A stretch of 64,000 nt of DNA from Sulfitobacter sp. SK012 (GTDB taxonomy: Bacteria > Pseudomonadota > Alphaproteobacteria > Rhodobacterales > Rhodobacteraceae). The position numbers were made by a program, and so were the translations under genes. Each line of letters starts with the position of its first letter. The first letter of the stretch is position 1. Below are positions 1-64,000 of this stretch, in pieces. A model generated the notes under the pieces. It searched no databases. It was not told where the DNA came from and saw nothing but the letters and a program-made list of their open reading frames with translations. Location of the stretch: contig NZ_CP025806.1 of assembly GCF_003352085.1 (NCBI RefSeq), forward strand, positions 43,112 through 107,111, given 5' to 3'.

Positions 1-1040
1 CTCGTACTCAACTGAATGAAGAACTGCGCGCAACCGGCCTGATGTTTACCGTCGATCCTGGCGCAGATGCGACGATGGGGGGCATGGCGGCCACACGCGC
101 ATCGGGCACCAATTCCGTGCGCTATGGCACAATGCGCGAAAACGTTCTCGCTCTTGAAGTGGTGTTGCCCGATGGGCAGATCATAAAAACCGGCAGTCAG
201 GCGCGAAAATCTGCCTCTGGCTATGACCTCACACATCTTATCATCGGGTCCGAAGGCACGCTGGGTATTATCACCAAGCTGACTGTTCGGCTATTTGGTC
301 AACCGGAAACCATCCTGTCCGCCACCTGTGCGTTCGAGACGATCGGCGGGGCGGTCGATGCGGTAATTCTGGCTATCCAATCTGGCATTCCGCTGGCACG
401 GGTCGAACTTCTTGACGATGTCCAGATGAAGGGCATGAATATTCATAACCTTGATATGAACCTGCCCGAAAAGCCGCATCTGTTTCTGGAGTTCCATGGG
501 TCCGAGGCAGGTGCCGCTGAGCAGGTTGGGATGTTTAGGGATATCAGCGATGAATTTGGTGGCTCTGATTTTCAGTGGGCGACTAAGGCAGAAGATCGCA
601 ATAAGCTGTGGAAAGCTCGGCACGAAGCCTACTATGCGGCCAAGGCGCTGCGGCCCGGGTCGGACGGGTTTGTAACCGATTGCTGCGTTCCGATTTCAAA
701 GTTGGCGGAATGCATTGCGCGTACCAAAAAGGAGATCGAAAAATCTGGATTAATAGCCCCAATTTTGGGTCATGTTGGTGACGGAAATTTTCACTTGGTA
801 ATCTTAATCGAGTCGGGGAATGTAGCAGAACTGAAAGCCGCTGAAACACTGGCAGAAGCCGTCAACCTGTTGGCACTGGAGTTGGGCGGTACAGTCACGG
901 GTGAACACGGCGTGGGGGTCGGAAAAAAGAAATACATGAAATCTGAACATGGCGCTGCCTACAGTCTGATGAGTACGATCAAGCGTGCAATAGATCCCCA
1001 GAACATCATGAACCCGGGGAAGACAGTGACCATAGACTGA
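1..1040 (+). CDS. FAD-linked oxidase, D-lactate/2-hydroxyacid dehydrogenase (GlcD type), 5' end outside window
   Basis: The reading frame is open from base 3 with no start, so the gene begins before the window; about 345 residues are present against roughly 460 to 470 for the family. The visible part holds the end of the FAD-binding PCMH domain (GGMAATRASG, then GSEGTLGI) and the whole FAD-oxidase C-terminal domain with its metal and substrate motifs GHVGDGNFH and GEHGVGVGKKKYM. Such enzymes oxidise D-lactate, glycolate or similar 2-hydroxyacids and pass electrons to quinone or cytochrome. Its location beside an organic-acid uptake system fits use of a hydroxyacid from outside. The exact substrate cannot be read from the sequence. 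Confidence 0.88.
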   Translation, partial: RTQLNEELRATGLMFTVDPGADATMGGMAATRASGTNSVRYGTMRENVLALEVVLPDGQIIKTGSQARKSASGYDLTHLIIGSEGTLGIITKLTVRLFGQPETILSATCAFETIGGAVDAVILAIQSGIPLARVELLDDVQMKGMNIHNLDMNLPEKPHLFLEFHGSEAGAAEQVGMFRDISDEFGGSDFQWATKAEDRNKLWKARHEAYYAAKALRPGSDGFVTDCCVPISKLAECIARTKKEIEKSGLIAPILGHVGDGNFHLVILIESGNVAELKAAETLAEAVNLLALELGGTVTGEHGVGVGKKKYMKSEHGAAYSLMSTIKRAIDPQNIMNPGKTVTID

Positions 1041-1084
1041 CGCGTGCCCCGTCAGTTCGAGAATAGAAATCGAAATCACCAAGT

Positions 1085-1100
1085 ACCAATGGTCATTGGT
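1085..1100. promoter_or_regulatory. Short perfect palindrome between dehydrogenase and AbrB-type gene
   Basis: ACCAATG and CATTGGT are perfect inverted copies separated by GT. The site lies in the 225-bp gap after the dehydrogenase stop and upstream of the AbrB-type gene. It could be an operator for the downstream gene; no run of T follows, so a terminator is less likely. Evidence is only the symmetry. Confidence 0.3.
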
Positions 1101-1265
1101 TGCGCTGGAGCTACTAGAGCGTTTTTCTCGTTCAGCAGCCATCCAAACATCAGGCAATAGCGACATGCGGAAACCGATCAAAGAAAAACGATGCACGCGC
1201 CCCAATGGGTCTGAACGGGGCAGGGGGTGTTCGCTGTGGCCTTTCATTCAGCAGGCAGCACTGGA

Positions 1266-2330
1266 ATGGCTATGAAGAAATACCTACAATTGGCCCTGAT
1301 CCTCGGGTCAGGGACGGTTGGCGCGTTGCTGGCGCAGTGGCTCGGATTGCCGATCCCTTTCCTGCTTGGCAGCATGGCGATGTCGGCAACAGTTTCACTG
1401 ACTGCATTTTCCCGCACTGGTGAACGGCTGTGGTTTCCCGTCCGTCTGCGCCATGTCTTCATCGCCGTCATTGGCATTATGATCGGAACGACTTTCAACG
1501 CTGATGCGCTGAACGCCGCTTCTGACCTTGCCATCACTTTGCCCGCCATGGTGTTATTTTTAGCAATTGCGCAAATCGTCAACTTTGGAATATTCCGTCG
1601 GATCGGTGGGTTTGACAGCGTCACGGCGAAATACGCTGCCATGCCCGGTGGCCTGATCGAAGCGGTTTCACTGGGTGAAAAAGCGGGCGGTGATGTGGAG
1701 GCGCTCAGCCTCCAGCATTTTGTTAGAATCGTCTTGGTGATTGTTTCGGTACCCCTGCTTTTTCAGTTATTTACTGGCGAAACCGTGGGCAGCGCCGCCG
1801 GTAAAACGCTGGAAAAGGCCGCCGCTGAGTCGCAGGATTGGATGCTGTTTTCTGTCTTGGTGCCAATCGGCATTCTGCTCGGCTATTTACTAAAACTTCC
1901 TGCCGGTCCTCTAATTGGCCCTTTGGTTTTGGCGGCTATCTTTCAGGCCACCGGCGTTATTGATTTGAATGGCCCTGACATGCTGGTCAGTGTTGCACAG
2001 TTGGTGGTCGGCTCCGCGCTTGGCTCGAATTTTGCCCGCTCCACCCCAAGAAGACTTTTGTCCGCATTTTCTCTTGGGGCTTTGTCTGTCGGCGCGACCC
2101 TCGCCATCGCCTCGGGCTTCGCGCTGCTGCTCGAACGGGCCGTCCCTATGTCTTTTGAGGCACTGTTGATCAGTTTCGCTCCAGGGGGCGTCACTGAAAT
2201 GAGCCTAGTGGCGCTCAGCCTTGGTGTGACACCTGTGTTGGTCACAACGCACCATCTGTTTCGCATTACTCTGACGGTGATAGTCGCCGGAATACTGACA
2301 GGGCGCACGATCCACATTGGCAAAGGATAA
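1266..2330 (+). CDS. AbrB family membrane protein (COG3180)
   Basis: This hydrophobic protein of about 354 residues has two related halves of several transmembrane helices each, the layout of the AbrB/COG3180 membrane family (often annotated as ammonia monooxygenase or AbrB regulator, unrelated to the Bacillus AbrB DNA-binding protein). The repeated module is visible as LGLPIPFLLGSMAMSA early and LPAGPLIGPLVLAAIFQATG in the second half, each followed by a long helix-rich stretch. Start is set at ATG 1266 (an in-frame GTG at 1227 and an ATG at 1272 are alternatives; none has a clear Shine-Dalgarno). Members are often found near organic-acid transporters; the transported compound is unknown. 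Confidence 0.75.
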   Translation: MAMKKYLQLALILGSGTVGALLAQWLGLPIPFLLGSMAMSATVSLTAFSRTGERLWFPVRLRHVFIAVIGIMIGTTFNADALNAASDLAITLPAMVLFLAIAQIVNFGIFRRIGGFDSVTAKYAAMPGGLIEAVSLGEKAGGDVEALSLQHFVRIVLVIVSVPLLFQLFTGETVGSAAGKTLEKAAAESQDWMLFSVLVPIGILLGYLLKLPAGPLIGPLVLAAIFQATGVIDLNGPDMLVSVAQLVVGSALGSNFARSTPRRLLSAFSLGALSVGATLAIASGFALLLERAVPMSFEALLISFAPGGVTEMSLVALSLGVTPVLVTTHHLFRITLTVIVAGILTGRTIHIGKG

Positions 2331-2350
2331 CCGACTTCTTAAGGTGCCAT

Positions 2351-3299
2351 ATGACCAATATTCAAGCTCGTAAAAGCTGTTCGCGCCAGCCCGATCAACG
2401 CATTTAGATCCTCCAACAACCGCGGAAGTGGTCAAATCGGCTGCTCCACGCGTGGCGCCGGATGCCATTGTGATTTCGGGTGCAAAGGCGTTGGTCGGCA
2501 CACGGACGCCAGAAATTCCTGACGATGGCGAAGATCCAGTGCGCGAAACGCGCGTCAAACCGTTCAGGATTGGCGCAACCACTGTCACCAACGCCCAGTT
2601 TCTAGAATTCATCGACGCCACTGGTTATGTGACCGAAGCCGAACGTTTCGGCTGGTCGTTTGTTTTCTGGGCGCAAGTACCGGAAAGCGTCGGTGCCACA
2701 CAAGGTGTCGTGGAGGTCGAGTGGTGGCGCGCGTGGACGGGGCCAACTGGCGCGACATCAACGGGCCGGGCACAAAAGCGCAAGCGTGGCATGCAGATCA
2801 TCCGGTGGTTCAAGTCTCATGGAATGATGCACAGGCCTACGCTCAATGGGTTGGCGGGCGACTTCCAAGTGAAGCGGAGTGGGAGCTCGCGGCCCGTGGT
2901 GGAGAGGGAGATGTGAAATTTCCATGGGGGAATCAAGAACCAAATGATACTGATTTCCAACCCTGCAATATCTGGCAAGGGCGCTTTCCTGAGGTGAACA
3001 CAGCCAAGGACGGGTTCATCACTACAGCGCCAGCCCGCCACTACGAACCGAACGGCTTTGGTCTATACAACGTGGTGGGCAATGTCTGGGAATGGACCGC
3101 AGAGTCTTACCGTATCAAGTCGCTCAAGAAACATGTGCGCCAAAGACTGGCAGGCATGAAGGGGTACAAGCTCTCCAAGGGCGGTTCGTTCCTGTGTCAT
3201 CAATCCTATTGCTTTCGTTATAGAATCGCGGCGCGCTCAGGCACATCAATTGACAGTGCCACCACTCATCAAGGGTTCAGGGTGGTCTGGCCCGCCTGA
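2351..3299 (+). pseudogene. Formylglycine-generating enzyme (FGE/sulfatase-modifying factor), frameshifted
   Basis: The gene starts well (AAGGTG before ATG 2351, MTNIQARKSC) but frame 2 runs into TAG at 2405 while the homologous protein continues in frame 1. A second break lies near 2724, where one base is missing relative to the intact paralogue at 12,768-13,718 (WWRRVDGANW). Pieced together it matches that paralogue almost end to end, including the copper-binding cysteine pair in CHQSYC near the C-terminus. FGE oxidises the active-site cysteine of sulfatases to formylglycine. Two separate lesions suggest true decay rather than a single read error. The intact copy would supply the activity. 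Confidence 0.85.
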
Positions 3300-3716
3300 G
3301 ATGTCATGTATTTTTCAGTGCTGCGTCCAGCCAAACATCAAAAGTGCCCCCCCGCGCGAATAGCAGCAATGCGAAAGCGGTCCTGCAGCATCGGATCGAA
3401 TAGCCAACGGTCGGTTTGGAACGTTTGTGCTAGGGTAGGGGGCGATTGTGCAACAGTCCGCCCAAATGCGGTAGTCGCTTATGAAGAGTCAGCCCTTCGC
3501 GATAATCTTGATCTGTCGGTATTAGGGGCTTCAGTTGCGTAAAGTACACTTGATCAAGTGTTGAAATTGAGTAGCTGTGGTCAAGCGGCGGGCATTACCA
3601 CTGTGTTTCCGCAAGATTTGATTCAAGCCGAACGTCTGGCCGTCGGTATTGCATTGTAGCCCAGACACCCGAAAATTCGCCATGAAAAACTCTATTCAGT
3701 AGATTGCCGCGCGGCG
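3300..3716. other. Intergenic region without a supported gene
   Basis: This 417-bp gap lies between the FGE pseudogene and the 3' end of the marR gene. The only reading frame of note (3306-3542) has a Cys- and Arg-rich composition and no start signal, so it is not accepted. The stretch contains the 16-bp palindrome at 3546-3561. Confidence 0.6.
3546..3561. promoter_or_regulatory. Perfect 16-bp palindrome
   Basis: ACACTTGATCAAGTGT reads identically on both strands. Such uninterrupted palindromes are common operators for MarR, TetR or LuxR type proteins, and a marR gene lies 160 bp away, but the site is downstream of that gene and has no obvious promoter beside it. Function is inferred only from symmetry. 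Confidence 0.35.
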
Positions 3717-4184
3717 TTAGTCCGAAAAATATTGAACGAGTTTGGCGAAACTGACGTGCAAATCTGCGATGACTTGCTCTCCCAGGCAGGCTTCAACTCC
3801 CTCGCGGCGGGTCTTGAAGCGAGGTGTCAGATCGTCCATCAGCGTCTTGCCCTGTATTGACAATGAGACAAGTTTTCTACGTTTGTTCGTTGGATCGCCT
3901 CGGAACGTGACCAAGTCTTTTGACGCAAGGTCTTTGGCGGCACGGCTAATCTGTGCATTGTCTGTCACCATATGACGTCCCAAGTCAGCGATTGAGATGG
4001 CTTCAAACGTTTCGACCGTCCGCATTAGTCGATAGGTGGTCAAGGTCAGCGGCGTATCTTCCAGCAATTTCAATGCATTGTTATCCATAAGCTTGGCGAT
4101 CATCGAGAACTGAAAGGTGACGTTGCTTTCGAGCTGGCGAACCCGCTGCAGTTGAAGCTCAAGTTCCTGTGATGTTATTTTCAT
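3717..4184 (-). CDS. MarR family transcriptional regulator
   Basis: The 155-residue protein has the size and layout of MarR dimers: an N-terminal dimerisation helix, then a winged helix-turn-helix around residues 60-110 (AISIADLGRHMVTDNAQISRAAKDL as recognition region, wing at TNKRRKLVSLS) and a C-terminal helix. It is read divergently from the TctCBA operon, with an AGAGGAC ribosome site eight bases before ATG. The position predicts control of the transporter operon, and of itself, by a small aromatic or organic acid ligand, the usual effector type in the family. Ligand and target are inferred from position. Confidence 0.88.
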   Translation of the reverse strand: MKITSQELELQLQRVRQLESNVTFQFSMIAKLMDNNALKLLEDTPLTLTTYRLMRTVETFEAISIADLGRHMVTDNAQISRAAKDLASKDLVTFRGDPTNKRRKLVSLSIQGKTLMDDLTPRFKTRREGVEACLGEQVIADLHVSFAKLVQYFSD

Positions 4185-4217
4185 GTAAATGTCCTCTAAT
4201 TATGGCTAAAAGATTAA

Positions 4218-4242
4218 ATAATGTTGACTGTATCATCATTAT
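4218..4242. promoter_or_regulatory. Candidate operator in marR-tctC divergent region
   Basis: ATAATG and CATTAT form a 6-bp inverted repeat around a 13-bp AT-rich centre that contains TTGACT. It lies 34 bp upstream of the marR start, in the 258-bp region between marR and tctC. The nine bases TCATCATTA recur in the SulP/sulfatase divergent region near 29,610. A MarR binding site is plausible but weakly supported. Confidence 0.3.
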
Positions 4243-4442
4243 AGCCTAACTGATTTAGATATCGGGCGCTACGTATAAGTAACGCTCGGTTGGGAGGATA
4301 TTGCTGCATGCAGTGCGTTAATGCGATGCGACACGTCGATCGCTTGCAGACACGACCGTGTTGCGGTCTCTCAATTTGAATAAATCGAAACGTGGATCCG
4401 AGGGAGAAGTCTGATCCAACCATGCTTTTGAGGAGGAAAGAC

Positions 4443-5396
4443 ATGAAATTTGGTGCTTTGAAGACGATGGTCGCAGCCGTGGCAATCGCCGCAGCTGGCG
4501 CAACTACGGCTATAGCCGAATGGCAACCTAGCGGCCCGATCAAACTGATGATCGCATTCCGTGCAGGCGGAGGAGTGGATACGTCCGCACGTCTGCTGGC
4601 CGAAGAATTATCAGCCCGGCACGGATGGGAAATCATCCCCGAGAACGTTGACGGTCGTGGTGGTGCTGCGATGGCCGCTGCGCTGAAAGATGAGCCTGCC
4701 GATGGTCAATCCATCGGAATGACCGCTATGGACAGTCTGGCGTATGGCGTGCTTGCCACCAAGAACCCGGGCTTCGGCACGGATGATTTCACCTATCTTT
4801 CAACCGTTACCGGTACGCAGGCCGGACTTATCGCAAAGTCTAGCCGCGGGTGGAAAACGCTCGCTGATGTGATTGCCGCGGCAAAAGCAGGGGAAAAGAT
4901 CACCGCAGGCGCGATGAGTGCCAAACTCGCCGATGCTTTGTATCTGATCGGTGAAGCTAATGGCATCGAGCTGACAACCGTGATGGTCAAGGGTGGCCAG
5001 GGCGGATTGAACGGTGTTATGGCCGATGACCTTGATATAGCCTGGGCTGCGGGTCCGCAAACAAAAGGCGTACAAGCAGGTGATCTTGTGAACCTCGTCT
5101 CTGCCATCGGTAAGCCTTTGAATGTCTCCCCGGACGCGCCGCTTTTGTCGGAATATGGTGTTGAGTTCGTATTCGGCACGATGTTCGGCGTGATCGGACC
5201 TGCCAACATGGACGCAGAAGCGCGCGAAGCCATTCAGGATGCAATCGCTGAGGTCGTGAACGATCCCAGCAGTAAATTGAGCAATTATATCTCGAAGGCA
5301 TTCGGTGGCCCAGAGGCAATTAAAGGCGCTGATTTTGATGCCTTTATGCAGAAAGCCAGTGCCGAAGCAGAAAAATTGATCGAGGCCGCGCAGTAA
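4443..5396 (+). CDS. tctC: Tripartite tricarboxylate transporter substrate-binding protein (TctC/Bug family)
   Basis: The 317-residue protein starts at ATG 4443 behind a strong GAGGAGG site. It has a signal peptide (positively charged MKFGALK, alanine-rich core, predicted cleavage after AIA near residue 26) and the Bug-family fold signature: GPIKLMIAFRAGGGVDTSARLL near the N-terminus. It should act in the periplasm, capture a carboxylate and deliver it to TctBA. Gene order tctC-tctB-tctA is standard. Given neighbouring sulfatases and hydroxyacid oxidases, the ligand may be a (sulfated) aromatic or hydroxy acid; this is inference. Bug proteins bind very varied carboxylates and sequence alone does not tell. 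Confidence 0.9.
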   Translation: MKFGALKTMVAAVAIAAAGATTAIAEWQPSGPIKLMIAFRAGGGVDTSARLLAEELSARHGWEIIPENVDGRGGAAMAAALKDEPADGQSIGMTAMDSLAYGVLATKNPGFGTDDFTYLSTVTGTQAGLIAKSSRGWKTLADVIAAAKAGEKITAGAMSAKLADALYLIGEANGIELTTVMVKGGQGGLNGVMADDLDIAWAAGPQTKGVQAGDLVNLVSAIGKPLNVSPDAPLLSEYGVEFVFGTMFGVIGPANMDAEAREAIQDAIAEVVNDPSSKLSNYISKAFGGPEAIKGADFDAFMQKASAEAEKLIEAAQ

Positions 5397-5416
5397 GAGA
5401 ACGCGTAGTTGGTCTT

Positions 5417-5442
5417 GGCCCCGGGCTACTTGGCTCGGGGTC
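5417..5442 (+). promoter_or_regulatory. Intercistronic hairpin between tctC and tctB
   Basis: GGCCCCGGGC (5417-5426) pairs with GCTCGGGGTC (5433-5442) along ten consecutive positions, two of them G-U, around a 6-base loop. It sits in the 63-bp gap after tctC and has no U tract. In transporter operons such hairpins commonly protect the binding-protein mRNA or reduce readthrough so that the soluble component is made in excess. Confidence 0.5.
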
Positions 5443-5459
5443 CAAGGGAGGAGCCACCG

Positions 5460-6041
5460 ATGTTAAGCCGAAGAACTGAACTGATCCTAGGGTTGTTTTT
5501 TCTTGGACTGAGCCTATTCGCTGTTCTTGTATGGATACCACTCGACAGTGAAACCGGCATGATCGAGACTTTTCGCCGCCAAACAACAATGGGCGATGCT
5601 TTCCTGCCGACTGTTGCCGGGGCGTTGATGGCGATTTGCGCTGTCGTGCATGTGCTTGTGAGCTATCGACGGACAGACAACTTTGACACAGAAAACCCGA
5701 CAATAGACGGCAACGACCTTGCTTTCTTGCTGCAATTGATTGGCATTACGGCCTTGTCGATCGCACTGTTCTATTGGGCCGGCCCCATTGCAGTTGGCCT
5801 ATTTGCTCAGGGCGATGGTGGCGAGTTGGTCACGTACCGACAGATGCGTAGCACATATCCGTACAAGCTTATCGGATTTGTGATGGGAGGATTCAACTTG
5901 GTTTTCCTCACGACGGCCCTGATCGAGGGGCGCGTTAGGGCAATTCGCATAATTTCCTCGCTCCTTGTTGTCGCCATCCTGATCGCGATCTTTGACCTGC
6001 CACTTGATAACGTCCTGCTGCCCCCGAACGGAGACTGGTGA
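5460..6041 (+). CDS. tctB: Tripartite tricarboxylate transporter small membrane subunit (TctB)
   Basis: This 193-residue hydrophobic protein starts at ATG 5460, seven bases after AAGGGAGGAG. Four hydrophobic segments are visible (near residues 6-26, 39-58, 76-105 and 130-185), the TctB pattern of a poorly conserved four-helix protein. It lies between the binding protein and the large TctA subunit, and its stop codon overlaps the tctA start, so the two membrane subunits are translationally coupled. It is required with TctA for Na+/H+-driven uptake in this family. Confidence 0.85.
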   Translation: MLSRRTELILGLFFLGLSLFAVLVWIPLDSETGMIETFRRQTTMGDAFLPTVAGALMAICAVVHVLVSYRRTDNFDTENPTIDGNDLAFLLQLIGITALSIALFYWAGPIAVGLFAQGDGGELVTYRQMRSTYPYKLIGFVMGGFNLVFLTTALIEGRVRAIRIISSLLVVAILIAIFDLPLDNVLLPPNGDW

Positions 6042-7636
6042 TGAGTGTACTTGACTACATTTGGGCCGGGATCATGGCCGTGCTGGCGGGGCCGGAGGCC
6101 TTTTCGATCTTCGGAATCGGGATTTCCATCACGATTATGATGGTCACTTTTGGTTTCCTTTTGGGCATTGTGATTGGTGCTACCCCAGGGCTTGGCGGCG
6201 CATTTGTTATGGCTGTTTCGTTGCCGATCTTGATCTCCATTTTTGGATACACACCCGATGCCCTATTGCCCGTGATGGGGTTTCTGATCGGAGTGATGAA
6301 AGGCGCGACCGTTGGTGGTGCTGTGCCTGCAATTCTCTTTAATACGCCCGGCACGCCGGATGCTCTGATGACCACTCTGGACGGGTATCCCATGGCCAAA
6401 AAGGGACAAGCAGGCAAAGCGCTACGGACAGCACATTTTGCTTCGGCCTCCGGCGATACGTTTTCGGATCTGGTGCTATTTACGACGGCACCTTTCCTGG
6501 CGATCTTGGTTGAATCTTATCTGGGATTCGCTGAAAAAGCTGCTTTGATTATTCTTTCGCTCAGCTTTGTCGCGGCGGTTGTTGGTGCGTCTCCCATGAA
6601 GGGGCTGATTGCCGCTTTTTTCGGCATCTTGCTGGCGTCAATCGGAACAGGCGAAGACCTGTACCCCCGCCTCACCATGGGTACGGATTTTCTGGCAAAC
6701 GGCTTTCCTTTGATAACTGCCGTGCTGGGTGTTCTGATCATGGGAGAAGTCATACATTCATTCGAGGAAATCTGGCGTGACCGGCGATCCGACAGGATGG
6801 CATCTGAATTCAAACAATCCGGCGACAACGGTCTGTCATGGCGTGAGCGACGCGCTTTGTTGCCGTATATAAGTGTTTCCGCAGTGGTAGGCACCGTGAT
6901 CGGGGCATTGCCTGGAATCGGTTCCACGCTTGCCGCAACATTGGGTTATGCTACGGGTCAAAAAATGCACAAAGGTCCAGTTCCTTTTGGTGAGGGCACC
7001 CCAGAAGGGGTCGCCGCTACGGAGGCCGCGAACAGCGCTGTCTCTGGCTCGAACCTCATTCCGGTTTTGAGCCTTGGAATACCGGGCAATGTAAGCGCGG
7101 TCTTTTTGATCCTTGCAGCGGAATCTATTGGCGGCTTCAACCCCGGACCTAGTGTGTTCCGCTTTACCGTTAACGAGGTAAACCCTGAGTTGGTGATTGC
7201 CTTTGGACTGTTCACAACCATGATGATCGGCAATATTTTGAACTGGACCATTGGCGGCCAGTTCATGCGATGGGTTGGGGTAATGGCACGCGTTCCGAAG
7301 CCGGTCCTGATGCCAATGGTCTTTTTGCTGACAATTACGGCGGTCTACGTCCAAGAGACAGACATGGTTGCAGTTTATTTTTTGCTGATATTTGGACTGT
7401 TAGGTTACGTGATGCGGAAAATCAAAATGCCGATTTTGCCCTTCGTAATTGCATTCATCTTGGCAGGCAACTTGGAAACGGCAATGCGTCAAGCCTTTTC
7501 CGTGTCCGACGCGGATCCGCTTTTCTTGTTCCGCAGTGGCACGTCAATTGTATTTCTGGGTCTGTCGGTTCTTGTGGTGATCTTCTTTTCCCGAAAGCAA
7601 AAACAGGACGTTGCTATGTCCTCTGAAGTGTCTTGA
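6041..7636 (+). CDS. tctA: Tripartite tricarboxylate transporter large membrane subunit (TctA)
   Basis: The protein of about 531 residues has roughly twelve transmembrane segments and the TctA family hallmarks: GATPGLGGAF in the first half and GALPGIGSTLAATLGYATGQ in the second, two copies of the conserved GxxPGxG loop that come from the internal duplication. NSAVSGSNLIPVLSLGIPG is a second conserved stretch. The ATG at 6041 overlaps the tctB TGA, and GTG 6038 is an alternative. It forms the transport channel with TctB and receives the substrate from TctC. Confidence 0.93.
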   Translation: MSVLDYIWAGIMAVLAGPEAFSIFGIGISITIMMVTFGFLLGIVIGATPGLGGAFVMAVSLPILISIFGYTPDALLPVMGFLIGVMKGATVGGAVPAILFNTPGTPDALMTTLDGYPMAKKGQAGKALRTAHFASASGDTFSDLVLFTTAPFLAILVESYLGFAEKAALIILSLSFVAAVVGASPMKGLIAAFFGILLASIGTGEDLYPRLTMGTDFLANGFPLITAVLGVLIMGEVIHSFEEIWRDRRSDRMASEFKQSGDNGLSWRERRALLPYISVSAVVGTVIGALPGIGSTLAATLGYATGQKMHKGPVPFGEGTPEGVAATEAANSAVSGSNLIPVLSLGIPGNVSAVFLILAAESIGGFNPGPSVFRFTVNEVNPELVIAFGLFTTMMIGNILNWTIGGQFMRWVGVMARVPKPVLMPMVFLLTITAVYVQETDMVAVYFLLIFGLLGYVMRKIKMPILPFVIAFILAGNLETAMRQAFSVSDADPLFLFRSGTSIVFLGLSVLVVIFFSRKQKQDVAMSSEVS

Positions 7637-7648
7637 GGAGCGTGCGTT

Positions 7649-8479
7649 GTGGCAATTAAAAATATTCTTGTAGCTTACAACGGAACTGAAAGCAGCGATG
7701 CAGCCGTTCATATGGCTATGCTGATGCATCGGAAATACGGCTGCCATGTCACCGGGTTGTTGGCGCATGCAGGCCAGCATGAAAAGCTGAGCCATCATTC
7801 ATGGGTTCCCGAAAACGTGCGCCAGACTATTGCCGATCGGATCACCCAGAATGAGCGGGATACGGAAGCGCAATTTTACGCGTTGACGGACCAGCAAGTA
7901 AGTACCGAGCACCTGCATTGGATATCGCTTTATGGCAACGCCGATGCGACCGTCGCTAAATACGCCCGCATGTATGACCTGACGCTTGTGGGCCGCTATG
8001 ATGCGATCGAGGAACAGCCACATCTGGAACTACACCCTGAAAACATTGCTTTGCGTAGTGGTCGGCCGGTGCTGGTCGTGCCGCGCGGGCATCACCCGGA
8101 GCGTATCAACGAGACGGCCGTCATCGCGTGGGACGGTCAGCGCGCTGCCACCCGTGCGGTAACGGATGCGATGCAGATTTTAGAGTCCAAGCAGCGCGTG
8201 GATGTACTGAGCGTTGACGATGGATCAGTTCGCCAGCCTCTTGAAGGCATCGACATCGCGACCTCTTTGGCGCGCCATGGCATCACCGTCGAACGTGTTC
8301 GCAAGGACAAAGTAACCGGCCGCACGGGCAAGGACATCCTTGAATATTGTACAAAAGTGAATGCAGGATTGCTGGTGATGGGGGCATATGAACACTCCGT
8401 TTTCCGCGAACGTCTGTTTGGCGGAACGACGAATTATATTCTCGCCCATGCGACTCTGCCTGTCTTCATTTCCCATTAA
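7649..8479 (+). CDS. Universal stress protein, tandem UspA domains
   Basis: The 276-residue protein holds two UspA domains: residues 1-145 (IKNILVAYNGTESSDAAV...) and 150-276 (AVIAWDGQRAATRAV..., ending in VMGAYEHSVFRERLFGGTTNYIL). The GxxGHSxxxExLxGGxT type nucleotide-binding loop is recognisable in the second domain. Start is GTG 7649, eight bases after TTGAGGAG, 12 bp after tctA, so it belongs to the same operon. UspA proteins often accompany TTT and TRAP transporters and may sense the energy state or gate uptake; that role is inference from frequent association. Confidence 0.85.
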   Translation: MAIKNILVAYNGTESSDAAVHMAMLMHRKYGCHVTGLLAHAGQHEKLSHHSWVPENVRQTIADRITQNERDTEAQFYALTDQQVSTEHLHWISLYGNADATVAKYARMYDLTLVGRYDAIEEQPHLELHPENIALRSGRPVLVVPRGHHPERINETAVIAWDGQRAATRAVTDAMQILESKQRVDVLSVDDGSVRQPLEGIDIATSLARHGITVERVRKDKVTGRTGKDILEYCTKVNAGLLVMGAYEHSVFRERLFGGTTNYILAHATLPVFISH

Positions 8480-8494
8480 ACGTCAGGAACGATC

Positions 8495-10024
8495 ATGACC
8501 CAGCCCAATTTCATTTTTATCACATCTGACCAACATCGCGGCGATTGTCTGGGCGTCGAAGGCCGTAAGGTTCGCACGCCACATCTGGATCAGTTGGCGG
8601 CCGAGGGGACTCGGTTCACGTCGGCCATTTGTCCATCGCCCGTGTGTCAGCCCTCTAGGGCGTCTATTTTGACTGGCCAGCTATGCCGGACCAACGGTGT
8701 GCATGACAACGGTATCGATCTTGATCCAGAGGTCGGCGAAAAGGGTTTTGCGGGCACTCTGGGATCGCAAGGGTACGATACGGCCTTTTTCGGAAAGGCG
8801 CATTTTTCGAGCTATGATGCGCGGCACAAGACAGGCACACCGGAAAGCGTGTTATCATCCGAAGATTATGATGACGATTGGCACGGCCCCTACATGGGCT
8901 TCCAACATATCGAAACCATGATCCACGGCCACAACTGGTTCACGCCGCAAAAACCCCCACGCGGGTTACATTTCGAACGTTTCTATTACGGCTCCGGTCG
9001 CGGAGATGAGTTGAACGAATTGTACAAACAAAACGGTGGCGACACCAAAGGGGCGGCGCAAACGTGGCACAGCCAATTACCGCTGGCCTATCACAACACA
9101 CCTTGGACCGCAGACCGCGCAATTGAGTGGATCAACCACGGGCGCGACAAAGATAAGCCCTTCATGACGTGGATCAGCTTTCCCGATCCGCACCACCCGT
9201 TTGACTGCCCCGAACCTTGGTCGCGCCTGCATGATCCCAAAGACGTGGACCTGCCGGAACACCGCACCCGTGATTTGGAAGATCGCCCGTGGTGGCACAA
9301 AGCAGCGCTTGAAAACTCCCCCCAAGGCGACGCGGAATCCATTGCTATCCGCAAGGCCTACTCGCGTATAACGCCCCAAACCGACGAGCAATTGCGCGAA
9401 ATTATTGCCAATACTTACGGGCAAATCGCGCTGATTGATCACCACATCGGGCGGATCATGAACACACTGCGCGAGGCAGGTTTGGATGAGAATACCTACA
9501 TCATCTATTCTGCCGATCACGGCGATTGGCTGGGGGATCACGGTTTGGTCCTGAAGGGGCCGATGTTCTACGAAGGCTTGCTGCGCATCCCGCTAATCGT
9601 GCGCGGCCCGAACGTGCCCGCAGGGCAGGTGGTCGATGAACCGGTGTCTAATATTGATGTCGGTCCGACCATGTTTGACCTGGCGGGTGTCACACCGGCA
9701 CTGGATCAACACGGTGAAAGCTTGCGGCCGTTTCTTGAAGGCCAAGACGCGACCCGCGATTTCGCCATGTGCGAATGGGAGCTTTTACCAAACCGCGTCG
9801 GCGTTGCCCTGTCCCTGCGCGCGGTGCGCACCAAGATCGACAAGCTGACGATGGACATGCGCTCGGGCGAGGGGGAGATGTATGATTTGGTGAAAGACCC
9901 ACACGAAATGACCAACGTGTTTGCAGACCCTGATTACGCTGAGCGCCGCGCCGAGCTTGAAGGTTATCTGGGCCAGCGCGCGGATGACATCGGCCCGATC
10001 CGCACACCTGTTGGTCCGGCCTAA
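8495..10024 (+). CDS. Formylglycine-dependent (type I) sulfatase
   Basis: The 509-residue protein is an alkaline-phosphatase-superfamily sulfatase. The active-site signature C-x-P-S-R occurs as C51-Q-P-S-R55, where Cys51 would be turned to formylglycine by FGE. Metal and sulfate ligands are visible at D12 (ITSDQHRGD) and in SADHGDWLGDHG near residue 340. There is no signal peptide, so the enzyme should act in the cytoplasm after import of the sulfate ester. It sits 15 bp after the UspA gene and just before a hydroxyacid oxidase. FGE is encoded at 12,768. The substrate is unknown; an aromatic or hydroxyacid sulfate is suggested by the context. Confidence 0.93.
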   Translation: MTQPNFIFITSDQHRGDCLGVEGRKVRTPHLDQLAAEGTRFTSAICPSPVCQPSRASILTGQLCRTNGVHDNGIDLDPEVGEKGFAGTLGSQGYDTAFFGKAHFSSYDARHKTGTPESVLSSEDYDDDWHGPYMGFQHIETMIHGHNWFTPQKPPRGLHFERFYYGSGRGDELNELYKQNGGDTKGAAQTWHSQLPLAYHNTPWTADRAIEWINHGRDKDKPFMTWISFPDPHHPFDCPEPWSRLHDPKDVDLPEHRTRDLEDRPWWHKAALENSPQGDAESIAIRKAYSRITPQTDEQLREIIANTYGQIALIDHHIGRIMNTLREAGLDENTYIIYSADHGDWLGDHGLVLKGPMFYEGLLRIPLIVRGPNVPAGQVVDEPVSNIDVGPTMFDLAGVTPALDQHGESLRPFLEGQDATRDFAMCEWELLPNRVGVALSLRAVRTKIDKLTMDMRSGEGEMYDLVKDPHEMTNVFADPDYAERRAELEGYLGQRADDIGPIRTPVGPA

Positions 10025-10027
10025 ACG

Positions 10028-11161
10028 ATGGATTATGCGAACAAGTACCCCTCTATTTGGCATCTCGCCGCCCGCGCGCGCAAACGCCTGCCGTTCTTTG
10101 CTGCGGAATATCTCGATAGCGGGACGGGTATGGAATCCTTGGTGGATCGCAACCGCCAAGGGCTTGATGCCGTCCAGCTGACCCCGCGCGTGATGGGCGG
10201 GCGATTTACGCCGAACATCGGTACTGATCTACTCGGGCAAAGCTATTCCGCGCCATTCGGGGTTGCACCTGTGGGCATGTCTGGCCTGATGTGGCCAGGG
10301 GCAGAACATATCCTTGCCCGCATGGCGCGCGATAAATCTATTCCATACGGCTTAAGTATGGTGGCAAACGAAACGCCCGAAACGGTGGCAGAAATTGCAC
10401 CGAATCAGGCCTGGATGCAGATCTACTGTCCCAAAGAACCTGAAGTTCTGGATGATCTAATAGCGCGCACCAAAGCCACCGGCATTAAAACGCTGATCGT
10501 GACCGTGGACGTGCCAGTGGGGTCGCGCCGCGAACGCCAGCTTGCTGCCGGTCTAACTGTGCCGCCCAAGATGGACGTCAAAACGCTTTGGCGTGTGGCC
10601 AAACGACCTGAATGGGCGCTCAAAACGCTCTCCTACGGGGAGCCACGTTTCAAAACGCTTGAAAGCTATTTCCCCAAAAACCAGATGCGTGAAGGCGCCA
10701 AATTGATCGGCAACATCGTCGATGGTCGCCCAGATTGGGACTATTTCGATCGCATCCGCGCTGCGTGGGATGGCAACCTTGTGCTCAAGGGTATTATGCA
10801 TGCGCAAGACGCGACCGCAGCACTGGATCACGGGGCGGACGCTATCTGGGTCTCCAACCACGGCGGGCGTCAGTTTGACGGTGCGCCGGCAGCCATTGAT
10901 GCCTTACCAGCTGTTACGAAAATCGTGGCAAGCCGCGCACCTGTGTTATTTGACAGCGGCATTCGCGGCGGTCTGGATATTGTGCGCGCGCTGTCACGTG
11001 GCGCTGATTTTTGCTTCCTCGGTCGCGGGTTTCTCTATGCAGTCGCGGCCCTTGGGGATGTGGGTGGCAATCACGCCTATGATATTCTGCGTGGTGATTT
11101 GGAAAACAACATGATCCAACTCGGCGCACGTACGCTGAATGAACTGAAAGACCTGTCATGA
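10028..11161 (+). CDS. FMN-dependent 2-hydroxyacid oxidase/dehydrogenase (LldD/mandelate dehydrogenase family)
   Basis: The 377-residue protein shows the family's TIM-barrel FMN sites: APFGVAPVGMSGLMWPGAE (75-93), MQIYCPK (130-136), K254 in LVLKGIM, the catalytic base H278 in SNHGGRQFDG with R281, and FDSGIRGG followed by GRGFLYA for the phosphate. It oxidises an L-2-hydroxyacid such as lactate or mandelate to the 2-oxoacid. It lies between two sulfatases, three bases after one and overlapping the next by ATGA, so all three are co-translated. This suggests that the desulfated product, or a side chain of it, is a 2-hydroxyacid. Confidence 0.9.
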   Translation: MDYANKYPSIWHLAARARKRLPFFAAEYLDSGTGMESLVDRNRQGLDAVQLTPRVMGGRFTPNIGTDLLGQSYSAPFGVAPVGMSGLMWPGAEHILARMARDKSIPYGLSMVANETPETVAEIAPNQAWMQIYCPKEPEVLDDLIARTKATGIKTLIVTVDVPVGSRRERQLAAGLTVPPKMDVKTLWRVAKRPEWALKTLSYGEPRFKTLESYFPKNQMREGAKLIGNIVDGRPDWDYFDRIRAAWDGNLVLKGIMHAQDATAALDHGADAIWVSNHGGRQFDGAPAAIDALPAVTKIVASRAPVLFDSGIRGGLDIVRALSRGADFCFLGRGFLYAVAALGDVGGNHAYDILRGDLENNMIQLGARTLNELKDLS

Positions 11162-12771
11162 CCAAAAACGTACTTTTTATAATGTGTGACCAGCTGCGCT
11201 ACGACTATCTGGGGTGCTCGGGTCATCCTTCGATCAAAACCCCTCATATTGATGCGCTTGCCAAGCGCGGCGTCCGGTTTGAACGGTCTTATGTGCAATC
11301 GCCCATTTGCGGCCCCAGCCGAATGAGCACCTATACCGGCCGTTACGTACGCAGCCATGGCGCTGACTTTAATAATGTTCCGTTGCGGGTTGGTGAGTGG
11401 ACGCTTGGGGACCACCTTAAGTCCATTGGGGCCCGTGCTGTTCTATGTGGCAAGACCCATGCGCGCGCTGACATTGAGGGGATGGAGCGGCTTGGGATTG
11501 ATCCAAAGAGTCCCAAAGGAAAGCACATAGGTGAAGCCGGATTTGAAGTCTGGGACAGGTTGGATGGGTTGCACCCGCCAAAGGGAAAAAGCCCAAGCCA
11601 CTACAACGACTATCTTCGAAAGAACGGGTTTGACGGTGAAAGCCCTTGGCAGGATTGGGCGGCCAGTGTCGTTGACCACGACGGGTCGATTAAGAACGGA
11701 TGGCTAAACGAAAATGCCCACCTGCCTGCACGTATCCCCGAAGAACACTCCGAGACCGCCTATAGCGCCAATCGCGCGATGGAGTTCATCGGGCAAGCGG
11801 GCGACGACCCGTGGTGTTTGCACCTAAGTTTTATCAAACCGCATTGGCCTATCGTCGCACCTGCGCCCTATCATGAAATGTACGGCCCCCGAGATGTTCT
11901 ACCTGTTGTGCGCGAGGACGCGGAGCGCGAAACGGGGCATCCGATATATCGCAGCAACCAAGATGTGCGTCACTCGACGATGTACAACCGTCCCGACGCG
12001 AGACAAAAAGTCATCGCCACTTACATGGGGCTGATCACGCAGGTCGATGATCACATCGGACGGATGATGGCGTGGCTGGAAGAGACGGACCGCCTCAAGG
12101 ATACGCTGATCATCTTTACTTCGGATCACGGCGACTATCTTGGTGATCACTGGATGGGCGAGAAGCTGTATTTCCATGACCAGTCGGTTCGGGTTCCACT
12201 GATCGTGGTTGATCCATCACCGGAGGCAGATATCACACGCGGCACAGTTGATAGCCGCCTGACAGAGGCAATTGATTTGGTCCCGACAATTGTTGACTTT
12301 ATGGGCGGCGAAGTGCGCGATCATATTCTTGAGGGGCGTTCATTGGTGCCGCTTCTGCGCGGCCAAGAAGTGGAATGGCGGACCTGCGCGTTCAGCGAGG
12401 CTGATTATGGTCGCTCGCCTGCACGCAAAAAGCTGGGTCAGCCAACGAACGACTGTCGTATCGTGATGGCCTTTGACGGCCGTTGGAAATACGTCCATTG
12501 CCCTGGTCAGAACCCGATGTTGTTTGATCTTGAAGCAGATCCACAAGAAATGACCGATTTAGGCACACACCCAAATTTTGCAGACGAACGTGCGCGTATG
12601 CAGGGTCATGTTCTGAACTGGGCTTACGGTGGGTGCAATCGGGTCACGCAAACAGATGCCTTCATCGAAAACAAACCTTCTGAATTTACCCGTGGAATTT
12701 TGGTTGGTTTTTGGGATGATGCAGACGTTGCAGAAGCGCAGGCACAACTGACGCCAGAGCAAACGGTCTAA
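11158..12771 (+). CDS. Formylglycine-dependent (type I) sulfatase, second copy
   Basis: The 537-residue protein carries C51-G-P-S-R55, the formylglycine signature, D11 of the metal site (IMCDQLRYDYLG) and TSDHGDYLGDHW near residue 325. It has no signal peptide. It differs clearly from the sulfatase at 8495, so it is a separate enzyme rather than a recent duplicate. The start overlaps the stop of the oxidase gene (ATGA), and the stop overlaps by four bases with the convergent FGE gene stop. Two sulfatases in one operon may act on different positions or different esters; this is inference. Confidence 0.93.
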   Translation: MTKNVLFIMCDQLRYDYLGCSGHPSIKTPHIDALAKRGVRFERSYVQSPICGPSRMSTYTGRYVRSHGADFNNVPLRVGEWTLGDHLKSIGARAVLCGKTHARADIEGMERLGIDPKSPKGKHIGEAGFEVWDRLDGLHPPKGKSPSHYNDYLRKNGFDGESPWQDWAASVVDHDGSIKNGWLNENAHLPARIPEEHSETAYSANRAMEFIGQAGDDPWCLHLSFIKPHWPIVAPAPYHEMYGPRDVLPVVREDAERETGHPIYRSNQDVRHSTMYNRPDARQKVIATYMGLITQVDDHIGRMMAWLEETDRLKDTLIIFTSDHGDYLGDHWMGEKLYFHDQSVRVPLIVVDPSPEADITRGTVDSRLTEAIDLVPTIVDFMGGEVRDHILEGRSLVPLLRGQEVEWRTCAFSEADYGRSPARKKLGQPTNDCRIVMAFDGRWKYVHCPGQNPMLFDLEADPQEMTDLGTHPNFADERARMQGHVLNWAYGGCNRVTQTDAFIENKPSEFTRGILVGFWDDADVAEAQAQLTPEQTV

Positions 12772-13718
12772 TCTGTCCAGACGACCCTAAACCCGTGATG
12801 GGTGGTGGCGCTGTCGGGTGATGTGCCTGACCGCGCCGCAATCCGGTAGCGATAGCAATAGGATTGGTGGCACAGGAATGATCCGCCCTTTGAGAGCTTG
12901 TATCCTTGCATCGTGAACAGCCGCGCCCGCACATTTTTCTTGAGGGATTTAATCCGGTACGCATCAGCCGTCCATTCCCAGACATTTCCGACAACATTGA
13001 ACAGGCCATAGCCGTTGGGTTCATATGACTGGGCAGGGGCCGTGGTGACGTAGCCATCCAGCCCAGTGTTGGTTTCCGGAAATTTCCCCTGCCAGATGTT
13101 GCATGGCGTATAATCGGTGTCGTTGGGCGCGGCGCTGCCCCATGGGAACGCCACATCGCCAAGGCCACCGCGTGCCGCATGTTCCCATTCTGCTTCCGTG
13201 GGCAATCTGCCACCCGCCCAGGCACAATAGGCCAGCGCATCATTCCATGACACCTGTACGACCGGATGATCTGGATGCCAGGCCTGTGCCATGGTGCCAG
13301 GGCCGTTGATATCGCGCCAGTTCGCACCATCAACGCGACGCCACCATTCAACATCAACAACGCCTTGGGTTGCTCCAATGGCCTGTGGTACCTGAGCCCA
13401 GAATACAAAGGACCAGCCGAACCGCTCGGCTTCAGTGATGTACCCTGTGGCCGCAACAAACGCCTCGAACTCGGCATTCGTTACGGTCGTCGCACCTATC
13501 CGATACGGTTTGATACGCGTTTTGCGCAGAGGTGTTTCACCATCATCTGGAATGCCCGCGTTCGCTGTGCCTAAAAGACCCGTGCGCCCCGGAATTGGCC
13601 GCGCCGCGTCGCGCAGCGTGCTTGCAGTGTTAGACAGTGTGATGGTGGATGGGCCCGCAAGGGTGCCCCCCTCGCGTGCAGGCGTACAGCAGGATTTGAT
13701 CGGTGCATCTTGGGTCAT
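12768..13718 (-). CDS. Formylglycine-generating enzyme (sulfatase-modifying factor, SUMF1/EgtB-type fold)
   Basis: The 316-residue protein matches FGE throughout: RIGATTVTNAEF near the N-terminal third, HPVVQVSWNDALAYCAWAGGRLPTEAEWE, NVVGNVWEWTAD and the C-terminal GGSFLCHQSYCYRYR. The two cysteines C283 and C288 correspond to the copper-binding pair of true FGE, absent from most other members, so this should activate the sulfatases. Start is ATG 13,718 by comparison with the pseudogene at 2351; a GTG at 13,772 would add 18 residues. It is the last gene of an operon with two dioxygenase subunits, 59 bp after them, an unusual pairing that ties desulfation to ring cleavage. Confidence 0.93.
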   Translation of the reverse strand: MTQDAPIKSCCTPAREGGTLAGPSTITLSNTASTLRDAARPIPGRTGLLGTANAGIPDDGETPLRKTRIKPYRIGATTVTNAEFEAFVAATGYITEAERFGWSFVFWAQVPQAIGATQGVVDVEWWRRVDGANWRDINGPGTMAQAWHPDHPVVQVSWNDALAYCAWAGGRLPTEAEWEHAARGGLGDVAFPWGSAAPNDTDYTPCNIWQGKFPETNTGLDGYVTTAPAQSYEPNGYGLFNVVGNVWEWTADAYRIKSLKKNVRARLFTMQGYKLSKGGSFLCHQSYCYRYRIAARSGTSPDSATTHHGFRVVWTD

Positions 13719-13777
13719 CTTAATCAGTTTACCAGCCGACCCTATGTCATCACCCAACGCGGGCAGATCCACTAAGG

Positions 13778-14446
13778 TTATTCAAAAAATGTCGCGTTTC
13801 GTCCACCGACCACAATATCAAAATCATAGGCTTCGTCCACATCGACACCGTTTGTATCTCGTGGTTTGCCGATGTTGCGTTCAAAATCATCGCCCATGAG
13901 GATCGCCATCGGGTCCGAGACATTGTTCGGCTCGTCCGGGAAGTACATCTGTGTGATCAGACGCGAGGATCCACCACTGACGGAAATATGGATATGCTTG
14001 GGCCGCCAGCGACCGATGTCAGGGCGCGCAAGATAGGCACCCGGGCTGATGGCCCAAAACCGGTAATTTCCGTCCTCATCCGTAAGGATACGGCCCATAC
14101 CAAAATGATTTTCATCCAGCTGCAGGCCGGAATGGTCCTCCACATGGCGATACCTGCCATAGTGATTGGCGCTCCACACTTCCAACAAGGCATGGCGCAC
14201 GGGTGCGCCGCTTTGGGTGCGCACAGTGCCTGTGACCTCGATCGGGACGCCATCGGCGCGCGGGCGGTCAGGGGCAGAGCGGGTCATATCCCATTCATGC
14301 GGGCCTGCGGCATACCGCGCGGATACAACCGGCACGAAGCTCTCGCGCGCGCTTGCGGGGATCAAACGCAGGCGTTCACGCGGCGTGCGTTGATCAGATG
14401 TGTTGTCGGTCGGGCCAATCCCGAGGATACGTCCTTGCTTTGTCAT
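13778..14446 (-). CDS. Intradiol ring-cleavage dioxygenase, catalytic (beta, PcaH-like) subunit
   Basis: The 222-residue protein has the fold and iron ligands of protocatechuate 3,4-dioxygenase beta subunits: a Tyr in YRFWAISPGAY, and two His in RPKHIHISV, after the LLEVWSANHYGRYRH strand. Such enzymes use Fe(III) to split a catechol between the hydroxyls, giving a muconate. It is three bases after the alpha-like gene, so a heteromeric enzyme is expected. No carboxymuconate cycloisomerase is visible nearby, so the substrate may differ from protocatechuate and the product may be handled by the lactonase at 19,365. Confidence 0.88.
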   Translation of the reverse strand: MTKQGRILGIGPTDNTSDQRTPRERLRLIPASARESFVPVVSARYAAGPHEWDMTRSAPDRPRADGVPIEVTGTVRTQSGAPVRHALLEVWSANHYGRYRHVEDHSGLQLDENHFGMGRILTDEDGNYRFWAISPGAYLARPDIGRWRPKHIHISVSGGSSRLITQMYFPDEPNNVSDPMAILMGDDFERNIGKPRDTNGVDVDEAYDFDIVVGGRNATFFE

Positions 14447-14449
14447 GTC

Positions 14450-15049
14450 TCAGCTCTCCAGATCGTCGAAAAAGGGGGTCTCGCCGTCGCCGGCCATGAT
14501 GATGTCGAACAGATACACCTCTTCACCTTTGGAGGTGCGGCCATCGTGGCGCGCTATCAATTTCGGGGCATCGTCCCCGACTGCTTGTAAAATTGGGTCT
14601 GTGGCGTTGGTGTCTTGGCCGTCAAAGAACATCTGGGTGACGATCCGGCTGATTCCGTCCGAAAATAGGGTGATGGTGATATTGGGCGCGCGACTTGTCG
14701 TGGCACCCGGCATGATGGTGCGGAATTCATAGGCGCCGCTGGCTGTGCGAATGCGCCCATAGCCCTGAAACCACGGATCAATGTCGTCGTGGCCATGGGT
14801 TGCGGGTGAACGGTAAACGCCTTTGGCGTTGGCTTGCCAAAATTCAAGGATCGCGCCATGGGCCAGATTACCGTGGCGATCAAGGATACGACCACGCAGG
14901 ACAATCGGTGTGCCGGCCGCTTGGCCAACCACACCGGGGTCAACGCGGGTCAGGTCCTCTAACGCGGGGTTTTCGAAATAAATCGGGAAATACGGCCCAC
15001 AGGTATCTTCGTTTGTCGCCGGAAGTGCATTTGGTAATTCCGTTGTCAT
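14450..15049 (-). CDS. Intradiol dioxygenase, alpha (PcaG-like, non-catalytic) subunit
   Basis: The 199-residue protein resembles protocatechuate 3,4-dioxygenase alpha chains: CGPYFPIYF at the N-terminus, ILEFWQANAKGVYRSP, and GYGRIRTASGAYEFRTIMPGA. The segment equivalent to the HxH iron ligands reads RAPNITITLF, without histidines, as expected for the structural subunit. It is first in the minus-strand operon dioxygenase alpha - beta - FGE, starting 71 bp from the divergent iclR gene, with a conserved 17-bp motif in between. It should form the active site pocket with the PcaH-like subunit. Confidence 0.87.
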   Translation of the reverse strand: MTTELPNALPATNEDTCGPYFPIYFENPALEDLTRVDPGVVGQAAGTPIVLRGRILDRHGNLAHGAILEFWQANAKGVYRSPATHGHDDIDPWFQGYGRIRTASGAYEFRTIMPGATTSRAPNITITLFSDGISRIVTQMFFDGQDTNATDPILQAVGDDAPKLIARHDGRTSKGEEVYLFDIIMAGDGETPFFDDLES

Positions 15050-15074
15050 CTTGCGTCCTCCATTGTCTTTGGTT

Positions 15075-15091
15075 TGTTTTGTATATTAAAC
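15075..15091. promoter_or_regulatory. Candidate operator, copy 1 (dioxygenase/iclR divergent region)
   Basis: TGTTTTGTATATTAAAC lies between the divergent dioxygenase operon and iclR. Sixteen of its 17 bases recur at 18,156-18,172 between the next pair of divergent operons. Location and conservation in otherwise unrelated DNA argue for a shared regulator, most simply the adjacent IclR protein. Confidence 0.65.
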
Positions 15092-15120
15092 GGTGTCTCG
15101 TCCAGTATAGGAAAAGTTGA

Positions 15121-15912
15121 ATGGTGCCCCAGTCAGATAATCATAACGTCTATTTTGTGCCGGGTCTGCACCGCGGCCTTCGGGTTCTTGAGATTTTGGG
15201 CAATGCCGAAACTCCCATGACGCTGAGCGAGATTGCCCGTGCGATGGAGTTGAGCCGATCTTCGGCCTACCGCTTGGTCTATACTTTGCGGCATATGGAA
15301 TTCATCAAAGAAGCTGAACAGGTCAAGACATTCACGCTGGGCGCGCGGGTGTTGAACCTTGGATTTGCCTATCTGAACCAGCAGCCGATGACCGCAATTG
15401 CACGAACCCATCTGGCGACGCTGCGCGACCTGACGGGTGTGTCGACCCATCTGAGCGTGCTTGAGGGGCAGGATGTGCTGTATCTTATCAGCCATCAGGC
15501 GCGGTCGAACTATGTGTCCAACATGGCGACGGGCACGCGCACGCAGGCCTATGCGTCGGCGATCGGCTGGTGTCTGCTGGGCGCGCTGGATGAGGACGCC
15601 CTGGCCGAATTCGCCATGCATCAAGAATACGTCAGATTCACCGATCACACTCCGATGACTGCTGCGGCTTTGCTGAAGGCTGTCACCCAAACGCGTGAGC
15701 GCGGGTTTGTCGTGTCCAAGGGGTTCCGCGATCCGGGTGGATCGAGCGTCGCTGTACCGGTGCGCGACAACACCGGAAGCATCGTGGCCTGCGTTAATTT
15801 GTCTGGTCCAGACAGCGGGTTCGATTTCGACCGGATTGAATCGTTCTACATCCCCGAAACGAAAGCCGCTGCTTTGCGCATTTCGCGCGAGCTTGGATAT
15901 CTGGGCGACTGA
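15121..15912 (+). CDS. IclR family transcriptional regulator
   Basis: The 263-residue protein has an N-terminal winged helix-turn-helix (VPGLHRGLRVLEIL to about residue 75, with MTLSEIARAMELSRSSAYRLV as the DNA-reading part) and a C-terminal IclR effector domain ending in VAVPVRDNTGSIVACVNLSG. IclR proteins commonly control aromatic and organic acid catabolism, including protocatechuate genes (PcaR, PcaU, PobR). It is divergent from the dioxygenase operon. The matching motif at 15,075 and 18,156 suggests that it controls both halves of the catabolic block. Effector unknown. Confidence 0.92.
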   Translation: MVPQSDNHNVYFVPGLHRGLRVLEILGNAETPMTLSEIARAMELSRSSAYRLVYTLRHMEFIKEAEQVKTFTLGARVLNLGFAYLNQQPMTAIARTHLATLRDLTGVSTHLSVLEGQDVLYLISHQARSNYVSNMATGTRTQAYASAIGWCLLGALDEDALAEFAMHQEYVRFTDHTPMTAAALLKAVTQTRERGFVVSKGFRDPGGSSVAVPVRDNTGSIVACVNLSGPDSGFDFDRIESFYIPETKAAALRISRELGYLGD

Positions 15913-15914
15913 TG

Positions 15915-16793
15915 TCACGTGGTTAGCCCCAGTATACCTCGGGCATCGTCGGGGGTGGCGAGTGTGCCGCCCAAATCATCAATCATGCGCGCGGCTTTGG
16001 TCACCAGATCGGCGTTGGACGCACAGTGTTCGCCTTTTCGAATATAGGCGGTGTCCTCCATACCGATGCGCACATGACCGCCGAGCAACCAAGCCTGCGC
16101 CAACATCGGAAACGCTGCGCGTCCGATGCCGAATGCGGCCCACTGCGTGCCTTCCGGCAATTGGCTGACAAGGTACGCCATCGTCGCGGGGTTCGCGACC
16201 GCACCAAACCGCACGCCCAGAACCATCTGCACCATCAGCGGAGTTTTGATGATACCACGCGCGACGAAATCTTTGACCATGTGCAGATCACCGCTGTCGA
16301 AGATTTCGATCTCGGGTTTGACGCCAGCCGAATAGATGCGTGCGGCCATAATTTCGAGGTTGCGGGGGCTGTTGATGACACTGGCTTGGCCGGACCACAT
16401 CGTATTGAAATCAAGGGTGCAAATATCAGGTTTCAACGCCTCTACGTGGGCGATACGTTTCTCGGGACCACACAACGTTGATCCTGCAGCGGCCACTTGT
16501 GGATCATCATCAGATGGCACAAATCGCCCGCCTTCGCCCGTTGTCAGGTTCAGCAGAACGTCGGTGTTTTCTGCACGAATACGCGCCACCAATTCTTCGT
16601 ATAGATCCATTCGCATGGAGCCTTTAGCGGTTTTCGGATCACGCACATGCAAATGTACAATCGCGGCCCCCGCAGCAGCGGCGTCTAAAGCTTGGCGCGC
16701 GATCTGTTCAGGGGTGACGGGCAAATGGGGGCTGATATCGGGCATCATCAGATTGCCAGTGACGGCCGCTGTCAGGATGGTTTTGCGTGCCAT
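15915..16793 (-). CDS. Beta-keto acid cleavage enzyme (BKACE, DUF849)
   Basis: The 292-residue TIM-barrel protein carries the zinc site H47-x-H49 in IVHLHVRD, the conserved NLTTGEGG, EIEIFDSGDLHM and GGHVRIGMEDTAYIRKGE near residues 235-250. BKACE enzymes react a beta-keto acid with acetyl-CoA to give acetoacetate and a new CoA ester. The gene follows a class III aminotransferase by three bases, as in lysine-type and amino-keto acid routes, so a substrate with both an amino and a beta-keto group is likely at some step. Acetoacetate formed could have been used by the now broken acetoacetyl-CoA synthetase near 30,200. Confidence 0.9.
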   Translation of the reverse strand: MARKTILTAAVTGNLMMPDISPHLPVTPEQIARQALDAAAAGAAIVHLHVRDPKTAKGSMRMDLYEELVARIRAENTDVLLNLTTGEGGRFVPSDDDPQVAAAGSTLCGPEKRIAHVEALKPDICTLDFNTMWSGQASVINSPRNLEIMAARIYSAGVKPEIEIFDSGDLHMVKDFVARGIIKTPLMVQMVLGVRFGAVANPATMAYLVSQLPEGTQWAAFGIGRAAFPMLAQAWLLGGHVRIGMEDTAYIRKGEHCASNADLVTKAARMIDDLGGTLATPDDARGILGLTT

Positions 16794-16796
16794 GTT

Positions 16797-18128
16797 TTAC
16801 GCCTCCAACACGTCTGCAACCGCAGATTTCAGCGTGTCCACAATCAAATCAATTTCTTCGGGCGTTGATGTGTAGGCGGGGGCCAGCAGCACGTGATCAC
16901 CGTTGGTTCCGTCCGCGCAGCCTTGCGATGGATAGACCATAATACCGCGTGCCTTGGCCGCTGCACCAATCTTCATGGCAAGCCCGTCGGTGACGGGAAA
17001 GGGGACCTTGGTGGTGCGATCTGCGACCAGTTCGATGGTCCAGAACAACCCGCGACCACGGATATCGCCCACATGCGCATGTTGCCCGAAGGCGTCGCGC
17101 AGTCCCGTTTCCAATTGTGCGCCAAGCGTTTTCACCTTGCCAAGTAGACCTTCGTTTTCAATCACTTGTTGCACGGCCAAAGCACCTGCCGTCGCAATTG
17201 CGTGGGACATATAGGTGTGCCCGTTCCAAAGCTTGCCACTGCCGGCTTTGATCGCATCAATCACTTTTTGCGCGGCAATCACCGCAGCAATAGGTTGATA
17301 CCCAGCACCCAGTCCCTTGGCCGTGGTGGTGATATCCGCGTAGATGCCTTCTTGTTCCAGCGCGAACAACGATCCGGTCCGGCCCATGCCGCACATGACT
17401 TCGTCCGCGATATAGAGCACATCGTATTCATCGCAAATTTCGCGGATGCGAGTGAAATAACCCTTGGGCGCAGGTTGTGTGCCAAGCGAAGCCCCGACAA
17501 CAGGTTCCGCTACAAACGCCATAACTGTTTCAGGCCCAAGACGGCGAATTTCGGCATCCAAAAGGTTGGCCATCCGTATAGCGAATTCCGACTCGGTTTC
17601 ACCGTCCTTTTGCATCCGGTAGGCGTAGGCCGCGTCAATATGGCTAACGTCCATCAACAAGGGGGCAAAGGGCGCACGGCGACCTGCATGGCCACCTGTC
17701 GCAAGTGCTGCCAGCGTGTTTCCGTGATAGCTGGGTTTGCGTGCAATAACTTTGGCGCGCGTAGGCTCGCCGCGTTCTAGGTAATATTGGCGGGCAAGCT
17801 TCAGCGCCGCTTCCATCGCCTCGGACCCGCTTCCCAGATACATCACACGACCATTACCAGTTCCGGCAGGCGAACGGTCGATCAAATGGGTCGCAAGGTC
17901 TTCTGCGGGTTGGTTCGTGAATGATCCGGTGTGTGCGAACGCCAATTTGTCTACCTGTGCCTTGATCGCTTCGCGCACAAAGGCATGATCATGTCCAAGG
18001 CAGGACACTGCGGCACCGCCGCAGGCATCCAGATAGCGTCGGCCGTTGTTATCAATCAGCGTATTCGCTTCGACCGCGACGATTGAAGGCAGGTCGGTGG
18101 TAAGGTCTCGATGAAAAACGCTGCTCAT
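16797..18128 (-). CDS. Class III (omega-) aminotransferase, PLP-dependent
   Basis: The 443-residue protein has all class III marks: SGSEAMEAALKLARQYY (100-116), D242 in LYIADEVMCGMGRTG and the PLP lysine K271 in TTTAKGLGAGYQP. These enzymes move a terminal or distal amino group to pyruvate or 2-oxoglutarate. It is the promoter-proximal gene of the two-gene minus operon with BKACE. With no family-level motif for substrate choice, candidates include beta-amino acids and omega-amines released from an aromatic amine. Confidence 0.92.
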   Translation of the reverse strand: MSSVFHRDLTTDLPSIVAVEANTLIDNNGRRYLDACGGAAVSCLGHDHAFVREAIKAQVDKLAFAHTGSFTNQPAEDLATHLIDRSPAGTGNGRVMYLGSGSEAMEAALKLARQYYLERGEPTRAKVIARKPSYHGNTLAALATGGHAGRRAPFAPLLMDVSHIDAAYAYRMQKDGETESEFAIRMANLLDAEIRRLGPETVMAFVAEPVVGASLGTQPAPKGYFTRIREICDEYDVLYIADEVMCGMGRTGSLFALEQEGIYADITTTAKGLGAGYQPIAAVIAAQKVIDAIKAGSGKLWNGHTYMSHAIATAGALAVQQVIENEGLLGKVKTLGAQLETGLRDAFGQHAHVGDIRGRGLFWTIELVADRTTKVPFPVTDGLAMKIGAAAKARGIMVYPSQGCADGTNGDHVLLAPAYTSTPEEIDLIVDTLKSAVADVLEA

Positions 18129-18139
18129 TTCACTTCCGT

Positions 18140-18152
18140 CTTGTATATAAAC
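18140..18152. promoter_or_regulatory. Candidate operator half-match (aminotransferase side)
   Basis: CTTGTATATAAAC resembles the core of the motif at 15,075 and 18,156 and lies just upstream of the aminotransferase start. It may be a second, weaker site for the same regulator. Confidence 0.4.
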
Positions 18153-18155
18153 TCA

Positions 18156-18172
18156 TGTTTTGTATATTAGAC
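18156..18172. promoter_or_regulatory. Candidate operator, copy 2 (aminotransferase/CoA-transferase divergent region)
   Basis: TGTTTTGTATATTAGAC differs by one base from the site at 15,075-15,091. It sits in the 73-bp region between the divergent aminotransferase and CoA-transferase operons, so one bound protein could affect both. The inner TGTATATTAGACA is partly symmetrical. Confidence 0.65.
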
Positions 18173-18201
18173 ATAATGATCAATCGCAAGGCTTTCTTTC
18201 T

Positions 18202-19368
18202 ATGACAGGTGCGCTTCATAAGATTAGGGTTCTCGATCTGACGCATGTTCTGGCGGGGCCGTTTTGTACGTATCAGATGGCATTGTTAGGTGCAGATGTG
18301 ACCAAGATCGAAGACCCGTTGAATCCCGATTGCGCACGCGGGCGGGGACCGGACGCGGCGGGCAACGCGTTAGGCCTTGGGCTGAATTACCAGGTGCAGG
18401 GCGGCAATAAGAGAAGTCTTGCCCTTAATTTACGCGACCCCGAAGGCGCAAAGATTTTACGGGCTTTGGTGCGGGACACGGATGTTTTTGTAGAAAATTT
18501 TGCAACGGGCGCTTTGGCGGGGCTGGGGCTTGGTTATGCCGATCTGGCCGCTGAAAACCCGGCGCTGATTTACTGTTCCATCACGGGTTACGGCGATATC
18601 GGCCCGCAAGCGGAACATGGTGCTTATGATAATGTGATCCAAGCGACCAGCGGCACCATTTCTCAATGTGGCGGCGTTAAACCCGGAGTATCCTTTGTTG
18701 ATTACGCCACTGGATATGCTGCGGCCTTTGCGGTTACTGCGGCCTTGACGCAGCGCGGCAATGACGGGCAGGGAACACATATCTCTGTCTCAATGCTTGA
18801 GGTCGCAATGCAGATGATGGCCCCCGAAGCTGCTGCTACGCAACACGCCAAAGCGCCTGCGCGCGGTAAAGAAGCGGGCATCGCCAGCTATGACACGGCT
18901 GACGGCCAGTTGATGTTGGGCGCGTTTCATCCGGCGCAATACCGTGCATTGGCACAAATCTTGGATAGCATTGGTCATCCGGTGATGGCACTGGCAAAGG
19001 TCAAAAGCTGGCCGGAAGTCTGGGCAATCTCCGACGACATCAAGGCAGAGCTACGGGCGATTTTCGCGCAAAAGACCGCCGATGACTGGGTCGCACTCTT
19101 GCGGGCCGCTAATTTGCCCGCTGAACGGGTCAAAACGCTGTCAGAGGCCGTTGAATTGCCCCAACTTGCCGCACGCGGGTATTTCGCACCGAACCCAGAT
19201 GCACCTGATGTTTCATTGCCCACAACGGCTTTCACCATGACGCATGGTGGCGCTAATCTACACAGCGCCCCGCCCAAACATGGTGAGCAAACGCGCGATG
19301 TTCTGAGTGAAATGGGTATGAACGACGACCAAATCGCGCATCTTTATGCACAAGGAATTGTGGTATGA
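18202..19368 (+). CDS. Family III CoA-transferase (CaiB/BaiF)
   Basis: The 388-residue protein starts at ATG 18,202 (MTGALHKIRVLDLTHVLAGPF), the usual family N-terminus; longer frames use poor starts. The catalytic aspartate is D143 in AYDNVIQATSG, and NKRSLALNLRDPEG and VENFATGALAGLGL are typical. These enzymes activate an organic acid by moving CoA from another CoA ester. It heads a plus-strand operon of ten genes, most joined by ATGA overlaps. It may activate a product of ring cleavage or of the dehydrogenases downstream. Confidence 0.92.
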   Translation: MTGALHKIRVLDLTHVLAGPFCTYQMALLGADVTKIEDPLNPDCARGRGPDAAGNALGLGLNYQVQGGNKRSLALNLRDPEGAKILRALVRDTDVFVENFATGALAGLGLGYADLAAENPALIYCSITGYGDIGPQAEHGAYDNVIQATSGTISQCGGVKPGVSFVDYATGYAAAFAVTAALTQRGNDGQGTHISVSMLEVAMQMMAPEAAATQHAKAPARGKEAGIASYDTADGQLMLGAFHPAQYRALAQILDSIGHPVMALAKVKSWPEVWAISDDIKAELRAIFAQKTADDWVALLRAANLPAERVKTLSEAVELPQLAARGYFAPNPDAPDVSLPTTAFTMTHGGANLHSAPPKHGEQTRDVLSEMGMNDDQIAHLYAQGIVV

Positions 19369-20243
19369 TCCATCTGACCGCCTCACCTTGGACCGCGCTT
19401 CCCGACGCGCTGCACCACACTGGTGAGCCGTCCGCTTGGGCGAAAATGACGCGCCCCGACCAGCCGATGCATTCGTTCCTTGAATCCGCGTTTTTCGACA
19501 ACGCAGGGGCAATGTGGCTCTCAGATGTGCCCTATGGCCGCGTATTTCGTGTATCGCCTGCGGGTGAATGGGAAGTCATGCACCAGATTGAAGGTGAACC
19601 ACACGCCATGCGCATTGCTCCCGATGGTCGCCGCATTGCCGTTGATTACCGTCACGGGATGATCGAACTGACGGGGCCTGCGGAATTCAAAACCCTGATC
19701 GCGGGCGCGTCGGAACCGTTCATGGGCCTGTCGGATATGGCCTATGGGCCGGATGGCGCGCTGTGGTTCACCGATTCCGGCCGTAGCAGTTTGAGCGATC
19801 CAGTGGGCCGTGTGTATCGCTGGCAGGACGGCGTGCTGCGTCTGGTGCTGGATTGCGTACCCTATTCCAACGGCATCTGTGTGTCACCTGATAACGGATG
19901 GGTTTACGTCGCCGCGACGCGGGCCAATCAGGTCTGGAAATTTTCGACACGACTGCCCGAAGTAGAGTCGCCGATGGTCGGCACGTATTTGCAATTGTCT
20001 GGCGGGCTTGGCCCCGATGGGCTGGCTTGTAATGCTCACGGTTGGCTTGCTGTTGCGCAGGCGCAAGCGGGACGTGCCTATGTTTATGACGCCATTGGCG
20101 ATCTGATTGCCGAGGTCCGTCTGCCGCGCGGGATATGGACCACGTCCGTGACGTTTCACCCCGACAACCCACAAAAACTCATTATCGTGGACGCCCAATT
20201 CGGCGGCGTCTTTACCTGCGACATTCCCAATCCGAGGACCTGA
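19365..20243 (+). CDS. SMP-30/gluconolactonase-type lactonase
   Basis: The 292-residue beta-propeller protein shows SMP-30 repeats: GLSDMAYGPDGALWFTDSG, YSNGICVSPDNGWVYVAATRANQVW and GPDGLACNAHGWLAVAQAQAG, the Asn and Asp positions that bind the divalent metal. Enzymes of this family open sugar or enol lactones. It overlaps the CoA-transferase gene by four bases. A lactone could arise from cycloisomerisation of the intradiol cleavage product or from a sugar-acid dehydrogenation, so the role is open. Confidence 0.85.
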   Translation: MIHLTASPWTALPDALHHTGEPSAWAKMTRPDQPMHSFLESAFFDNAGAMWLSDVPYGRVFRVSPAGEWEVMHQIEGEPHAMRIAPDGRRIAVDYRHGMIELTGPAEFKTLIAGASEPFMGLSDMAYGPDGALWFTDSGRSSLSDPVGRVYRWQDGVLRLVLDCVPYSNGICVSPDNGWVYVAATRANQVWKFSTRLPEVESPMVGTYLQLSGGLGPDGLACNAHGWLAVAQAQAGRAYVYDAIGDLIAEVRLPRGIWTTSVTFHPDNPQKLIIVDAQFGGVFTCDIPNPRT

Positions 20244-20246
20244 CAG

Positions 20247-21146
20247 ATGCAAAAAGAAGACCTTCACGGCTACGTACCCGCCATTGCGACCCCTTTCAAC
20301 GAGCGCGGCGAAATCATGGAAGACGCCTTTGTCGATTTGTTCGAATTCCTGTTATCACGCGGTGCAACTTGCATCTGCATCGCAGGCGACAACGGCGAAA
20401 GCTGGGCGTTGAACGCGGATGAACGCGGACGCCTTGTGCGACTCGCCAAAGATACGTCCAAGGGCCGGGTTCCTGTCATGATGGGCATTTCCGCGCCGAC
20501 CATCGATGCATCGATGGCCTACATAAAGGCCGCCGAAGACAATGGCGTGGATGTGTTATTGTCCATGCCACAAACCTACGTTCTGAAAGCGTCCGAAGCT
20601 GAATTGATGGCTCGCTTTGACAAAGTGTCGGCGGCCACAAAGCTGCCACTAGTCCTGTACAACTCGCCACGCCGCATGGGTTTTTCGCTGACCATTGATC
20701 AAACGGAAACGCTACTCGACAATCACAACGTGATCGGGATTAAGGAAAGCCAGCGCGATTTCTTTTACCACACGCATCTGCTTAAGCGTCTTGGCCACCG
20801 CATGTCCGTGATGACGGGCCCGTGCCATTACATCATGCCGGCCTTCGCGCTGGGGGCCAAAGGGTTCATCGCCACGGGGCCTGAATTCACGGATATGTTG
20901 CCGTCCGATATGGCCGCTGCAGGTGCGGGCGTTCCCGATGATACGTATCAACATGCGCACTACCAGTTGACGGTTTTGTATGAACTCTTGATGGGGCTTG
21001 GCACATGGCCCGCGTCGTTTAAGGCGGCGCTGAACCTGATCGGGCAACCCGCCGGTGTGCCACGCGATCCGGTTATGGCGCTGTCCCGGGCCGATATCGA
21101 CAAAATTAAACGCACGTTTGATGACCTCGGCATCAGTTACGCATGA
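20247..21146 (+). CDS. DapA/N-acetylneuraminate lyase family aldolase or dehydratase
   Basis: The 299-residue protein has the Schiff-base lysine K166 in NVIGIKESQRD and the catalytic tyrosine Y138 in LVLYNSP. The loop that is GTTGE in most members reads GDNGE (47-51), so the oxoacid-binding site is altered. Family members include pyruvate-releasing aldolases, KdgD-type dehydratases and the 1-pyrroline-4-hydroxy-2-carboxylate deaminase of hydroxyproline breakdown. The next three genes resemble the hydroxyproline-type dehydrogenase, which favours the last idea, but the modified loop and the missing partner enzymes leave it open. Confidence 0.88.
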   Translation: MQKEDLHGYVPAIATPFNERGEIMEDAFVDLFEFLLSRGATCICIAGDNGESWALNADERGRLVRLAKDTSKGRVPVMMGISAPTIDASMAYIKAAEDNGVDVLLSMPQTYVLKASEAELMARFDKVSAATKLPLVLYNSPRRMGFSLTIDQTETLLDNHNVIGIKESQRDFFYHTHLLKRLGHRMSVMTGPCHYIMPAFALGAKGFIATGPEFTDMLPSDMAAAGAGVPDDTYQHAHYQLTVLYELLMGLGTWPASFKAALNLIGQPAGVPRDPVMALSRADIDKIKRTFDDLGISYA

Positions 21147-21430
21147 TGCGTCTGGTTGCGAACCAATCCAGCTTGATCGAGCGGACAGAGCTCGTGACGT
21201 TTACCTTCGCGGGACACCCTGTTCAGGGGTATCGTGGGGAAGCTTTGGTCGCAGCGTTGTTGCGTAAAGGATATCTGAACCTACGAAATGCACCGCAAGA
21301 TACCGCCCCGCGTGGTGCGTTTTGTTGCATGGGCCTGTGTCAGGAATGCGTGGTTCATATTAACGGCCAAGTGGTTGAGGCGTGCCGCTATGAGGTTGCG
21401 CCCGACCTGTCGGTGGAGCGCTCAGGATGA
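21143..21430 (+). CDS. (2Fe-2S)-binding small subunit of a three-component FAD dehydrogenase (HcnA/SoxA-like)
   Basis: This 95-residue protein has the plant-ferredoxin-like cysteine pattern in FCCMGLCQECVV (three cluster cysteines) and a fourth in EACR 21 residues later, with no room for other domains. It is the gamma-type subunit found in hydrogen cyanide synthase, opine oxidases and D-hydroxyproline dehydrogenase. It overlaps both neighbours by four bases, so it is made in step with the two flavoprotein subunits. Confidence 0.87.
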   Translation: MMRLVANQSSLIERTELVTFTFAGHPVQGYRGEALVAALLRKGYLNLRNAPQDTAPRGAFCCMGLCQECVVHINGQVVEACRYEVAPDLSVERSG

Positions 21431-22848
21431 CGGATGTGTTCGACATTGCAGTTGTTGGAGCGGGGCCAGCGGGGGGCAATGCCGCTTTGGCCGCCGCACG
21501 CAACGGCCTGCGTGTGGTTTTGCTGGATGAACAACCGCAAGCGGGCGGGCAGGTGTGGCGAGCAAAATCTGCCGCTATCCTTAAGGCGCCAAAGACCATA
21601 GAAACCTTGGCAGGGGATGTATTGCGGCGTGCCATTGCATCGTCTGACGTCACCCATTTACATGGCGCTCGTGTTTGGCAGATATCGCGCGAAGGTGACA
21701 ACTGGCAGTGCCATATTCTGCGTGATGGAAAAAGCGAACCGGTGCAGGCGACGTCGCTGATCCTTGCCCCCGGCGCGCGCGAATATGTGCAACCGGTGCA
21801 GGGTTGGACAACCCCCGGCGTGATCGGCCTTGCGGGAGCGACGGCCTTGTTCAAGCAAAACTTGATCGTGCCGGGTCAACGCACTGTTGTCTCTGGCACT
21901 GGGCCCTTGGTATTCTATGTCGCCAGCGAAATTCGCCGTCTGGGCGGCGAGGTTGCAGGTATCGTAACACCTAATACACGCCGCGATTGGCTACAGGCGC
22001 TACCTGTGATGTTGGGTAAGCCCAAATTGCTGATGCGCGGTGCAGTATGGATGGTCGATCTGATGCTGGCACGGGTGCCGATTTATTGGGGCCACACCGT
22101 GACCGAAGTGTTGGGGACGACCCAGGTGTCAGGTGTTCAAGTTAGCAAACTGGATGCGGATTGGACGCCGAAAATGCAGGTCACAACCTTGCAAGCTGAC
22201 AGCCTGTGTCTTGGCCACGGGCTAATTCCGCAGATCGAAGCCGCGCAGATGTTGGGTGTCGGGATCACGCATGATCCGGCGTCTGGCGGTTGGGTGCCAA
22301 ACGCTCAGGATGACGGGTCTACAAACATTGGAAATCTTTATCTTTGCGGCGACGGCACTGGCATTCGCGGGGCGGATGCCGCTGCGGTGCAAGGGCGCGT
22401 AACTGGGATGCGTGCTGCCTCCGATCTTGGTTCTGATACCGACCAAGACATGCGCGCCGCGCACAATGAATGGCGGCGCGCAGCGGGCTTTGGCATGGCG
22501 ATGACGGCGCTGAGTATTCCGCGTGCAGGGATGGCGAGATGGACAACGGCTGAAACTATCGTTTGTCGCTGCGAGGGCATTATCAAACAGAGTGTTTTGG
22601 GCGAGGTCGCGACCGGTGCCGCCACTACCAATGCGGTGAAATCCGGCGTGCGTGCGGGCATGGGACCCTGTGGCGGTAAATATTGTCAGACTGCGGTTGC
22701 GGCGTTGATTGCGGATCACAAAGGTACCGACGTGTCAAACATCGCACCACCAACACCGCGCCCACCGCTGCGGCCTGTTCCATTGGGTGCCCTCGCAGGG
22801 TCATTTGATTACGACGATCTACCAATTCCAAAGCCTGCACCGCTATGA
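21427..22848 (+). CDS. FAD/NAD(P)-dependent oxidoreductase alpha subunit with BFD-like Fe-S domain (HcnB/OoxA-like)
   Basis: The 473-residue protein starts with the dinucleotide fold VVGAGPAGGNAALAAARNGL, has a second nucleotide-binding stretch TVVSGTGPLVFYVASEIRRLGG near 160, and ends with a BFD-like [2Fe-2S] domain: VCRCEGI and GPCGGKYCQ (cysteines near 380 and 420). This is the electron-transfer subunit of three-part amino acid or opine dehydrogenases, which hand electrons to the respiratory chain. It overlaps the flanking genes by ATGA. Confidence 0.9.
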   Translation: MTDVFDIAVVGAGPAGGNAALAAARNGLRVVLLDEQPQAGGQVWRAKSAAILKAPKTIETLAGDVLRRAIASSDVTHLHGARVWQISREGDNWQCHILRDGKSEPVQATSLILAPGAREYVQPVQGWTTPGVIGLAGATALFKQNLIVPGQRTVVSGTGPLVFYVASEIRRLGGEVAGIVTPNTRRDWLQALPVMLGKPKLLMRGAVWMVDLMLARVPIYWGHTVTEVLGTTQVSGVQVSKLDADWTPKMQVTTLQADSLCLGHGLIPQIEAAQMLGVGITHDPASGGWVPNAQDDGSTNIGNLYLCGDGTGIRGADAAAVQGRVTGMRAASDLGSDTDQDMRAAHNEWRRAAGFGMAMTALSIPRAGMARWTTAETIVCRCEGIIKQSVLGEVATGAATTNAVKSGVRAGMGPCGGKYCQTAVAALIADHKGTDVSNIAPPTPRPPLRPVPLGALAGSFDYDDLPIPKPAPL

Positions 22849-23942
22849 CGTATGACATCGCAATCATTGGCGGCGGTATTATGGGATGCAGCACGGCGTT
22901 GCGCGTCGTCGCAGGCGGCATGAAGGCTATCGTGCTGGATCAGGGCGATCTGGGACAAGGGGCGTCTGGCGTCAATGCCGGGACACTCAGCTTGCAAATC
23001 AAGCGAGTCAAATTGATGCCCTATGCACTCAAAGGCCATCACTTGTGGGAAGAGATGGGCGCAGCTGTAGGGTTTGCAAAAACGGGTGGTTACACGCTTG
23101 CGTTCAACGATCGCGAAGCTGAATTATTGAAAGAACGACAAACAATGAAGGCGGAGGCAGGCGCGCCGATTGAATTTGTCTCAAACAACAGATTGCGGGC
23201 CGCTGAACCCGGTCTGACCCAAAAAGTCGTTGCGGCGAGTTATTGCGCCGAGGATGGCTATGCCAATTCATCGCTGACAGGACAGTACTATCGGGGTTGT
23301 TTGCAGGACGCGGGGATTGAATATCGCGAGCAGAATGCCGTCACAGCCATCAAAAAGTTAAAGGCCGGCATTTTTGAAATCGCGACCCCCCAAGGTGTGG
23401 TTTACGCAAAACGTCTACTGCTTGCCGCAGGTGCGTGGTTGAAACCGTTGGCGGCGCTGCTGGATGTGAATCTGCCGGTGAACGCGCGGATCAACACAGT
23501 CTCTGTCACCGAACGCATGCCACCCCTAATGTCGAGCGTAATCGGCCATGCGACAGGCCTGCTGACCATGAAACAAAAGGCCAATGGCACCGTACTGATC
23601 GGTGGGGGTTGGCAAGGGCGCGGTACACCGCAAGAGGGGCGTGGCGAAGTGGATGTCGCATCCGTGCGGCCCAATCTGGCGTTGGCACAATATGCGTTGC
23701 CTGCCCTTGGCGACGCACGTGTGTTGCGCAGTTGGACGGGATTTGAGGCCAACGTGCCCGACTTCTATCCGCTCGCCGGAGCGTTGCCAAACGTGCCGGA
23801 CGCTTATGTTCTGGGCTGCGTGCGTGGCGGCTATACCATCGGCCCTTATATTGGGCAGCTGATGGGTAATTTCATTCTGGGGCGAGAGCCCGAAATGCCC
23901 CTTTTTGATCCGGGGCGCACATTCCAAGAGGACACGATATGA
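22845..23942 (+). CDS. DAO-family FAD oxidoreductase, catalytic beta subunit (HcnC/OoxB-like)
   Basis: The 365-residue protein has the FAD motif IAIIGGGIMGCSTALRVV, GASGVNAGTLS, and a C-terminal GCVRGGYTIGPYIGQLMG that closes the FAD site. It is the catalytic subunit expected to oxidise an amine or D-amino acid carbon, e.g. glycine, a D-proline derivative or an opine-like N-alkyl amino acid. With the two preceding genes it forms a complete three-subunit set. Because aromatic amino acid and omega-aminotransferases are in the same cluster, a secondary amine of aromatic origin is also possible. Confidence 0.9.
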   Translation: MTYDIAIIGGGIMGCSTALRVVAGGMKAIVLDQGDLGQGASGVNAGTLSLQIKRVKLMPYALKGHHLWEEMGAAVGFAKTGGYTLAFNDREAELLKERQTMKAEAGAPIEFVSNNRLRAAEPGLTQKVVAASYCAEDGYANSSLTGQYYRGCLQDAGIEYREQNAVTAIKKLKAGIFEIATPQGVVYAKRLLLAAGAWLKPLAALLDVNLPVNARINTVSVTERMPPLMSSVIGHATGLLTMKQKANGTVLIGGGWQGRGTPQEGRGEVDVASVRPNLALAQYALPALGDARVLRSWTGFEANVPDFYPLAGALPNVPDAYVLGCVRGGYTIGPYIGQLMGNFILGREPEMPLFDPGRTFQEDTI

Positions 23943-24715
23943 CACATGATCCAGCCCGCCTTGACGGGAAACTCGCTGTAATTACTGGCGGCGGTAGCGG
24001 AATTGGCGAAGCCACAGCGCATGTTTTTGCGCAAGCGGGCGCGACCGTTGTGGTGACGGGGCGGCGGTTGGAGCCATTAGAAAAAGTGGCCAAAGACGTG
24101 GGTGGCCATGCGATAGCTTGTGATGTGTCAAACCAAGATGACGTTCACGCGATGTTTGCCCGGGCGATGAATATTACGGGCCGCGTCGATGTGCTGCTCA
24201 ACAATGCGGGTGGTCCCGGTCCGATCGCGCCAGTTGCAGACGTCGATATGGTAGAGTGGGTGACCTGCATGAACATCAACCTCGTCGGAGCGATGTATTG
24301 CCTTCAAGAAGCGGCCAAGATTATGGGCGCGCAGAAGTCAGGGTCGATCATTAACATGTCATCCCTGATGGGTATCCAAGGCTACCCGATGCGTTCTGCC
24401 TATACGGCATCGAAATTCGCGTTGATCGGGATTACGGAAACTATGGCGCGTGAACTTGGGCCGGTTGGTGTGCGGGTCAATGCCCTTATGCCGGGTGCGG
24501 TGTCAGGTGCAAACATGGATCGTATTCTCGCCAAACGCGCCGAGGCCGAGGGCCGACCCGCCGCCGAAATCGAACGCGAAAACTACACCGATGTGGCCGC
24601 ACTGAAACGCTGGGTTTCCCCCGAAGAAGTGGGCCGCGCGGCGCTGTATTACGCAAGTGATCTAAGTTCGGCCATCACGGGCGATAAAATGAAAGTCGAC
24701 TGCGGTCGTTTCTAA
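23939..24715 (+). CDS. Short-chain dehydrogenase/reductase (classical SDR)
   Basis: The 258-residue protein has TGGGSGIG (16-23), NNAG (88-91), the catalytic S142, Y155 and K159 in SAYTASKFALIG, and a C-terminal SSAITGDKMKVDCG. The residue after the first strand is a basic pair (TGRR), which often goes with NADPH but also occurs in NADH enzymes. It oxidises or reduces a hydroxyl/keto group in the same pathway. ATGA overlap with the upstream gene, 11 bp before the aminotransferase. Confidence 0.92.
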   Translation: MTHDPARLDGKLAVITGGGSGIGEATAHVFAQAGATVVVTGRRLEPLEKVAKDVGGHAIACDVSNQDDVHAMFARAMNITGRVDVLLNNAGGPGPIAPVADVDMVEWVTCMNINLVGAMYCLQEAAKIMGAQKSGSIINMSSLMGIQGYPMRSAYTASKFALIGITETMARELGPVGVRVNALMPGAVSGANMDRILAKRAEAEGRPAAEIERENYTDVAALKRWVSPEEVGRAALYYASDLSSAITGDKMKVDCGRF

Positions 24716-24726
24716 GGAGAATTCAT

Positions 24727-25923
24727 ATGTTCGAGACAATTCAAAGCCGTGGTGTCGACCAGATTTTGGCACTGATGAAAGCGTTTCAGGCAGATCCGCG
24801 TGACAAAAAAGTTGATCTGGTGGTTGGTGTCTACAAAGATGCCAATGGTGCAGTGCCTGTCATGGATGCGGTCAAAGGCGCTGAGGCTTTGTTGCTTGAA
24901 CAAGAAACAACCAAGACATATGTCGGCATGGCAGGCGATGCTGAATTTCGCAGCTTTGTGCCGCCTTTGTTGCTGGGCGAGAACGCCACACAAATCGCTG
25001 AGGGTCGGGTGACGAGTTTGCAAACGGTCGGTGGATCTGGCGCCTTAAAAGTCGGGTGCGATCTGTTGAATTCAATTGAGCCGGGAAAGCGACTTTGGGT
25101 CAGTACACCGACATGGGCCAATCATGTGCCTGTGGCGACTGACGCTGGTCTAAATGTTGCCTACTATCCCTATTTCCGACCAAGTGATCGGGGGTTGGAT
25201 TTTGAAGCAATGATAATGCACCTTCAATCCAACAGCGCGGTAGGCGATGCCATCCTATTGCATGCGTGCTGCCATAATCCGACAGGTGTGGACTTGTCCC
25301 TTGAACAATGGAAGAAATTGAGCAGATTCATATCTGATCGCCGTTTGTTGCCATTTGTCGATTGCGCCTATCAGGGCTTGGGCGATGGTATGGAGAGAGA
25401 CGTCGCGGGGCTGCGAGTTTTGGCTGCCAAAGTTCCCGAAATGTTGATCGCAAGTTCATTCTCTAAAAACTTTGGAATCTATCGCGAACGTACCGGCGCA
25501 CTAACGTTGATTGCTCAAAATGCTGATGTACTTGCTAAGACCCAAGCCGCAGCCGAAACGGTCATCCGCTCGAACTACTCCATGCCACCGAGCCACGGCG
25601 CTCGAGTGGTCGCGAATGTCTTTGGCTCTTTTGAGCTGCGCTCGTTATGGGCGGAGGAGCTCAATGATATGCGTGCGCGGATTGCCGAGATGCGTCGGGT
25701 GTTGCGTTTGAAACTGGAAGAACGGCAGGTGACGCAAGACTTGTCGTTCCTGACGGATCAGTGCGGTATGTTCTCTTACACCGGTTTTAATCCAGCGGAC
25801 GTAGAGCGATTGCGCGCAGAATTTGGCATTTACACAGCTGGGGACGGGCGCATCAATGTTGCCGGATTGTCTGCGGACAATCTGGATGCCGTTGCTGACG
25901 GATTTGCCGCCGTAATGCGATAA
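24727..25923 (+). CDS. Aromatic amino acid/aspartate aminotransferase (class I, TyrB/AspC type)
   Basis: The 398-residue protein is class I-alpha: N184-P-T-G, D212 and the PLP lysine K247 in ASSFSKNFGIYRERTGAL, with VGVYKDANGAVPVMDAV at the N-terminus as in TyrB/AspC. A strong AAGGAG precedes ATG 24,727. It would interconvert tyrosine or phenylalanine with the 2-oxoacids. In this cluster it links aromatic 2-oxoacids (also made by the hydroxyacid oxidase) with amino acids. Confidence 0.92.
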   Translation: MFETIQSRGVDQILALMKAFQADPRDKKVDLVVGVYKDANGAVPVMDAVKGAEALLLEQETTKTYVGMAGDAEFRSFVPPLLLGENATQIAEGRVTSLQTVGGSGALKVGCDLLNSIEPGKRLWVSTPTWANHVPVATDAGLNVAYYPYFRPSDRGLDFEAMIMHLQSNSAVGDAILLHACCHNPTGVDLSLEQWKKLSRFISDRRLLPFVDCAYQGLGDGMERDVAGLRVLAAKVPEMLIASSFSKNFGIYRERTGALTLIAQNADVLAKTQAAAETVIRSNYSMPPSHGARVVANVFGSFELRSLWAEELNDMRARIAEMRRVLRLKLEERQVTQDLSFLTDQCGMFSYTGFNPADVERLRAEFGIYTAGDGRINVAGLSADNLDAVADGFAAVMR

Positions 25924-25975
25924 CTAGAACAGATTACAGTCTCACCTTACGAGAATTTAGGATAGGAGATCTTCG

Positions 25976-26940
25976 ATGGCTTTTCAGATTGAACCGCTGA
26001 CATTGCCATTGCCACACTGCTGGTTTGAAGCTGACACGTCGCTGCCGGCGCACCGGTTTAACGAATTAACGAAAAGAAGCTTGGATCAGGTATCTCCGCG
26101 CTTGCGGGTGTTGCGGCGGGGACCCAAGGCGCGGTGAGCGATGCTGTTGCACGGCGCGAAGACAACACGCTGGACGGGTCACAGCGCACGACTGATAACT
26201 ATTTCAACGTGGCTCGCGCCGATGATCTTCCAGTTCCGCAATTCCGTGTGGCGCTGGGGCAAACGTTGAATGCCTGCTATCTGGATGTCGCCTCGGGAGT
26301 GTCAATAAGTGATCGTGATGTTGAGGTTTTGGCGCTTGGATTGCACCGTCTCGCGGATTGGTCGCAATTTCCGACATCTACGGATATCGATGTGACAACG
26401 TGGGAGATGACAGCGCCCGCCGCGATTTACCGCTGGAAGCAACAGCACCATCTGTTCTTCGTAATCGTCCATGGGATTTTGTATTTGTTACACGTCCTTG
26501 AGGAGGCCATGGGCCGCTGTCATGCGCCTGTCGTCAAGGCGTTTTTGCAAGATTTTGCAGAACTGATGGAAGCGTCAGAGGTGGCGTTCCGACTGGCCAG
26601 CGATTTTTCGCAAGAGGCTTATGACAGTGAAGTTCGTCCCGACATGCATGCGTTTGATCCTCACTTTTCAGGACTGTTTTACGCTGACCACAAAGAACTG
26701 ATCACACGTTTACGTCTGCTGCGTGGGGTAGGTGATGATTTCGAACAGGAATTGAACCGTATCGACGACGCCATCACCGAGTCATACGATGTGCATGCGT
26801 TGGTTTGTCTGCGCTTTGTTGGGGAAACCTCAAGCCTTGCGTCGAAGGATGACACCCGCGTCGCAGCCGAAAGCATCCGTAATAGGTACGTCAACCGAAC
26901 TAAGACCATCGCGGGCTTTGGGAAGAAGACCAAACCATGA
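25976..26940 (+). pseudogene. Unrecognised conserved-looking protein, probably frameshifted near 26,074
   Basis: A good ribosome site (ATAGGAGA) precedes ATG 25,976, and the frame encodes MAFQIEPLTLPLPHCWFEAD up to about 26,074. The sense then continues in another frame as KKLGSGISALAGVAAGTQGAV and runs to 26,940 (268 residues from GTG 26,134). A single missing A in the run at 26,072-26,075 explains the break. The long part is mostly helical, with HHLFFVIVHGILYLLHVLEEAM as a hydrophobic stretch; I do not recognise the family. The stop overlaps the next gene by ATGA, so it is part of the operon. It may be intact if the break is a read error. Confidence 0.6.
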
Positions 26941-27785
26941 AACTGACAATTCTTGGGTCCGGTACGCCGGAACCCTATGCACGACGTGCCTCCAGCGGGT
27001 ATCTGTTAGAGGTCGGCGATGATGTGATCTTGTTTGATTGCGGAGGCGGCGTATTCGATAACTTGATCCGCTCAGGGCGTAAGCCTTCCGACATTACGCA
27101 TCTGTTTTTCAGCCATCTGCACAGTGATCACATGATGGACTACGCCCGTTTGGTGCATGCTGCATGGGACGAAGGCGGCGCGCCTATTAAGGTCTTTGGA
27201 CCTGCCCCGATTGGTTCAATTACCGAAGGGTACTTCGGTGTAGACGGTATCTTCTCGCACGATCTGAAGTCGCGAACAGAGTTGCTGCTCAGCCAAGAGG
27301 TTTGGAAAGCACGCGGCGGTACGTTGCCTCGCCCATGGCCAGCCCCTGAAGTCACTGAAACTGACGTTGACCATCAGTATCAGGGGACTGAATGGAGCCT
27401 GAACACCTGCTCCGTCCCTCACGCGCAGCCTTCGTTGCAATGCATGGCCTATTCCGTCAAACACGGCGGGCGCAAGTTTGTGTACTCAGGGGATGCGGGG
27501 CGCTGTGATACACTGGAAGCCCTCAGCGCCGGTGCCGATCTATTGTTGCATTGGTGTTACCGATTGGATGGCGAGGCAGCACATTCGTCAATGCTTGATC
27601 TGACACCGACACCATTTGAAACGGGTGCAATGGCGCGAAGGGCAGGCGTACGGCGCCTGTTGTTAACCAATTTCCGGATTCATATGGACGGCGATGACAA
27701 TTTTGCCGCCGCACAAGACAGTCTAAAGGCAGGTTTTGCCGGACCATGCGGGATCGTTGAGGATTTACAGAGCTACGATATTTGA
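26937..27785 (+). CDS. Metallo-beta-lactamase-fold hydrolase
   Basis: The 282-residue protein has the metal motif H60-L-H-S-D-H65 in LFFSHLHSDHMMDYARL, a further His in VPHAQPSLQCMAYSV, the bridging Asp in FVYSGDAGRCD and LHWCYR. The layout is close to the RNase Z/arylsulfatase-like (AtsA type) group of the fold, some members of which hydrolyse sulfate esters, cyclic nucleotides or lactones. With sulfatases nearby, a role on a sulfate ester or CoA thioester is possible, but the sequence does not decide. Last gene of the plus operon. Confidence 0.87.
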   Translation: MKLTILGSGTPEPYARRASSGYLLEVGDDVILFDCGGGVFDNLIRSGRKPSDITHLFFSHLHSDHMMDYARLVHAAWDEGGAPIKVFGPAPIGSITEGYFGVDGIFSHDLKSRTELLLSQEVWKARGGTLPRPWPAPEVTETDVDHQYQGTEWSLNTCSVPHAQPSLQCMAYSVKHGGRKFVYSGDAGRCDTLEALSAGADLLLHWCYRLDGEAAHSSMLDLTPTPFETGAMARRAGVRRLLLTNFRIHMDGDDNFAAAQDSLKAGFAGPCGIVEDLQSYDI

Positions 27786-27786
27786 T

Positions 27787-29553
27787 CTATGCGCCGCCAC
27801 TCGGCTTGCCCGCGCATTCCAGGAATATGCGCGCGGTGCATTTGGCGCAGATGTCATCGTCCGCCTTTTCAACCGCCGCTGCGATGGCGTCGGATTTGGT
27901 GAAATGCAAGTGATCCGCGCCCAGGACGCTAGTCACATGCATCCTTCGCAACGCATTGAGTGATGACTTATGCGACGCAATCAGGTGATAATCCTGCCCA
28001 CGTTTACGCGCCGCACGGCATTCATTGAGCAGAAAATCAGCGCCCGCCAGATCAATCTTGCCTACGCCTTTCATGTTCAACACCGTCGTTCTGCGGGTGC
28101 CAAAATGCGCATCAATGTCGCGAAATGCATCCTCGACGTGTTCGACAGACCCAAAAAACAATGGCCCTTCGATCCGTAGGTTCACGATCTGTGGGCATTC
28201 GGTTAAATCGTTGGTATGCGCATTTCGAAACACGCGCCGCCCCCCAACAAGCATAGGGGCACCTACCCCGACAGAGGGGTGTGCGCTCTTGTTCAAGAAC
28301 ACCGCTAGCGCGACTAGAACGCCGACCATAATCGCAAAATCGAGTTCCGAGAATATGCCCGTGATGAAGGTCGTCAAAAGGATTAATGTTTCACTGCGGC
28401 TGGTAATCAGAATGTGCCGGATTTCGTTAAAGTTGATCAATTTCCACGCCACATAGAGGATGATTGTTGCCATGGAGGGCACCGGAACGAACCGCACAAG
28501 CGGGGCAATCACGAATAGCGCAGCAAATAGGATGACGGCGGCAAAAATTGCGGCCATCGGGGTTTTTGCCCCACTTTCGGCGTTCAATCCTGATCGCGTG
28601 AACGACCCTGATCCTGCGTAGGATTGGAAGAACGACCCGACCATGTTGGAGATGCCTTGTCCGACGATTTCTTGGTTGGTATCATACCGTTCGGCACGGC
28701 GCAGCGCGAAGGATTTGCCGATTGATATTGCCTCAAGCAGTCCAACAAACGCGACCGCAACCGCCCCCGGCAACAAGTTTGACAGGATCGACAACGAGAA
28801 TTCCGGAGTTGTCAGGTTCGGAGTGACGCTCGTCAACGGGTCAAACATGCGCAATCCGGCCTGCGCGCCGCCTAATAACCACGATGTGGTGGCACCTGCG
28901 ATCAATGCCAGAATGTAGGCGGGGATGCGTTTGTCGATGCTATTGACGATCAAGATGGTCACAAGCGTCACCACTGAAACTACCAGCGCAGCGCTATTGA
29001 ACTCCCCCAAATGAAGCGCGACGCGTTCCAACCGTTCTATCACGCCGCCTCCGCTCTCGGTCAGGATACCCAAGGCCCCGCCAAGTTGGGACGCGGCAAT
29101 CAACAATGCGGCGGCGGCGGTAAAGCCGATGATGACCGAATGAGAGACAAAAGAAATCAGCCCACCAAGCCCTGCAAGCCCGGACGCGAATTGCAACACT
29201 CCGACCATAAAGGTCAGCGTCAAAGCTAGGGCGATGTAGGTTTCCGTACCAGGCAAAGCGAACTCGGACAGGGTTGCGAACACGACGGCGGATATCGCCG
29301 TGGTCGGGCCTGAAACCATCACCATCGATGCGCCCCAGAACGCGGCGATGGCGCAGACAACAATCGCAGTGAACAGCCCGAACTCCGGCGGTAAACCCGC
29401 GATGATTGCAAAGGCGACGCCTTGCGGGAGCACAATGGCGGCATTGGTGAAACCGGCAATAAAATCGGACCGCAGGGTATCTTTGTTGACCTGCCTGAGC
29501 CAGGGGCGAACAGGGCTAAGACGCCGCGATATCCTTGAGATATAGTGATGCAT
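27787..29553 (-). CDS. SulP (SLC26) family anion transporter with STAS domain
   Basis: The 588-residue protein has about 12 transmembrane segments with the SulP signature in AGFTNAAIVLPQGVAFAIIAGLPPEFGLF (residues 34-62) and a C-terminal STAS domain near 455-560 (LRIEGPLFFGSVEHVEDAF, NMKGVGKIDLAG). A cysteine-rich tail (CAKC, LEC) follows. SulP proteins carry sulfate, bicarbonate or dicarboxylates. Next to sulfatase genes it may take up or vent sulfate; direction is not known. It is convergent with the MBL gene (1-bp gap). Confidence 0.92.
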   Translation of the reverse strand: MHHYISRISRRLSPVRPWLRQVNKDTLRSDFIAGFTNAAIVLPQGVAFAIIAGLPPEFGLFTAIVVCAIAAFWGASMVMVSGPTTAISAVVFATLSEFALPGTETYIALALTLTFMVGVLQFASGLAGLGGLISFVSHSVIIGFTAAAALLIAASQLGGALGILTESGGGVIERLERVALHLGEFNSAALVVSVVTLVTILIVNSIDKRIPAYILALIAGATTSWLLGGAQAGLRMFDPLTSVTPNLTTPEFSLSILSNLLPGAVAVAFVGLLEAISIGKSFALRRAERYDTNQEIVGQGISNMVGSFFQSYAGSGSFTRSGLNAESGAKTPMAAIFAAVILFAALFVIAPLVRFVPVPSMATIILYVAWKLINFNEIRHILITSRSETLILLTTFITGIFSELDFAIMVGVLVALAVFLNKSAHPSVGVGAPMLVGGRRVFRNAHTNDLTECPQIVNLRIEGPLFFGSVEHVEDAFRDIDAHFGTRRTTVLNMKGVGKIDLAGADFLLNECRAARKRGQDYHLIASHKSSLNALRRMHVTSVLGADHLHFTKSDAIAAAVEKADDDICAKCTARIFLECAGKPSGGA

Positions 29554-29700
29554 GCTGGCAACCGACTGGGATGAAAGTGTGAGGACTCATAATGAATTAG
29601 ATTGATATAGTCATCATTAATATTGATTAATACATCAATTATTTGTAGCAATTGACTATTGCCTGAGATGTATGTCCCCATTGTGGGCAGGAGTAGTGGT
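29554..29700. promoter_or_regulatory. AT-rich divergent promoter region
   Basis: This 147-bp stretch between SulP and the sulfatase fragment is far richer in A+T than the flanks. It holds ATTGAT/ATCAAT at 29,622-29,639 (6-bp arms, 6-bp spacer) and TCATCATTA near 29,610, also found in the marR-tctC region. Likely promoters and operators for both directions. Confidence 0.4.
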
Positions 29701-30155
29701 GTGACGAAGCCCACCAAGAACGTACTGTTTGTGATGGCCGATGAACATCAGGCCGCCGCACTGTCGTGTTTGAGACATCCTGTCGTTCAGACCCCGAACC
29801 TTGATCGGCTGGCCGCTCGCGGCACATTGTTTGCCAATGCTTACACTCCAAGCCCGATTTGCGTTCCCGCCCGCGCCGCCGTTGCGACAGGACTGTACCC
29901 CCACCAAACGCGGTATTGGGACAATGCCCATGCCTATGATGGTCGTGTCGCGTCTTGGAGTCACGCACTTGGAGCGCACGGGGTATCTACGATCAGCATC
30001 GGTAAACTGCATTATCGCCGCGCTGAAGATCCGACCGGTTTCGATACCCAAATTCTACCGATGCATATTCAGGGGAGCGTTGGACAAATCTGGAGGTCGG
30101 TACGCAACCCGCTTCCCAAGACCGAAACGGGTGGCGGCATGCTAGGTCAGGTCGG
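29701..30155 (+). pseudogene. Sulfatase N-terminal fragment (about 150 residues)
   Basis: From GTG 29,701 (AGGAG eight bases before) the frame encodes a sulfatase head: NVLFVMADEHQAAAL with the metal Asp14 and C54-V-P-A-R58, the C-x-P-A-R variant of the formylglycine site. At about 30,150 the sulfatase stops matching and the DNA continues out of frame as acetoacetyl-CoA synthetase. More than two thirds of a sulfatase is missing, including the second metal site, so the product would be inactive. A third sulfatase gene therefore once existed here. Confidence 0.82.
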
Positions 30156-31031
30156 GGCAGCGGCGCGACGATTGTCCTTTACAAAGGCAGCCGAACATTC
30201 CCCCAGATGGATGCGCTTTGGCACATGGCTGCCGATGTCGGGGTTACGCATTTTGGTGTGTCCGCTAAATTCATTGATGGGTTGCGTCAGGCGGATGTGC
30301 GGATCAAAGAAAGCCTTGAGCTACCCGCATTGCGTATGATCCTGTCGACCGGATCACCGCTAATCGGCCGCAATTTCCGCTATGTTTATGATGCCTTGAC
30401 GACAGATGCGCAGCTTGTCTCGATTTCCGGCGGAACAGATATCTTGTCGTGTTTCCTGCTGGGATGCCCCGACCGTCCGGTGTGCGCGGGAGAGCTGACC
30501 TGCCGCAGCCCGTTTCCATCGGTGCCTCTGGAGTTTTGGAACGATCACGGTGGTATTAAATACCGCGAGGCCTATTTCGCGAAATACCCAGGCGTCCGGA
30601 CGCAAAGTGACCGCGAACAGCGCCGGGAGAGTGGTGGCTTCGTGGTTCTTGGTCGCAGTGATACGGTCCTCAACCCCGGCGGCGTGCGGATTGGGACCGC
30701 CGAAATTTATCGCGCCATCGAAGATATTGCAGCAATTTCGGAGGCAGATGTTGTTGGGTTCGATACCGAGAATGGCGATGTACAAGTGCAGCTGTTTGTA
30801 TCCCTGAATAGGGATGCGATGCTTGATGAAAGACTGCGACAGGGATTGAGTAACGCAATCAGGACCCGCTGTACGCCCCGACACGTTCCGGGGCGGATTT
30901 CTCAGGTGCACGATTTTCCAAGGACTCGCGCTGGTAAGATCTCAGAAAGTGCAGTGCGTAGTCAAGTGAATGGCCGCCCCATTCTCAACCTCAATCAGTT
31001 TGAGAATCCAGAATGTTTGGGTGATTTTTAG
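30156..31031 (+). pseudogene. Acetoacetyl-CoA synthetase, 5'-truncated and internally deleted
   Basis: From about 30,159 the frame reads SGATIVLYKGS and on to THFGVSAKFIDGL, LRMILSTGSPL, SISGGTDILSCF, LNPGGVRIGTAEIYRAIE and TPRHVP with the terminal RTRAGKISESAVR, all hallmarks of acetoacetate-CoA ligase (about 650 residues when whole). The first half is missing, and the part between the two related GEL-C motifs (normally some 40 residues) has been lost. The join at about 30,155 with a sulfatase head marks a deletion or rearrangement. The intact enzyme would have used acetoacetate, a BKACE product. Confidence 0.82.
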
Positions 31032-31558
31032 TCTGTAAGTGATGATTTGATTGCGGATTCGACTTGCGATTGGGTCGGTTCATGTGTCGCTGAATATAGA
31101 GTAGAACTCAGCTGCAAAGTATGGTTGGCGACAAATGGGGTAGCGCGCGCCTAGAGGTGGCAATCACATTCCAGCATTTTGCCTTTGTAGAAGTCATAGA
31201 ATTCCAGCGATTGGGTCAGAGCAAGGATGTGTTCTGGCCGGTCAAGCAAATATAATGCATGCTTGGTATTTGAAAAAACGATATCAAGTCTATTTTTCTA
31301 AAGTTGTTAGATACTAAGTCAAGTCGAAGCCTCCGTCGTCAGGCCCATTGGTGGGTGTCATGAGTTCCAGAGATGATAAGCTGAAAAATGCATTTTCATG
31401 AATTCGCAATAGAACGCCTGCCGCGATGGTAATACGCTGTTGAAGGCGAAACCTTTATCTTCATTGTTGGACTGCATCGTTAGTCAACTTCTTCTAGTGT
31501 GACTGGGCCCCATAGAGGTTAATCGATAATTATTTTACATAAGATCGACTCTGGGCGG
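31032..31558. other. Intergenic region with a likely transposase remnant
   Basis: This 527-bp stretch has no full gene. Besides the remnant at 31,151-31,261 I see only stop-rich sequence with an AT-rich patch near 31,260-31,320. Confidence 0.55.
31151..31261 (-). pseudogene. Transposase remnant, possibly IS110 type
   Basis: On the minus strand an open stretch ends at TAG (31,151) and reads HALYLLDRPEHILALTQSLE followed by FYDFYKGKMLECDCHL. The EHLFALxQALExYxFYxxxIAxCD pattern is typical of the middle of IS110-like transposases. No start, catalytic residues or ends are left. The match is from memory of the family and the piece is short, so this is tentative. Confidence 0.35.
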
Positions 31559-32314
31559 TCAGTAATTGACCTGCTCGAACCCATAAGAACCGCCATAGTC
31601 GCGCCATTCTACAAAAACTGATCGATGATAAATATTGGGACAATTTGATCCCCAACCTTCCAGTCCAACGTGCGCCGGCGGGAGCGCTGAAGGAGAAGCT
31701 CTTGCCCAGGCAAAATCACCCTGAGTGCCATAGGTTCCAATGAAAATGTTTGCTGAACGTTCACAGTCGCCCTCACTACCAGCTTCGACTTGGCGCGCAT
31801 AACGCACATCAAATACGCGGATGGACCGGACAAAATTGAACTCTGGACCACTAATGTCGATGTCTGCTCGGTCTTGAATCAGTTGAAACTCAAAACCGTG
31901 TCGGGATATTGCACCAGAAGGTCTGCTTCGTCGCAGTATAGCGTTCTCTAGCACTGGTGCGATGCTTCCATTCATCCTTGGGAATGACTGAAGCGGAAGG
32001 TCGTTCAGTTCATCCGATAGAATATCGTAGATCCGACCAAAACCGCCTCTCGTTGGTTCAGCTTGGAATGATGCCCCCATGGGACAACGCCAAATCTGCA
32101 GAGGAGGCTCAATGGGCCAAGGTGTGATGCGCCGGATGAATTCGGCACGCGCTCGAGCGCATGGAACTGATGCAGGCCAACCTCCAGACAAACACAAAAG
32201 GATTGCACAATCGATCTGGTAGGTTTGCGCATTAGCGCGGGTCGCAAACCCGACATTGGTAAAAGACAGTGCCAATACAGCAGAAAGTGAGTACATTCTG
32301 AGCGACCGCAACAT
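31559..32314 (-). CDS. Secreted cysteine-containing hypothetical protein
   Basis: From ATG 32,314 (AAGGA eight bases before) the 251-residue protein opens with a signal peptide (MLRSLRMYSLSAVLALSF, cleavage likely after ANAQ near 30) followed by DCAILLCLSGGWP and a few more cysteines, suggesting a folded periplasmic or surface protein with disulfides. The CAILLC-WP-C pattern resembles small TrbM-like proteins of conjugative plasmids, but most of the length has no match I recognise. The G+C content upstream is low. Function unknown. Confidence 0.6.
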   Translation of the reverse strand: MLRSLRMYSLSAVLALSFTNVGFATRANAQTYQIDCAILLCLSGGWPASVPCARARAEFIRRITPWPIEPPLQIWRCPMGASFQAEPTRGGFGRIYDILSDELNDLPLQSFPRMNGSIAPVLENAILRRSRPSGAISRHGFEFQLIQDRADIDISGPEFNFVRSIRVFDVRYARQVEAGSEGDCERSANIFIGTYGTQGDFAWARASPSALPPAHVGLEGWGSNCPNIYHRSVFVEWRDYGGSYGFEQVNY

Positions 32315-32529
32315 GAACATCATCCTTATCGGTAGGGATGTCCCAGCATGGCTGTAATAATATACGAATGCAACATGTAATATATTATTGTAAATAATTG
32401 CATAAGATTTATTATGTAAAATATAGCAATCTGTCAGAAGATATCTGCACTTCAAAGATCATACCCAACATAGTGACTATTACGCGCTAAAAACAAAACG
32501 GGAACATTTGAGGCTGCCGTCCACCTAAG

Positions 32530-32874
32530 TCACTTATTGCTGTCGATCCAATTAGACATCAGTGACCGGTCCCTAAAACACTCATGGGGAACCTCGCTGC
32601 GTTTGTACCGCGCAATCCTCTCGGCGAATGCAACTTGTTTGGAGGATGGGTAATTCGCAAACTTACTCGTGCTCGGCACTTCACGGTATTGATCGATCCA
32701 ATGCGACAGTGCCTCGCGATCTTGTTGCGTCTCCCATGGTATTACTTGGCCAGTCCTTTGGGAGATTTGGCGCGCAAAACTCAACTGTTTCTCAGTCACC
32801 GGCATCTGATGATAGTCGTTCGACTGAATATTGTGAGACCCCTTATCGGCCTCTACTGATGACGACTGCAACAT
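32530..32874 (-). CDS. Small plasmid protein with two copies of a KQ-FA-RI...DR-LS-WID motif
   Basis: From ATG 32,874 (GGAGG five bases before) the protein has 114 residues. It holds two related segments of about 37 residues: KQLSFARQISQRTGQVIPWE...DREALSHWIDQY and KQVAFAERIARYKRSEVPHE...DRSLMSNWIDSN. I know similar units from the tails of plasmid-borne topoisomerases and other DNA-handling proteins, so nucleic-acid contact is possible. No operon partner is evident. A longer start at 32,952 exists but lacks a ribosome site. Confidence 0.6.
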   Translation of the reverse strand: MLQSSSVEADKGSHNIQSNDYHQMPVTEKQLSFARQISQRTGQVIPWETQQDREALSHWIDQYREVPSTSKFANYPSSKQVAFAERIARYKRSEVPHECFRDRSLMSNWIDSNK

Positions 32875-33190
32875 CAATTCCTCCATCTTTGCCCGACTCA
32901 GTATATAGAACATAATAGGAACTAAATCAATATGTATGGGGCTTACTGCCAAATGGCACTACATATTGACGCTTTTGGTCCAATTCGCTGGGCTGGGATG
33001 TCCATGTTGGGTTCGAGAACGGCGAGAGAGCATGTTTCTTGGGCCCCAAAATCCGTGAGCGGCCCATTTTGGCTATCTGCCTTGCATCTGTGCGGTACTC
33101 CGTACGCCAAAGCAGCCTTACATTTTCTATCTGTGCTGCGGCGACTGCCAATCTCTTTCCTTCACCTCGCGCTGATGCAAAACTGGCCGC
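32875..33190. other. Divergent intergenic region
   Basis: This 316-bp stretch separates the minus-strand repeat protein from the plus-strand DUF6880 gene. It should contain both promoters, but I see no clear hexamers or symmetrical sites. Confidence 0.4.
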
Positions 33191-34630
33191 ATGTCCAAGA
33201 AAACACTGAACCATGCAAACCTTAGCGCTCTCGGGCAAGATCGTCTCGCGGACCTGTTATTGGAGGTCAGCACCGGCAGTGCGGATATCAAACGGCGGCT
33301 GCGACTGGAGTTAAGCCACGACCTTGGCCCCGCAGAGTTGGGCCGCGATGTGCGCAAACGACTTGTATCGCTGCGGCGCTCCACCAGCTTTGTTGGGTGG
33401 CGCAAGCGCAAGGCGTTCATCAAGGATTTGCAGACCCAAGTCGATATGATCACCGACAAGATTGGGCCTACTGATCCTACCCTAGCATTCGATCTGCTAT
33501 GGCAGTTTCTGGAAATTGCCCCCTCTGTCTACGAGCGCACAGACGACAGCCGCGGCGATATTGGCGATGTGTTTCGGGGGGCAATCCTTGCCTTTGACGA
33601 CATCGCTGAGCGTGCACTACTCGATCCGACAATTCTTGCCAGTCGAGTCTGGAATGCTGTTTTTGACAACGGCTATGGCGAATTTGACGGGATTATCGGG
33701 TTGGTCTCACCTGCACTGGGTGACGCAGGATTTGCCCACCTCAAAAAATTGGTCGCAGCCTATGCTGACGCACCTTTGGATGACGTAGATGACGAACATG
33801 AAGCTTTCCACTTTCTTCGCGAGTTGCGCAGCACCAATAGCAATTACCGGGCTGATCAAAAGGCCCAACGGATCAAAATGGTCCTGCAAGACATTGCCAC
33901 TGCCGAGGGCGACACCGGTGCCTATATCGCGCAGTATTCCCCAGCAGACCTGACCCGCCCCGACATTGCGGCCGAAGTTGCGCACCTCATGCTGGCCGAG
34001 GGCAAGTCAAAAGAGGCGCTGGCATTGCTTGAAGCGGCTGATCTGGAAGGCCGGGTCTTTCGGCAACAAGACTGGGACGACGCGTTCATTGCCTGCCTGA
34101 CCACGCTCAACCGGTTGGATGACGCGCAAAACCATCGTTGGACGCGGTTTTGCGAGACTTTGAATACTAGTTATCTTCGCCCTTACCTGAAAGCCCTGCC
34201 CGACTTTGAAGATATCGAGGCCGAGGATCGTGCACGGGCCCACGCGCTGGAATTCCCGGAGGCGATGACGGCTTTGCGTTTCCTGTTGGAATGGTCAGAC
34301 CATTCAAGTGCCGCGGCACTGATACTGAAACGCATCGATGAACTCGACGGCAACCGCTACGAGATCCTCACACCTGCGACAGAAGCCCTGCGCGACCGTC
34401 ACCCGTTGGCATCTGTTCTTCTATGGCGTGCCATGATCAACTACGCGCTGCACGAAGGTCGCGCGACGCGCTATGGTCACGCGGCGGACCACCTCGCAGA
34501 TTGCGGATTGGCAGATGCCCAGATTACAGACTACGGGGATTTCCCAACGCACCAGAGCTACCTCCAAGCATTAGAAACCCGCCATGAACGAAAAACCTCA
34601 TTCTGGAGCAAAGTCTCGCCTGCCTCGTAG
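33191..34630 (+). CDS. DUF6880 family protein
   Basis: The 479-residue soluble protein starts MSKKTLNHANLSALGQDRLADLLLEV and contains RRSTSFVGWRKRKAF, features I associate with DUF6880 of Rhodobacterales and related groups. It is helix-rich, with tetratricopeptide-like pairs of helices in the second half (LMLAEGKSKEALALLEAADL), so a scaffold role is plausible. The family is uncharacterised. It stands alone, with no operon partner. The start has no strong ribosome site. Confidence 0.75.
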   Translation: MSKKTLNHANLSALGQDRLADLLLEVSTGSADIKRRLRLELSHDLGPAELGRDVRKRLVSLRRSTSFVGWRKRKAFIKDLQTQVDMITDKIGPTDPTLAFDLLWQFLEIAPSVYERTDDSRGDIGDVFRGAILAFDDIAERALLDPTILASRVWNAVFDNGYGEFDGIIGLVSPALGDAGFAHLKKLVAAYADAPLDDVDDEHEAFHFLRELRSTNSNYRADQKAQRIKMVLQDIATAEGDTGAYIAQYSPADLTRPDIAAEVAHLMLAEGKSKEALALLEAADLEGRVFRQQDWDDAFIACLTTLNRLDDAQNHRWTRFCETLNTSYLRPYLKALPDFEDIEAEDRARAHALEFPEAMTALRFLLEWSDHSSAAALILKRIDELDGNRYEILTPATEALRDRHPLASVLLWRAMINYALHEGRATRYGHAADHLADCGLADAQITDYGDFPTHQSYLQALETRHERKTSFWSKVSPAS

Positions 34631-35007
34631 GATCTGCAACTCCGGTCATTCGTCGTGTGGTGCTCGAACTCACAGAGTGCGGGACGGAGTGTGAATTCGC
34701 TGCGTTTGCGCAGGAGACTGCTTTTGTGCATTTTGCGGACCTTCACTTTGGATTGCAAACAAGTTGCACACCAACAGAGGCGATGACCTAGATTCAAACG
34801 CATAGTTTTTCCGATCTTCCATCGGTTGCCTGGCGTTAAACCCGAAGTATTGTTTGAATCGGCCCATAATGACGTCAGCAGCAGATGCCGGTCTGAGGCC
34901 ATTCCTTGCCATTCATTTGCCACGCAACAGTTTTGGTGTCGCAAACGGAAGGCCAAAGCGTCAGCCGTATCGCTAGCAGTGAGAAAGAAATGTTTTTCGG
35001 AGACCAA
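34631..35007. other. Intergenic region, nothing identified
   Basis: The 377 bp between the DUF6880 gene and the DMT transporter contain no frame with a credible start and no repeat I could find. Confidence 0.5.
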
Positions 35008-35925
35008 ATGACTGCCATGAGCCAACCGTCACACGGCACGGACGGGCACCGGTTCGGTGTCCTGTTTGTCTTTGCCGCTGGCGTGCTTTGGTCGACCGTC
35101 GGGCTTGGAATACGGCTGATCGAAGACGCGGTTGTGTGGCAGATATTACTTTACCGATCGGCCAGCCTCTCACTTCTGCTTTATGTGTTCATTCGCATGC
35201 GCTCTGGTGAAAGCCCCTTTGCCCAGATCCGCCGCACCGGGTTCCCAGCGATGATCGCGGGGCTGTCGCTAGTTGCTGCCTATTCTGGCGGGATATATGC
35301 GATCCAGGCGACATCCGTGGCAAACGCCATGCTTTTGTTTGCAACAGCACCCTTCATGGCGGCAGTTCTGGGGTGGATCGTTTTGCGCGAACCTGTACGC
35401 CCTGCCACCTGGGTGGCAATCACCGTTGCCATTGCCGGTATCGCGATCATGGTCGCAGATAAATCCGGAGGCGTCGCCCTGAAGGGCAGCCTGGCGGCTT
35501 TGGGGTCCGCCTTTGGATTTGCGGTCTTCACTGTGGCGCTGCGGTGGGGCAAATCGGGTGAAATGCTGCCGTCGGTGTTTCTGTCCGGATTGTTCGGCAT
35601 CATCGTGACGTCCGGCATTTGTCTGTTTTTGGAATTGTCTCTGGTGTTGTCGGTCCGGGATGGTGGCATTGCAATGGGCATGGGGGTGTTTCAGGTCGGC
35701 GCAGGGTTGATCCTGTATACTCTGGGGTCTCGCAGCCTTCCTGCTGCGGAACTTGCGCTGTTGTCACTGGCCGAAGTGCTCCTTGGGCCGTTATGGGTCT
35801 GGTTGTTCATCGGTGAAACCGCCACGCTCAACACATTGACTGGCGGCGCGGTTTTGCTTGCGGCGATCGCCGGAAACGCTCTGTCAGGCAAGCGACGTAG
35901 GCCGCCGCCGATCACGTCACCTTAG
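35008..35925 (+). CDS. EamA/DMT family transporter
   Basis: From ATG 35,008 (GGAG six bases before) the 305-residue protein has ten hydrophobic segments in two EamA repeats of five, e.g. FGVLFVFAAGVLWSTVGLGI at the start of the first and KGSLAALGSAFGFAVFTVAL at the start of the second, with AELALLSLAEVLLGPLWVWLF near the end as in RhaT/YdcZ-type exporters. Such proteins export amino acids or metabolites. Earlier in-frame starts (34,906, 34,990) are less well supported. Substrate unknown. Confidence 0.88.
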   Translation: MTAMSQPSHGTDGHRFGVLFVFAAGVLWSTVGLGIRLIEDAVVWQILLYRSASLSLLLYVFIRMRSGESPFAQIRRTGFPAMIAGLSLVAAYSGGIYAIQATSVANAMLLFATAPFMAAVLGWIVLREPVRPATWVAITVAIAGIAIMVADKSGGVALKGSLAALGSAFGFAVFTVALRWGKSGEMLPSVFLSGLFGIIVTSGICLFLELSLVLSVRDGGIAMGMGVFQVGAGLILYTLGSRSLPAAELALLSLAEVLLGPLWVWLFIGETATLNTLTGGAVLLAAIAGNALSGKRRRPPPITSP

Positions 35926-36469
35926 GGGATTGGGGACAACCTATTCCTGATGGAGCCGCCGTGAGTGGGTGCGTTGCAAGTGTGATCCGATACACTTGCG
36001 CATGATGATTGTTGCTTTTGGGGTTCCGATATAAGTGTTGCTATTGCGCGACTTTGGCCCTACGGCTTTATCGACTGGAGCACCATCATGGCGTGCATCG
36101 GTGTTTCTACGGCCAAACTTGATCGCTAACTTCGTCTTCCTCTTTTGCCTGATGTTTTCGCAGCCAGACAACGCAGGTCAGACGACAATCAATTGGCCAA
36201 ATTGCTAACGAGCATTTCTGTTCGACCTTACGACATCGTTGTCAGGATGCTGCTATGAAGCATCTGAAGCGCTCCTGATCCGCATGCATTAGCCGGTTCA
36301 GGCATCTAATAGTTTTCCATACGCGTCCAATTTTCGGACGAAACAACCACAGCCCCTAATAGGACTGTGTTTTCGAACTCGATTTGTGCCCTCTCGATGT
36401 CTCTGCGCGGTTCGCGCTCGGGGACGCACCATGGGCGTACCGGCGTTATGACCAGAGGTTGCAGCGTCG
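35926..36469. other. Intergenic region, nothing identified
   Basis: These 544 bp hold short frames on both strands without start signals or recognisable motifs. The stretch must contain the promoter of the operon starting near 36,470. Confidence 0.5.
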
Positions 36470-37675
36470 TTGGAGCATGACCTGAATTTGGACAAACATC
36501 TGCTTTTCACCCCCGGCCCTGTGAATGTGGCCGAGACCCTGCGTACCGCGATTTGCAAAGAGGATATCTGCCATCGGGAAACTGATTTTGACGACCTTCT
36601 TGCAGGCATCGAGCACAAATTGCTCTCACTTTTTCAGATCAGAAAACGGGAACGCTATCGCTCAGTGGTGATCACAGGTTCCGGCACGGCGGCCAACGAG
36701 GCGATCTTGTCATCCGTTGTGGGCAATGGTGCCATTCTGATCCTGTCCAATGGTGAATTTGGCGGACGGTTGCACAAAACATCGTTGATCCACAACAAAC
36801 AGACCCACCTGATCGAAATGCCGTGGGGCGTGCCCTTTGATGTTGCGCAGATCGCGGCCTATCTGCTGGCAAACAAGATTGATGTGGTGGCCATGGTCCA
36901 CCATGAGACTTGTTCAGGCATGCTGAACCCGCTGGCGCAGATTGGGGCCCTGGCCAAGGCCTGTGGCGCGCTCTTCGTGGTTGATGGTGTAAGTTCGGTT
37001 GGAGCTGAAGTGATCGACATGGAGGCATGCAACATCGCGTTTGTGTCGAGTTCCAGCTCCAAAGCACTAGGATCATATCCGGGCTTGTCGTTTGTCGTGG
37101 GCCGCAAGAAACAATTCAAGCGGCTCAAGCGTCACGCGGCGAAAACCACTTATTTGAACCTCGCAACATTCTATGCCTTCCTCAAGACCCACAGCCAGAC
37201 ACCCAACACGCCTGCTGTTCCATTGTTTTTCGCGCTGGATCAGGCGCTAACGGACATTCTGCACGAGGGCGTTCTGATGCGCTATGCGCGCATCAAGGCG
37301 CGGGCTGATCTGCTGCGGAACGGCATGCGCAGGCTCAACCTCGACTTCGAAATTGATGAAGCCGACATGTGTTCGGTACTGACCACGGTCCGGGTGCCGG
37401 CCTCTGTATCAGTGCATGATCTGCGTGCGCGTCTACGTGAAAAATCCATCATCATCTATGAAGGAAAGGGATGCTTTGCAGGTAAGGTTTTTCAGGTTGG
37501 TAATATCGGGGAGCTCTCGGATGACGACATCCGGTATTTCCTGTCCACCCTCAAGGACGTGCTGCTGACGCTTCAGGCAGATACGGCAGACCTTGTTATT
37601 CCGGTTAGGCCAAATCAAACGCCCCCCGCCGTGTTGCCTGTGCCTGTGCCCGCACATGTGCGGGTGGTGTCATGA
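36470..37675 (+). CDS. Class V aminotransferase, 2-aminoethylphosphonate-pyruvate transaminase-like
   Basis: The 401-residue protein opens LLFTPGPVNVAETLRTA, the usual start of PhnW and alanine-glyoxylate transaminases, and has TGSGTAANEAILSS, VVDGVSSVGAEVIDM and the PLP lysine in SSSSSKALGSYPGLSFVV. PhnW-type enzymes interconvert 2-aminoethylphosphonate and phosphonoacetaldehyde. The start is uncertain: TTG 36,470 is used here, TTG 36,488 is possible. The gene overlaps a CDP-alcohol phosphotransferase by four bases and is followed by a nucleotidyltransferase, so it probably makes the amino head group for that pathway rather than degrading phosphonate. Confidence 0.85.
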   Translation: MEHDLNLDKHLLFTPGPVNVAETLRTAICKEDICHRETDFDDLLAGIEHKLLSLFQIRKRERYRSVVITGSGTAANEAILSSVVGNGAILILSNGEFGGRLHKTSLIHNKQTHLIEMPWGVPFDVAQIAAYLLANKIDVVAMVHHETCSGMLNPLAQIGALAKACGALFVVDGVSSVGAEVIDMEACNIAFVSSSSSKALGSYPGLSFVVGRKKQFKRLKRHAAKTTYLNLATFYAFLKTHSQTPNTPAVPLFFALDQALTDILHEGVLMRYARIKARADLLRNGMRRLNLDFEIDEADMCSVLTTVRVPASVSVHDLRARLREKSIIIYEGKGCFAGKVFQVGNIGELSDDDIRYFLSTLKDVLLTLQADTADLVIPVRPNQTPPAVLPVPVPAHVRVVS

Positions 37676-38439
37676 ACAATAAGCTGAAACGACTCTGGGC
37701 GACCAAGACCAGCGATGACGAGTGGTGGTCGTCCTTTGTCACGGCACCGCTGGCTATCGTTGCCAATTATGGCGCTGTCGACATCCCTTGGATTACACCC
37801 AACCGGATCACAGCGGCTTCGTTCCTTGTGGCTATCGTGGCAACGTTTTCAATTCTGATCGGGGGCACTGCGTGTTTCATCGCAGCGGCCATCCTGATCC
37901 ATATCAGCCATGTCTTGGATTGTATGGACGGGCAGATGGCGCGCTATAGAAAGGTTTCGTCCGCCGTCGGCAGCTATTACGACCGTATCACCGATCAAGT
38001 GCAGGTCACGTTATGGTTCGGGGCGGCAGGCTTCGCTGCATTTGCGCAGACCAACAGCGTCACGCCGGTCTTTCTGTCGCTACTCGGTATCGCGTTCTAT
38101 GGATTGCGCGGCTATGCGAAATACGTGGCGTTAGAGATCGAAACGGGACGCAACCCAGATTACCCTGCTCAGATCGCGCAAATGAAACAGGTACAGACCA
38201 CCGCAGGTCTAGGATTTGGTCTGAAGGCAAATCTAGCGTGGTTTGGGCGTGAACAACGCAAGGTGCTCGCCTTTGATGAAGGCGTCTTCATCTTCATGCT
38301 CTCTGCGGCACTGATCTTTGACCAACTCATACCTATGCTTTGGGTGTTTGCGTCAAGCCAAGTGTTCTGGGGCCTCTACAAATCTTGGCTGCGCGGAAAA
38401 AACATCGACGAAAATCTGAAGGTTCCAACGCAAAAATAG
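37672..38439 (+). CDS. CDP-alcohol phosphatidyltransferase family protein
   Basis: The 255-residue membrane protein contains the complete family signature: D83-x2-D-G-x2-A-R-x8-G-x3-D-x3-D108 (DCMDGQMARYRKVSSAVGSY then YDRITD), the Mg2+ and CDP-binding site. About six hydrophobic helices are visible. It transfers a head group between CDP and an alcohol acceptor in the inner membrane. ATGA overlap with the transaminase. With a dedicated nucleotidyltransferase behind it, the donor is probably CDP-aminoethylphosphonate or a similar amino alcohol derivative and the acceptor a lipid. Confidence 0.9.
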   Translation: MNNKLKRLWATKTSDDEWWSSFVTAPLAIVANYGAVDIPWITPNRITAASFLVAIVATFSILIGGTACFIAAAILIHISHVLDCMDGQMARYRKVSSAVGSYYDRITDQVQVTLWFGAAGFAAFAQTNSVTPVFLSLLGIAFYGLRGYAKYVALEIETGRNPDYPAQIAQMKQVQTTAGLGFGLKANLAWFGREQRKVLAFDEGVFIFMLSAALIFDQLIPMLWVFASSQVFWGLYKSWLRGKNIDENLKVPTQK

Positions 38440-38475
38440 CCTGCTTCAATACGGCTCATTTAGGATTCAAGTATC

Positions 38476-39303
38476 ATGAAAAACGAAAAACACCGTGCGC
38501 CGGTTGCCGTCATTCTGGCCGCTGGCATTGGCTCGCGCCTCAGCCCCCTGACCGACAATTGCCCGAAAAGCCTACTGTCAGTGGGCGGGTCTGTCATTCT
38601 CGAACGTATGATCCGCAATTGCCTGAGTTGCGGGATGTCGCAATTTGTTCTCGTGCTGGGGCATCGAGCAGACGAGATAAAGAAGTTTGTAGACAAGACG
38701 TTTCGCGGCATCCGTGTCACCTATGTGATCAACGACCGATACCGCGAGACGAACACAGGCTACTCCCTGATGCTGGCCTCCGACGCGATTGGAACAGCCG
38801 AATTTGTTAAATTCGATGCAGACGTGGTGTTTGATGTCAAAATTCTGCGCCAACTTTTGGACAGCGACAACGCAAACGTCTTGTGCATTGACCGCAATAT
38901 TGCGCTTGAGGACGAAGAAGTTAAGGTCATCGCAAACGATCAAATGCAGGTCCTTGAGGTTGGCAAGTCCGTCGATCCGAAGCGCGCGTTGGGTGAATCT
39001 ATCGGCGTTGAAAAGATTAGCGCCGGAACGGGCGCACTGCTGTTCGTAGAGCTTTCAGAAATGATGGAGAGCCGTGGAAACCTCCAGGCGTATTACGAGG
39101 CAGCTTACGCGCAATTGGTCGATAAAGGTACGCAGTTCCATGCTCTTGATATCAGTGGTCTTGACTGGACTGAGATCGACACAGCCAAAGATTTTGCTGC
39201 CGCAAATGCGATGTTTAGCAGCCCCGTTACTACCCTATCACGTGGCCAGCAAAAGGTGCTGGACGAGGCTGCGGATGAAGCCGCCATACATACGCACGTC
39301 TGA
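38476..39303 (+). CDS. Nucleotidyltransferase (NTP_transferase, LicC/PntC-like)
   Basis: The 275-residue protein begins with AVILAAGIGSRLSPLTDNCPKSLL, the GxGxRxxPxTxxxPKxLL nucleotide-binding motif of sugar-phosphate and phosphocholine nucleotidyltransferases, and has FVKFDADVVFD for the metal. The gene is 36 bp after the CDP-alcohol phosphotransferase, so it should make the CDP-activated head group used by it. LicC (phosphocholine) and PntC (aminoethylphosphonate) are the closest functional models by context. The second half shows no extra domain. Confidence 0.88.
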   Translation: MKNEKHRAPVAVILAAGIGSRLSPLTDNCPKSLLSVGGSVILERMIRNCLSCGMSQFVLVLGHRADEIKKFVDKTFRGIRVTYVINDRYRETNTGYSLMLASDAIGTAEFVKFDADVVFDVKILRQLLDSDNANVLCIDRNIALEDEEVKVIANDQMQVLEVGKSVDPKRALGESIGVEKISAGTGALLFVELSEMMESRGNLQAYYEAAYAQLVDKGTQFHALDISGLDWTEIDTAKDFAAANAMFSSPVTTLSRGQQKVLDEAADEAAIHTHV

Positions 39304-39403
39304 TACATCTACCGCCCTGCGCCAGAGATCCGGCGCGCGGTGTACGGCGCAGTGATGCCCTTGCCATCCCGGCACAGGATCGCTGCATATGAAAGGACCT
39401 CTC

Positions 39404-39541
39404 ATGGCCAAAGGCAACAACAGCAAGCGTGGCAACAAAGAAGCCAAAAAACCCAAGCAAGAGAAGGCAAAGGTTTCCGCGACGGCCAACTCGCTGGATG
39501 GAAAACCTGCACTGGCAATTGGCGGTAAAAAGGTAAAGTAG
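39404..39541 (+). CDS. Small basic protein, 45 residues
   Basis: A short frame, MAKGNNSKRGNKEAKKPKQE onwards, ends GGKKVK. AAAGGA lies eight bases before its ATG. Very lysine-rich, start MAKGNNSKRGNKEAKKPK is like small conserved proteins I recall from alphaproteobacteria. No function known; nucleic-acid binding would fit the charge. Confidence 0.6.
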   Translation: MAKGNNSKRGNKEAKKPKQEKAKVSATANSLDGKPALAIGGKKVK

Positions 39542-39660
39542 CTAAAACATGTCGGATTTCGCCCGCCCGAGGCATTCAGCTAAGCTTAGTTGCGCACCCT
39601 GGCGCGGGCGACGTCCGAGACGTGTCCCAAACCGCCCATGATTTAGATTTGGAAGACCCG

Positions 39661-39936
39661 ATGAGCGAAATTGAAGAGACCGGCACAAAGGTTCACTATG
39701 TCTGCCAGACATACATTGCCAAGACGACCGCGCGCGGGCAGCAAGGCAACCTTCAAATCGACAAGCAACTACAATATTCTACGCCCCATGAAGCTCAAGA
39801 GCGGGCAGAACGTGAATTTCGCGCGGAAAATTGCGTCGGTGCTGACGCCTATATGGTGATAGAAGACAGCAGTAGCGGCGAAGTTGGAGACCCGACATTT
39901 TTAGTGAGGCTTGGGTCTGTTCCCGAGCAGGATTGA
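39661..39936 (+). CDS. Hypothetical protein, 91 residues
   Basis: The protein begins MSEIEETGTKVHYVCQTYIA at ATG 39,661 (GGAAGA five bases before); GTG 39,622 is an alternative start. It contains YSTPHEAQERAEREFRAENC and ends FLVRLGSVPEQD. It appears soluble and single-domain, the sort of small conserved protein found in Rhodobacterales. No family function known. It is convergent with groL. Confidence 0.55.
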   Translation: MSEIEETGTKVHYVCQTYIAKTTARGQQGNLQIDKQLQYSTPHEAQERAEREFRAENCVGADAYMVIEDSSSGEVGDPTFLVRLGSVPEQD

Positions 39937-39969
39937 CTTCAAATCGCGCGTGCATTGAAGAACATAGGT

Positions 39970-39997
39970 TGGCCCACAAGCATTTGCCTGCGGGCCA
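39970..39997. terminator. Stem-loop between convergent hypothetical gene and groL
   Basis: TGGCCCACAAGC pairs with GCCTGCGGGCCA around ATTT, twelve positions with two mismatches. It lies 12 bp before the groL stop end and can serve both directions. There is no T run, so it is a weak intrinsic terminator at best. Confidence 0.45.
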
Positions 39998-40009
39998 GTA
40001 AGTCGCAAT

Positions 40010-41665
<1,656 letters not shown>

Positions 41666-41688
41666 TTATGTGAAAGTTGCAGCGTCGT

Positions 41689-41976
41689 TCAGGCCATAAT
41701 GCCGAGAATGTCGCTCTCCTTCATGATCATCAGTTCTTCACCGTCGATTTTGATTTCTGTACCGGACCACTTGCCGAACAAAATCTTGTCGCCAGCTTTG
41801 ACGTCCATGGCGATCCGTGCGCCAGCATCGTCCTTTGCACCTGCGCCAACAGATACCACTTCGCCTTCTTGTGGTTTTTCCTTGGCGGTGTCGGGAATAA
41901 TCAGACCGCCTGATGTCTTTTCGTCACTTTCAATGCGACGAACCAGAACGCGGTCGTGGAGCGGAGTAAACAACAT
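41689..41976 (-). CDS. groS: Co-chaperonin GroES
   Basis: From ATG 41,976 the 95-residue protein reads [20 protein letters not shown] and has the mobile loop [11 protein letters not shown] and [18 protein letters not shown], all typical. A start six codons earlier is possible but would add an unusual MKGSIP. It caps GroEL and is co-transcribed with it from a CIRCE-controlled promoter. Confidence 0.97.
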
Positions 41977-42029
41977 AGGTATGCTGCCTTTCAAGATTTA
42001 CGGGGGTGGATGGCGTGCTTAGAAACCCA

Positions 42030-42056
42030 TTGGCACTCGCCACACCAGAGTGCCAA
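42030..42056. promoter_or_regulatory. CIRCE element (HrcA operator) upstream of groSL
   Basis: TTGGCACTC and GAGTGCCAA form a perfect 9-bp inverted repeat with a 9-bp spacer, matching the CIRCE consensus TTAGCACTC-N9-GAGTGCTAA. Located 54 bp before groS. HrcA repression relieved at heat shock is the expected control. Confidence 0.93.
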
Positions 42057-42328
42057 CACGACTGAGATGGCTATCGTTGAGGTTGGCTACAATAGACTAA
42101 TCGTAAATATTTTAGGGCCTAGCACATAATTGGGCGCGCCCGACCATCGATCTCTGCAGCCGCTCCAGACCGGCGTCACCTCTTCCGCCGCCAGCAATCT
42201 CTACCCACTCAAAGAGCAGGGTGCTTTGGATTTAGGTCGTATTCCCGCGCTTTGGTCGAAAATGGATAAGCATGGCGTGCAAGATGACCTGCATTGTCGA
42301 GTACAATTCAGGACAAGGGACTTAGCAG

Positions 42329-42877
42329 TTGAACCTACATTCTATTGACGATGGATTTACGCATGCCGAATGCAGCGCAATCATCACCGCCGTGGCATCA
42401 GCTCCAGCGAGAGAAGCTTTGCTTGTCGGCCAGAACCGGGATCATAATCTGCGCCGCGCTAAGCTCGTTTGGCTGGATGAGATAGACGGCATGGCGTGGG
42501 TCATGGAGCGACTAATCGACGTTGTCCGAACCTCAAACCGAAACTGGTTCGACTTTGATCTCAGAGAATTTGCCGAGAGCCCACAGGTTGCCAGCTACGA
42601 TGCCACGGATGGCGGTCATTTTACATGGCATTCCGACATCGGTGATGGCCCAATGGCACATAAACGAAAACTGACGTTAGTCGCGCAGCTTTCCAAGCCC
42701 GGAAGCTATGATGGAGGGAATCTGGAAGTTATGCCGGGCGCGCATATCATCGCCGCAAACCGGACGCAGGGCTCCATCACTATTTTCCCAAGTTTTCATC
42801 TGCATCAAGTGACGCCAGTGACACGCGGGACCCGCAATTCTCTGACTGTCTGGGCGCACGGCCCCAAGTTTCGGTAA
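42329..42877 (+). CDS. 2-oxoglutarate/Fe(II)-dependent oxygenase (PKHD/P4H type)
   Basis: The 182-residue protein contains the Fe(II) ligands H-x-D in HFTWHSDIGDG and the distal His in FHLHQVTPVTRGTRNSLTVW, the Arg of which binds 2-oxoglutarate; the fold is prolyl-4-hydroxylase/PiuC-like. Start is TTG 42,329 with AAGGGA nine bases before; no ATG gives a full domain. The substrate (protein or small molecule) is unknown. It is divergent from the groSL promoter. Confidence 0.85.
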   Translation: MNLHSIDDGFTHAECSAIITAVASAPAREALLVGQNRDHNLRRAKLVWLDEIDGMAWVMERLIDVVRTSNRNWFDFDLREFAESPQVASYDATDGGHFTWHSDIGDGPMAHKRKLTLVAQLSKPGSYDGGNLEVMPGAHIIAANRTQGSITIFPSFHLHQVTPVTRGTRNSLTVWAHGPKFR

Positions 42878-42893
42878 ATAGAAGAACGTAGGG

Positions 42894-43094
42894 TTACGCT
42901 TCGCGCTCTAGTTTTTTCCGCGCCAGTTTGCGGGCACGACGGATTGCTTCAGCTTTCTCCCGTGCCTTTTTTTCAGAAGGTTTTTCGAAGTGTTGCTTCA
43001 GCTTCATTTGCTGGAAAACACCTTCGCTCTGAAGCTTCTTTTTCAAGACCCTGAGTGCTTGATCGACGTTGTTGTCGCGAACACTAACCTGCAT
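42894..43094 (-). CDS. rpsU: 30S ribosomal protein bS21, copy 1
   Basis: The 66-residue protein [20 protein letters not shown]... is bS21, with the basic tail [18 protein letters not shown] second copy at 53,363 differs at only a few positions. Both are preceded by the same upstream block (AAATTATCTTGACAAG, TGCGGGTTCT, AAAGGTAG), including a TTGACA -35-like hexamer, so the promoters are duplicated too. bS21 takes part in start-site recognition on the 30S subunit. Confidence 0.96.
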
Positions 43095-43289
43095 TTGGCT
43101 TTCTCTACCTTTGAGTATTTACTCGAATGACAGTCTCTAGAACCCGCATCTTGTCAAGATAATTTCGGCGTTATCACACGTTTCAGGATCGGCGTTCCGC
43201 GAGCCTCGCCGTTTTTGAGCCTGCGACAAGGGAAGTCGAAGGGAGCGATTCCGCTAGCATCAGGAAACGGGCACAATTGGCGACCGGCC

Positions 43290-44543
43290 TCAAGTCTCAT
43301 GAAAAAGGATCCGCTGCTCTTTTTGCAATGGTTTCACTGGCTTCATACGGTTTTCGCCCAGGCGCGGATGCAGCCGCCCGGCAATCCCCCAAGCTAGCAA
43401 GCTTGCCACACCTGCAGCAGCAAAAATGCCTGATATCGGGGCGGACAATAGGATCAGCCATGCCGCGCCTGGTGTCAGGATGCCGGAGACATCCCGATAG
43501 GATGAGTAAACGGCCGACATTTCGGTGCGTTCCGACGGTTTGACGGCCATCAGGAACGGCAGTCCGGCACAGATATCCAATAGGATCAGAAAGAAACTGC
43601 CGATAAAGAGCAAGCCGACTGTTGCAGTCGGGGCTGATGAAACCAAACTGGCGGTACAGAATAGACATGCGCAAGCCATGAACCCGGTTTGAACCGAACT
43701 GCGCACAGAATGTTTCTGCATCCATCTCAGCATCAACGGTGACCCAAACAGGGCTGCATTCGTGACCGACAAAAGCGTCCCGCCCAGCGTATCTCCAAGC
43801 CCATTTTCGACAGCAAAAATGGGTAGGTAGACAACATAGGCCCACCACCCGCATGACCGGATAACCGCAAAGAGCCAACCAGCTATCAGGCGGGGTTGGC
43901 GCAAGAAACGCCCTAGAAATGCCAACGGATTGACAGGTGCACGCTGCGCCCGAGTGATCTGTTTGCCGTTCCCCAGCCGCAGAAAGATAAACGCTCCCAG
44001 CATGGCTGCCGCCGCCACGCCCGAAATCACGAACGGGGCGGGCCTCCACCATTCCCACAACAGGACGCCCAGCATCGGACCGACGGTCCATCCCAGGGCC
44101 GAGTAGAACATGCGCAGCGTTTCGCATTTCCCCAATTCGATCCGCGCGATGTAATCCAACACATAGGCGTTGAAACAGACAAAGGTCACGACCGTGGCCA
44201 GCGAGTTCAGGACAAGCCCCAAAACGATCATCTCTGGTGAGCCCAATGTTGCAAGGCCCGATCCAATGACGAACCCCATCGCCCCGATGCCATACATCCA
44301 TCGCCTCGCTATCCAGCGATTGAGAAATGGAACGAGAAGCCCGATCAACAATGAGATGATGCCGATCGCGAAATATATCGAACTGATCAGGGCCGCGTCC
44401 TGGAGCGCGTCGTACATCGCAACCGGAAAGACGGAAATCAGGATGCCACGTGCAACTGCCTCAAATGCGGCAAGGGTCGCAAAACCCCGCACTGATGGTG
44501 CGGGTGCATGACGTAGCCATTCAGGGATTCGACGCTCAAACAT
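43290..44543 (-). CDS. MFS transporter
   Basis: From ATG 44,543 the 417-residue protein has about 12 transmembrane segments in two halves (FATLAAFEAVARGILISVFP first). Loop motifs such as NRWIARRWMYGIGAMG after helix 2 fit the major facilitator family. The C-terminal third, FFLILLDICAGLPFLMAVKPSERTEMSAVYSSYRDVSGILTPG, is nearly repeated in the pseudogene at 53,701-54,023. A start 28 codons earlier is possible. It lies upstream of rpsU copy 1 on the same strand, 195 bp away. Substrate unknown. Confidence 0.85.
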   Translation of the reverse strand: MFERRIPEWLRHAPAPSVRGFATLAAFEAVARGILISVFPVAMYDALQDAALISSIYFAIGIISLLIGLLVPFLNRWIARRWMYGIGAMGFVIGSGLATLGSPEMIVLGLVLNSLATVVTFVCFNAYVLDYIARIELGKCETLRMFYSALGWTVGPMLGVLLWEWWRPAPFVISGVAAAAMLGAFIFLRLGNGKQITRAQRAPVNPLAFLGRFLRQPRLIAGWLFAVIRSCGWWAYVVYLPIFAVENGLGDTLGGTLLSVTNAALFGSPLMLRWMQKHSVRSSVQTGFMACACLFCTASLVSSAPTATVGLLFIGSFFLILLDICAGLPFLMAVKPSERTEMSAVYSSYRDVSGILTPGAAWLILLSAPISGIFAAAGVASLLAWGIAGRLHPRLGENRMKPVKPLQKEQRILFHET

Positions 44544-44627
44544 CTCAACGGGCCTAAAAGTATGGCTGGAAAAATACGCAGTGCTCTTTGCGCGTCTGTT
44601 CGAAAGGCGACACCGATGATGGTTCAC

Positions 44628-45240
44628 GACCCATTTTGAGTTTGACGGTCATCACTTTGCGATCTCAGCTATCGGAAATGAGCCAATGACTGAGTTGGGA
44701 AGAAGCAAACGAAGGCTACGAATGGCTTTCAGTGTTTGTTGAACCCCTCGTTTCTCGAAATATGGTCCCAGACCGGAGCGCTGAGGCTATTGTTGCCCTC
44801 TACCCCAAGCCGACCGTGAAATCACCGCAACCTTGATCGCTGCGCCGTGGGACAAATTGCTATGCCCCGCTACAGGCCTCGTGCAGCCCTTACGTCACGG
44901 TGAATTCGAAGCACTTCAAATCTCGCCAATTCGCACAATCACCTAACACCCGACTGAGCGCGACAAAGAGCGATTTCACGTTGCAGACATAGTGCACATG
45001 GCGAAACTCAAGGGCAGCTTCCAGCATTCTTAGACCTTGATGCAGGTCGCAGCATCCGTAGGAATGGGCTCTCTTGACACCTTCGCCGCGCAAATGACGA
45101 ACGGCTGCTTGAAATATCAAAGCAATTGAGTAAGCGGCCGCCCTACCCTACTGCAGCCAGCCCAAAGCAACCCTTGGTGACTTAGCTATGCAATTGGATT
45201 GCGCTTGACGAAACCCTCATTGCTGGCGTTTCCTGCTACT
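44628..45240. other. Intergenic region with one arm of a direct repeat
   Basis: No credible gene in about 610 bp; the frame at 44,890-45,120 (minus) has no ribosome site and unusual composition. The stretch includes the repeat at 45,048-45,073. It marks the left edge of the accessory island. Confidence 0.5.
45048..45073 (+). repeat. 26-bp direct repeat, copy 1 (24/26 match to 51,613-51,638)
   Basis: Starts CGCAGCATCCGTAGGAATGG and ends GCTCTC. The second copy has the same orientation and two differences, 6.6 kb away, beside an integrase remnant. The pair encloses the DUF6429 gene, the Gabija-like pair and the P1 peptidase. May be attachment-site remains or an interspersed intergenic repeat. 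Confidence 0.6.
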
Positions 45241-45477
45241 ATGGAGATCAATGAGGACAACGTTGACAACGCGGTTTTGGCGCTGCTCTGGCTAACGCTG
45301 CACGACGGGCACCGGGCCTGGAAAAGTCACGACTGGGATGTGCTCGATCGGCTGCACAAGAAAGGACTCATCTTGGATCCAGTCGGAAAGGCGAAGTCAA
45401 TGGTGCTTACAAACGACGGCCTGCGCCTTTCAGAAGAACTGTTCGGAGTCCTGTTTTCGAATGCGACCAAGCCATGA
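45241..45477 (+). CDS. DUF6429 family protein
   Basis: From ATG 45,241 the 78-residue protein MEINEDNVDNAVLALLWLTL... with RAWKSHDWDVLDRLHKKGLI and GKAKSMVLTNDGL matches the small DUF6429 family, often encoded next to transposases and in accessory islands. The fold looks like a winged helix, so DNA binding is possible. No experimental function known to me. Confidence 0.75.
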   Translation: MEINEDNVDNAVLALLWLTLHDGHRAWKSHDWDVLDRLHKKGLILDPVGKAKSMVLTNDGLRLSEELFGVLFSNATKP

Positions 45478-45676
45478 CTGAACGGCTCATATCTGGCTTT
45501 GAAAAGAGTCGACATTTGCATTCTACGCGGCGTCACTCACGGCCCTTAACCGACACTCGACCGAGTTCTGCGATGCTGCACTGCGGCTCCGCATTGCGGT
45601 CATTCGATCTTGATGCCATCTTTATGCTGAAAACAAATGCAGTGAACTGTTCAGCGATCGGAGTGAAATCGTCTCG

Positions 45677-46234
45677 ATGACAGACATGGGAGTGCTTCAT
45701 GATCGTCTTCACGGCGGTTTGTGGCACACAACTCACCCTGATCGCTTCTTGGCAATCCTTGCTTCCGGTGGTTTGCGAGTTGAACCCGACATACCAAATT
45801 CGGAACGGTGGAAGGCATCCCAACCAAAGTACTACCCATTCGTGAGGCACATTGGCGGGATTAGTCTTTTTGATTTTTCTGACTTTGAACCCGAGCGCTA
45901 CGAAATACAGTTCCCTATGAGCAGTTGGTATGAATTTGTTCCGTACCGAAAGGCTTGGGACGGAGCTGTCTGGATCGAAATTGACCGGCAGGCCTCAAGT
46001 CGTTCGTTGGTCAAAGCGGAGCAACTCCGTGAAGCTTGGGATCAGGATGGGATGCGTCAGCACACAAGAATGCCGCAAATTGAAATTGCCCACGTCGGAG
46101 ACATGCCCAAAACATCGTTCCGTTCTGCGTTTCTCACCTGGGCGGAAGGCAATGAAGTCCGCGAAATTGATCTTTCGAGCGAGCCCGCCTTTTCTGTACT
46201 TTTGGACGAATGGCGTGCTGCAGTCTCTTGGTAG
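45677..46234 (+). CDS. Unrecognised protein, 185 residues, next to the defence pair
   Basis: The protein starts MTDMGVLHDRLHGGLWHTTH at ATG 45,677. The segment LWHTTHPDRFLAILASGGLRVEP resembles the substrate-entry region of ADP-ribosyltransferase-like proteins (H-T/I-T...NL-SIL-xGGL), but no full motif set is visible. The rest, with FDFSDFEPERYEIQFP and AWDGAVWIEIDR, is not known to me. It is convergent with the helicase gene (113-bp gap). It could be an accessory toxin or effector; confidence in this is low. Confidence 0.5.
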   Translation: MTDMGVLHDRLHGGLWHTTHPDRFLAILASGGLRVEPDIPNSERWKASQPKYYPFVRHIGGISLFDFSDFEPERYEIQFPMSSWYEFVPYRKAWDGAVWIEIDRQASSRSLVKAEQLREAWDQDGMRQHTRMPQIEIAHVGDMPKTSFRSAFLTWAEGNEVREIDLSSEPAFSVLLDEWRAAVSW

Positions 46235-46347
46235 CTACTTGATCGTTATGACGACCCGTTCCCGCCGTTCGCCTTGGCCCTGATCGCAGCCCGGCAGGCT
46301 AACGGAAGCAGCCATTGGTTCTTAAGTGCAGATCACAACGCGCGTCG

Positions 46348-47805
46348 CTAATTGGCAAAGGTGACTACTGCAGAGGATGACAAAACGATAACTGATTTTG
46401 TCGCTCGCGTGAGAGCGACGTACCAATCCTCTTTGGTCATCCCTTCGTATTCTACGATTACTACATGCTCGAATTCCAAGCCTTTCAGTAGGAGCGTGCT
46501 ACCCACGCTCCTTCGGGCAACATGACGCCCCAAGTGCCTCGTCTTAGATTCCACATCCGCTGCTGCTTCAGAAAGCGCGGCTCCTGTGGTTCTTGATGTT
46601 CGAAGCGCCGAGAGCATCATGCTGAGAAGTTCACGACGATACGGGAAAATGTCGTCTCGGTCCAAAATTCCTTCAATAAGTTCAAGCACATGGATTAGCC
46701 CATCTGGTTTGGCAACTCGATCTCCGACGTCGATAAGTTCTCCGAATTTCAGTCTACCAGCACTTTTGCCGTTTTGGTGTGAATTAACGGAACTTGCGAA
46801 ATCAGCCCGCAACCCGACAACGCAAAGCTTTATAAAGTCCAAGACCGCTGACAGCCTGCCCCCATCGTTGGATTGCTCAATCAAATTGACATGCTTGGCG
46901 AGCGGCTTGCAGGAAACAGGCTCAACGACGGCAAACCTCTGTTTCGCGAGCTTTTTGGCGATATTGGCCCGACTTGCCTCAGATGCGGACTGCGCCACAA
47001 CCACTAACGTGCCTTCCAAATCCATGGTTTCGAGGCACATGTTCCTGACTTTACCGGACCGCAAGCCAGGATCATCTGGAAGCCATTGGCGCTGAATACC
47101 ACTTTCGTCCATACGAAAATCCAAGGGGCCCCCAAATTCAATCTGCTTCCTCAATTCGACCAGCTTCTCTCCCAGCGCAGCGTTGGAATTTTCGTTTTTC
47201 CAACGCCAAGGCGTGGTCAGTTTAGCGATATTGGGAAAGTTCTTTTCGACCACCTCAATCCAGTCCACCACACCATCAAATTCAAAGATCGATTGTAACG
47301 GGTCACCAAATATGCAGACAGGCACGAGCCTCTTTAACTCCACGATCATTTCATGCTGGCTTGGACTACAATCCTGATACTCATCAACAAAAACGCAAGC
47401 GTAAGTGGCAAGGATCACTTCATCGATATTGCGTGAACCAAGAAGCTTGACCACCGCAGGATAGACCGCTGACCAGTCTTTGTTGCTCAGTGGATTGGTC
47501 TTTTTGATCCCCGAGGTCTTGGGGTAGCTTTTCGCAAACCGCAAGGACCAACTTGCGATTGTATCGAGCCTATAGGACGAGGCAGGCACGTTGAGCTTGC
47601 GCAACCGTTTCTGCAGTACGTCCACGCCCGCAAATGTATGGGTCAGAATGAGGCAGCGTTTAGAAAACTCCGGATCCTCGCTAATAGCTTTCACCGTCCG
47701 TACGATTTGCTCAGTTTTGCCGCATCCAGCAGCCGCGATCACGCTGCCAGCTTTGGTCGCACGAATGATGGCCGTGACTTCCTCTTGGGAAAGCTCAGTC
47801 ATCAA
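46348..47805 (-). CDS. UvrD/PcrA-like helicase, GajB-like (Gabija)
   Basis: The 485-residue protein has the superfamily 1 motifs: Walker A AAAGCGKT (24-31), Walker B VFVDEYQD (138-145), IFGDPLQSIFEF (motif III), and the C-terminal GLEFEHVVIVEYEGMTKEDWYVALTRA (motifs V-VI). The length is close to GajB of the Gabija system, which works with the OLD nuclease GajA. It overlaps the nuclease gene by 11 bp, downstream in the same operon, in the order gajA-gajB. Confidence 0.82.
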   Translation of the reverse strand: MMTELSQEEVTAIIRATKAGSVIAAAGCGKTEQIVRTVKAISEDPEFSKRCLILTHTFAGVDVLQKRLRKLNVPASSYRLDTIASWSLRFAKSYPKTSGIKKTNPLSNKDWSAVYPAVVKLLGSRNIDEVILATYACVFVDEYQDCSPSQHEMIVELKRLVPVCIFGDPLQSIFEFDGVVDWIEVVEKNFPNIAKLTTPWRWKNENSNAALGEKLVELRKQIEFGGPLDFRMDESGIQRQWLPDDPGLRSGKVRNMCLETMDLEGTLVVVAQSASEASRANIAKKLAKQRFAVVEPVSCKPLAKHVNLIEQSNDGGRLSAVLDFIKLCVVGLRADFASSVNSHQNGKSAGRLKFGELIDVGDRVAKPDGLIHVLELIEGILDRDDIFPYRRELLSMMLSALRTSRTTGAALSEAAADVESKTRHLGRHVARRSVGSTLLLKGLEFEHVVIVEYEGMTKEDWYVALTRATKSVIVLSSSAVVTFAN

Positions 47806-49549
47806 CCCACTGCCTCACTTCGTTTATCGTTTTGGCAAGTGGGGTCTCTGGAATATCTTTTAGACAATCGAAGACAATCTTTCCCAATTGCTCGCCACGC
47901 GTCATGTCTTTGAACCATGAGCGGTCTTTTTTGACACCCGCCTCGTTTTCGACTTTCAACGTGGCGGCTGCCGCCAACCACTTGCGATTAGCCTCAGAGT
48001 CAGCAAGTGCGTCTAGCGCCGCTCGATCAATGTCCAGCCCCTCCGGGGCAGCCAAGCAAAGATTTTTCAGAACCCTACCTTCGCCGACGACTTCGAGCGC
48101 ATAATCAACTATTGCTCGTACATTTGCCCATGGAACGTCGAGAAAGACCCTGCATTCGATATCGCAGTGGTCTAACCATTCAGCGACTTGCCCCCCAGCG
48201 TGCTTGATCTCTTGTTTGATGGCTGCTGGAGTCTCAACATCCGAGTCAAGCAAAACGAAACAGCAGTAGCCAAGCCTTTGCATGTGTAGACCAAGCTTCA
48301 CGGCGTTGTCGTTCCCACCGCCGTCTATCGCAACAACCCCCTGGTAGGCGAAGGACTCCTTGTCACCGGCGCACCAATGGTCATCAAGGCCACGCCAAAA
48401 TCCGACCTCCGTTCGCCCCTCACCGATCAATAAGCGTGGAGCTAAGAACGCTTGGGGATTAGACCGAACGTGCCTTTGTGCCGTATCCGCTTGTCCTTCT
48501 ATTGGCCGCGCGCACTTAACGGCAATACTGCCTCCGTTGCTACGAACGCAAAACAGTTCTGAGACATCCAATTCGCAAATAACAACTGGTGAATGAGTTG
48601 TCAGGAATGTTTGGTGCACGATAGGCGGCGCATCGCCTTCTTGTGGAAATCCAGATCGCAGATAACGCAACAGGCGCATAATGCGATGAGGTTCCAGCCC
48701 GAGTTCGAGTTCATCCACAAGCGTGATATTTTGAGTTGGACCTGAATTTTGGACACCAGCTACCATGAGGCGTGACGATCCGCTCCCGAGGGTCCTCAGC
48801 GGCATGTTGCCATCGTGTAGAGAAACAGCGCCTGAAGCCAGCATACCTGAATGAATATCCAATTGGGCTTCGTAACCTTGGGTCTTGGGAACCAGAAAGT
48901 CCGCACCAACCTTCTCTGTCAGCTTAACCACATCATCAAACGAAGTACGATCTCCGGCTGCGAATGATGCCTTTGCTTGCCGAACTGAACTGGCCAGCAA
49001 CTCAGACGCGTTCGGCCCTTTCTCAAGCCTACCGAGCACGGAATTTCGACTCCATGTGAGATGACGGTCCGCGTATTCCCCAAGCCGGTTGGGTGCGATC
49101 AACTTCGTGTCCTTAAAGCCAAAACGAGGCGGCTCACCGTCAAGGCGTTCGTTGAAGACCTCCCATCGCCATTCAAGGGCCTCGGGATCAAGCAACGCTT
49201 TCACTGTCAACGCCGCAAGATCTCCTTCCGCTTTTTCATCGTTTATTTTTTTGTCTGCGTCGCGCCAACCGCGCAAAAAAAGTCCGTATTTTTGCTCAGT
49301 GATCAATTCGTCCGGAAGATCAACGAGCGTCAAGCAAATCTCAGGTTTGCTTGTTGGATCGCAACTGAATAGATCAGGGTCACTCCCTGTGTAGCCAAAG
49401 CGCGGGTTTAAGCCGATCTCAATCGCATCCAATATCGTTGTCTTGCAGGAGTCACCCGGGCCAATAAGGCAATTCACGTTTGGTGAAGGCGACCACTCTA
49501 GTGATTTGATGCCCCGAAATTCCGAAATTGAAATATGTGCGATACGCAT
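47795..49549 (-). CDS. OLD-family ATP-dependent nuclease, GajA-like (Gabija)
   Basis: The 584-residue protein has an ABC-type ATPase head (FRGIKSLEW, Walker B TLVDELELGLEPH) and a C-terminal TOPRIM domain (LLIGEGRTEVGFW, VVAIDGGG, FVLLDSDVE). Length and order match GajA. The Walker A region reads G30-P-G-D-S-C35-K-T, with Cys where the family has Gly, which may weaken ATP use. GajA senses nucleotide loss during phage infection and cuts DNA, activated by GajB. Assignment rests on domain order and gene pair; other OLD-helicase systems are possible. Confidence 0.82.
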   Translation of the reverse strand: MRIAHISISEFRGIKSLEWSPSPNVNCLIGPGDSCKTTILDAIEIGLNPRFGYTGSDPDLFSCDPTSKPEICLTLVDLPDELITEQKYGLFLRGWRDADKKINDEKAEGDLAALTVKALLDPEALEWRWEVFNERLDGEPPRFGFKDTKLIAPNRLGEYADRHLTWSRNSVLGRLEKGPNASELLASSVRQAKASFAAGDRTSFDDVVKLTEKVGADFLVPKTQGYEAQLDIHSGMLASGAVSLHDGNMPLRTLGSGSSRLMVAGVQNSGPTQNITLVDELELGLEPHRIMRLLRYLRSGFPQEGDAPPIVHQTFLTTHSPVVICELDVSELFCVRSNGGSIAVKCARPIEGQADTAQRHVRSNPQAFLAPRLLIGEGRTEVGFWRGLDDHWCAGDKESFAYQGVVAIDGGGNDNAVKLGLHMQRLGYCCFVLLDSDVETPAAIKQEIKHAGGQVAEWLDHCDIECRVFLDVPWANVRAIVDYALEVVGEGRVLKNLCLAAPEGLDIDRAALDALADSEANRKWLAAAATLKVENEAGVKKDRSWFKDMTRGEQLGKIVFDCLKDIPETPLAKTINEVRQWVDD

Positions 49550-49833
49550 TTGAGAGATTCCGGGAAGATTATTGTTTCACCCATCATCGTGTAGCTAGCC
49601 ACGCTTGCAACCCATTAACCGCAGGGAACGGTGCTGTCGCATTTTCAACGTCCGGTTTTTTACGGTCGTCATAGGGTCTTGCAGCTGCAGCGAACGACCG
49701 CTCCCCGCCCCCTAAGTCGAACCATTCACCAAAATTCGGCAGTGCCCCCCTGCCCCAATGGGCTCATATACCTTGCGCAAAATTTGTGCCCTAAGCAAAA
49801 AATTGGCTGTTCGAGTCGGCTGCGTTCTGCACC

Positions 49834-49895
49834 TGATATCTGCACCATCCCATCACTTTGCAAAACAAGGGTTTCTTAAGTTGGTGCAGATATCA
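49834..49895. repeat. Perfect 14-bp inverted repeat
   Basis: TGATATCTGCACCA at 49,834-49,847 and TGGTGCAGATATCA at 49,882-49,895 are exact reverse complements with a 34-bp spacer. They lie in the gene-free region upstream of the nuclease. Possible roles: recombination site, structured RNA or a bipartite operator. Confidence 0.7.
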
Positions 49896-50024
49896 TGCAA
49901 TTCGTTCCAAGATCACCGAAGCGGCCGTTCATGCTAAGCGCAGCTAACGGCAGGAACGAGCCCATTGTGTGAATTCGGTTTTCTCGCTGCACGCACTTGC
50001 AGCGTGGAAAATGCTGCGTCAGCG

Positions 50025-50093
50025 TAAAATTCGGTGCTGCCGCGCGGCGGAAAAACCAGCCATTCGTGCAGCGTGCAGCAAGGATCAGAGGTC
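50025..50093 (+). repeat. Interspersed intergenic repeat, copy 1
   Basis: The stretch shares TAAAATT, CGCGGCG, AAAACCAGCCA, GTGCAGC and AAGGTC-like blocks in the same order and nearly the same spacing with 51,939-52,009. Both are gene-free. Probably a degenerate mobile or structural repeat. Confidence 0.55.
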
Positions 50094-50249
50094 GAACTCA
50101 CGCAACGCGGGACAAAATGCGCTTTCGCTGCAGATCGCATCAATGTCTGGTTCAGCGAACTGTTCAACAAACGGTGGTTTTTGGGAAGGTAAGTACGGAT
50201 TCAGCAAAGTCCGTAACGAACCCAAAATCACATAAACTAGGCAGGTGCT

Positions 50250-51401
50250 CTAGCGCGCGGATTCCGCCAATTTCCGAACTTCCGAATGAGGGATGGATGG
50301 GACAAAGTTTCCATCACGGCCCACCATATCGCTGTTGGCAATCAAGCTGTTGAGTATGGCTTCTTCTGTTGATTGCACCACTGCCTCAAAAAACGGGTCC
50401 AGGTGTTCATCGGGTATCATTGTCAAGTTGAGCAACCCTTTGGACGCATAGGAATTTGAAACGCCATTCGCCGTTGAGAATGCAATGAATATATCGCCGG
50501 AGCCGTGGCGCGCAAAGCCGCCTGTATTGCCCACGCCTAGTGTTGCGCGGCGCGCCAATCTCTTTAACTGATGAGGCAGGAGCGGGGCATCAGTTGCAAT
50601 GACAACAATGATTGAACTCAGGTCCGGATCAGGAGAATTCTGAACCACCTTTGGGTCTGTCAGTCTTTGACCAATAGAGTGTCCCAAAATCCGCAAGTCT
50701 TTCCTGCTGCCAAAGTTTGCCTGCACGAAAGTTCCTACAGTGTAGCCCAATTCGTCAAAGTCTACGATGCGTGAGGCGGTGCCAGAACCGGCCTTGAAGC
50801 CAAAACATTTCATACCTGTCCCTCCGCCAACGCTTCCTTCTTCGATTGAGCCGGAGGCTGCACTGTTGATCGCTTCGCTGACGTGTTCTTGCGTGACGTG
50901 AAAGCCATTTATGTCATTTAGAAAGCCATCGTAAGTTTCAGCAGCAACAGGCAGAGCAAAGTCATCGGAAAAGTGCTCAGGGAACCGCTTGGCGGCCCAT
51001 CGAATTGTTGCGTCCCTTGCCATCCCGCAGGAGTGAGTATTCGTGATGGTAATTGGCAGCGAGAATTTCCCAACCTCTTCAATATAGTGGGACCCTGTTA
51101 GCTCGCCATTCCCATTCAGGCTAAACAAACCCGCCATGACAGGTGCGCACAACTGATCCAAAGGCCGTGGCAGAATGGCCGTTACCCCTGTCCTGATCGG
51201 CCCTTCGCCGACTACGAGTTGTCCATCTCCTTCAACGATTGTCGTGTATCCTACAGAAACCCCCTGAACGTCTGTAATACTGTTCAGCCGACCGGAGGCA
51301 CCCGGAAATTGAAGGCCCAGTGACGCTGCTCTCGGTTTTCCGGACGGGGTTGTTGCTTTATTGCCGCCTTGTCGCTCTGCCATTGTTTCAAACCGTTTCA
51401 C
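50250..51401 (-). CDS. P1 family peptidase (DmpA/BapA, S58)
   Basis: The 383-residue protein has the family run ITDVQGVSVGYTT, GGGTGMKCFGFKAGSGTASR, IVVIATDAPLLPHQLKRLARRA and VGNTGGFARHGSGDIFIAFSTAN. DmpA enzymes cleave themselves at a Gly-Ser bond to expose a nucleophilic Ser; here the site appears as S262-S263 in DLSSIIVV, so the residue before the Ser is Ser instead of Gly. They hydrolyse D- or beta-amino acid peptides. Start GTG 51,401 is used; ATG 51,383 is an alternative. Confidence 0.87.
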   Translation of the reverse strand: MKRFETMAERQGGNKATTPSGKPRAASLGLQFPGASGRLNSITDVQGVSVGYTTIVEGDGQLVVGEGPIRTGVTAILPRPLDQLCAPVMAGLFSLNGNGELTGSHYIEEVGKFSLPITITNTHSCGMARDATIRWAAKRFPEHFSDDFALPVAAETYDGFLNDINGFHVTQEHVSEAINSAASGSIEEGSVGGGTGMKCFGFKAGSGTASRIVDFDELGYTVGTFVQANFGSRKDLRILGHSIGQRLTDPKVVQNSPDPDLSSIIVVIATDAPLLPHQLKRLARRATLGVGNTGGFARHGSGDIFIAFSTANGVSNSYASKGLLNLTMIPDEHLDPFFEAVVQSTEEAILNSLIANSDMVGRDGNFVPSIPHSEVRKLAESAR

Positions 51402-51612
51402 GATATTATCTTTCTTCTTATGCTACTTGAATGAAGTTGGGATGCAACGTTGGGTGTGTCCGCACCGCGGCTTTTCCGAATGTGCCGAGATCCCTCTTTT
51501 TTGGTACAGATACAAACCTCCCTAATTGACGTTGTCGAAAACCCCGTTCAAATCCCAATTAGTTGTTGAAGTTTGTTGACGCTCTAATGTGATAGTCGAC
51601 GTTCGTGCGACA

Positions 51613-51638
51613 CGCAGCATCCGTCGAAATGGGCTCTC
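51613..51638 (+). repeat. 26-bp direct repeat, copy 2
   Basis: CGCAGCATCCGTCGAAATGG and the following GCTCTC match 45,048-45,073 at 24 of 26 positions. It lies just before the integrase remnant. Confidence 0.6.
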
Positions 51639-51654
51639 GGCTGAGTTTTTTAAA

Positions 51655-51859
51655 AACAGGCTTTAGGCGCGCTCTAGAGCCTAGTGGCTATGGCACCCAT
51701 TCCATGCGCCGAACAAAGGTGACGAAAATCTACCGCAAGACAGGCAACCTGCGTGCAGTCCAGCTTTTGCTTGGACACACAAAGGTTGATAGCATCGTCA
51801 GATATCTGGGGGTCGAGCTTGAAGACGCGCTGAGCATTTCCGAGCGGCTCGACATCTAA
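51655..51859 (+). pseudogene. Tyrosine integrase C-terminal remnant
   Basis: The frame encodes GYGTHSMRRTKVTKIYRKTG, then LRAVQLLLGHTKVDSIVRYLGVELEDAL. HSMRR (H-x-x-R) and LLGHTK with the active tyrosine in RYLG are the end of an XerC/D-like integrase. The first two thirds, including the first catalytic Arg, are absent, so it cannot act. Its presence beside a direct repeat suggests an old integrated element. Confidence 0.82.
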
Positions 51860-51938
51860 GAACCTTGATTAACGGCAGGAGCCGTTCGTCATTTCGAAGC
51901 GGTGGTGATCGCTCGATTCTTCCGACGGCTGCAACTGC

Positions 51939-52009
51939 TAAAATTATGTTGTCGCAACGCGGCGTGAAAACCAGCCAATCATGTATAGTGCAGCGAGGAT
52001 CAAAGGTCT
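51939..52009 (+). repeat. Interspersed intergenic repeat, copy 2
   Basis: Homologous to 50,025-50,093, e.g. AACGCGGCGTGAAAACCAGCCA against CGCGCGGCGGAAAAACCAGCCA, then GTGCAGCGAGGATCAAAGGTC against GTGCAGCAAGGATCAGAGGTC. No gene in it. Confidence 0.55.
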
Positions 52010-52097
52010 TGCTGACAGACTGCGAGTCTAAGCCGACTTAAACCTACAAATATCCAATGTCCGCTTGATACCTTTGCAAAGCCAAGTAGCTTAACCC

Positions 52098-53066
52098 CTA
52101 GCGATGCATTTGCCGTTTACGATTTCGGGTGCGCTGCGTCGCGTCTTCTGAACCATCATGATAGGTACCGAACCACTTATCCCAAGGCATTTCGGCATTG
52201 CCATAGTTGCACTCGTAATATCGGTGATGCAGTTGGTGAAAGAACGCACCAAGCAGCAGGGCTTGACGATCCTGCGTCCAGATCGCCTCGTATCCTGAAT
52301 GCGACGAGGCAGCACCCAGCATCAGCCAATAACCCAGAAACAGCATATGCACCGGATGGCTTGGCAGGGCGAGAACAATCAGGATTGCGCTGAGATATAC
52401 CAAGGCTTCGACGGGGTGCATCGACATGCCAGACCACGGACCGGTATTGACGTTGCGATGATGCACCGAATGCACGTGTTTGTAGATCGCGGGCTGATGC
52501 AAGATGAGATGCACGACGTAAAAGTGGAAACTCTGCCACAAGGCAAGCAGCGGAAACATCAGAATGAACCAGACGGGATGCGCGCTAAACGACACGGTGC
52601 CGATCAATCCGCTGGCGTAGGACCAGCGCAGAAAACACTCCAGACCCGATAGAATGGTCGCACCGAAAATCATCGAGTAATAGACATTGTCCCAGGTCTG
52701 ATAGCCAAATTTGAACAGCGCGTTCTTGCGTTTGAAATAGGGGCGCGGGTCGTATTTCAGCAATTTTCCCTGCCCGTCGATCCCATAGAACCAGTGGTGT
52801 AGACCTCCGGCAACGATGCCCAGAAATATCCAGTTGCGCAAAAATACCCATGCCACCCAGCCAAAGCCGAGGCTAGCTTGCTCTGGCCCTACTGGTTGCA
52901 GCCAGAAGGCAACCAGAAACGCCAGCACCAGAAAGATCGAGCGGTCCGAGAACTGTAGCCAGTTTTGCCACACCCATTTCGCCAGAGCGGCAGGATTGGG
53001 CGGCCACAGCCAATAGGGTGCGTGCTTGACCGGCAGGTCTGGATGCCAGTGCCATTCACGGCTCAT
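52098..53066 (-). CDS. Sterol desaturase/fatty acid hydroxylase family membrane protein
   Basis: The 322-residue protein has at least four hydrophobic helices and the histidine boxes that bind the di-iron centre: HLILHQ, HVHSVHHRNVNTGPWSGMSMHP, HSGYEAIW, and FHQLHHRYYECNYGN. Such enzymes hydroxylate or desaturate lipids in the membrane. The start is at ATG 53,066. The lipid acted on is unknown; it may be a sterol-like or ornithine-type lipid. It stands alone and is divergent from rpsU copy 2. Confidence 0.87.
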   Translation of the reverse strand: MSREWHWHPDLPVKHAPYWLWPPNPAALAKWVWQNWLQFSDRSIFLVLAFLVAFWLQPVGPEQASLGFGWVAWVFLRNWIFLGIVAGGLHHWFYGIDGQGKLLKYDPRPYFKRKNALFKFGYQTWDNVYYSMIFGATILSGLECFLRWSYASGLIGTVSFSAHPVWFILMFPLLALWQSFHFYVVHLILHQPAIYKHVHSVHHRNVNTGPWSGMSMHPVEALVYLSAILIVLALPSHPVHMLFLGYWLMLGAASSHSGYEAIWTQDRQALLLGAFFHQLHHRYYECNYGNAEMPWDKWFGTYHDGSEDATQRTRNRKRQMHR

Positions 53067-53362
53067 TGGTTCGGTGTCGGTTTTTTTTCGTCATCTAGGC
53101 TTCACCTTGTTGGCATACTGAATACTACCCTGTCTGAATGTCAGTGCGTCTTATCTAAAAGCGACGTCCAGCACCCTGCAAACTGCCTTTCTTCTTGTTG
53201 GTGGGTAGATGTTACAGAAAATACTATTGAGCGATTGAAAACAGCGAGGTCTGCGGAACATCGTTGTTGCGAGGCGCAGTTTCATAAACCAAAATTATCT
53301 TGACAAGGTGCGGGTTCTCGCGAACCTGATCTAGGTCAATCCACAAAGGTAGTGAAAACCAA

Positions 53363-53563
53363 ATGCAGGTCAGTGTTCGCGACAACAACGTCGATCAAGC
53401 TCTTAGGGTTTTGAAGAAAAAGCTACAGCGCGAAGGCGTATTCCAAGAAATGAAACTGAAACAACACTTCGAAAAACCGTCTGAGAAAAAGGCACGGGAA
53501 AAAGGTGAAGCAATCCGCCGTGCCCGCAAACTGGCGCGAAAAAAACTGGAACGCGAAGGGTAA
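53363..53563 (+). CDS. rpsU: 30S ribosomal protein bS21, copy 2
   Basis: The 66-residue protein differs from copy 1 in only a few residues ([22 protein letters not shown]). Its upstream DNA keeps the same TTGACAAG block, TGCGGGTTCT and AAAGGTAG before the ATG. The copy is inverted relative to copy 1 and is 10 kb away. Two active bS21 genes are expected. Confidence 0.95.
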
Positions 53564-53700
53564 CCAATCGTCCTTCTAATGAGTGTTTCATTGCGGATTG
53601 ATCAGGACCGCACTGGCGGACAGACCGGTAACGCATGCGAACCGCAGAGAGAGAGCGGCCCTTGATGTCATCGTTTGGGGGATCAAATTTGCGCAATATC

Positions 53701-54023
53701 TCATCCCGTGGCGTGTCGCTTAGGATCACTCGGATACAATTTTGTAGGGCCTTCGACAGAGATGCGCGCCTGTCCAAGCCTTGGGTGCAGCTTATTCGCT
53801 AAAACCCAAGCCATGAGCAGCCCTGCACCACCTGCAACGAAGACGCCAGAGATTGGCGAAACCAGTAAGACCAGCCAAGCGGCACCAGGCGTCAGGATAC
53901 CCGACACATCTCGGAAGCTGGAATATATTGCGGACATTTCTGTACGCTCTGATGGCTTGACGGCAAGCAAGAAAGGTAGACCGGCGCACACGTCCAACAA
54001 GATCAGAAAAAAGGAACCAGCCA
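53701..54023 (-). pseudogene. MFS transporter C-terminal fragment
   Basis: The frame reads GSFFLILLDVCAGLPFLLAV and on to TPGAAWLVLLVSPISGVFVAGG and HPRLGQARI, matching the last third of the intact MFS gene at 43,290. Upstream in the same frame the sequence is unrelated, so the first two thirds are lost. The fragment is also next to an rpsU gene, as is the intact copy. Confidence 0.82.
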
Positions 54024-54371
54024 TCAAGCGGAAGGGCAACGGCGGCAAAGTCCCGCCCTCTGTTAGTTCGCACAATATGCGGCGAAAGGGCGGTCTAAAA
54101 CCCACTGACGTGGGTATCATTGAATGGCCGCTTTCGCGAATTGGGCTGCATCGCAGCATCAAATCTGCTGCAACTGCGAGGAAATGCCGCGTCAGCAATA
54201 GCTACGACTGCATAAGACCGTTTTGTCCTGCAATTTGTGAGTCCGTAGGCGGCGCAGCGAAGGTCGGCAATCCGTCGGTTCGTTCTTTCAAGGCTATTTG
54301 AGATCGGCGGACTTCAATACCCGGACCGGCGGACTCTCAGAGAGATAAATGAGACGCTCTTAAACGCCTAA
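54024..54371. other. Intergenic region, nothing identified
   Basis: These 348 bp contain no gene with a good start; some segments resemble the degenerate intergenic repeats further left (GGCGCAGCGAAGGTCGGCAA), without a clean match. Confidence 0.4.
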
Positions 54372-55487
54372 TTATGCGTTCGCGCGTGGCAAGTTCAGCC
54401 AATAACGCGTGTACCTTAGTTCGCCGGTCCGCCTCAGGGCATCGATCTCAACCAACTCTTGCAAATCTCGGGTCGCCGTTGCACGCGACGTTCCGGTAAT
54501 CGAAATGTAATTCTCCGCACTCAAGCCCCCTTTGAACCCATCTGGTCCTTCCAGGAACATGCGCTCAATCGCTTTGGCTTGGCGGTCGTTCACCTGATCG
54601 CGATGCCGGTCATAAAAACGTGCTTTCCCGATGAAGAACCCTACCCGGTCCAGGGTGACCTGCTGTGCCGTCAGGACGGTCTCCGCAAACCATTCTAGCC
54701 AGGGCGTAACATCCAACGTCTTTTGGTGCCGCTCAAGCTGATCGTAGTAGGCCTTCCGCTCCCGCTCGATCGAGTAGGCCAACGCAATCAGGCTCGGTTG
54801 GCCCGTGTTCTGCGCCAATGATTTCTCGGCCAAGGCGCGACCCAAGCGGCCGTTGCCGTCTTCGAAAGGATGGATACTTTCAAAGTAAAGATGGCTGAGG
54901 CCTGCCCGCGTTAGCGCTGATAGTCGCTCTTCGGCACCTGGCATCGTCACGTTGAACCAATCCACATACCGATCCATCTCGTCCAGAACTTGCGCGGATG
55001 ACGGCGCCTCAAAATGCACGACCGGCCGATCCACACGACCCGATACGATCTGCATGGCGTCTTTATGCTGGCGATAGGCCCCAATGGTTTCTAACCGCTG
55101 ATCATGGGACAACAACATGCCATGCCATCTGAACAACGTCTCATGCGTTAGGGGCTCGGCATAAGTTGAATAGACATCAACCATCATCTCGGCCACACCC
55201 TGCTCTCGCGGCTTTGTTGGATAGCTGTCAGGCGACAATCCAAGCTGGCGACGCAGCGAAGACTGCACGCTTTGGCGATCCAGCATCTCGCCTTCGATGG
55301 CGCTGGTTTTCATGGCTTCATCGCTCAGCAGGTCGATGCGGAGCTGATCGCGCTCAGTTGGACTTACATGGTGAACGGCACCCAGGATCTCGCCCGACGA
55401 CAGCAAGAAACGCTGTTCGAACGGTGCCAGTACTGCCACGTCATACCGAAAGTTCGGCCAACCGGGTATCTGCCAGTTCCATGCCAT
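54372..55487 (-). CDS. Fic family protein with N-terminal inhibitory helix and C-terminal winged helix
   Basis: The 371-residue protein has the Fic core H206-PFEDGNGRLGRA (HPFxxGNGRxxR), which moves AMP or another nucleotide group to a target. T61-SAIE65-G fits the class II inhibitory motif [ST]xxxE[GN] placed before the core. The C-terminal part (YISITGTSRATATRDLQELVE) is a winged helix. Two palindromic operators sit directly upstream, so it probably represses itself. The target protein is unknown. Confidence 0.92.
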   Translation of the reverse strand: MAWNWQIPGWPNFRYDVAVLAPFEQRFLLSSGEILGAVHHVSPTERDQLRIDLLSDEAMKTSAIEGEMLDRQSVQSSLRRQLGLSPDSYPTKPREQGVAEMMVDVYSTYAEPLTHETLFRWHGMLLSHDQRLETIGAYRQHKDAMQIVSGRVDRPVVHFEAPSSAQVLDEMDRYVDWFNVTMPGAEERLSALTRAGLSHLYFESIHPFEDGNGRLGRALAEKSLAQNTGQPSLIALAYSIERERKAYYDQLERHQKTLDVTPWLEWFAETVLTAQQVTLDRVGFFIGKARFYDRHRDQVNDRQAKAIERMFLEGPDGFKGGLSAENYISITGTSRATATRDLQELVEIDALRRTGELRYTRYWLNLPRANA

Positions 55488-55514
55488 GAGTTATAGAGGT
55501 CCTTTCTATAACTC
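55488..55514. promoter_or_regulatory. Perfect 10-bp inverted repeat, operator 1 of fic
   Basis: GAGTTATAGA (55,488-55,497) and TCTATAACTC (55,505-55,514) are exact inverted copies around seven bases. It abuts the fic start codon, so a bound protein would block transcription or translation start. Confidence 0.7.
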
Positions 55515-55529
55515 ACATATTGATCATTT

Positions 55530-55560
55530 TTGAGCTATAGAAGTCAATCCTATACCTCAA
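55530..55560. promoter_or_regulatory. Second, related inverted repeat, operator 2 of fic
   Basis: TTGAGCTATAG and CTATACCTCAA form a near-perfect inverted repeat with nine bases between, of the same GAGnTATAG-N9-CTATAnCTC form as operator 1. Centre to centre distance is 44 bp, about four helical turns, which suits cooperative binding. Confidence 0.65.
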
Positions 55561-55564
55561 TGCA

Positions 55565-55606
55565 GTGCAAATACACGTAAACTTTGCTGTGCATTTACAC
55601 GTAAAA
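55565..55606. repeat. Two 18-bp direct repeats (iteron-like), period 24 bp
   Basis: GTGCAAATACACGTAAAC (55,565) and GTGCATTTACACGTAAAA (55,589) share TACACGTAAA and GTGCA. The second contains the symmetrical TTTACACGTAAA. They lie between fic and scpB, beyond the fic operators. Function unknown. Confidence 0.6.
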
Positions 55607-55689
55607 CCTGCTCACGCCTCCGACTGATTGAAGGTCAAAGCCCTACCAATTGAAAGCAGAGAGCCTCAAACCTGCGCTGCCCGCGCCTC

Positions 55690-56298
55690 CTAATCTGCGC
55701 TTCCAACAGCCAAATCAAGCTCTGGCAGGTCCCGCAGCGTCTGCAGATCAAACGTCGTCAGAAACGTCTTGGTTGTCACGAAAGTATGCGGCGCACCGGG
55801 CCGAGGGGACCGCGGACCGCTCGCGATCAGGTCCTTGTAGCGCAGCCGTGACAGAAGATCACGGCTCACGTCCTTACCAAAGATGTCTTTCAGGCCCGAT
55901 CGGTCGATGGGTTGATGATAGGCGATCGCACAGAGCACGCCCATCTCCATTTCCGTGAAGGCAAGCGTTTGGCTGCCAAGATCAGCGGCGGCTTTGATCG
56001 CGTTGGCGAACTGCGTCTTGGTACGGAACATCCACCCGTCGGCGGCCTGGACCAGTTCGTAAGGCCGTCCAACAAGCTCCGCTTGAATATCCTCGATCAA
56101 CATCCCGACCAAGGCTCCCTGCCCCACCACGCGCGCCAGATCCTCGCGGGTCACCGGTGAGGCACTTGCGAACAGAACCGCCTCAATCCGCCCCATCCAT
56201 TCGCGCCAACGCAGCTCCGGCGGAAAATCATCCAGCTCCCGGTCAAAGACAGCGCCATCCTCATGCCCCGGTTTCCGTTTCCTGACCACGGTCGTCAT
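55690..56298 (-). CDS. scpB: SMC-Scp complex subunit ScpB-like protein
   Basis: The 202-residue protein has the ScpB two winged-helix layout: RIEAVLFASASPVTREDLARVVG, YELVQAADGWMFRTK, then LAFTEMEMGVLCAIAYHQPIDRSGLKDIFGKDVS and a C-terminal PHTFVTTKTFL. ScpB binds ScpA/SMC in chromosome segregation, but no scpA is visible here, so it may have a plasmid-specific role. It overlaps the DUF1403 gene by four bases. Confidence 0.88.
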   Translation of the reverse strand: MTTVVRKRKPGHEDGAVFDRELDDFPPELRWREWMGRIEAVLFASASPVTREDLARVVGQGALVGMLIEDIQAELVGRPYELVQAADGWMFRTKTQFANAIKAAADLGSQTLAFTEMEMGVLCAIAYHQPIDRSGLKDIFGKDVSRDLLSRLRYKDLIASGPRSPRPGAPHTFVTTKTFLTTFDLQTLRDLPELDLAVGSAD

Positions 56299-57257
56299 GG
56301 TGCGATCCCATAGAGCCTGAAGGTTGGACGACCGGTCAACTCCTGTGCAACACCCAGTTCCACCAATCGGTCACAGAACCGCCGCGCAGCGCGATCCGTC
56401 ATGGCGATGGTCGTTCCTTGGACTGATGGCGACAACATCGTCGATGGCGCCACGGCATCCTCGGACAGGAACAGATCTACCGCCGCCATCGATCCCTTGG
56501 CTCGCAGCTTTGGGGCCACGGCACGCAGCGCCGCCGCTTTCGATGCGAGCTCGCGCGCCAGACGGATCGTGTCTTCAACGGACTTGAGTATTTCCCACTG
56601 AACAGTCAATGCGCCCCCCTGCCCCTCCGCAATCAGGTCTCTCAACATCGCTTTAGTGAGACGTTGGGCCGAGACTGGTAGGATGGTCGCCCAATTCAAC
56701 GCGCGCGCCAGTACCACGTCGGACAGCAGACACGCCAACCGCTCCGCCCGATCGTCCGCCTCAAGGACCGCGCGCATAACAGACGTACATCCAACGAGCG
56801 GCCCGTGCGTTCGGAGGCGATCTGCACCTGATGCGAGCCAACCTACGGCTTCATCCGCAAAATTCGGACCAACGACGTCCCCGAGACCGCGATGCCAATT
56901 CTTGTCATTCATCCGCAGCCTCGAAGCGTCCCGCCAGAAAGCCAGGGCATCGCCATCTGGTCCCCGCGCTTCTCCCGCCGGTGTCAGATGATAAGCGTCA
57001 CCTATATCTACCTCTCGCGCCAAACGTCCTTCCAACTTTGATGTTGTGGTGGCTGTTTTCAACGCCAGACGATTGACCAGTAGTTTGACCGGCGCACCGA
57101 ACTTTGAATCGGTGACCAGCGTATCCAGCACCATGAACGCGGCCCCGGACCGAAAAGCCACAGTTTCAGGGGTTTCCGCACGACCGGCGGTGACCCAAGC
57201 CGGCAGCTTCGGTAGGCTGTACAAGTCGTCAGAGATAGCTGCACGCTGATAGGTCAT
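56295..57257 (-). CDS. DUF1403 family protein
   Basis: The 320-residue soluble protein (MTYQRAAISDDLYSLPKLPA..., AAFMVLDTLVTDSKFGAPVKLLVNRLALK, and AYHLTPAGEARGPDGDALAFWRDASRLR) matches DUF1403, a family I know mainly from alphaproteobacterial plasmids and rhizobial genomes beside scpB and tni genes. It is helix-rich. Function unknown. It is in an operon with scpB, and a loxP-like palindrome lies 75-107 bp upstream. Confidence 0.85.
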   Translation of the reverse strand: MTYQRAAISDDLYSLPKLPAWVTAGRAETPETVAFRSGAAFMVLDTLVTDSKFGAPVKLLVNRLALKTATTTSKLEGRLAREVDIGDAYHLTPAGEARGPDGDALAFWRDASRLRMNDKNWHRGLGDVVGPNFADEAVGWLASGADRLRTHGPLVGCTSVMRAVLEADDRAERLACLLSDVVLARALNWATILPVSAQRLTKAMLRDLIAEGQGGALTVQWEILKSVEDTIRLARELASKAAALRAVAPKLRAKGSMAAVDLFLSEDAVAPSTMLSPSVQGTTIAMTDRAARRFCDRLVELGVAQELTGRPTFRLYGIAP

Positions 57258-57331
57258 GCCACAAGACTATCCTGTCACGGCGCTTTTAGCCACCATATAG
57301 TGTAAAAACCGCCCCGCCCTGCCGGTTTCAG

Positions 57332-57364
57332 TTATGTCCAATAAGTTTGCATTATCGGACATAA
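57332..57364. repeat. loxP-like 13-7-13 palindrome upstream of DUF1403
   Basis: TTATGTCCAATAA (57,332-57,344) and TTATCGGACATAA (57,352-57,364) are inverted copies (12/13) around the 7-bp spacer GTTTGCA. This is the architecture of tyrosine recombinase core sites. A matching arm lies at 61,067-61,082. It might instead be an operator or an end site for TniA. Confidence 0.6.
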
Positions 57365-57402
57365 GTTAATACGCTCAGCGTCATGTCAGTGTCGTTTTAG
57401 TT

Positions 57403-58471
57403 TCATGGCCGGACTCGCCCTGAATCAGCCCTCTCGCCCTCGAAGTTTCCATTCCATCGGTGGACTGGGCTCTTGCTCAATCTCTGGACTCGTCTTGTGA
57501 CGATGTCGATCGGGTTCTTTCCCTTGCTGATTGCTTCCGCGCGTCCGTAGGGTGGCCGCAGGATCGGCGCGGCACGCCTGAACAACCGCGCGGCCGCCTC
57601 TGGCATTGTCCCCATTGGAACCATTGCTGCACCAAAGAGATCGCTCAGGATAACTAGCGTCAAGGCACGCCATCGAACGGAAAGGTCTTGGAGCGGGGCC
57701 GGCGCGCCTACGGCGACGCGGGCCTCAAAAGGACAATTCCATCCCGGTTCATCGAACCAAAGCGCCAAGACAGGACGTGCAGCACCTGCCCGATCAAGCG
57801 GTGCCCAAAGCGTCCGTATTGTCGATTCCAAGAGAGCCAACTGGCCCTCATCACCATTGATGATCCGCTCGACTTGCCGCTGAAAACGTCAGAGTGCCCT
57901 CTGTAAATGCCGTGTCTACACGATCCGCCCGCGCCCCTCCCCTGCCTGTGAGAAGACACTCGCATTTGGCACAGAACACCCGAAGCAGACCCATACGCAA
58001 TCTGAACGAAACCCGCAGGTGGGCACCGCATTCAAGGCAGCGGTCCCGCAGCATCTCTTTGTGAACCGGGCACACAACCCGCTCGACCAGCCTCCAACCG
58101 GCCCGAATATAGCTGTCCCGCCCCGCCGCGACATCCGCATCAAAGCAGGCCAAACATACGGATACGCCGCCCCTTGTCCTCGCCGAAACCCAATCACGCG
58201 AACGGTTGTGATATCGCGTGTCCAATGACAGGCGCTCAAGGCGCGCTGGATCGATCCTGCAGCCCCGCGCCCAAACCTTCAGCAGTTCAGGGTCGGGCGT
58301 TGTGTCATCAATCTGGCGCATCGCTGGTAGGGTAGCCCCCTGCCCCACCAGATACGCCATCAAATCAGGTACCTCTAAACCAAAGCGCGTTGCAACACGC
58401 GACATCCAAGACGAGAGCAATTCGTCACTGAATGGACGAGGTGCCACGGGAAGCCGGATCACTTCCGTCAT
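57403..58471 (-). pseudogene. tniQ: TniQ family protein, frameshifted near 57,884
   Basis: The first part (58,471-57,851, 206 residues) has the TniQ N-terminus PFSDELLSSWMSRVATRFGLE and a zinc-ribbon-like VCPVHKEMLRDRCLECGAHL with CAKCECL. It then runs into a stop after ADHQW, while the sense continues in another frame (QRQVERIINGDEGQLALLES) to 57,403. The change is at a run of four T (plus-strand A at 57,883-57,886). Together about 355 residues. TniQ/TnsD proteins choose target sites for Tn7-like elements. Read error or real loss cannot be told apart here. ATGA-type overlap with tniB. Confidence 0.8.
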
Positions 58472-59409
58472 GCTGGCACCCGAGACTGCGTGTTTCTTCG
58501 GGGCTGGCGACGACCAGTCTGTGTCATCGACACCAACGGCAGGATTAAATTGTCCCCAAAACTTTCGACATCAAGCCTTTCCTGGCCAGAGAGAACGGCT
58601 GCCTCCGCCGCAGTCTCGATCAAACGAAATATGCGCGCCGTCACACCGGAGGTCAGCATAAGGATCCGTGCCTTGGTCGCGGCGCTGGTCAGATCGGATG
58701 GTTCACGCAGTGGCAGAATGTGCCCGAGGCTTTTCAAAAGCCCGGCAAAGACCGCATCGTTCTTCCAAGGCTTCAGATGAAAGGCCTCGAACCGCTCCGC
58801 CAATTGAGCATCTGTCAACAGCGCCTGACGGGCAAGATCGGTCCCGGCGCAGACCAGCGGGATCCGCAAATCATTGGCCAGAAACCTTATGGCGTTGAGA
58901 AATATCCGTTGTTGGCGAAACGTACCGGCCAACATGCCGTTCACCTCGTCGAGAATAATCATCTTCGCACCGACTGTGCGCAGCAAAGAGCGGCAAACAT
59001 CTTTTTCGCGGGCCACCGTCCCACCGGCTATTGCTGGCGCACCCATGCTGGCCAGCAATTCGCGATAAAGATCCCGCTCAATCGGCTCAGACGGCACTTG
59101 TGCAACCACCACAGGGCGATGATCAACACCGGTGACCTGACAGAACTTTGGCGGGTGATCACGTTCGAATTTGCGCACGATCTTGGTCTTGCCCATGCCG
59201 GTATCGCCATAGATCAGCAGACAGGGCATCCGGTCGCGCTGCGGATAAACCAGCAAGTTTTCAAGACGTCCAAGAGCCAATCCAGCCTGATCGAAGCCGA
59301 TCCAGCGGTCCGCCCTGATCCAGGCAATACGCTCTGCATCCGGCAGGGCTGCGAACCGTCGATAGTTCGGATCGAGATGCGCGAACTCCCCTGCCCCGCT
59401 CACGACCAC
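58468..59409 (-). CDS. tniB: TniB transposition ATPase
   Basis: The 313-residue AAA+ protein has the Walker A GDTGMGKT (68-75), Walker B MIILDEVNGML and an arginine-rich sensor region. TniB/TnsC-type proteins select target DNA and activate the TniA transposase. It overlaps tniA by 10 bp and tniQ by four, the usual tniABQ order. Confidence 0.92.
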   Translation of the reverse strand: MVVSGAGEFAHLDPNYRRFAALPDAERIAWIRADRWIGFDQAGLALGRLENLLVYPQRDRMPCLLIYGDTGMGKTKIVRKFERDHPPKFCQVTGVDHRPVVVAQVPSEPIERDLYRELLASMGAPAIAGGTVAREKDVCRSLLRTVGAKMIILDEVNGMLAGTFRQQRIFLNAIRFLANDLRIPLVCAGTDLARQALLTDAQLAERFEAFHLKPWKNDAVFAGLLKSLGHILPLREPSDLTSAATKARILMLTSGVTARIFRLIETAAEAAVLSGQERLDVESFGDNLILPLVSMTQTGRRQPRRNTQSRVPA

Positions 59410-61043
59410 TCCTCCACTTCGAAAGTGGGCACATCGAGGATGTCACCAGATTCTGCATATTTAGGATCATTTTCTTCGATCGCAGCGGTCTCAACACAAG
59501 CCAGTGCCCGATCTCGCCGTTCCGCAAATCGTCTGGCTTCCCGCGTCTTGCTTGAGGCTGTATCAACCAAGGCCCTTTGCTCTTCGATCACTGCGAAAAT
59601 GAGGTTTTCATCCTCAAGCGACCGACCCCGCTCGCGCAGAAGGGTCTGTGCGCGGCGATGCTCTGCCAATGTGATCGGGGGATGCCGCAGATCGGCAAAC
59701 CGCACAGGGTATCGCTGACCATCCGGGCCCCGCACAAACACTGTAGATAGATCACGCGGATCGTAGGACACGCGCAACTGTCGCCCCTGCCTGCCAGCCC
59801 AAATACTCAGGACATCGTCCCAGTATCTCAACCCGAAGAGATGGATACCATCGCGGCGCACCATACGCTCAACAGCTGGCAGAAAGTCGATCCGGAATCC
59901 TTCGGGATCATAGGGGTGTCGCAAGGCCGTATCGCGTCTCTGAACGGCCTCCTGCCAGGCCGCAACCGGCGGAATGCCAAGGGATCGATGCCGCTCAGCA
60001 TGATAGCGGGTGATTTCCAGCGCAAACCACTGCTCCAGCTCGTCCAGCGTCATCGCCGAATTCGCCACAGAGTTATAGTCACCCCGGTCTTTGATATTGC
60101 TAAAGGTCGACCCGGGCAGCAGATGCGCCGCCCCCATCATGGTTCCGATCAGCCGCTCGACATGACCGCCGTAATGTGGCGATCCGATGGGCCGGTACTG
60201 CAGGGAAATCCCATGCTCTTCAGCGCCGCGCCGCATTGCTTTTGAGCGGAACTCCTTGGCGTTATCAACGTGAATAGTCTCAGGTAGACCTGCCGTCGGC
60301 CAGCTTGCATCAATGCCCAAACCGTCCAGCCAATCCAGCTTGGGCTGCACAAGATGTTGGACGGCCAAAGAAACCGATAAGGCGGATGGCGGTTCCAGAG
60401 TCAGATAGAACCCTGCAACCATTCGGCTGGCAACGTCGATGGCCAGCGTCACCCAAGGCCTTTGCAAGGGTTTGCGGTGCGCACGGTCTACAACGATGAC
60501 ATCCACCAAAGTGTGATCGATCTGGACGACCTCGAAAGCCCGCTCGATCCGATAGGTTCCGGGGACAGGATGATAGCGGCTACGGGCAACCTTGGCCCCC
60601 TCGCGGGCCGCCACCAACTCGGCAGGGTCTCTCGCCGCTACACGGTCGCGTATTGAGGTCCAGCACGGGGGGCGTAAGCCCTGTTGAACACAACGCCTGC
60701 GCACCTCCTTGTGCAACGCATTGATGCTCGGCTTCTGGCGGGACTTGAAGAAATCCTCAATCGCCTCCGAAATCACACCCTCGATCACTTCCGGCAGCCG
60801 CCGGCTGCCCGATTGGGTCCCCGCCGTGCCTGTCAGAAGAGAACTGGTGATCGGTCGCGCCTTGTAGGCTTTGATCAGATCATAAAGGCGAGATCGCTTC
60901 AGCCCAAGCTGCCGACAGGCTGAGAGGAATTCGCGGCGATCAGGGTTGGCCATGCTTGCCAGCCGTCGGATCACTCCCTCACGCGCAATCGCCTGTTCCC
61001 ATGCCGCATCATCTACGGCGTTGATGTCTGAACGATCCACCAT
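59400..61043 (-). CDS. tniA: TniA transposase (Mu/Tn7 TnsB-like DDE)
   Basis: From ATG 61,043 the 547-residue protein has the DDE catalytic triad: D176 in VVQIDHTLVDV, D260 in IHVDNAKEF, and E296 in GHVERLIGTMMG, in an integrase core, with an N-terminal helix-turn-helix (GLKRSRLYDLIKAY) and the Mu-type C-terminal domain (HLFGLRYWDD, FVRGPDGQRYPVRFADL). It cuts and joins transposon ends. A TTG 15 bases earlier is a possible start. Close to Tn5053/Tn402-like modules. Confidence 0.93.
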   Translation of the reverse strand: MVDRSDINAVDDAAWEQAIAREGVIRRLASMANPDRREFLSACRQLGLKRSRLYDLIKAYKARPITSSLLTGTAGTQSGSRRLPEVIEGVISEAIEDFFKSRQKPSINALHKEVRRRCVQQGLRPPCWTSIRDRVAARDPAELVAAREGAKVARSRYHPVPGTYRIERAFEVVQIDHTLVDVIVVDRAHRKPLQRPWVTLAIDVASRMVAGFYLTLEPPSALSVSLAVQHLVQPKLDWLDGLGIDASWPTAGLPETIHVDNAKEFRSKAMRRGAEEHGISLQYRPIGSPHYGGHVERLIGTMMGAAHLLPGSTFSNIKDRGDYNSVANSAMTLDELEQWFALEITRYHAERHRSLGIPPVAAWQEAVQRRDTALRHPYDPEGFRIDFLPAVERMVRRDGIHLFGLRYWDDVLSIWAGRQGRQLRVSYDPRDLSTVFVRGPDGQRYPVRFADLRHPPITLAEHRRAQTLLRERGRSLEDENLIFAVIEEQRALVDTASSKTREARRFAERRDRALACVETAAIEENDPKYAESGDILDVPTFEVEEWS

Positions 61044-61066
61044 GGCCAAAACCCACAAAAAGGTAT

Positions 61067-61082
61067 CTTATGTCCGATAATG
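61067..61082. repeat. 16-bp arm inverted to 57,350-57,365
   Basis: CTTATGTCCGATAATG is the exact reverse complement of CATTATCGGACATAAG at 57,350-57,365, so the tniQBA genes are bracketed by a perfect inverted pair. It lies between tniA and the tyrosine recombinase. Followed by a degenerate second arm after 7 bp. Confidence 0.65.
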
Positions 61083-61147
61083 AAACTATAATCCGGGAAT
61101 GAAACAGAAACATGAATGCAATCGAATCAATGGGTTAGAGTCCAGCA

Positions 61148-62278
61148 ATGGAACAAGAACGACAGTCAGAAAACTACGAGAAATCGCCCTTAGACCCAAC
61201 AAACGCGCCCTCCCCTAACGAGGACAGCGAGAGAGACCCGTTGTCCGGTGAGGCTTTAAGCCTCCCCACCTTTGTGGCTGGGTCCGGCACACTCGATCGG
61301 CTGGTTGAGACAGCCCGCGACTATGCCAAGCAAGCAGCCTCAGAGAACACGCTAAAGGCCTATGCGAAAGACTGGGCACACTTCTCTCGTTGGTGCAGGA
61401 TGAAAGGCTGGTACGACCAGGGCGGGGCTGACCCCCTGCCCCCCTCGCCCGAGATGATCGGACTTTATCTTGCGGATCTGGCTGCTCCTACTGGGAAGGC
61501 CCCTGCCCTGTCCGTGTCTACCATAGATCGTCGACTCTCAGGCCTCGGCTGGAACTACACCCAACGCGGCTTCACCCTTGATCGCAAGAACCGACATATA
61601 GCCACTGTCTTGGCCGGGATTAAACGCAAACACGCCCGACCGCCGGTGCAGAAGGAGGCCATCCTTGCCGAAGACATCCTCGACATGGTGGCAACGCTTG
61701 GGTTTGGGTTGAGAGACCTCCGGGATCGGGCCATTCTGCTGATTGGATATACGGGCGGTCTCCGTCGCTCCGAGATTGTCAGCCTGGATGTTCATAAGGA
61801 CGACACGCCCGATAGCGGCGGCTGGATCGACATTGAAGAAAAAGGCGCCCTGCTCACGCTCAATGCCAAGACTGGCTGGCGCGAAGTTGAAATCGGCCGC
61901 GGCTCGAAAGATCAAAGCTGCCCGGTACGCGCTTTAGAGCAATGGCTGCACTTTTCCAAAATCGACTTTGGGCCCGTGTTCCAGCGTGTCGCCAGAGACG
62001 ACCTGAAAGCGATGGGCGCGCGGCTGTCCGACAAGCACGTTGCCCGACTGATCAAGCGAACGGTGTTGGACGCAGGGATCCGTGGTGATTTGCCCGAGGC
62101 AGAGTGTTTGGCATTGTTCTCTGGCCATTCCTTGCGCGCCGGCCTTGCCAGTTCCGCCGAGGTGGATGAGCGGTATGTGCAGAAGCATCTCGGCCACGCT
62201 TCAGCAGAGATGACACGCCGTTACCAGCGGCGGCGTGACCGGTTTCGTGTGAATCTGACCAAGGCGGCAGGGCTTTAG
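61148..62278 (+). CDS. Site-specific tyrosine recombinase/integrase
   Basis: The 376-residue protein has a SAM-like core-binding domain at about 50-160 (ENTLKAYAKDWAHFSRWCRM) and a catalytic domain with R206 in TGGLRRSEIVSLD, H327-SLR330, H350 in HLGHAS and the nucleophile Y359 in TRRYQRR, the full tyrosine recombinase set. It is read divergently from tniA, with 104 bp between. It may resolve cointegrates or act on the loxP-like site at 57,332, a tyrosine replacement for the serine resolvase of Tn5053. Confidence 0.93.
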   Translation: MEQERQSENYEKSPLDPTNAPSPNEDSERDPLSGEALSLPTFVAGSGTLDRLVETARDYAKQAASENTLKAYAKDWAHFSRWCRMKGWYDQGGADPLPPSPEMIGLYLADLAAPTGKAPALSVSTIDRRLSGLGWNYTQRGFTLDRKNRHIATVLAGIKRKHARPPVQKEAILAEDILDMVATLGFGLRDLRDRAILLIGYTGGLRRSEIVSLDVHKDDTPDSGGWIDIEEKGALLTLNAKTGWREVEIGRGSKDQSCPVRALEQWLHFSKIDFGPVFQRVARDDLKAMGARLSDKHVARLIKRTVLDAGIRGDLPEAECLALFSGHSLRAGLASSAEVDERYVQKHLGHASAEMTRRYQRRRDRFRVNLTKAAGL

Positions 62279-62379
62279 CTATGAACAAGCGGCTCTAATT
62301 GAGGGATTTGGTTCGAAATTAAAATCCACCATTTGGTCAAGTTAACTTCTTGATGTTCCTTCCACGACCTGACCAAGAT

Positions 62380-62420
62380 ATTCTAACTTTCGCGCACTTG
62401 AGATGCGAGAAAGTTAGAAT
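62380..62420. repeat. 12-bp perfect inverted repeat
   Basis: ATTCTAACTTTC (62,380-62,391) and GAAAGTTAGAAT (62,409-62,420) are perfect inverted copies around 17 bp that include a partial inner CGC/GCG pairing. Located 102 bp after the recombinase stop. It may be the terminator or an operator of repA. Confidence 0.65.
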
Positions 62421-62651
62421 CTAGCCTCAAAGACGACTGCCGTTGGAACCTGTTGCGAGTCATTTCCGTCCACAATTTAGCGCTCGTCATAGAAATACCC
62501 CGAAGAATCATAACCGAAGGAAAAAATTGCCAGTTGCAGCCGTAGCCTATCCAAAGAGACGCGTCTTCGATGGGAAATTCGAGAAAAAGATAATAATACT
62601 CATATTTATCAATATATTAAGGATATGCTTATGCGCAGGCTTGATTGGTAC

Positions 62652-62660
62652 TGTGGATAA
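62652..62660 (+). promoter_or_regulatory. Perfect DnaA box next to AT-rich DNA
   Basis: TGTGGATAA is the reverse complement of TTATCCACA, the DnaA box consensus. An AT-rich stretch of about 65 bp lies just before it and repA 140 bp after. One box is not enough to prove an origin. Confidence 0.45.
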
Positions 62661-62800
62661 CTATTGCACTACATATAGATTTTTCTTGCCGGACTCACTC
62701 TTTCATGGCATTCCCATTTTGACGACAAAGTGCGTCAGACGTGCCTATGGGCGTCAGAAGAGCGAAGAGCCTTAGCAAAGGCCATGACAGGCAGCAGTAG

Positions 62801-64000
62801 ATGAATGAACAGAACACAGGTTATGCGCAAGGGATAGGTTCTTCTGATATCGGAGCCTTTGCAGACAACCTTGCCGAGTCTCTTGACCGGCAGATGAAGA
62901 TAGCTTTCCAGCCCGAAGAGCGAAAGTTCCTCAGGCGCTTTAGCTCAACGGAAGTTGCTGGTTTGCTCCGCGTCAGCACATCCAATCTGCGTAATCGTCA
63001 CAAAGACGGTAGCTTTCCGGAGGTCTTTACTGATGGTCGTGGTCACAGGTTCTATACGGCTGAAGAAGTCGATGACCTGCGAAATATCTTGGCTCGAACT
63101 GGGAAAAATGCCGATTCTTACCTACCCGGCCGCCGCGAAGGCGACCGCCTACAGGTAATATCAGTCGTGAATTTCAAAGGTGGATCGTCCCAAAACAACC
63201 GCTACTATTCATCTTGCGCAGCGCTATGCCTTACGCGGCTACCGCGTACTCGTCTTGGATTTAGATCCACAGGCCAGTCTGACAACCTTTTTTGGCTTTC
63301 GGCCTGAGCTCGAATTTGCCGAAGGCGGCACTATCTACGACGCTCTGCGGTATGAGGATCAGATTCCCCTCAGCCAAGTCATTCAGAAAACTTATTTCCA
63401 CAAGCTAGACATGGTTCCAGCGGGTCTGATGCTGTCTGAGTACGAAACTGAAACGGCGAACGCACTCGCTCGACGAGTACAACCGATTTTTGCAGAACGA
63501 CTTTCTGCGGCTCTAGAAGAAGTGGAAGCCGACTACGACATCGTACTAATCGATTGCCCTCCGCAATTGGGGTTTCTCACTTTGACGGCCTTAGCCGCAT
63601 CGACAGGCCTGCTCGTCACTGTTGTCCCAGGTATGCTTGACATCGCATCCATGTCGCAGTTCCTCAAGCTAGCGTCAGAAACAATCAAGGCGGTCGAAGA
63701 AGCGATTGGACGAAAAGTCACCTGGGATTTCGTCAAGTTCCTTATCACGCGGTATGAGCCCTCGGACGGCCCGCAAACCCAGATGGCCGGATATTTGAGG
63801 TCAATTCTTGCGGGGCAAGTCATGACAGAACCGATGTTAAAGTCGACCGCCGTATCAGATGCAGGAATGACCCAGCAAACCGTCTATGAAGTGGACCCCG
63901 GTCAGTTCATTCGAAAGACAATTGACCGTGCCTTATCCAGCATCGACAGCGTTGGTGATGAACTTGAACAGACAATCCAGCTGGCATGGGGGCGCCGCTA
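62801..64000 (+). pseudogene. repA: RepA (ParA-type) of a repABC replicon, frameshifted in the P-loop, cut at the end
   Basis: The first 130 residues carry the RepA helix-turn-helix FSSTEVAGLLRVSTSNLRNRH and lead to VVNFKGGSS. One extra C at 63,189-63,191 breaks the Walker A motif; without it the frame gives KGGSSKTTATIHLAQRYALR, then LVLDLDPQASLTTFFG, VLIDCPPQLG and on to GRR at 63,998 with the stop at the window edge. Full length about 400 residues, as for RepA. RepA segregates the plasmid and represses repABC. repB and repC should follow. Confidence 0.88.

Follow-up and report, generated by a model that had tools for sequence, protein, structure and literature searches.

A two-module locus of Sulfitobacter sp. 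SK012 as a candidate island for the catabolism of a sulfated, tyrosine-like compound

Homogentisate and homoprotocatechuate are known ring-cleavage routes for tyrosine and DOPA, and in lincomycin-type pathways a DOPA ring-cleaving dioxygenase is the partner of a heme tyrosine hydroxylase. The closest described relatives of the heme protein considered here are LmbB2, SfmD, and TyrH of the HDAO superfamily, to which it is tied by a sequence match to SfmD and by the RWxxxH and HxxxC motifs; its highest-ranking fold matches, weak in score, are to SfmD and TyrH. LmbB2 and its named orthologs are placed in antibiotic or hormaomycin biosynthesis, and over twenty further orthologs are recorded in diverse bacteria (PMC3851162); the present gene, in contrast, adjoins a catabolic block. 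For the dioxygenase pair of this block the closest system is PcaGH of the beta-ketoadipate pathway, and for one of the sulfatases it is SpAS1 and SpAS2 of Silicibacter (Ruegeria) pomeroyi, the latter having a tabulated value of 2.1 x 10^5 on p-nitrophenyl sulfate, unit not given (PMC12421950). No description of an intradiol route for tyrosine or DOPA was found in the literature searched.

The window, a stretch of 64,000 nucleotides, was analyzed by profile search and every gene family named in an earlier note was found at about the place given there (Table 1). The note had joined these genes into one cluster; the genes are present, but they form two modules, which are called separable because each occurs without the other in other genomes. 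Module A (3717-13772) comprises a MarR-type regulator, TctCBA, a universal stress protein (Usp), two formylglycine-type sulfatases, an FMN-dependent 2-hydroxyacid dehydrogenase, and a formylglycine-generating enzyme (FGE). Block B (13778-24715) comprises the PcaGH-like dioxygenase, IclR, BKACE, a class III aminotransferase, a CoA-transferase, SMP30, a DapA-like protein, a three-subunit dehydrogenase, and an SDR. Its minus-strand genes fall into two groups because the IclR gene, on the plus strand, lies between the PcaG-like and BKACE genes. The gene families, their conservation and linkage, and the heme and iron ligand residues are directly supported by the data. On balance, and by a modest measure, we favor reading the region as an island for the catabolism of a sulfated compound of the tyrosine type, with a route via ring cleavage of DOPA.

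Table 1. Genes of the two modules and the right flank, with positions in the window.
Feature	Position	Strand	Evidence
MarR-type regulator of module A	3717..4184	-	named after 43% relative annotated MarR, Sulfitobacter mediterraneus
TctC solute-binding protein	4392..5396	+	PF03401, 61.5 bits
TctB	5409..6041	+	PF07331, 31.6 bits
TctA permease	6038..7636	+	PF01970, 336 bits
Universal stress protein (Usp)	7649..8479	+	PF00582
SulfA, formylglycine-type sulfatase	8495..10024	+	PF00884, 162.7 bits; CQPSR motif in translation
FMN-dependent 2-hydroxyacid dehydrogenase/oxidase	10028..11161	+	PF01070 (FMN_dh), 395.9 bits
SulfB, formylglycine-type sulfatase, SpAS1/SpAS2 arylsulfatase group	11158..12771	+	PF00884, 151.4 bits; CGPSR
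Formylglycine-generating enzyme (FGE)	12768..13772	-	PF03781, 224 bits; Cys pair in SFLCHQSYCYRYR
PcaH-like intradiol dioxygenase subunit (iron-binding)	13778..14446	-	PF00775; below protocatechuate cut-off
PcaG-like intradiol dioxygenase subunit	14450..15049	-	PF00775; below TIGR02423 cut-off
IclR regulator, divergent from PcaG-like	15121..15912	+	PF01614, PF09339
BKACE beta-keto acid cleavage enzyme	15915..16793	-	PF05853, 313 bits
Class III aminotransferase	16797..18128	-	PF00202; NF005685, 630 bits vs cut-off 485, passes
Class III CoA-transferase	18160..19368	+	PF02515, 299 bits
SMP30/gluconolactonase-like hydrolase	19365..20243	+	PF08450, 105.7 bits
DapA-family lyase/hydrolase	20247..21146	+	PF00701, 155.6 bits
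2Fe-2S gamma subunit of dehydrogenase, 95 aa	21143..21430	+	PF13510 Fer2_4, 65.1 bits
FAD/NAD(P) alpha subunit with BFD 2Fe-2S domain	21427..22848	+	PF07992, PF04324
DAO-family beta subunit (amine/imino-acid dehydrogenase type)	22845..23942	+	PF01266
Short-chain dehydrogenase (SDR), last gene of block B	23939..24715	+	PF13561, 191 bits
Aromatic/aspartate aminotransferase (TyrAT)	24727..25923	+	NF006719 aromatic amino acid transaminase, 523.6 bits vs cut-off 377
Heme-dependent tyrosine hydroxylase-like protein	26134..26940	+	PDB match SfmD 6vdp, E 3.8e-13
Metallo-beta-lactamase-fold hydrolase	26937..27785	+	PF12706
SulP anion transporter	27787..29553	-	TIGR00815, 338 bits, below cut-off 380

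The decisive gene, at 26134-26940, was left unnamed in the earlier note. It gave no match in the Pfam and NCBIfam profile collections searched, SfmD was its sole PDB match at E<=10, and its product is, judged from sequence, a relative of the tyrosine hydroxylases. A Foldseek search with the predicted structure ranked SfmD and two TyrH entries first to third, the matches being weak (best E 3.6e-3, none <=0.001), and the model gave TM scores of 0.65 for SfmD and 0.36-0.37 for TyrH. The residues of RWxxxH (R100, W101, H105), H186, and those of HxxxC (H221, C225) are invariant in 33 aligned proteins. H186, H221, and C225 align with SfmD positions 274, 313, and 317, and by analogy we take them to have the same roles, H186 presumably being the heme histidine. 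RWxxxH is the distal motif of LmbB2 (PMC3851162).

In the window the hydroxylase gene lacks an intact reading frame, being frameshifted near its start with the N-terminal part in another frame, and encodes 268 amino acids compared with 311-337 in many relatives. Because of this frameshift, the Sulfitobacter sp. SK012 copy may be broken and the strain may be without the hydroxylation step. The copy in Sulfitobacter marinus carries stops, which also counts against the main reading. Among 394 genomes of the family, hydroxylase copies of at least 60% identity were found in three, exactly the three with a PcaH-like gene, while three distant relatives (30-36%) in family genomes lacking the PcaH-like gene speak against the reading. 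In the species scan the hydroxylase directly follows the SDR gene in six of the 30 block-B genomes, Poseidonocella pacifica and Pacificibacter maritimus being counted both in these six and in the family three, and the absence of a strong copy from 24 of the 30 is a further point against. A P450 gene lies in or beside block B at 8 of 33 loci, the heme hydroxylase accompanying it at just one of these. At 19 of the 33 neither type was found in the available stretch, some loci ending at contig edges, and this too counts against the reading. The metallo-beta-lactamase-fold hydrolase also follows the hydroxylase in Yoonia MAG-48 (81% identity over the 49% available), and SulP possibly transports freed sulfate.

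The block-B dioxygenase pair belongs with PcaGH to the two-subunit intradiol family and has the same iron-ligand and active-site residues. Y99, Y138, H151, H153, R148, and Q166 are invariant over all 30 clade rows and all 18 ordinary PcaH rows; we take the two Tyr and two His to be the iron ligands, and the Arg and Gln to belong to the active site, as in intradiol dioxygenases. The earlier designation of PcaGH-like subunits holds for the family (PF00775), but identification as protocatechuate 3,4-dioxygenase was rejected. The scores fell below the NCBIfam cut-offs (TIGR02422, beta, 165.8 vs 296.4 bits; TIGR02423, alpha, 117.5 vs 126.25 bits), identity to PcaGH is only about 40%, and beta-chain Tyr324 and Trp449, presumably pocket residues, are replaced by Asp and Ala in all 30 clade rows. 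The 18 ordinary rows have Tyr324 in 16 (two gaps) and Trp449 in 17 (one Phe). Note, however, that Arg at pocket position 450 does not consistently mark protocatechuate enzymes, three of the four ordinary PcaH rows shown having Pro instead, which weighs against the main reading. The profile search found no pcaB/C/D-type (lactonizing/decarboxylating) genes among the block-B families, and hmgA, maiA, and fahA relatives are likewise absent from these families. A version of module A adjoins hmgA, fahA, and maiA in Sulfitobacter mediterraneus, as for a homogentisate route, whereas the block-B enzyme is of intradiol type. From these sequence features, the PcaH-like subunit is proposed to be a DOPA dioxygenase.

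The chemistry of the region, every substrate and every reaction included, we infer as follows. Candidate substrates are tyrosine O-sulfate, 4-hydroxyphenyl-lactate O-sulfate, or the matching catechol sulfates, and the ester would be imported by TctCBA. SulfA and SulfB, activated by FGE, would release the phenol, the FMN dehydrogenase would convert an aryl-lactate to an aryl-pyruvate, and TyrAT would connect the aryl-pyruvate with tyrosine. The heme hydroxylase, or perhaps the P450 at other loci, would form L-DOPA from tyrosine, and the PcaGH-like enzyme would cut the catechol between its two hydroxyls to give an alanyl-muconate. The order after ring opening is speculative: the amino group may add to the muconate to form a proline-like ring, which the three-subunit dehydrogenase (nearest solved relatives of its beta subunit, glycine and sarcosine oxidases) could oxidize; the DapA-like, SMP30, and SDR proteins could open and rework the oxidized ring; and the class III aminotransferase, BKACE, and CoA-transferase could take a beta-amino/beta-keto acid to acetoacetate and acyl-CoA. 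This complete sequence, in which tyrosine (often as O-sulfate) would pass through L-DOPA by an antibiotic-type heme enzyme, intradiol alanyl-muconate, and a proline-like ring to hydroxyproline-style enzymes and BKACE, is offered tentatively, at somewhat below an even chance. The FMN dehydrogenase at only 4 and TyrAT at only 3 of the 33 block-B loci, window included, count against the main reading. Because the nearest solved relatives of the FMN dehydrogenase include, besides lactate oxidase, mandelate dehydrogenase and 4-hydroxymandelate oxidase, sulfated mandelate is kept as an option, although on sequence grounds it is not favored over a tyrosine derivative; the latter, an example given earlier, is favored by the tyrosine hydroxylase-like gene and the aromatic aminotransferase.

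It could be that block B handles another catechol amine or amino acid, of the beta-tyrosine/beta-DOPA, dopamine/noradrenaline, or hydroxyphenylglycine type, and that the heme protein hydroxylates that compound. The class III aminotransferase and BKACE would suit a beta-amino acid, and SfmD is named a 3-methyl-L-tyrosine peroxygenase, so that tyrosine is not the only substrate in this family; the aromatic/aspartate aminotransferase adjacent at three of 33 loci, however, suits an alpha-amino acid. The arguments on both sides are thin, and we regard this explanation as unlikely, though deserving of real weight.

SulfA and SulfB both combine PF00884 with the C-x-P-S-R site of S1 sulfatases, and the FGE combines PF03781 with two cysteines in SFLCHQSYC, presumably the active-site pair. 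The FGE gene lies directly downstream of the PcaH-like gene and has the same neighbor in the Planktotalea and Yoonia loci. The nearest solved structures to SulfB are 4upi and 4upl, described as the arylsulfatases SpAS1 and SpAS2, and aryl activity is predicted for SulfB; SulfA is nearest to an iota-carrageenan sulfatase. SulfB relatives elsewhere adjoin hmgA/maiA/fahA, a cupin protein with FAH, or pcaGH, in line with the main reading, but also urease, arsenic, or sugar transport genes, and because of the latter, membership in this sulfatase family is not by itself proof of an aryl substrate. The label SulfB, as applied to block-B-linked enzymes, spans more than one sulfatase clade and needs at least four supported changes on the sulfatase tree. 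One interpretation of the SulfA match and the sugar transporters is that block B acts on an N-heterocycle or an enediol without an aromatic ring, in which case the PcaGH-like pair would have diverged away from catechols and the sulfatases would be of sugar or alkyl type; the SMP30, DapA, and SDR families are also common in sugar-acid routes. This is improbable given the iron ligands, Arg, and Gln kept throughout the clade, the presence of a tyrosine hydroxylase or P450 gene at 14 of the 33 loci, and the arylsulfatases nearest to SulfB.

The reading as a catabolic island for a tyrosine-type compound is further supported by the conservation of block B, whose gene order is shared between Alpha- and Gammaproteobacteria and which retains 10 or more of its 12 genes at 29 of the 33 loci examined. 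A SulfB relative was found in 16 of the 30 block-B genomes searched and lies beside block B in 13 of these, compared with about 0.3 expected by chance (our own estimate, which spreads 25 copies at random through genomes of ~3.6 Mb and ignores relatedness); counted by loci, a SulfB-type sulfatase is close to block B at 14 of 33, in favor of the reading. In Yoonia MAG-48 the complete module A adjoins block B on the flank that it occupies in the window; in Epibacterium ulvae it lies on the opposite flank, with all genes except FGE (none seen). In these two the MarR-type relative also adjoins the Tct genes (77% and 63%, respectively), and Usp, a common companion of Tct genes in related loci, is close to block B at 8 of 33 loci, window included. 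The earlier proposal of an aromatic hydroxy- or amino-acid sulfate as the source for ring cleavage gains from this placement of SulfB and module A, and the recurrence in other genomes on which it had been staked was found. Because block B also exists without sulfatases in R. leguminosarum p3, sulfate release is an accessory of the pathway. A chance neighborhood of two unrelated catabolic modules, joined by mobile elements on a plasmid-like contig of 107 kb, would agree with each module occurring alone elsewhere, but is very improbable in view of the recurrence of module A at block B and the excess of adjacent SulfB genes. Least probable of all is biosynthesis of a DOPA-derived, lincomycin-type proline building block. 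In its favor, LmbB2 is likewise a heme tyrosine hydroxylase, and an amino acid branch starts with its formation of DOPA (PMC3851162); against it, the dioxygenase here is of intradiol type, and BKACE, CoA-transferase, IclR, and the importers suggest carbon use.

If correct, the proposed degradation of a sulfated tyrosine-type compound would mean that the rings of tyrosine and DOPA can be opened by a route additional to those via homogentisate and homoprotocatechuate, and would be directly testable by growth and enzyme assays. It would also give heme tyrosine hydroxylases a catabolic home. Some legumes, for example faba bean, make DOPA, and the route could thus explain the same block in rhizobia. 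Faba bean DOPA features in the title of PMC11876452. For the marine Roseobacters, the route would provide SpAS-type arylsulfatases with a class of natural substrates and connect the marine turnover of sulfated aromatic metabolites with the release of carbon and sulfur.

All of the gene families named in the earlier note were found, at about the places given there, on a window that sits on contig C3 (107,111 bases) of a 5.18 Mb genome in four contigs. The interpretation placed on them, a single cluster in which a sulfated aromatic amino or hydroxy acid feeds ring cleavage, stood in part: the sulfatases proved to be linked to the ring-cleavage genes of block B, but the single cluster gave way to two units. 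Comparison with related loci indicates that the region separates into module A and block B (see table). On Rhizobium leguminosarum plasmid p3, block B was present in unchanged order and adjoined amino acid ABC transporter genes, with no sulfatase annotation in the 36.7 kb around it. On Sulfitobacter mediterraneus plasmid 1, a version of module A was present (MarR, a third sulfatase, TctCBA, Usp, SulfA, FGE and SulfB) without the FMN dehydrogenase and without block B, adjoining hmgA, fahA and maiA, and with a SulP gene beyond hmgA across the origin of the record. The genome has 19 sulfatase-family matches, two of them parts of one open frame, so a sulfatase here is unremarkable alone and it is its company that counts.

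Location of module A, block B and neighboring features in the window
Feature	Position	Strand
GlcD-type dehydrogenase (listed open reading frame)	from 42	
AbrB-like membrane protein	1227-2330	
Second FGE-like gene, split	2428-3299	+
Module A: MarR	3717-4184	-
Module A: TctC, TctB, TctA, Usp, SulfA, FMN dehydrogenase, SulfB	4392-12771	+
Module A: FGE	12768-13772	-
Block B: PcaH-like and PcaG-like	13778-15049	-
Block B: IclR	15121-15912	+
Block B: BKACE and class III aminotransferase	15915-18128	-
Block B: CoA-transferase, SMP30, DapA-like, dehydrogenase gamma/alpha/beta, SDR	18160-24715	+
Putative heme hydroxylase	26134-26940	+
Truncated sulfatase N terminus overlapping acetoacetate-CoA ligase C-terminal part	29659-31031	+

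Several further features were observed outside module A and block B. The second FGE-like gene, recognized by likeness to the FGE translation, is split into two overlapping frames of 162 and 192 amino acids, and adjoins the genes for the AbrB-like protein and the GlcD-type dehydrogenase. Immediately upstream of the window (locus L034, C3:24000-43111) lie another TctABC set, its TctA 62% identical to that of the window, and a sulfatase 29% identical to SulfB, giving two neighboring Tct-sulfatase modules on the contig. The S. mediterraneus counterpart of the truncated sulfatase is full-length (66% over the matched part) and precedes TctC.

The conservation of block B was explored by scanning with the PcaH-like protein, one genome per species, which gave 65 loci. 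Of these, 31 were kept (PcaH-like identity 68–86%, with three quarters or more of the query covered), while 33 weaker loci and L065, a piece covering 41% of the query, were dropped. Addition of R. leguminosarum p3 and the window gave a set of 33 loci that are not independent, since they include near-identical Rhizobium loci (L042, L043 and L045), incomplete loci (L047, L055, L061 and L062) and the window itself. Of the 33, 29 have 10 or more of the 12 block-B genes, the remaining four being the incomplete loci, and on this comparison block B is a real, conserved unit. BKACE was absent from seven loci whose sequence covers its place (L046, L047, L054, L055, L056, L057 and L063). The hosts are Rhodobacterales, Rhizobium, Pseudovibrio, Microvirga, a Nitratireductor MAG, and Pseudomonadales or Gammaproteobacteria MAGs. 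A protein search returned 205 PcaH-like relatives (E<=1e-60); identity was 69–89% among the 120 matches listed, many of which come from metagenomes.

Other genes recur beside block B. In three Rhodobacteraceae single-cell genomes (L046, L047 and L061), a LacI regulator and a sugar ABC transporter come after block B (or its end) and SulfB; L046 and L047 also encode an MGH1-like glycoside hydrolase. The profile searches behind these assignments covered L046. A gamma carbonic anhydrase/PaaY-like gene lies beside block B at 7 of 33 loci (L029, L042, L043, L044, L045, L060 and L067) and was not found in the stretch of the window searched.

The PcaH-like protein is only ~ 40% identical to ordinary PcaH, and both it and PcaG-like score under the curated protocatechuate dioxygenase cut-offs. 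Alignment with the 2pcd beta chain revealed that the iron ligands and catalytic residues are retained, while Tyr324 is replaced by Asp (residue 14) and Trp449 by Ala. In protocatechuate dioxygenase, these two residues contact the substrate. Asp and Ala were found in all 30 distinct rows of the clade. The 18 ordinary PcaH rows, drawn from 93 genomes with a PcaH match, had Tyr in 16 (two gaps) and Trp in 17 (one Phe); Poseidonocella pacifica, one of the 93, and the Sulfitobacter genome itself carry a PcaH-like gene as well. An ammonium group would fit a pocket that is wider and has an acid where Tyr324 would stand. Arg450 is also present in the window protein, but Pro was found there in three of the four ordinary rows inspected, so this residue does not speak for an amino acid.

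Other routes were considered. Hydroxyproline catabolism, prompted by the DapA-like gene and the three-subunit dehydrogenase, leaves the conserved intradiol dioxygenase unexplained, and for ascorbate-2-sulfate or sugar-acid degradation no supporting gene was found beyond broad families. The reading as a protocatechuate route with an unusual PcaGH was ruled out by the cut-offs and pocket residues.

The putative heme hydroxylase, an SfmD/tyrosine-hydroxylase-like protein, had no family match when searched against copies of Pfam and NCBIfam; the newer Pfam family PF27188 is assigned to it and its relatives in the protein database. Its sole match among all PDB sequences (E<=10) was SfmD, a 3-methyl-L-tyrosine peroxygenase (E 3.8e-13). 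In total, 46 proteins were found, the window's own included, and in the 33 that were aligned Arg100-Trp101-x3-His105, His186 and His221-x3-Cys225 are invariant. The last three single residues, His186, His221 and Cys225, line up with SfmD residues 274, 313 and 317, which supply the heme ligands and the thioether cysteine. With a predicted structure (mean pLDDT 85), SfmD ranked first, followed by two tyrosine hydroxylase entries and then IDO enzymes, all as weak matches (best E 3.6e-3; TM 0.65 for SfmD and 0.36–0.37 for the tyrosine hydroxylase entries). The Arg100-Trp101-x3-His105 element corresponds to RWxxxH, a motif reported for the tyrosine-to-DOPA enzyme LmbB2 (PMC3851162), and an HDAO superfamily including a tyrosine branch has been described (PMC11904535). 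Note that the window gene is frameshifted near its start, which argues against the pathway being functional in this strain, although the frameshift may be a sequencing error. The Sulfitobacter marinus copy is interrupted by stops.

Among 394 family genomes, a PcaH-like gene (E<=1e-70) was present in three, and a hydroxylase of at least 60% identity in the same three; the chance of this coincidence is ~1e-7 assuming independence, a significance that relatedness inflates. Distant hydroxylase relatives (30–36%) occurred without a PcaH-like gene in three other genomes. The genomes of 30 of the 33 block-B loci (all except the window, L029 and L045) were also searched, and six carried a copy of at least 51% identity, each immediately after the SDR; a seventh, from Rhizobium, had a 27% match elsewhere, and 23 had no match. 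Poseidonocella pacifica and Pacificibacter maritimus are in both sets, leaving seven distinct hydroxylase genomes with the window counted. A P450 lies within or next to block B at 8 of the 33 loci, one of which has the heme hydroxylase as well, and neither was seen at 19. The heme protein and the P450, unrelated kinds of oxygenase at one locus, would fit a hydroxylation step.

The closest solved relatives of SulfB are 4upi and 4upl, which are SpAS1 and SpAS2, arylsulfatases from S. pomeroyi (PMC5870055, PMC12421950). Neither enzyme is reported to form choline from choline sulfate, and for SpAS2 on p-nitrophenyl sulfate a value of 2.1 x 10^5 is tabulated (PMC12421950). In R. pomeroyi a SulfB relative adjoins FAH and a cupin-domain protein that, judged by its company, is probably gentisate-dioxygenase-like. 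Other relatives adjoin urease, arsenic or sugar transport genes, and the family at large is therefore not tied to aromatics. Of 149 family genomes searched, 40 have both a SulfB relative and ordinary pcaH, and by hand count the two lie within 20 kb of each other in 6. On the main contig of the Sulfitobacter genome (L110, C1:4490000-4509999), a SulfB relative (52%) lies 3.5 kb from ordinary pcaGH. Reading the SulfB substrate from the neighbors of relatives in eight plasmids was dropped because no uniform picture emerged: seven had a tripartite transporter (Tct or TRAP) adjacent or nearly so, ring-cleavage-type genes were present in one (R. pomeroyi, on the cupin assignment) and perhaps a second past an IS element, and the remaining relatives lay beside urease, arsenic, sugar or unrelated genes.

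Linkage was assessed in 30 of the 33 block-B genomes or records (all except the window, L043 and L045). A SulfB relative (E<=1e-60) was present in 16, with 25 copies in total, and in 13 of the 16 a copy lay within ~ 10 kb of block B, compared with an estimated ~ 0.3 such cases for a scattered placement of the 25 copies. Counting the window as well, SulfB is near block B at 14 of 33 loci, and the sulfatases are linked to block B by position. In a tree of 27 sulfatases, in which the 13 not beside block B came from the loci covered by the analysis, the ‘beside block B’ label requires at least four supported changes, gains and losses being indistinguishable, so SulfB and block B are not one unbroken inherited pair; 11 of the 14 adjacent copies fall in one larger group, shared with the S. 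mediterraneus copy. Yoonia MAG-48 has a complete module A on the PcaH side of block B, with one stop in its SulfB, while Epibacterium ulvae has module A on the SDR side, together with the aminotransferase TyrAT and with no FGE in the stretch covered. Beside block B in Tritonibacter aquimaris are TyrAT, an FMN dehydrogenase split into two parts, TctA/C, Usp, SulfB and SulP. A GlcD-type 2-hydroxyacid dehydrogenase is beside block B at 6 of 33 loci, window counted, and in the Pseudomonadales loci L054, L057 and L063 distant sulfatases (24–25% to SulfB) adjoin block B.

The literature searched comprised the titles and abstract openings listed, with subscription journals mostly outside it, a scope that does not show absence from print; it held no intradiol breakdown route for L-DOPA, tyrosine, tyrosine sulfate or hydroxyphenyllactate sulfate, and no such pathway for L-DOPA catabolism in a Rhizobium/Vicia faba context or for DOPA, catechol and sulfatase in Roseobacter. 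A search there for heme-dependent tyrosine hydroxylase with L-DOPA gave no match. Sequence supports the gene families, the ligands and the linkage; from these we infer the identity of the substrate, the order of the steps and all of the steps themselves. On paper, the muconate would be attacked by the amino group to give a proline-like ring, which an imino-acid type dehydrogenase could handle, and the route would end in a beta-keto acid, a substrate for BKACE. Our hypothesis, sharper than the idea of the earlier note, is that these genes may encode tyrosine/DOPA catabolism via intradiol cleavage, fed by arylsulfatases.
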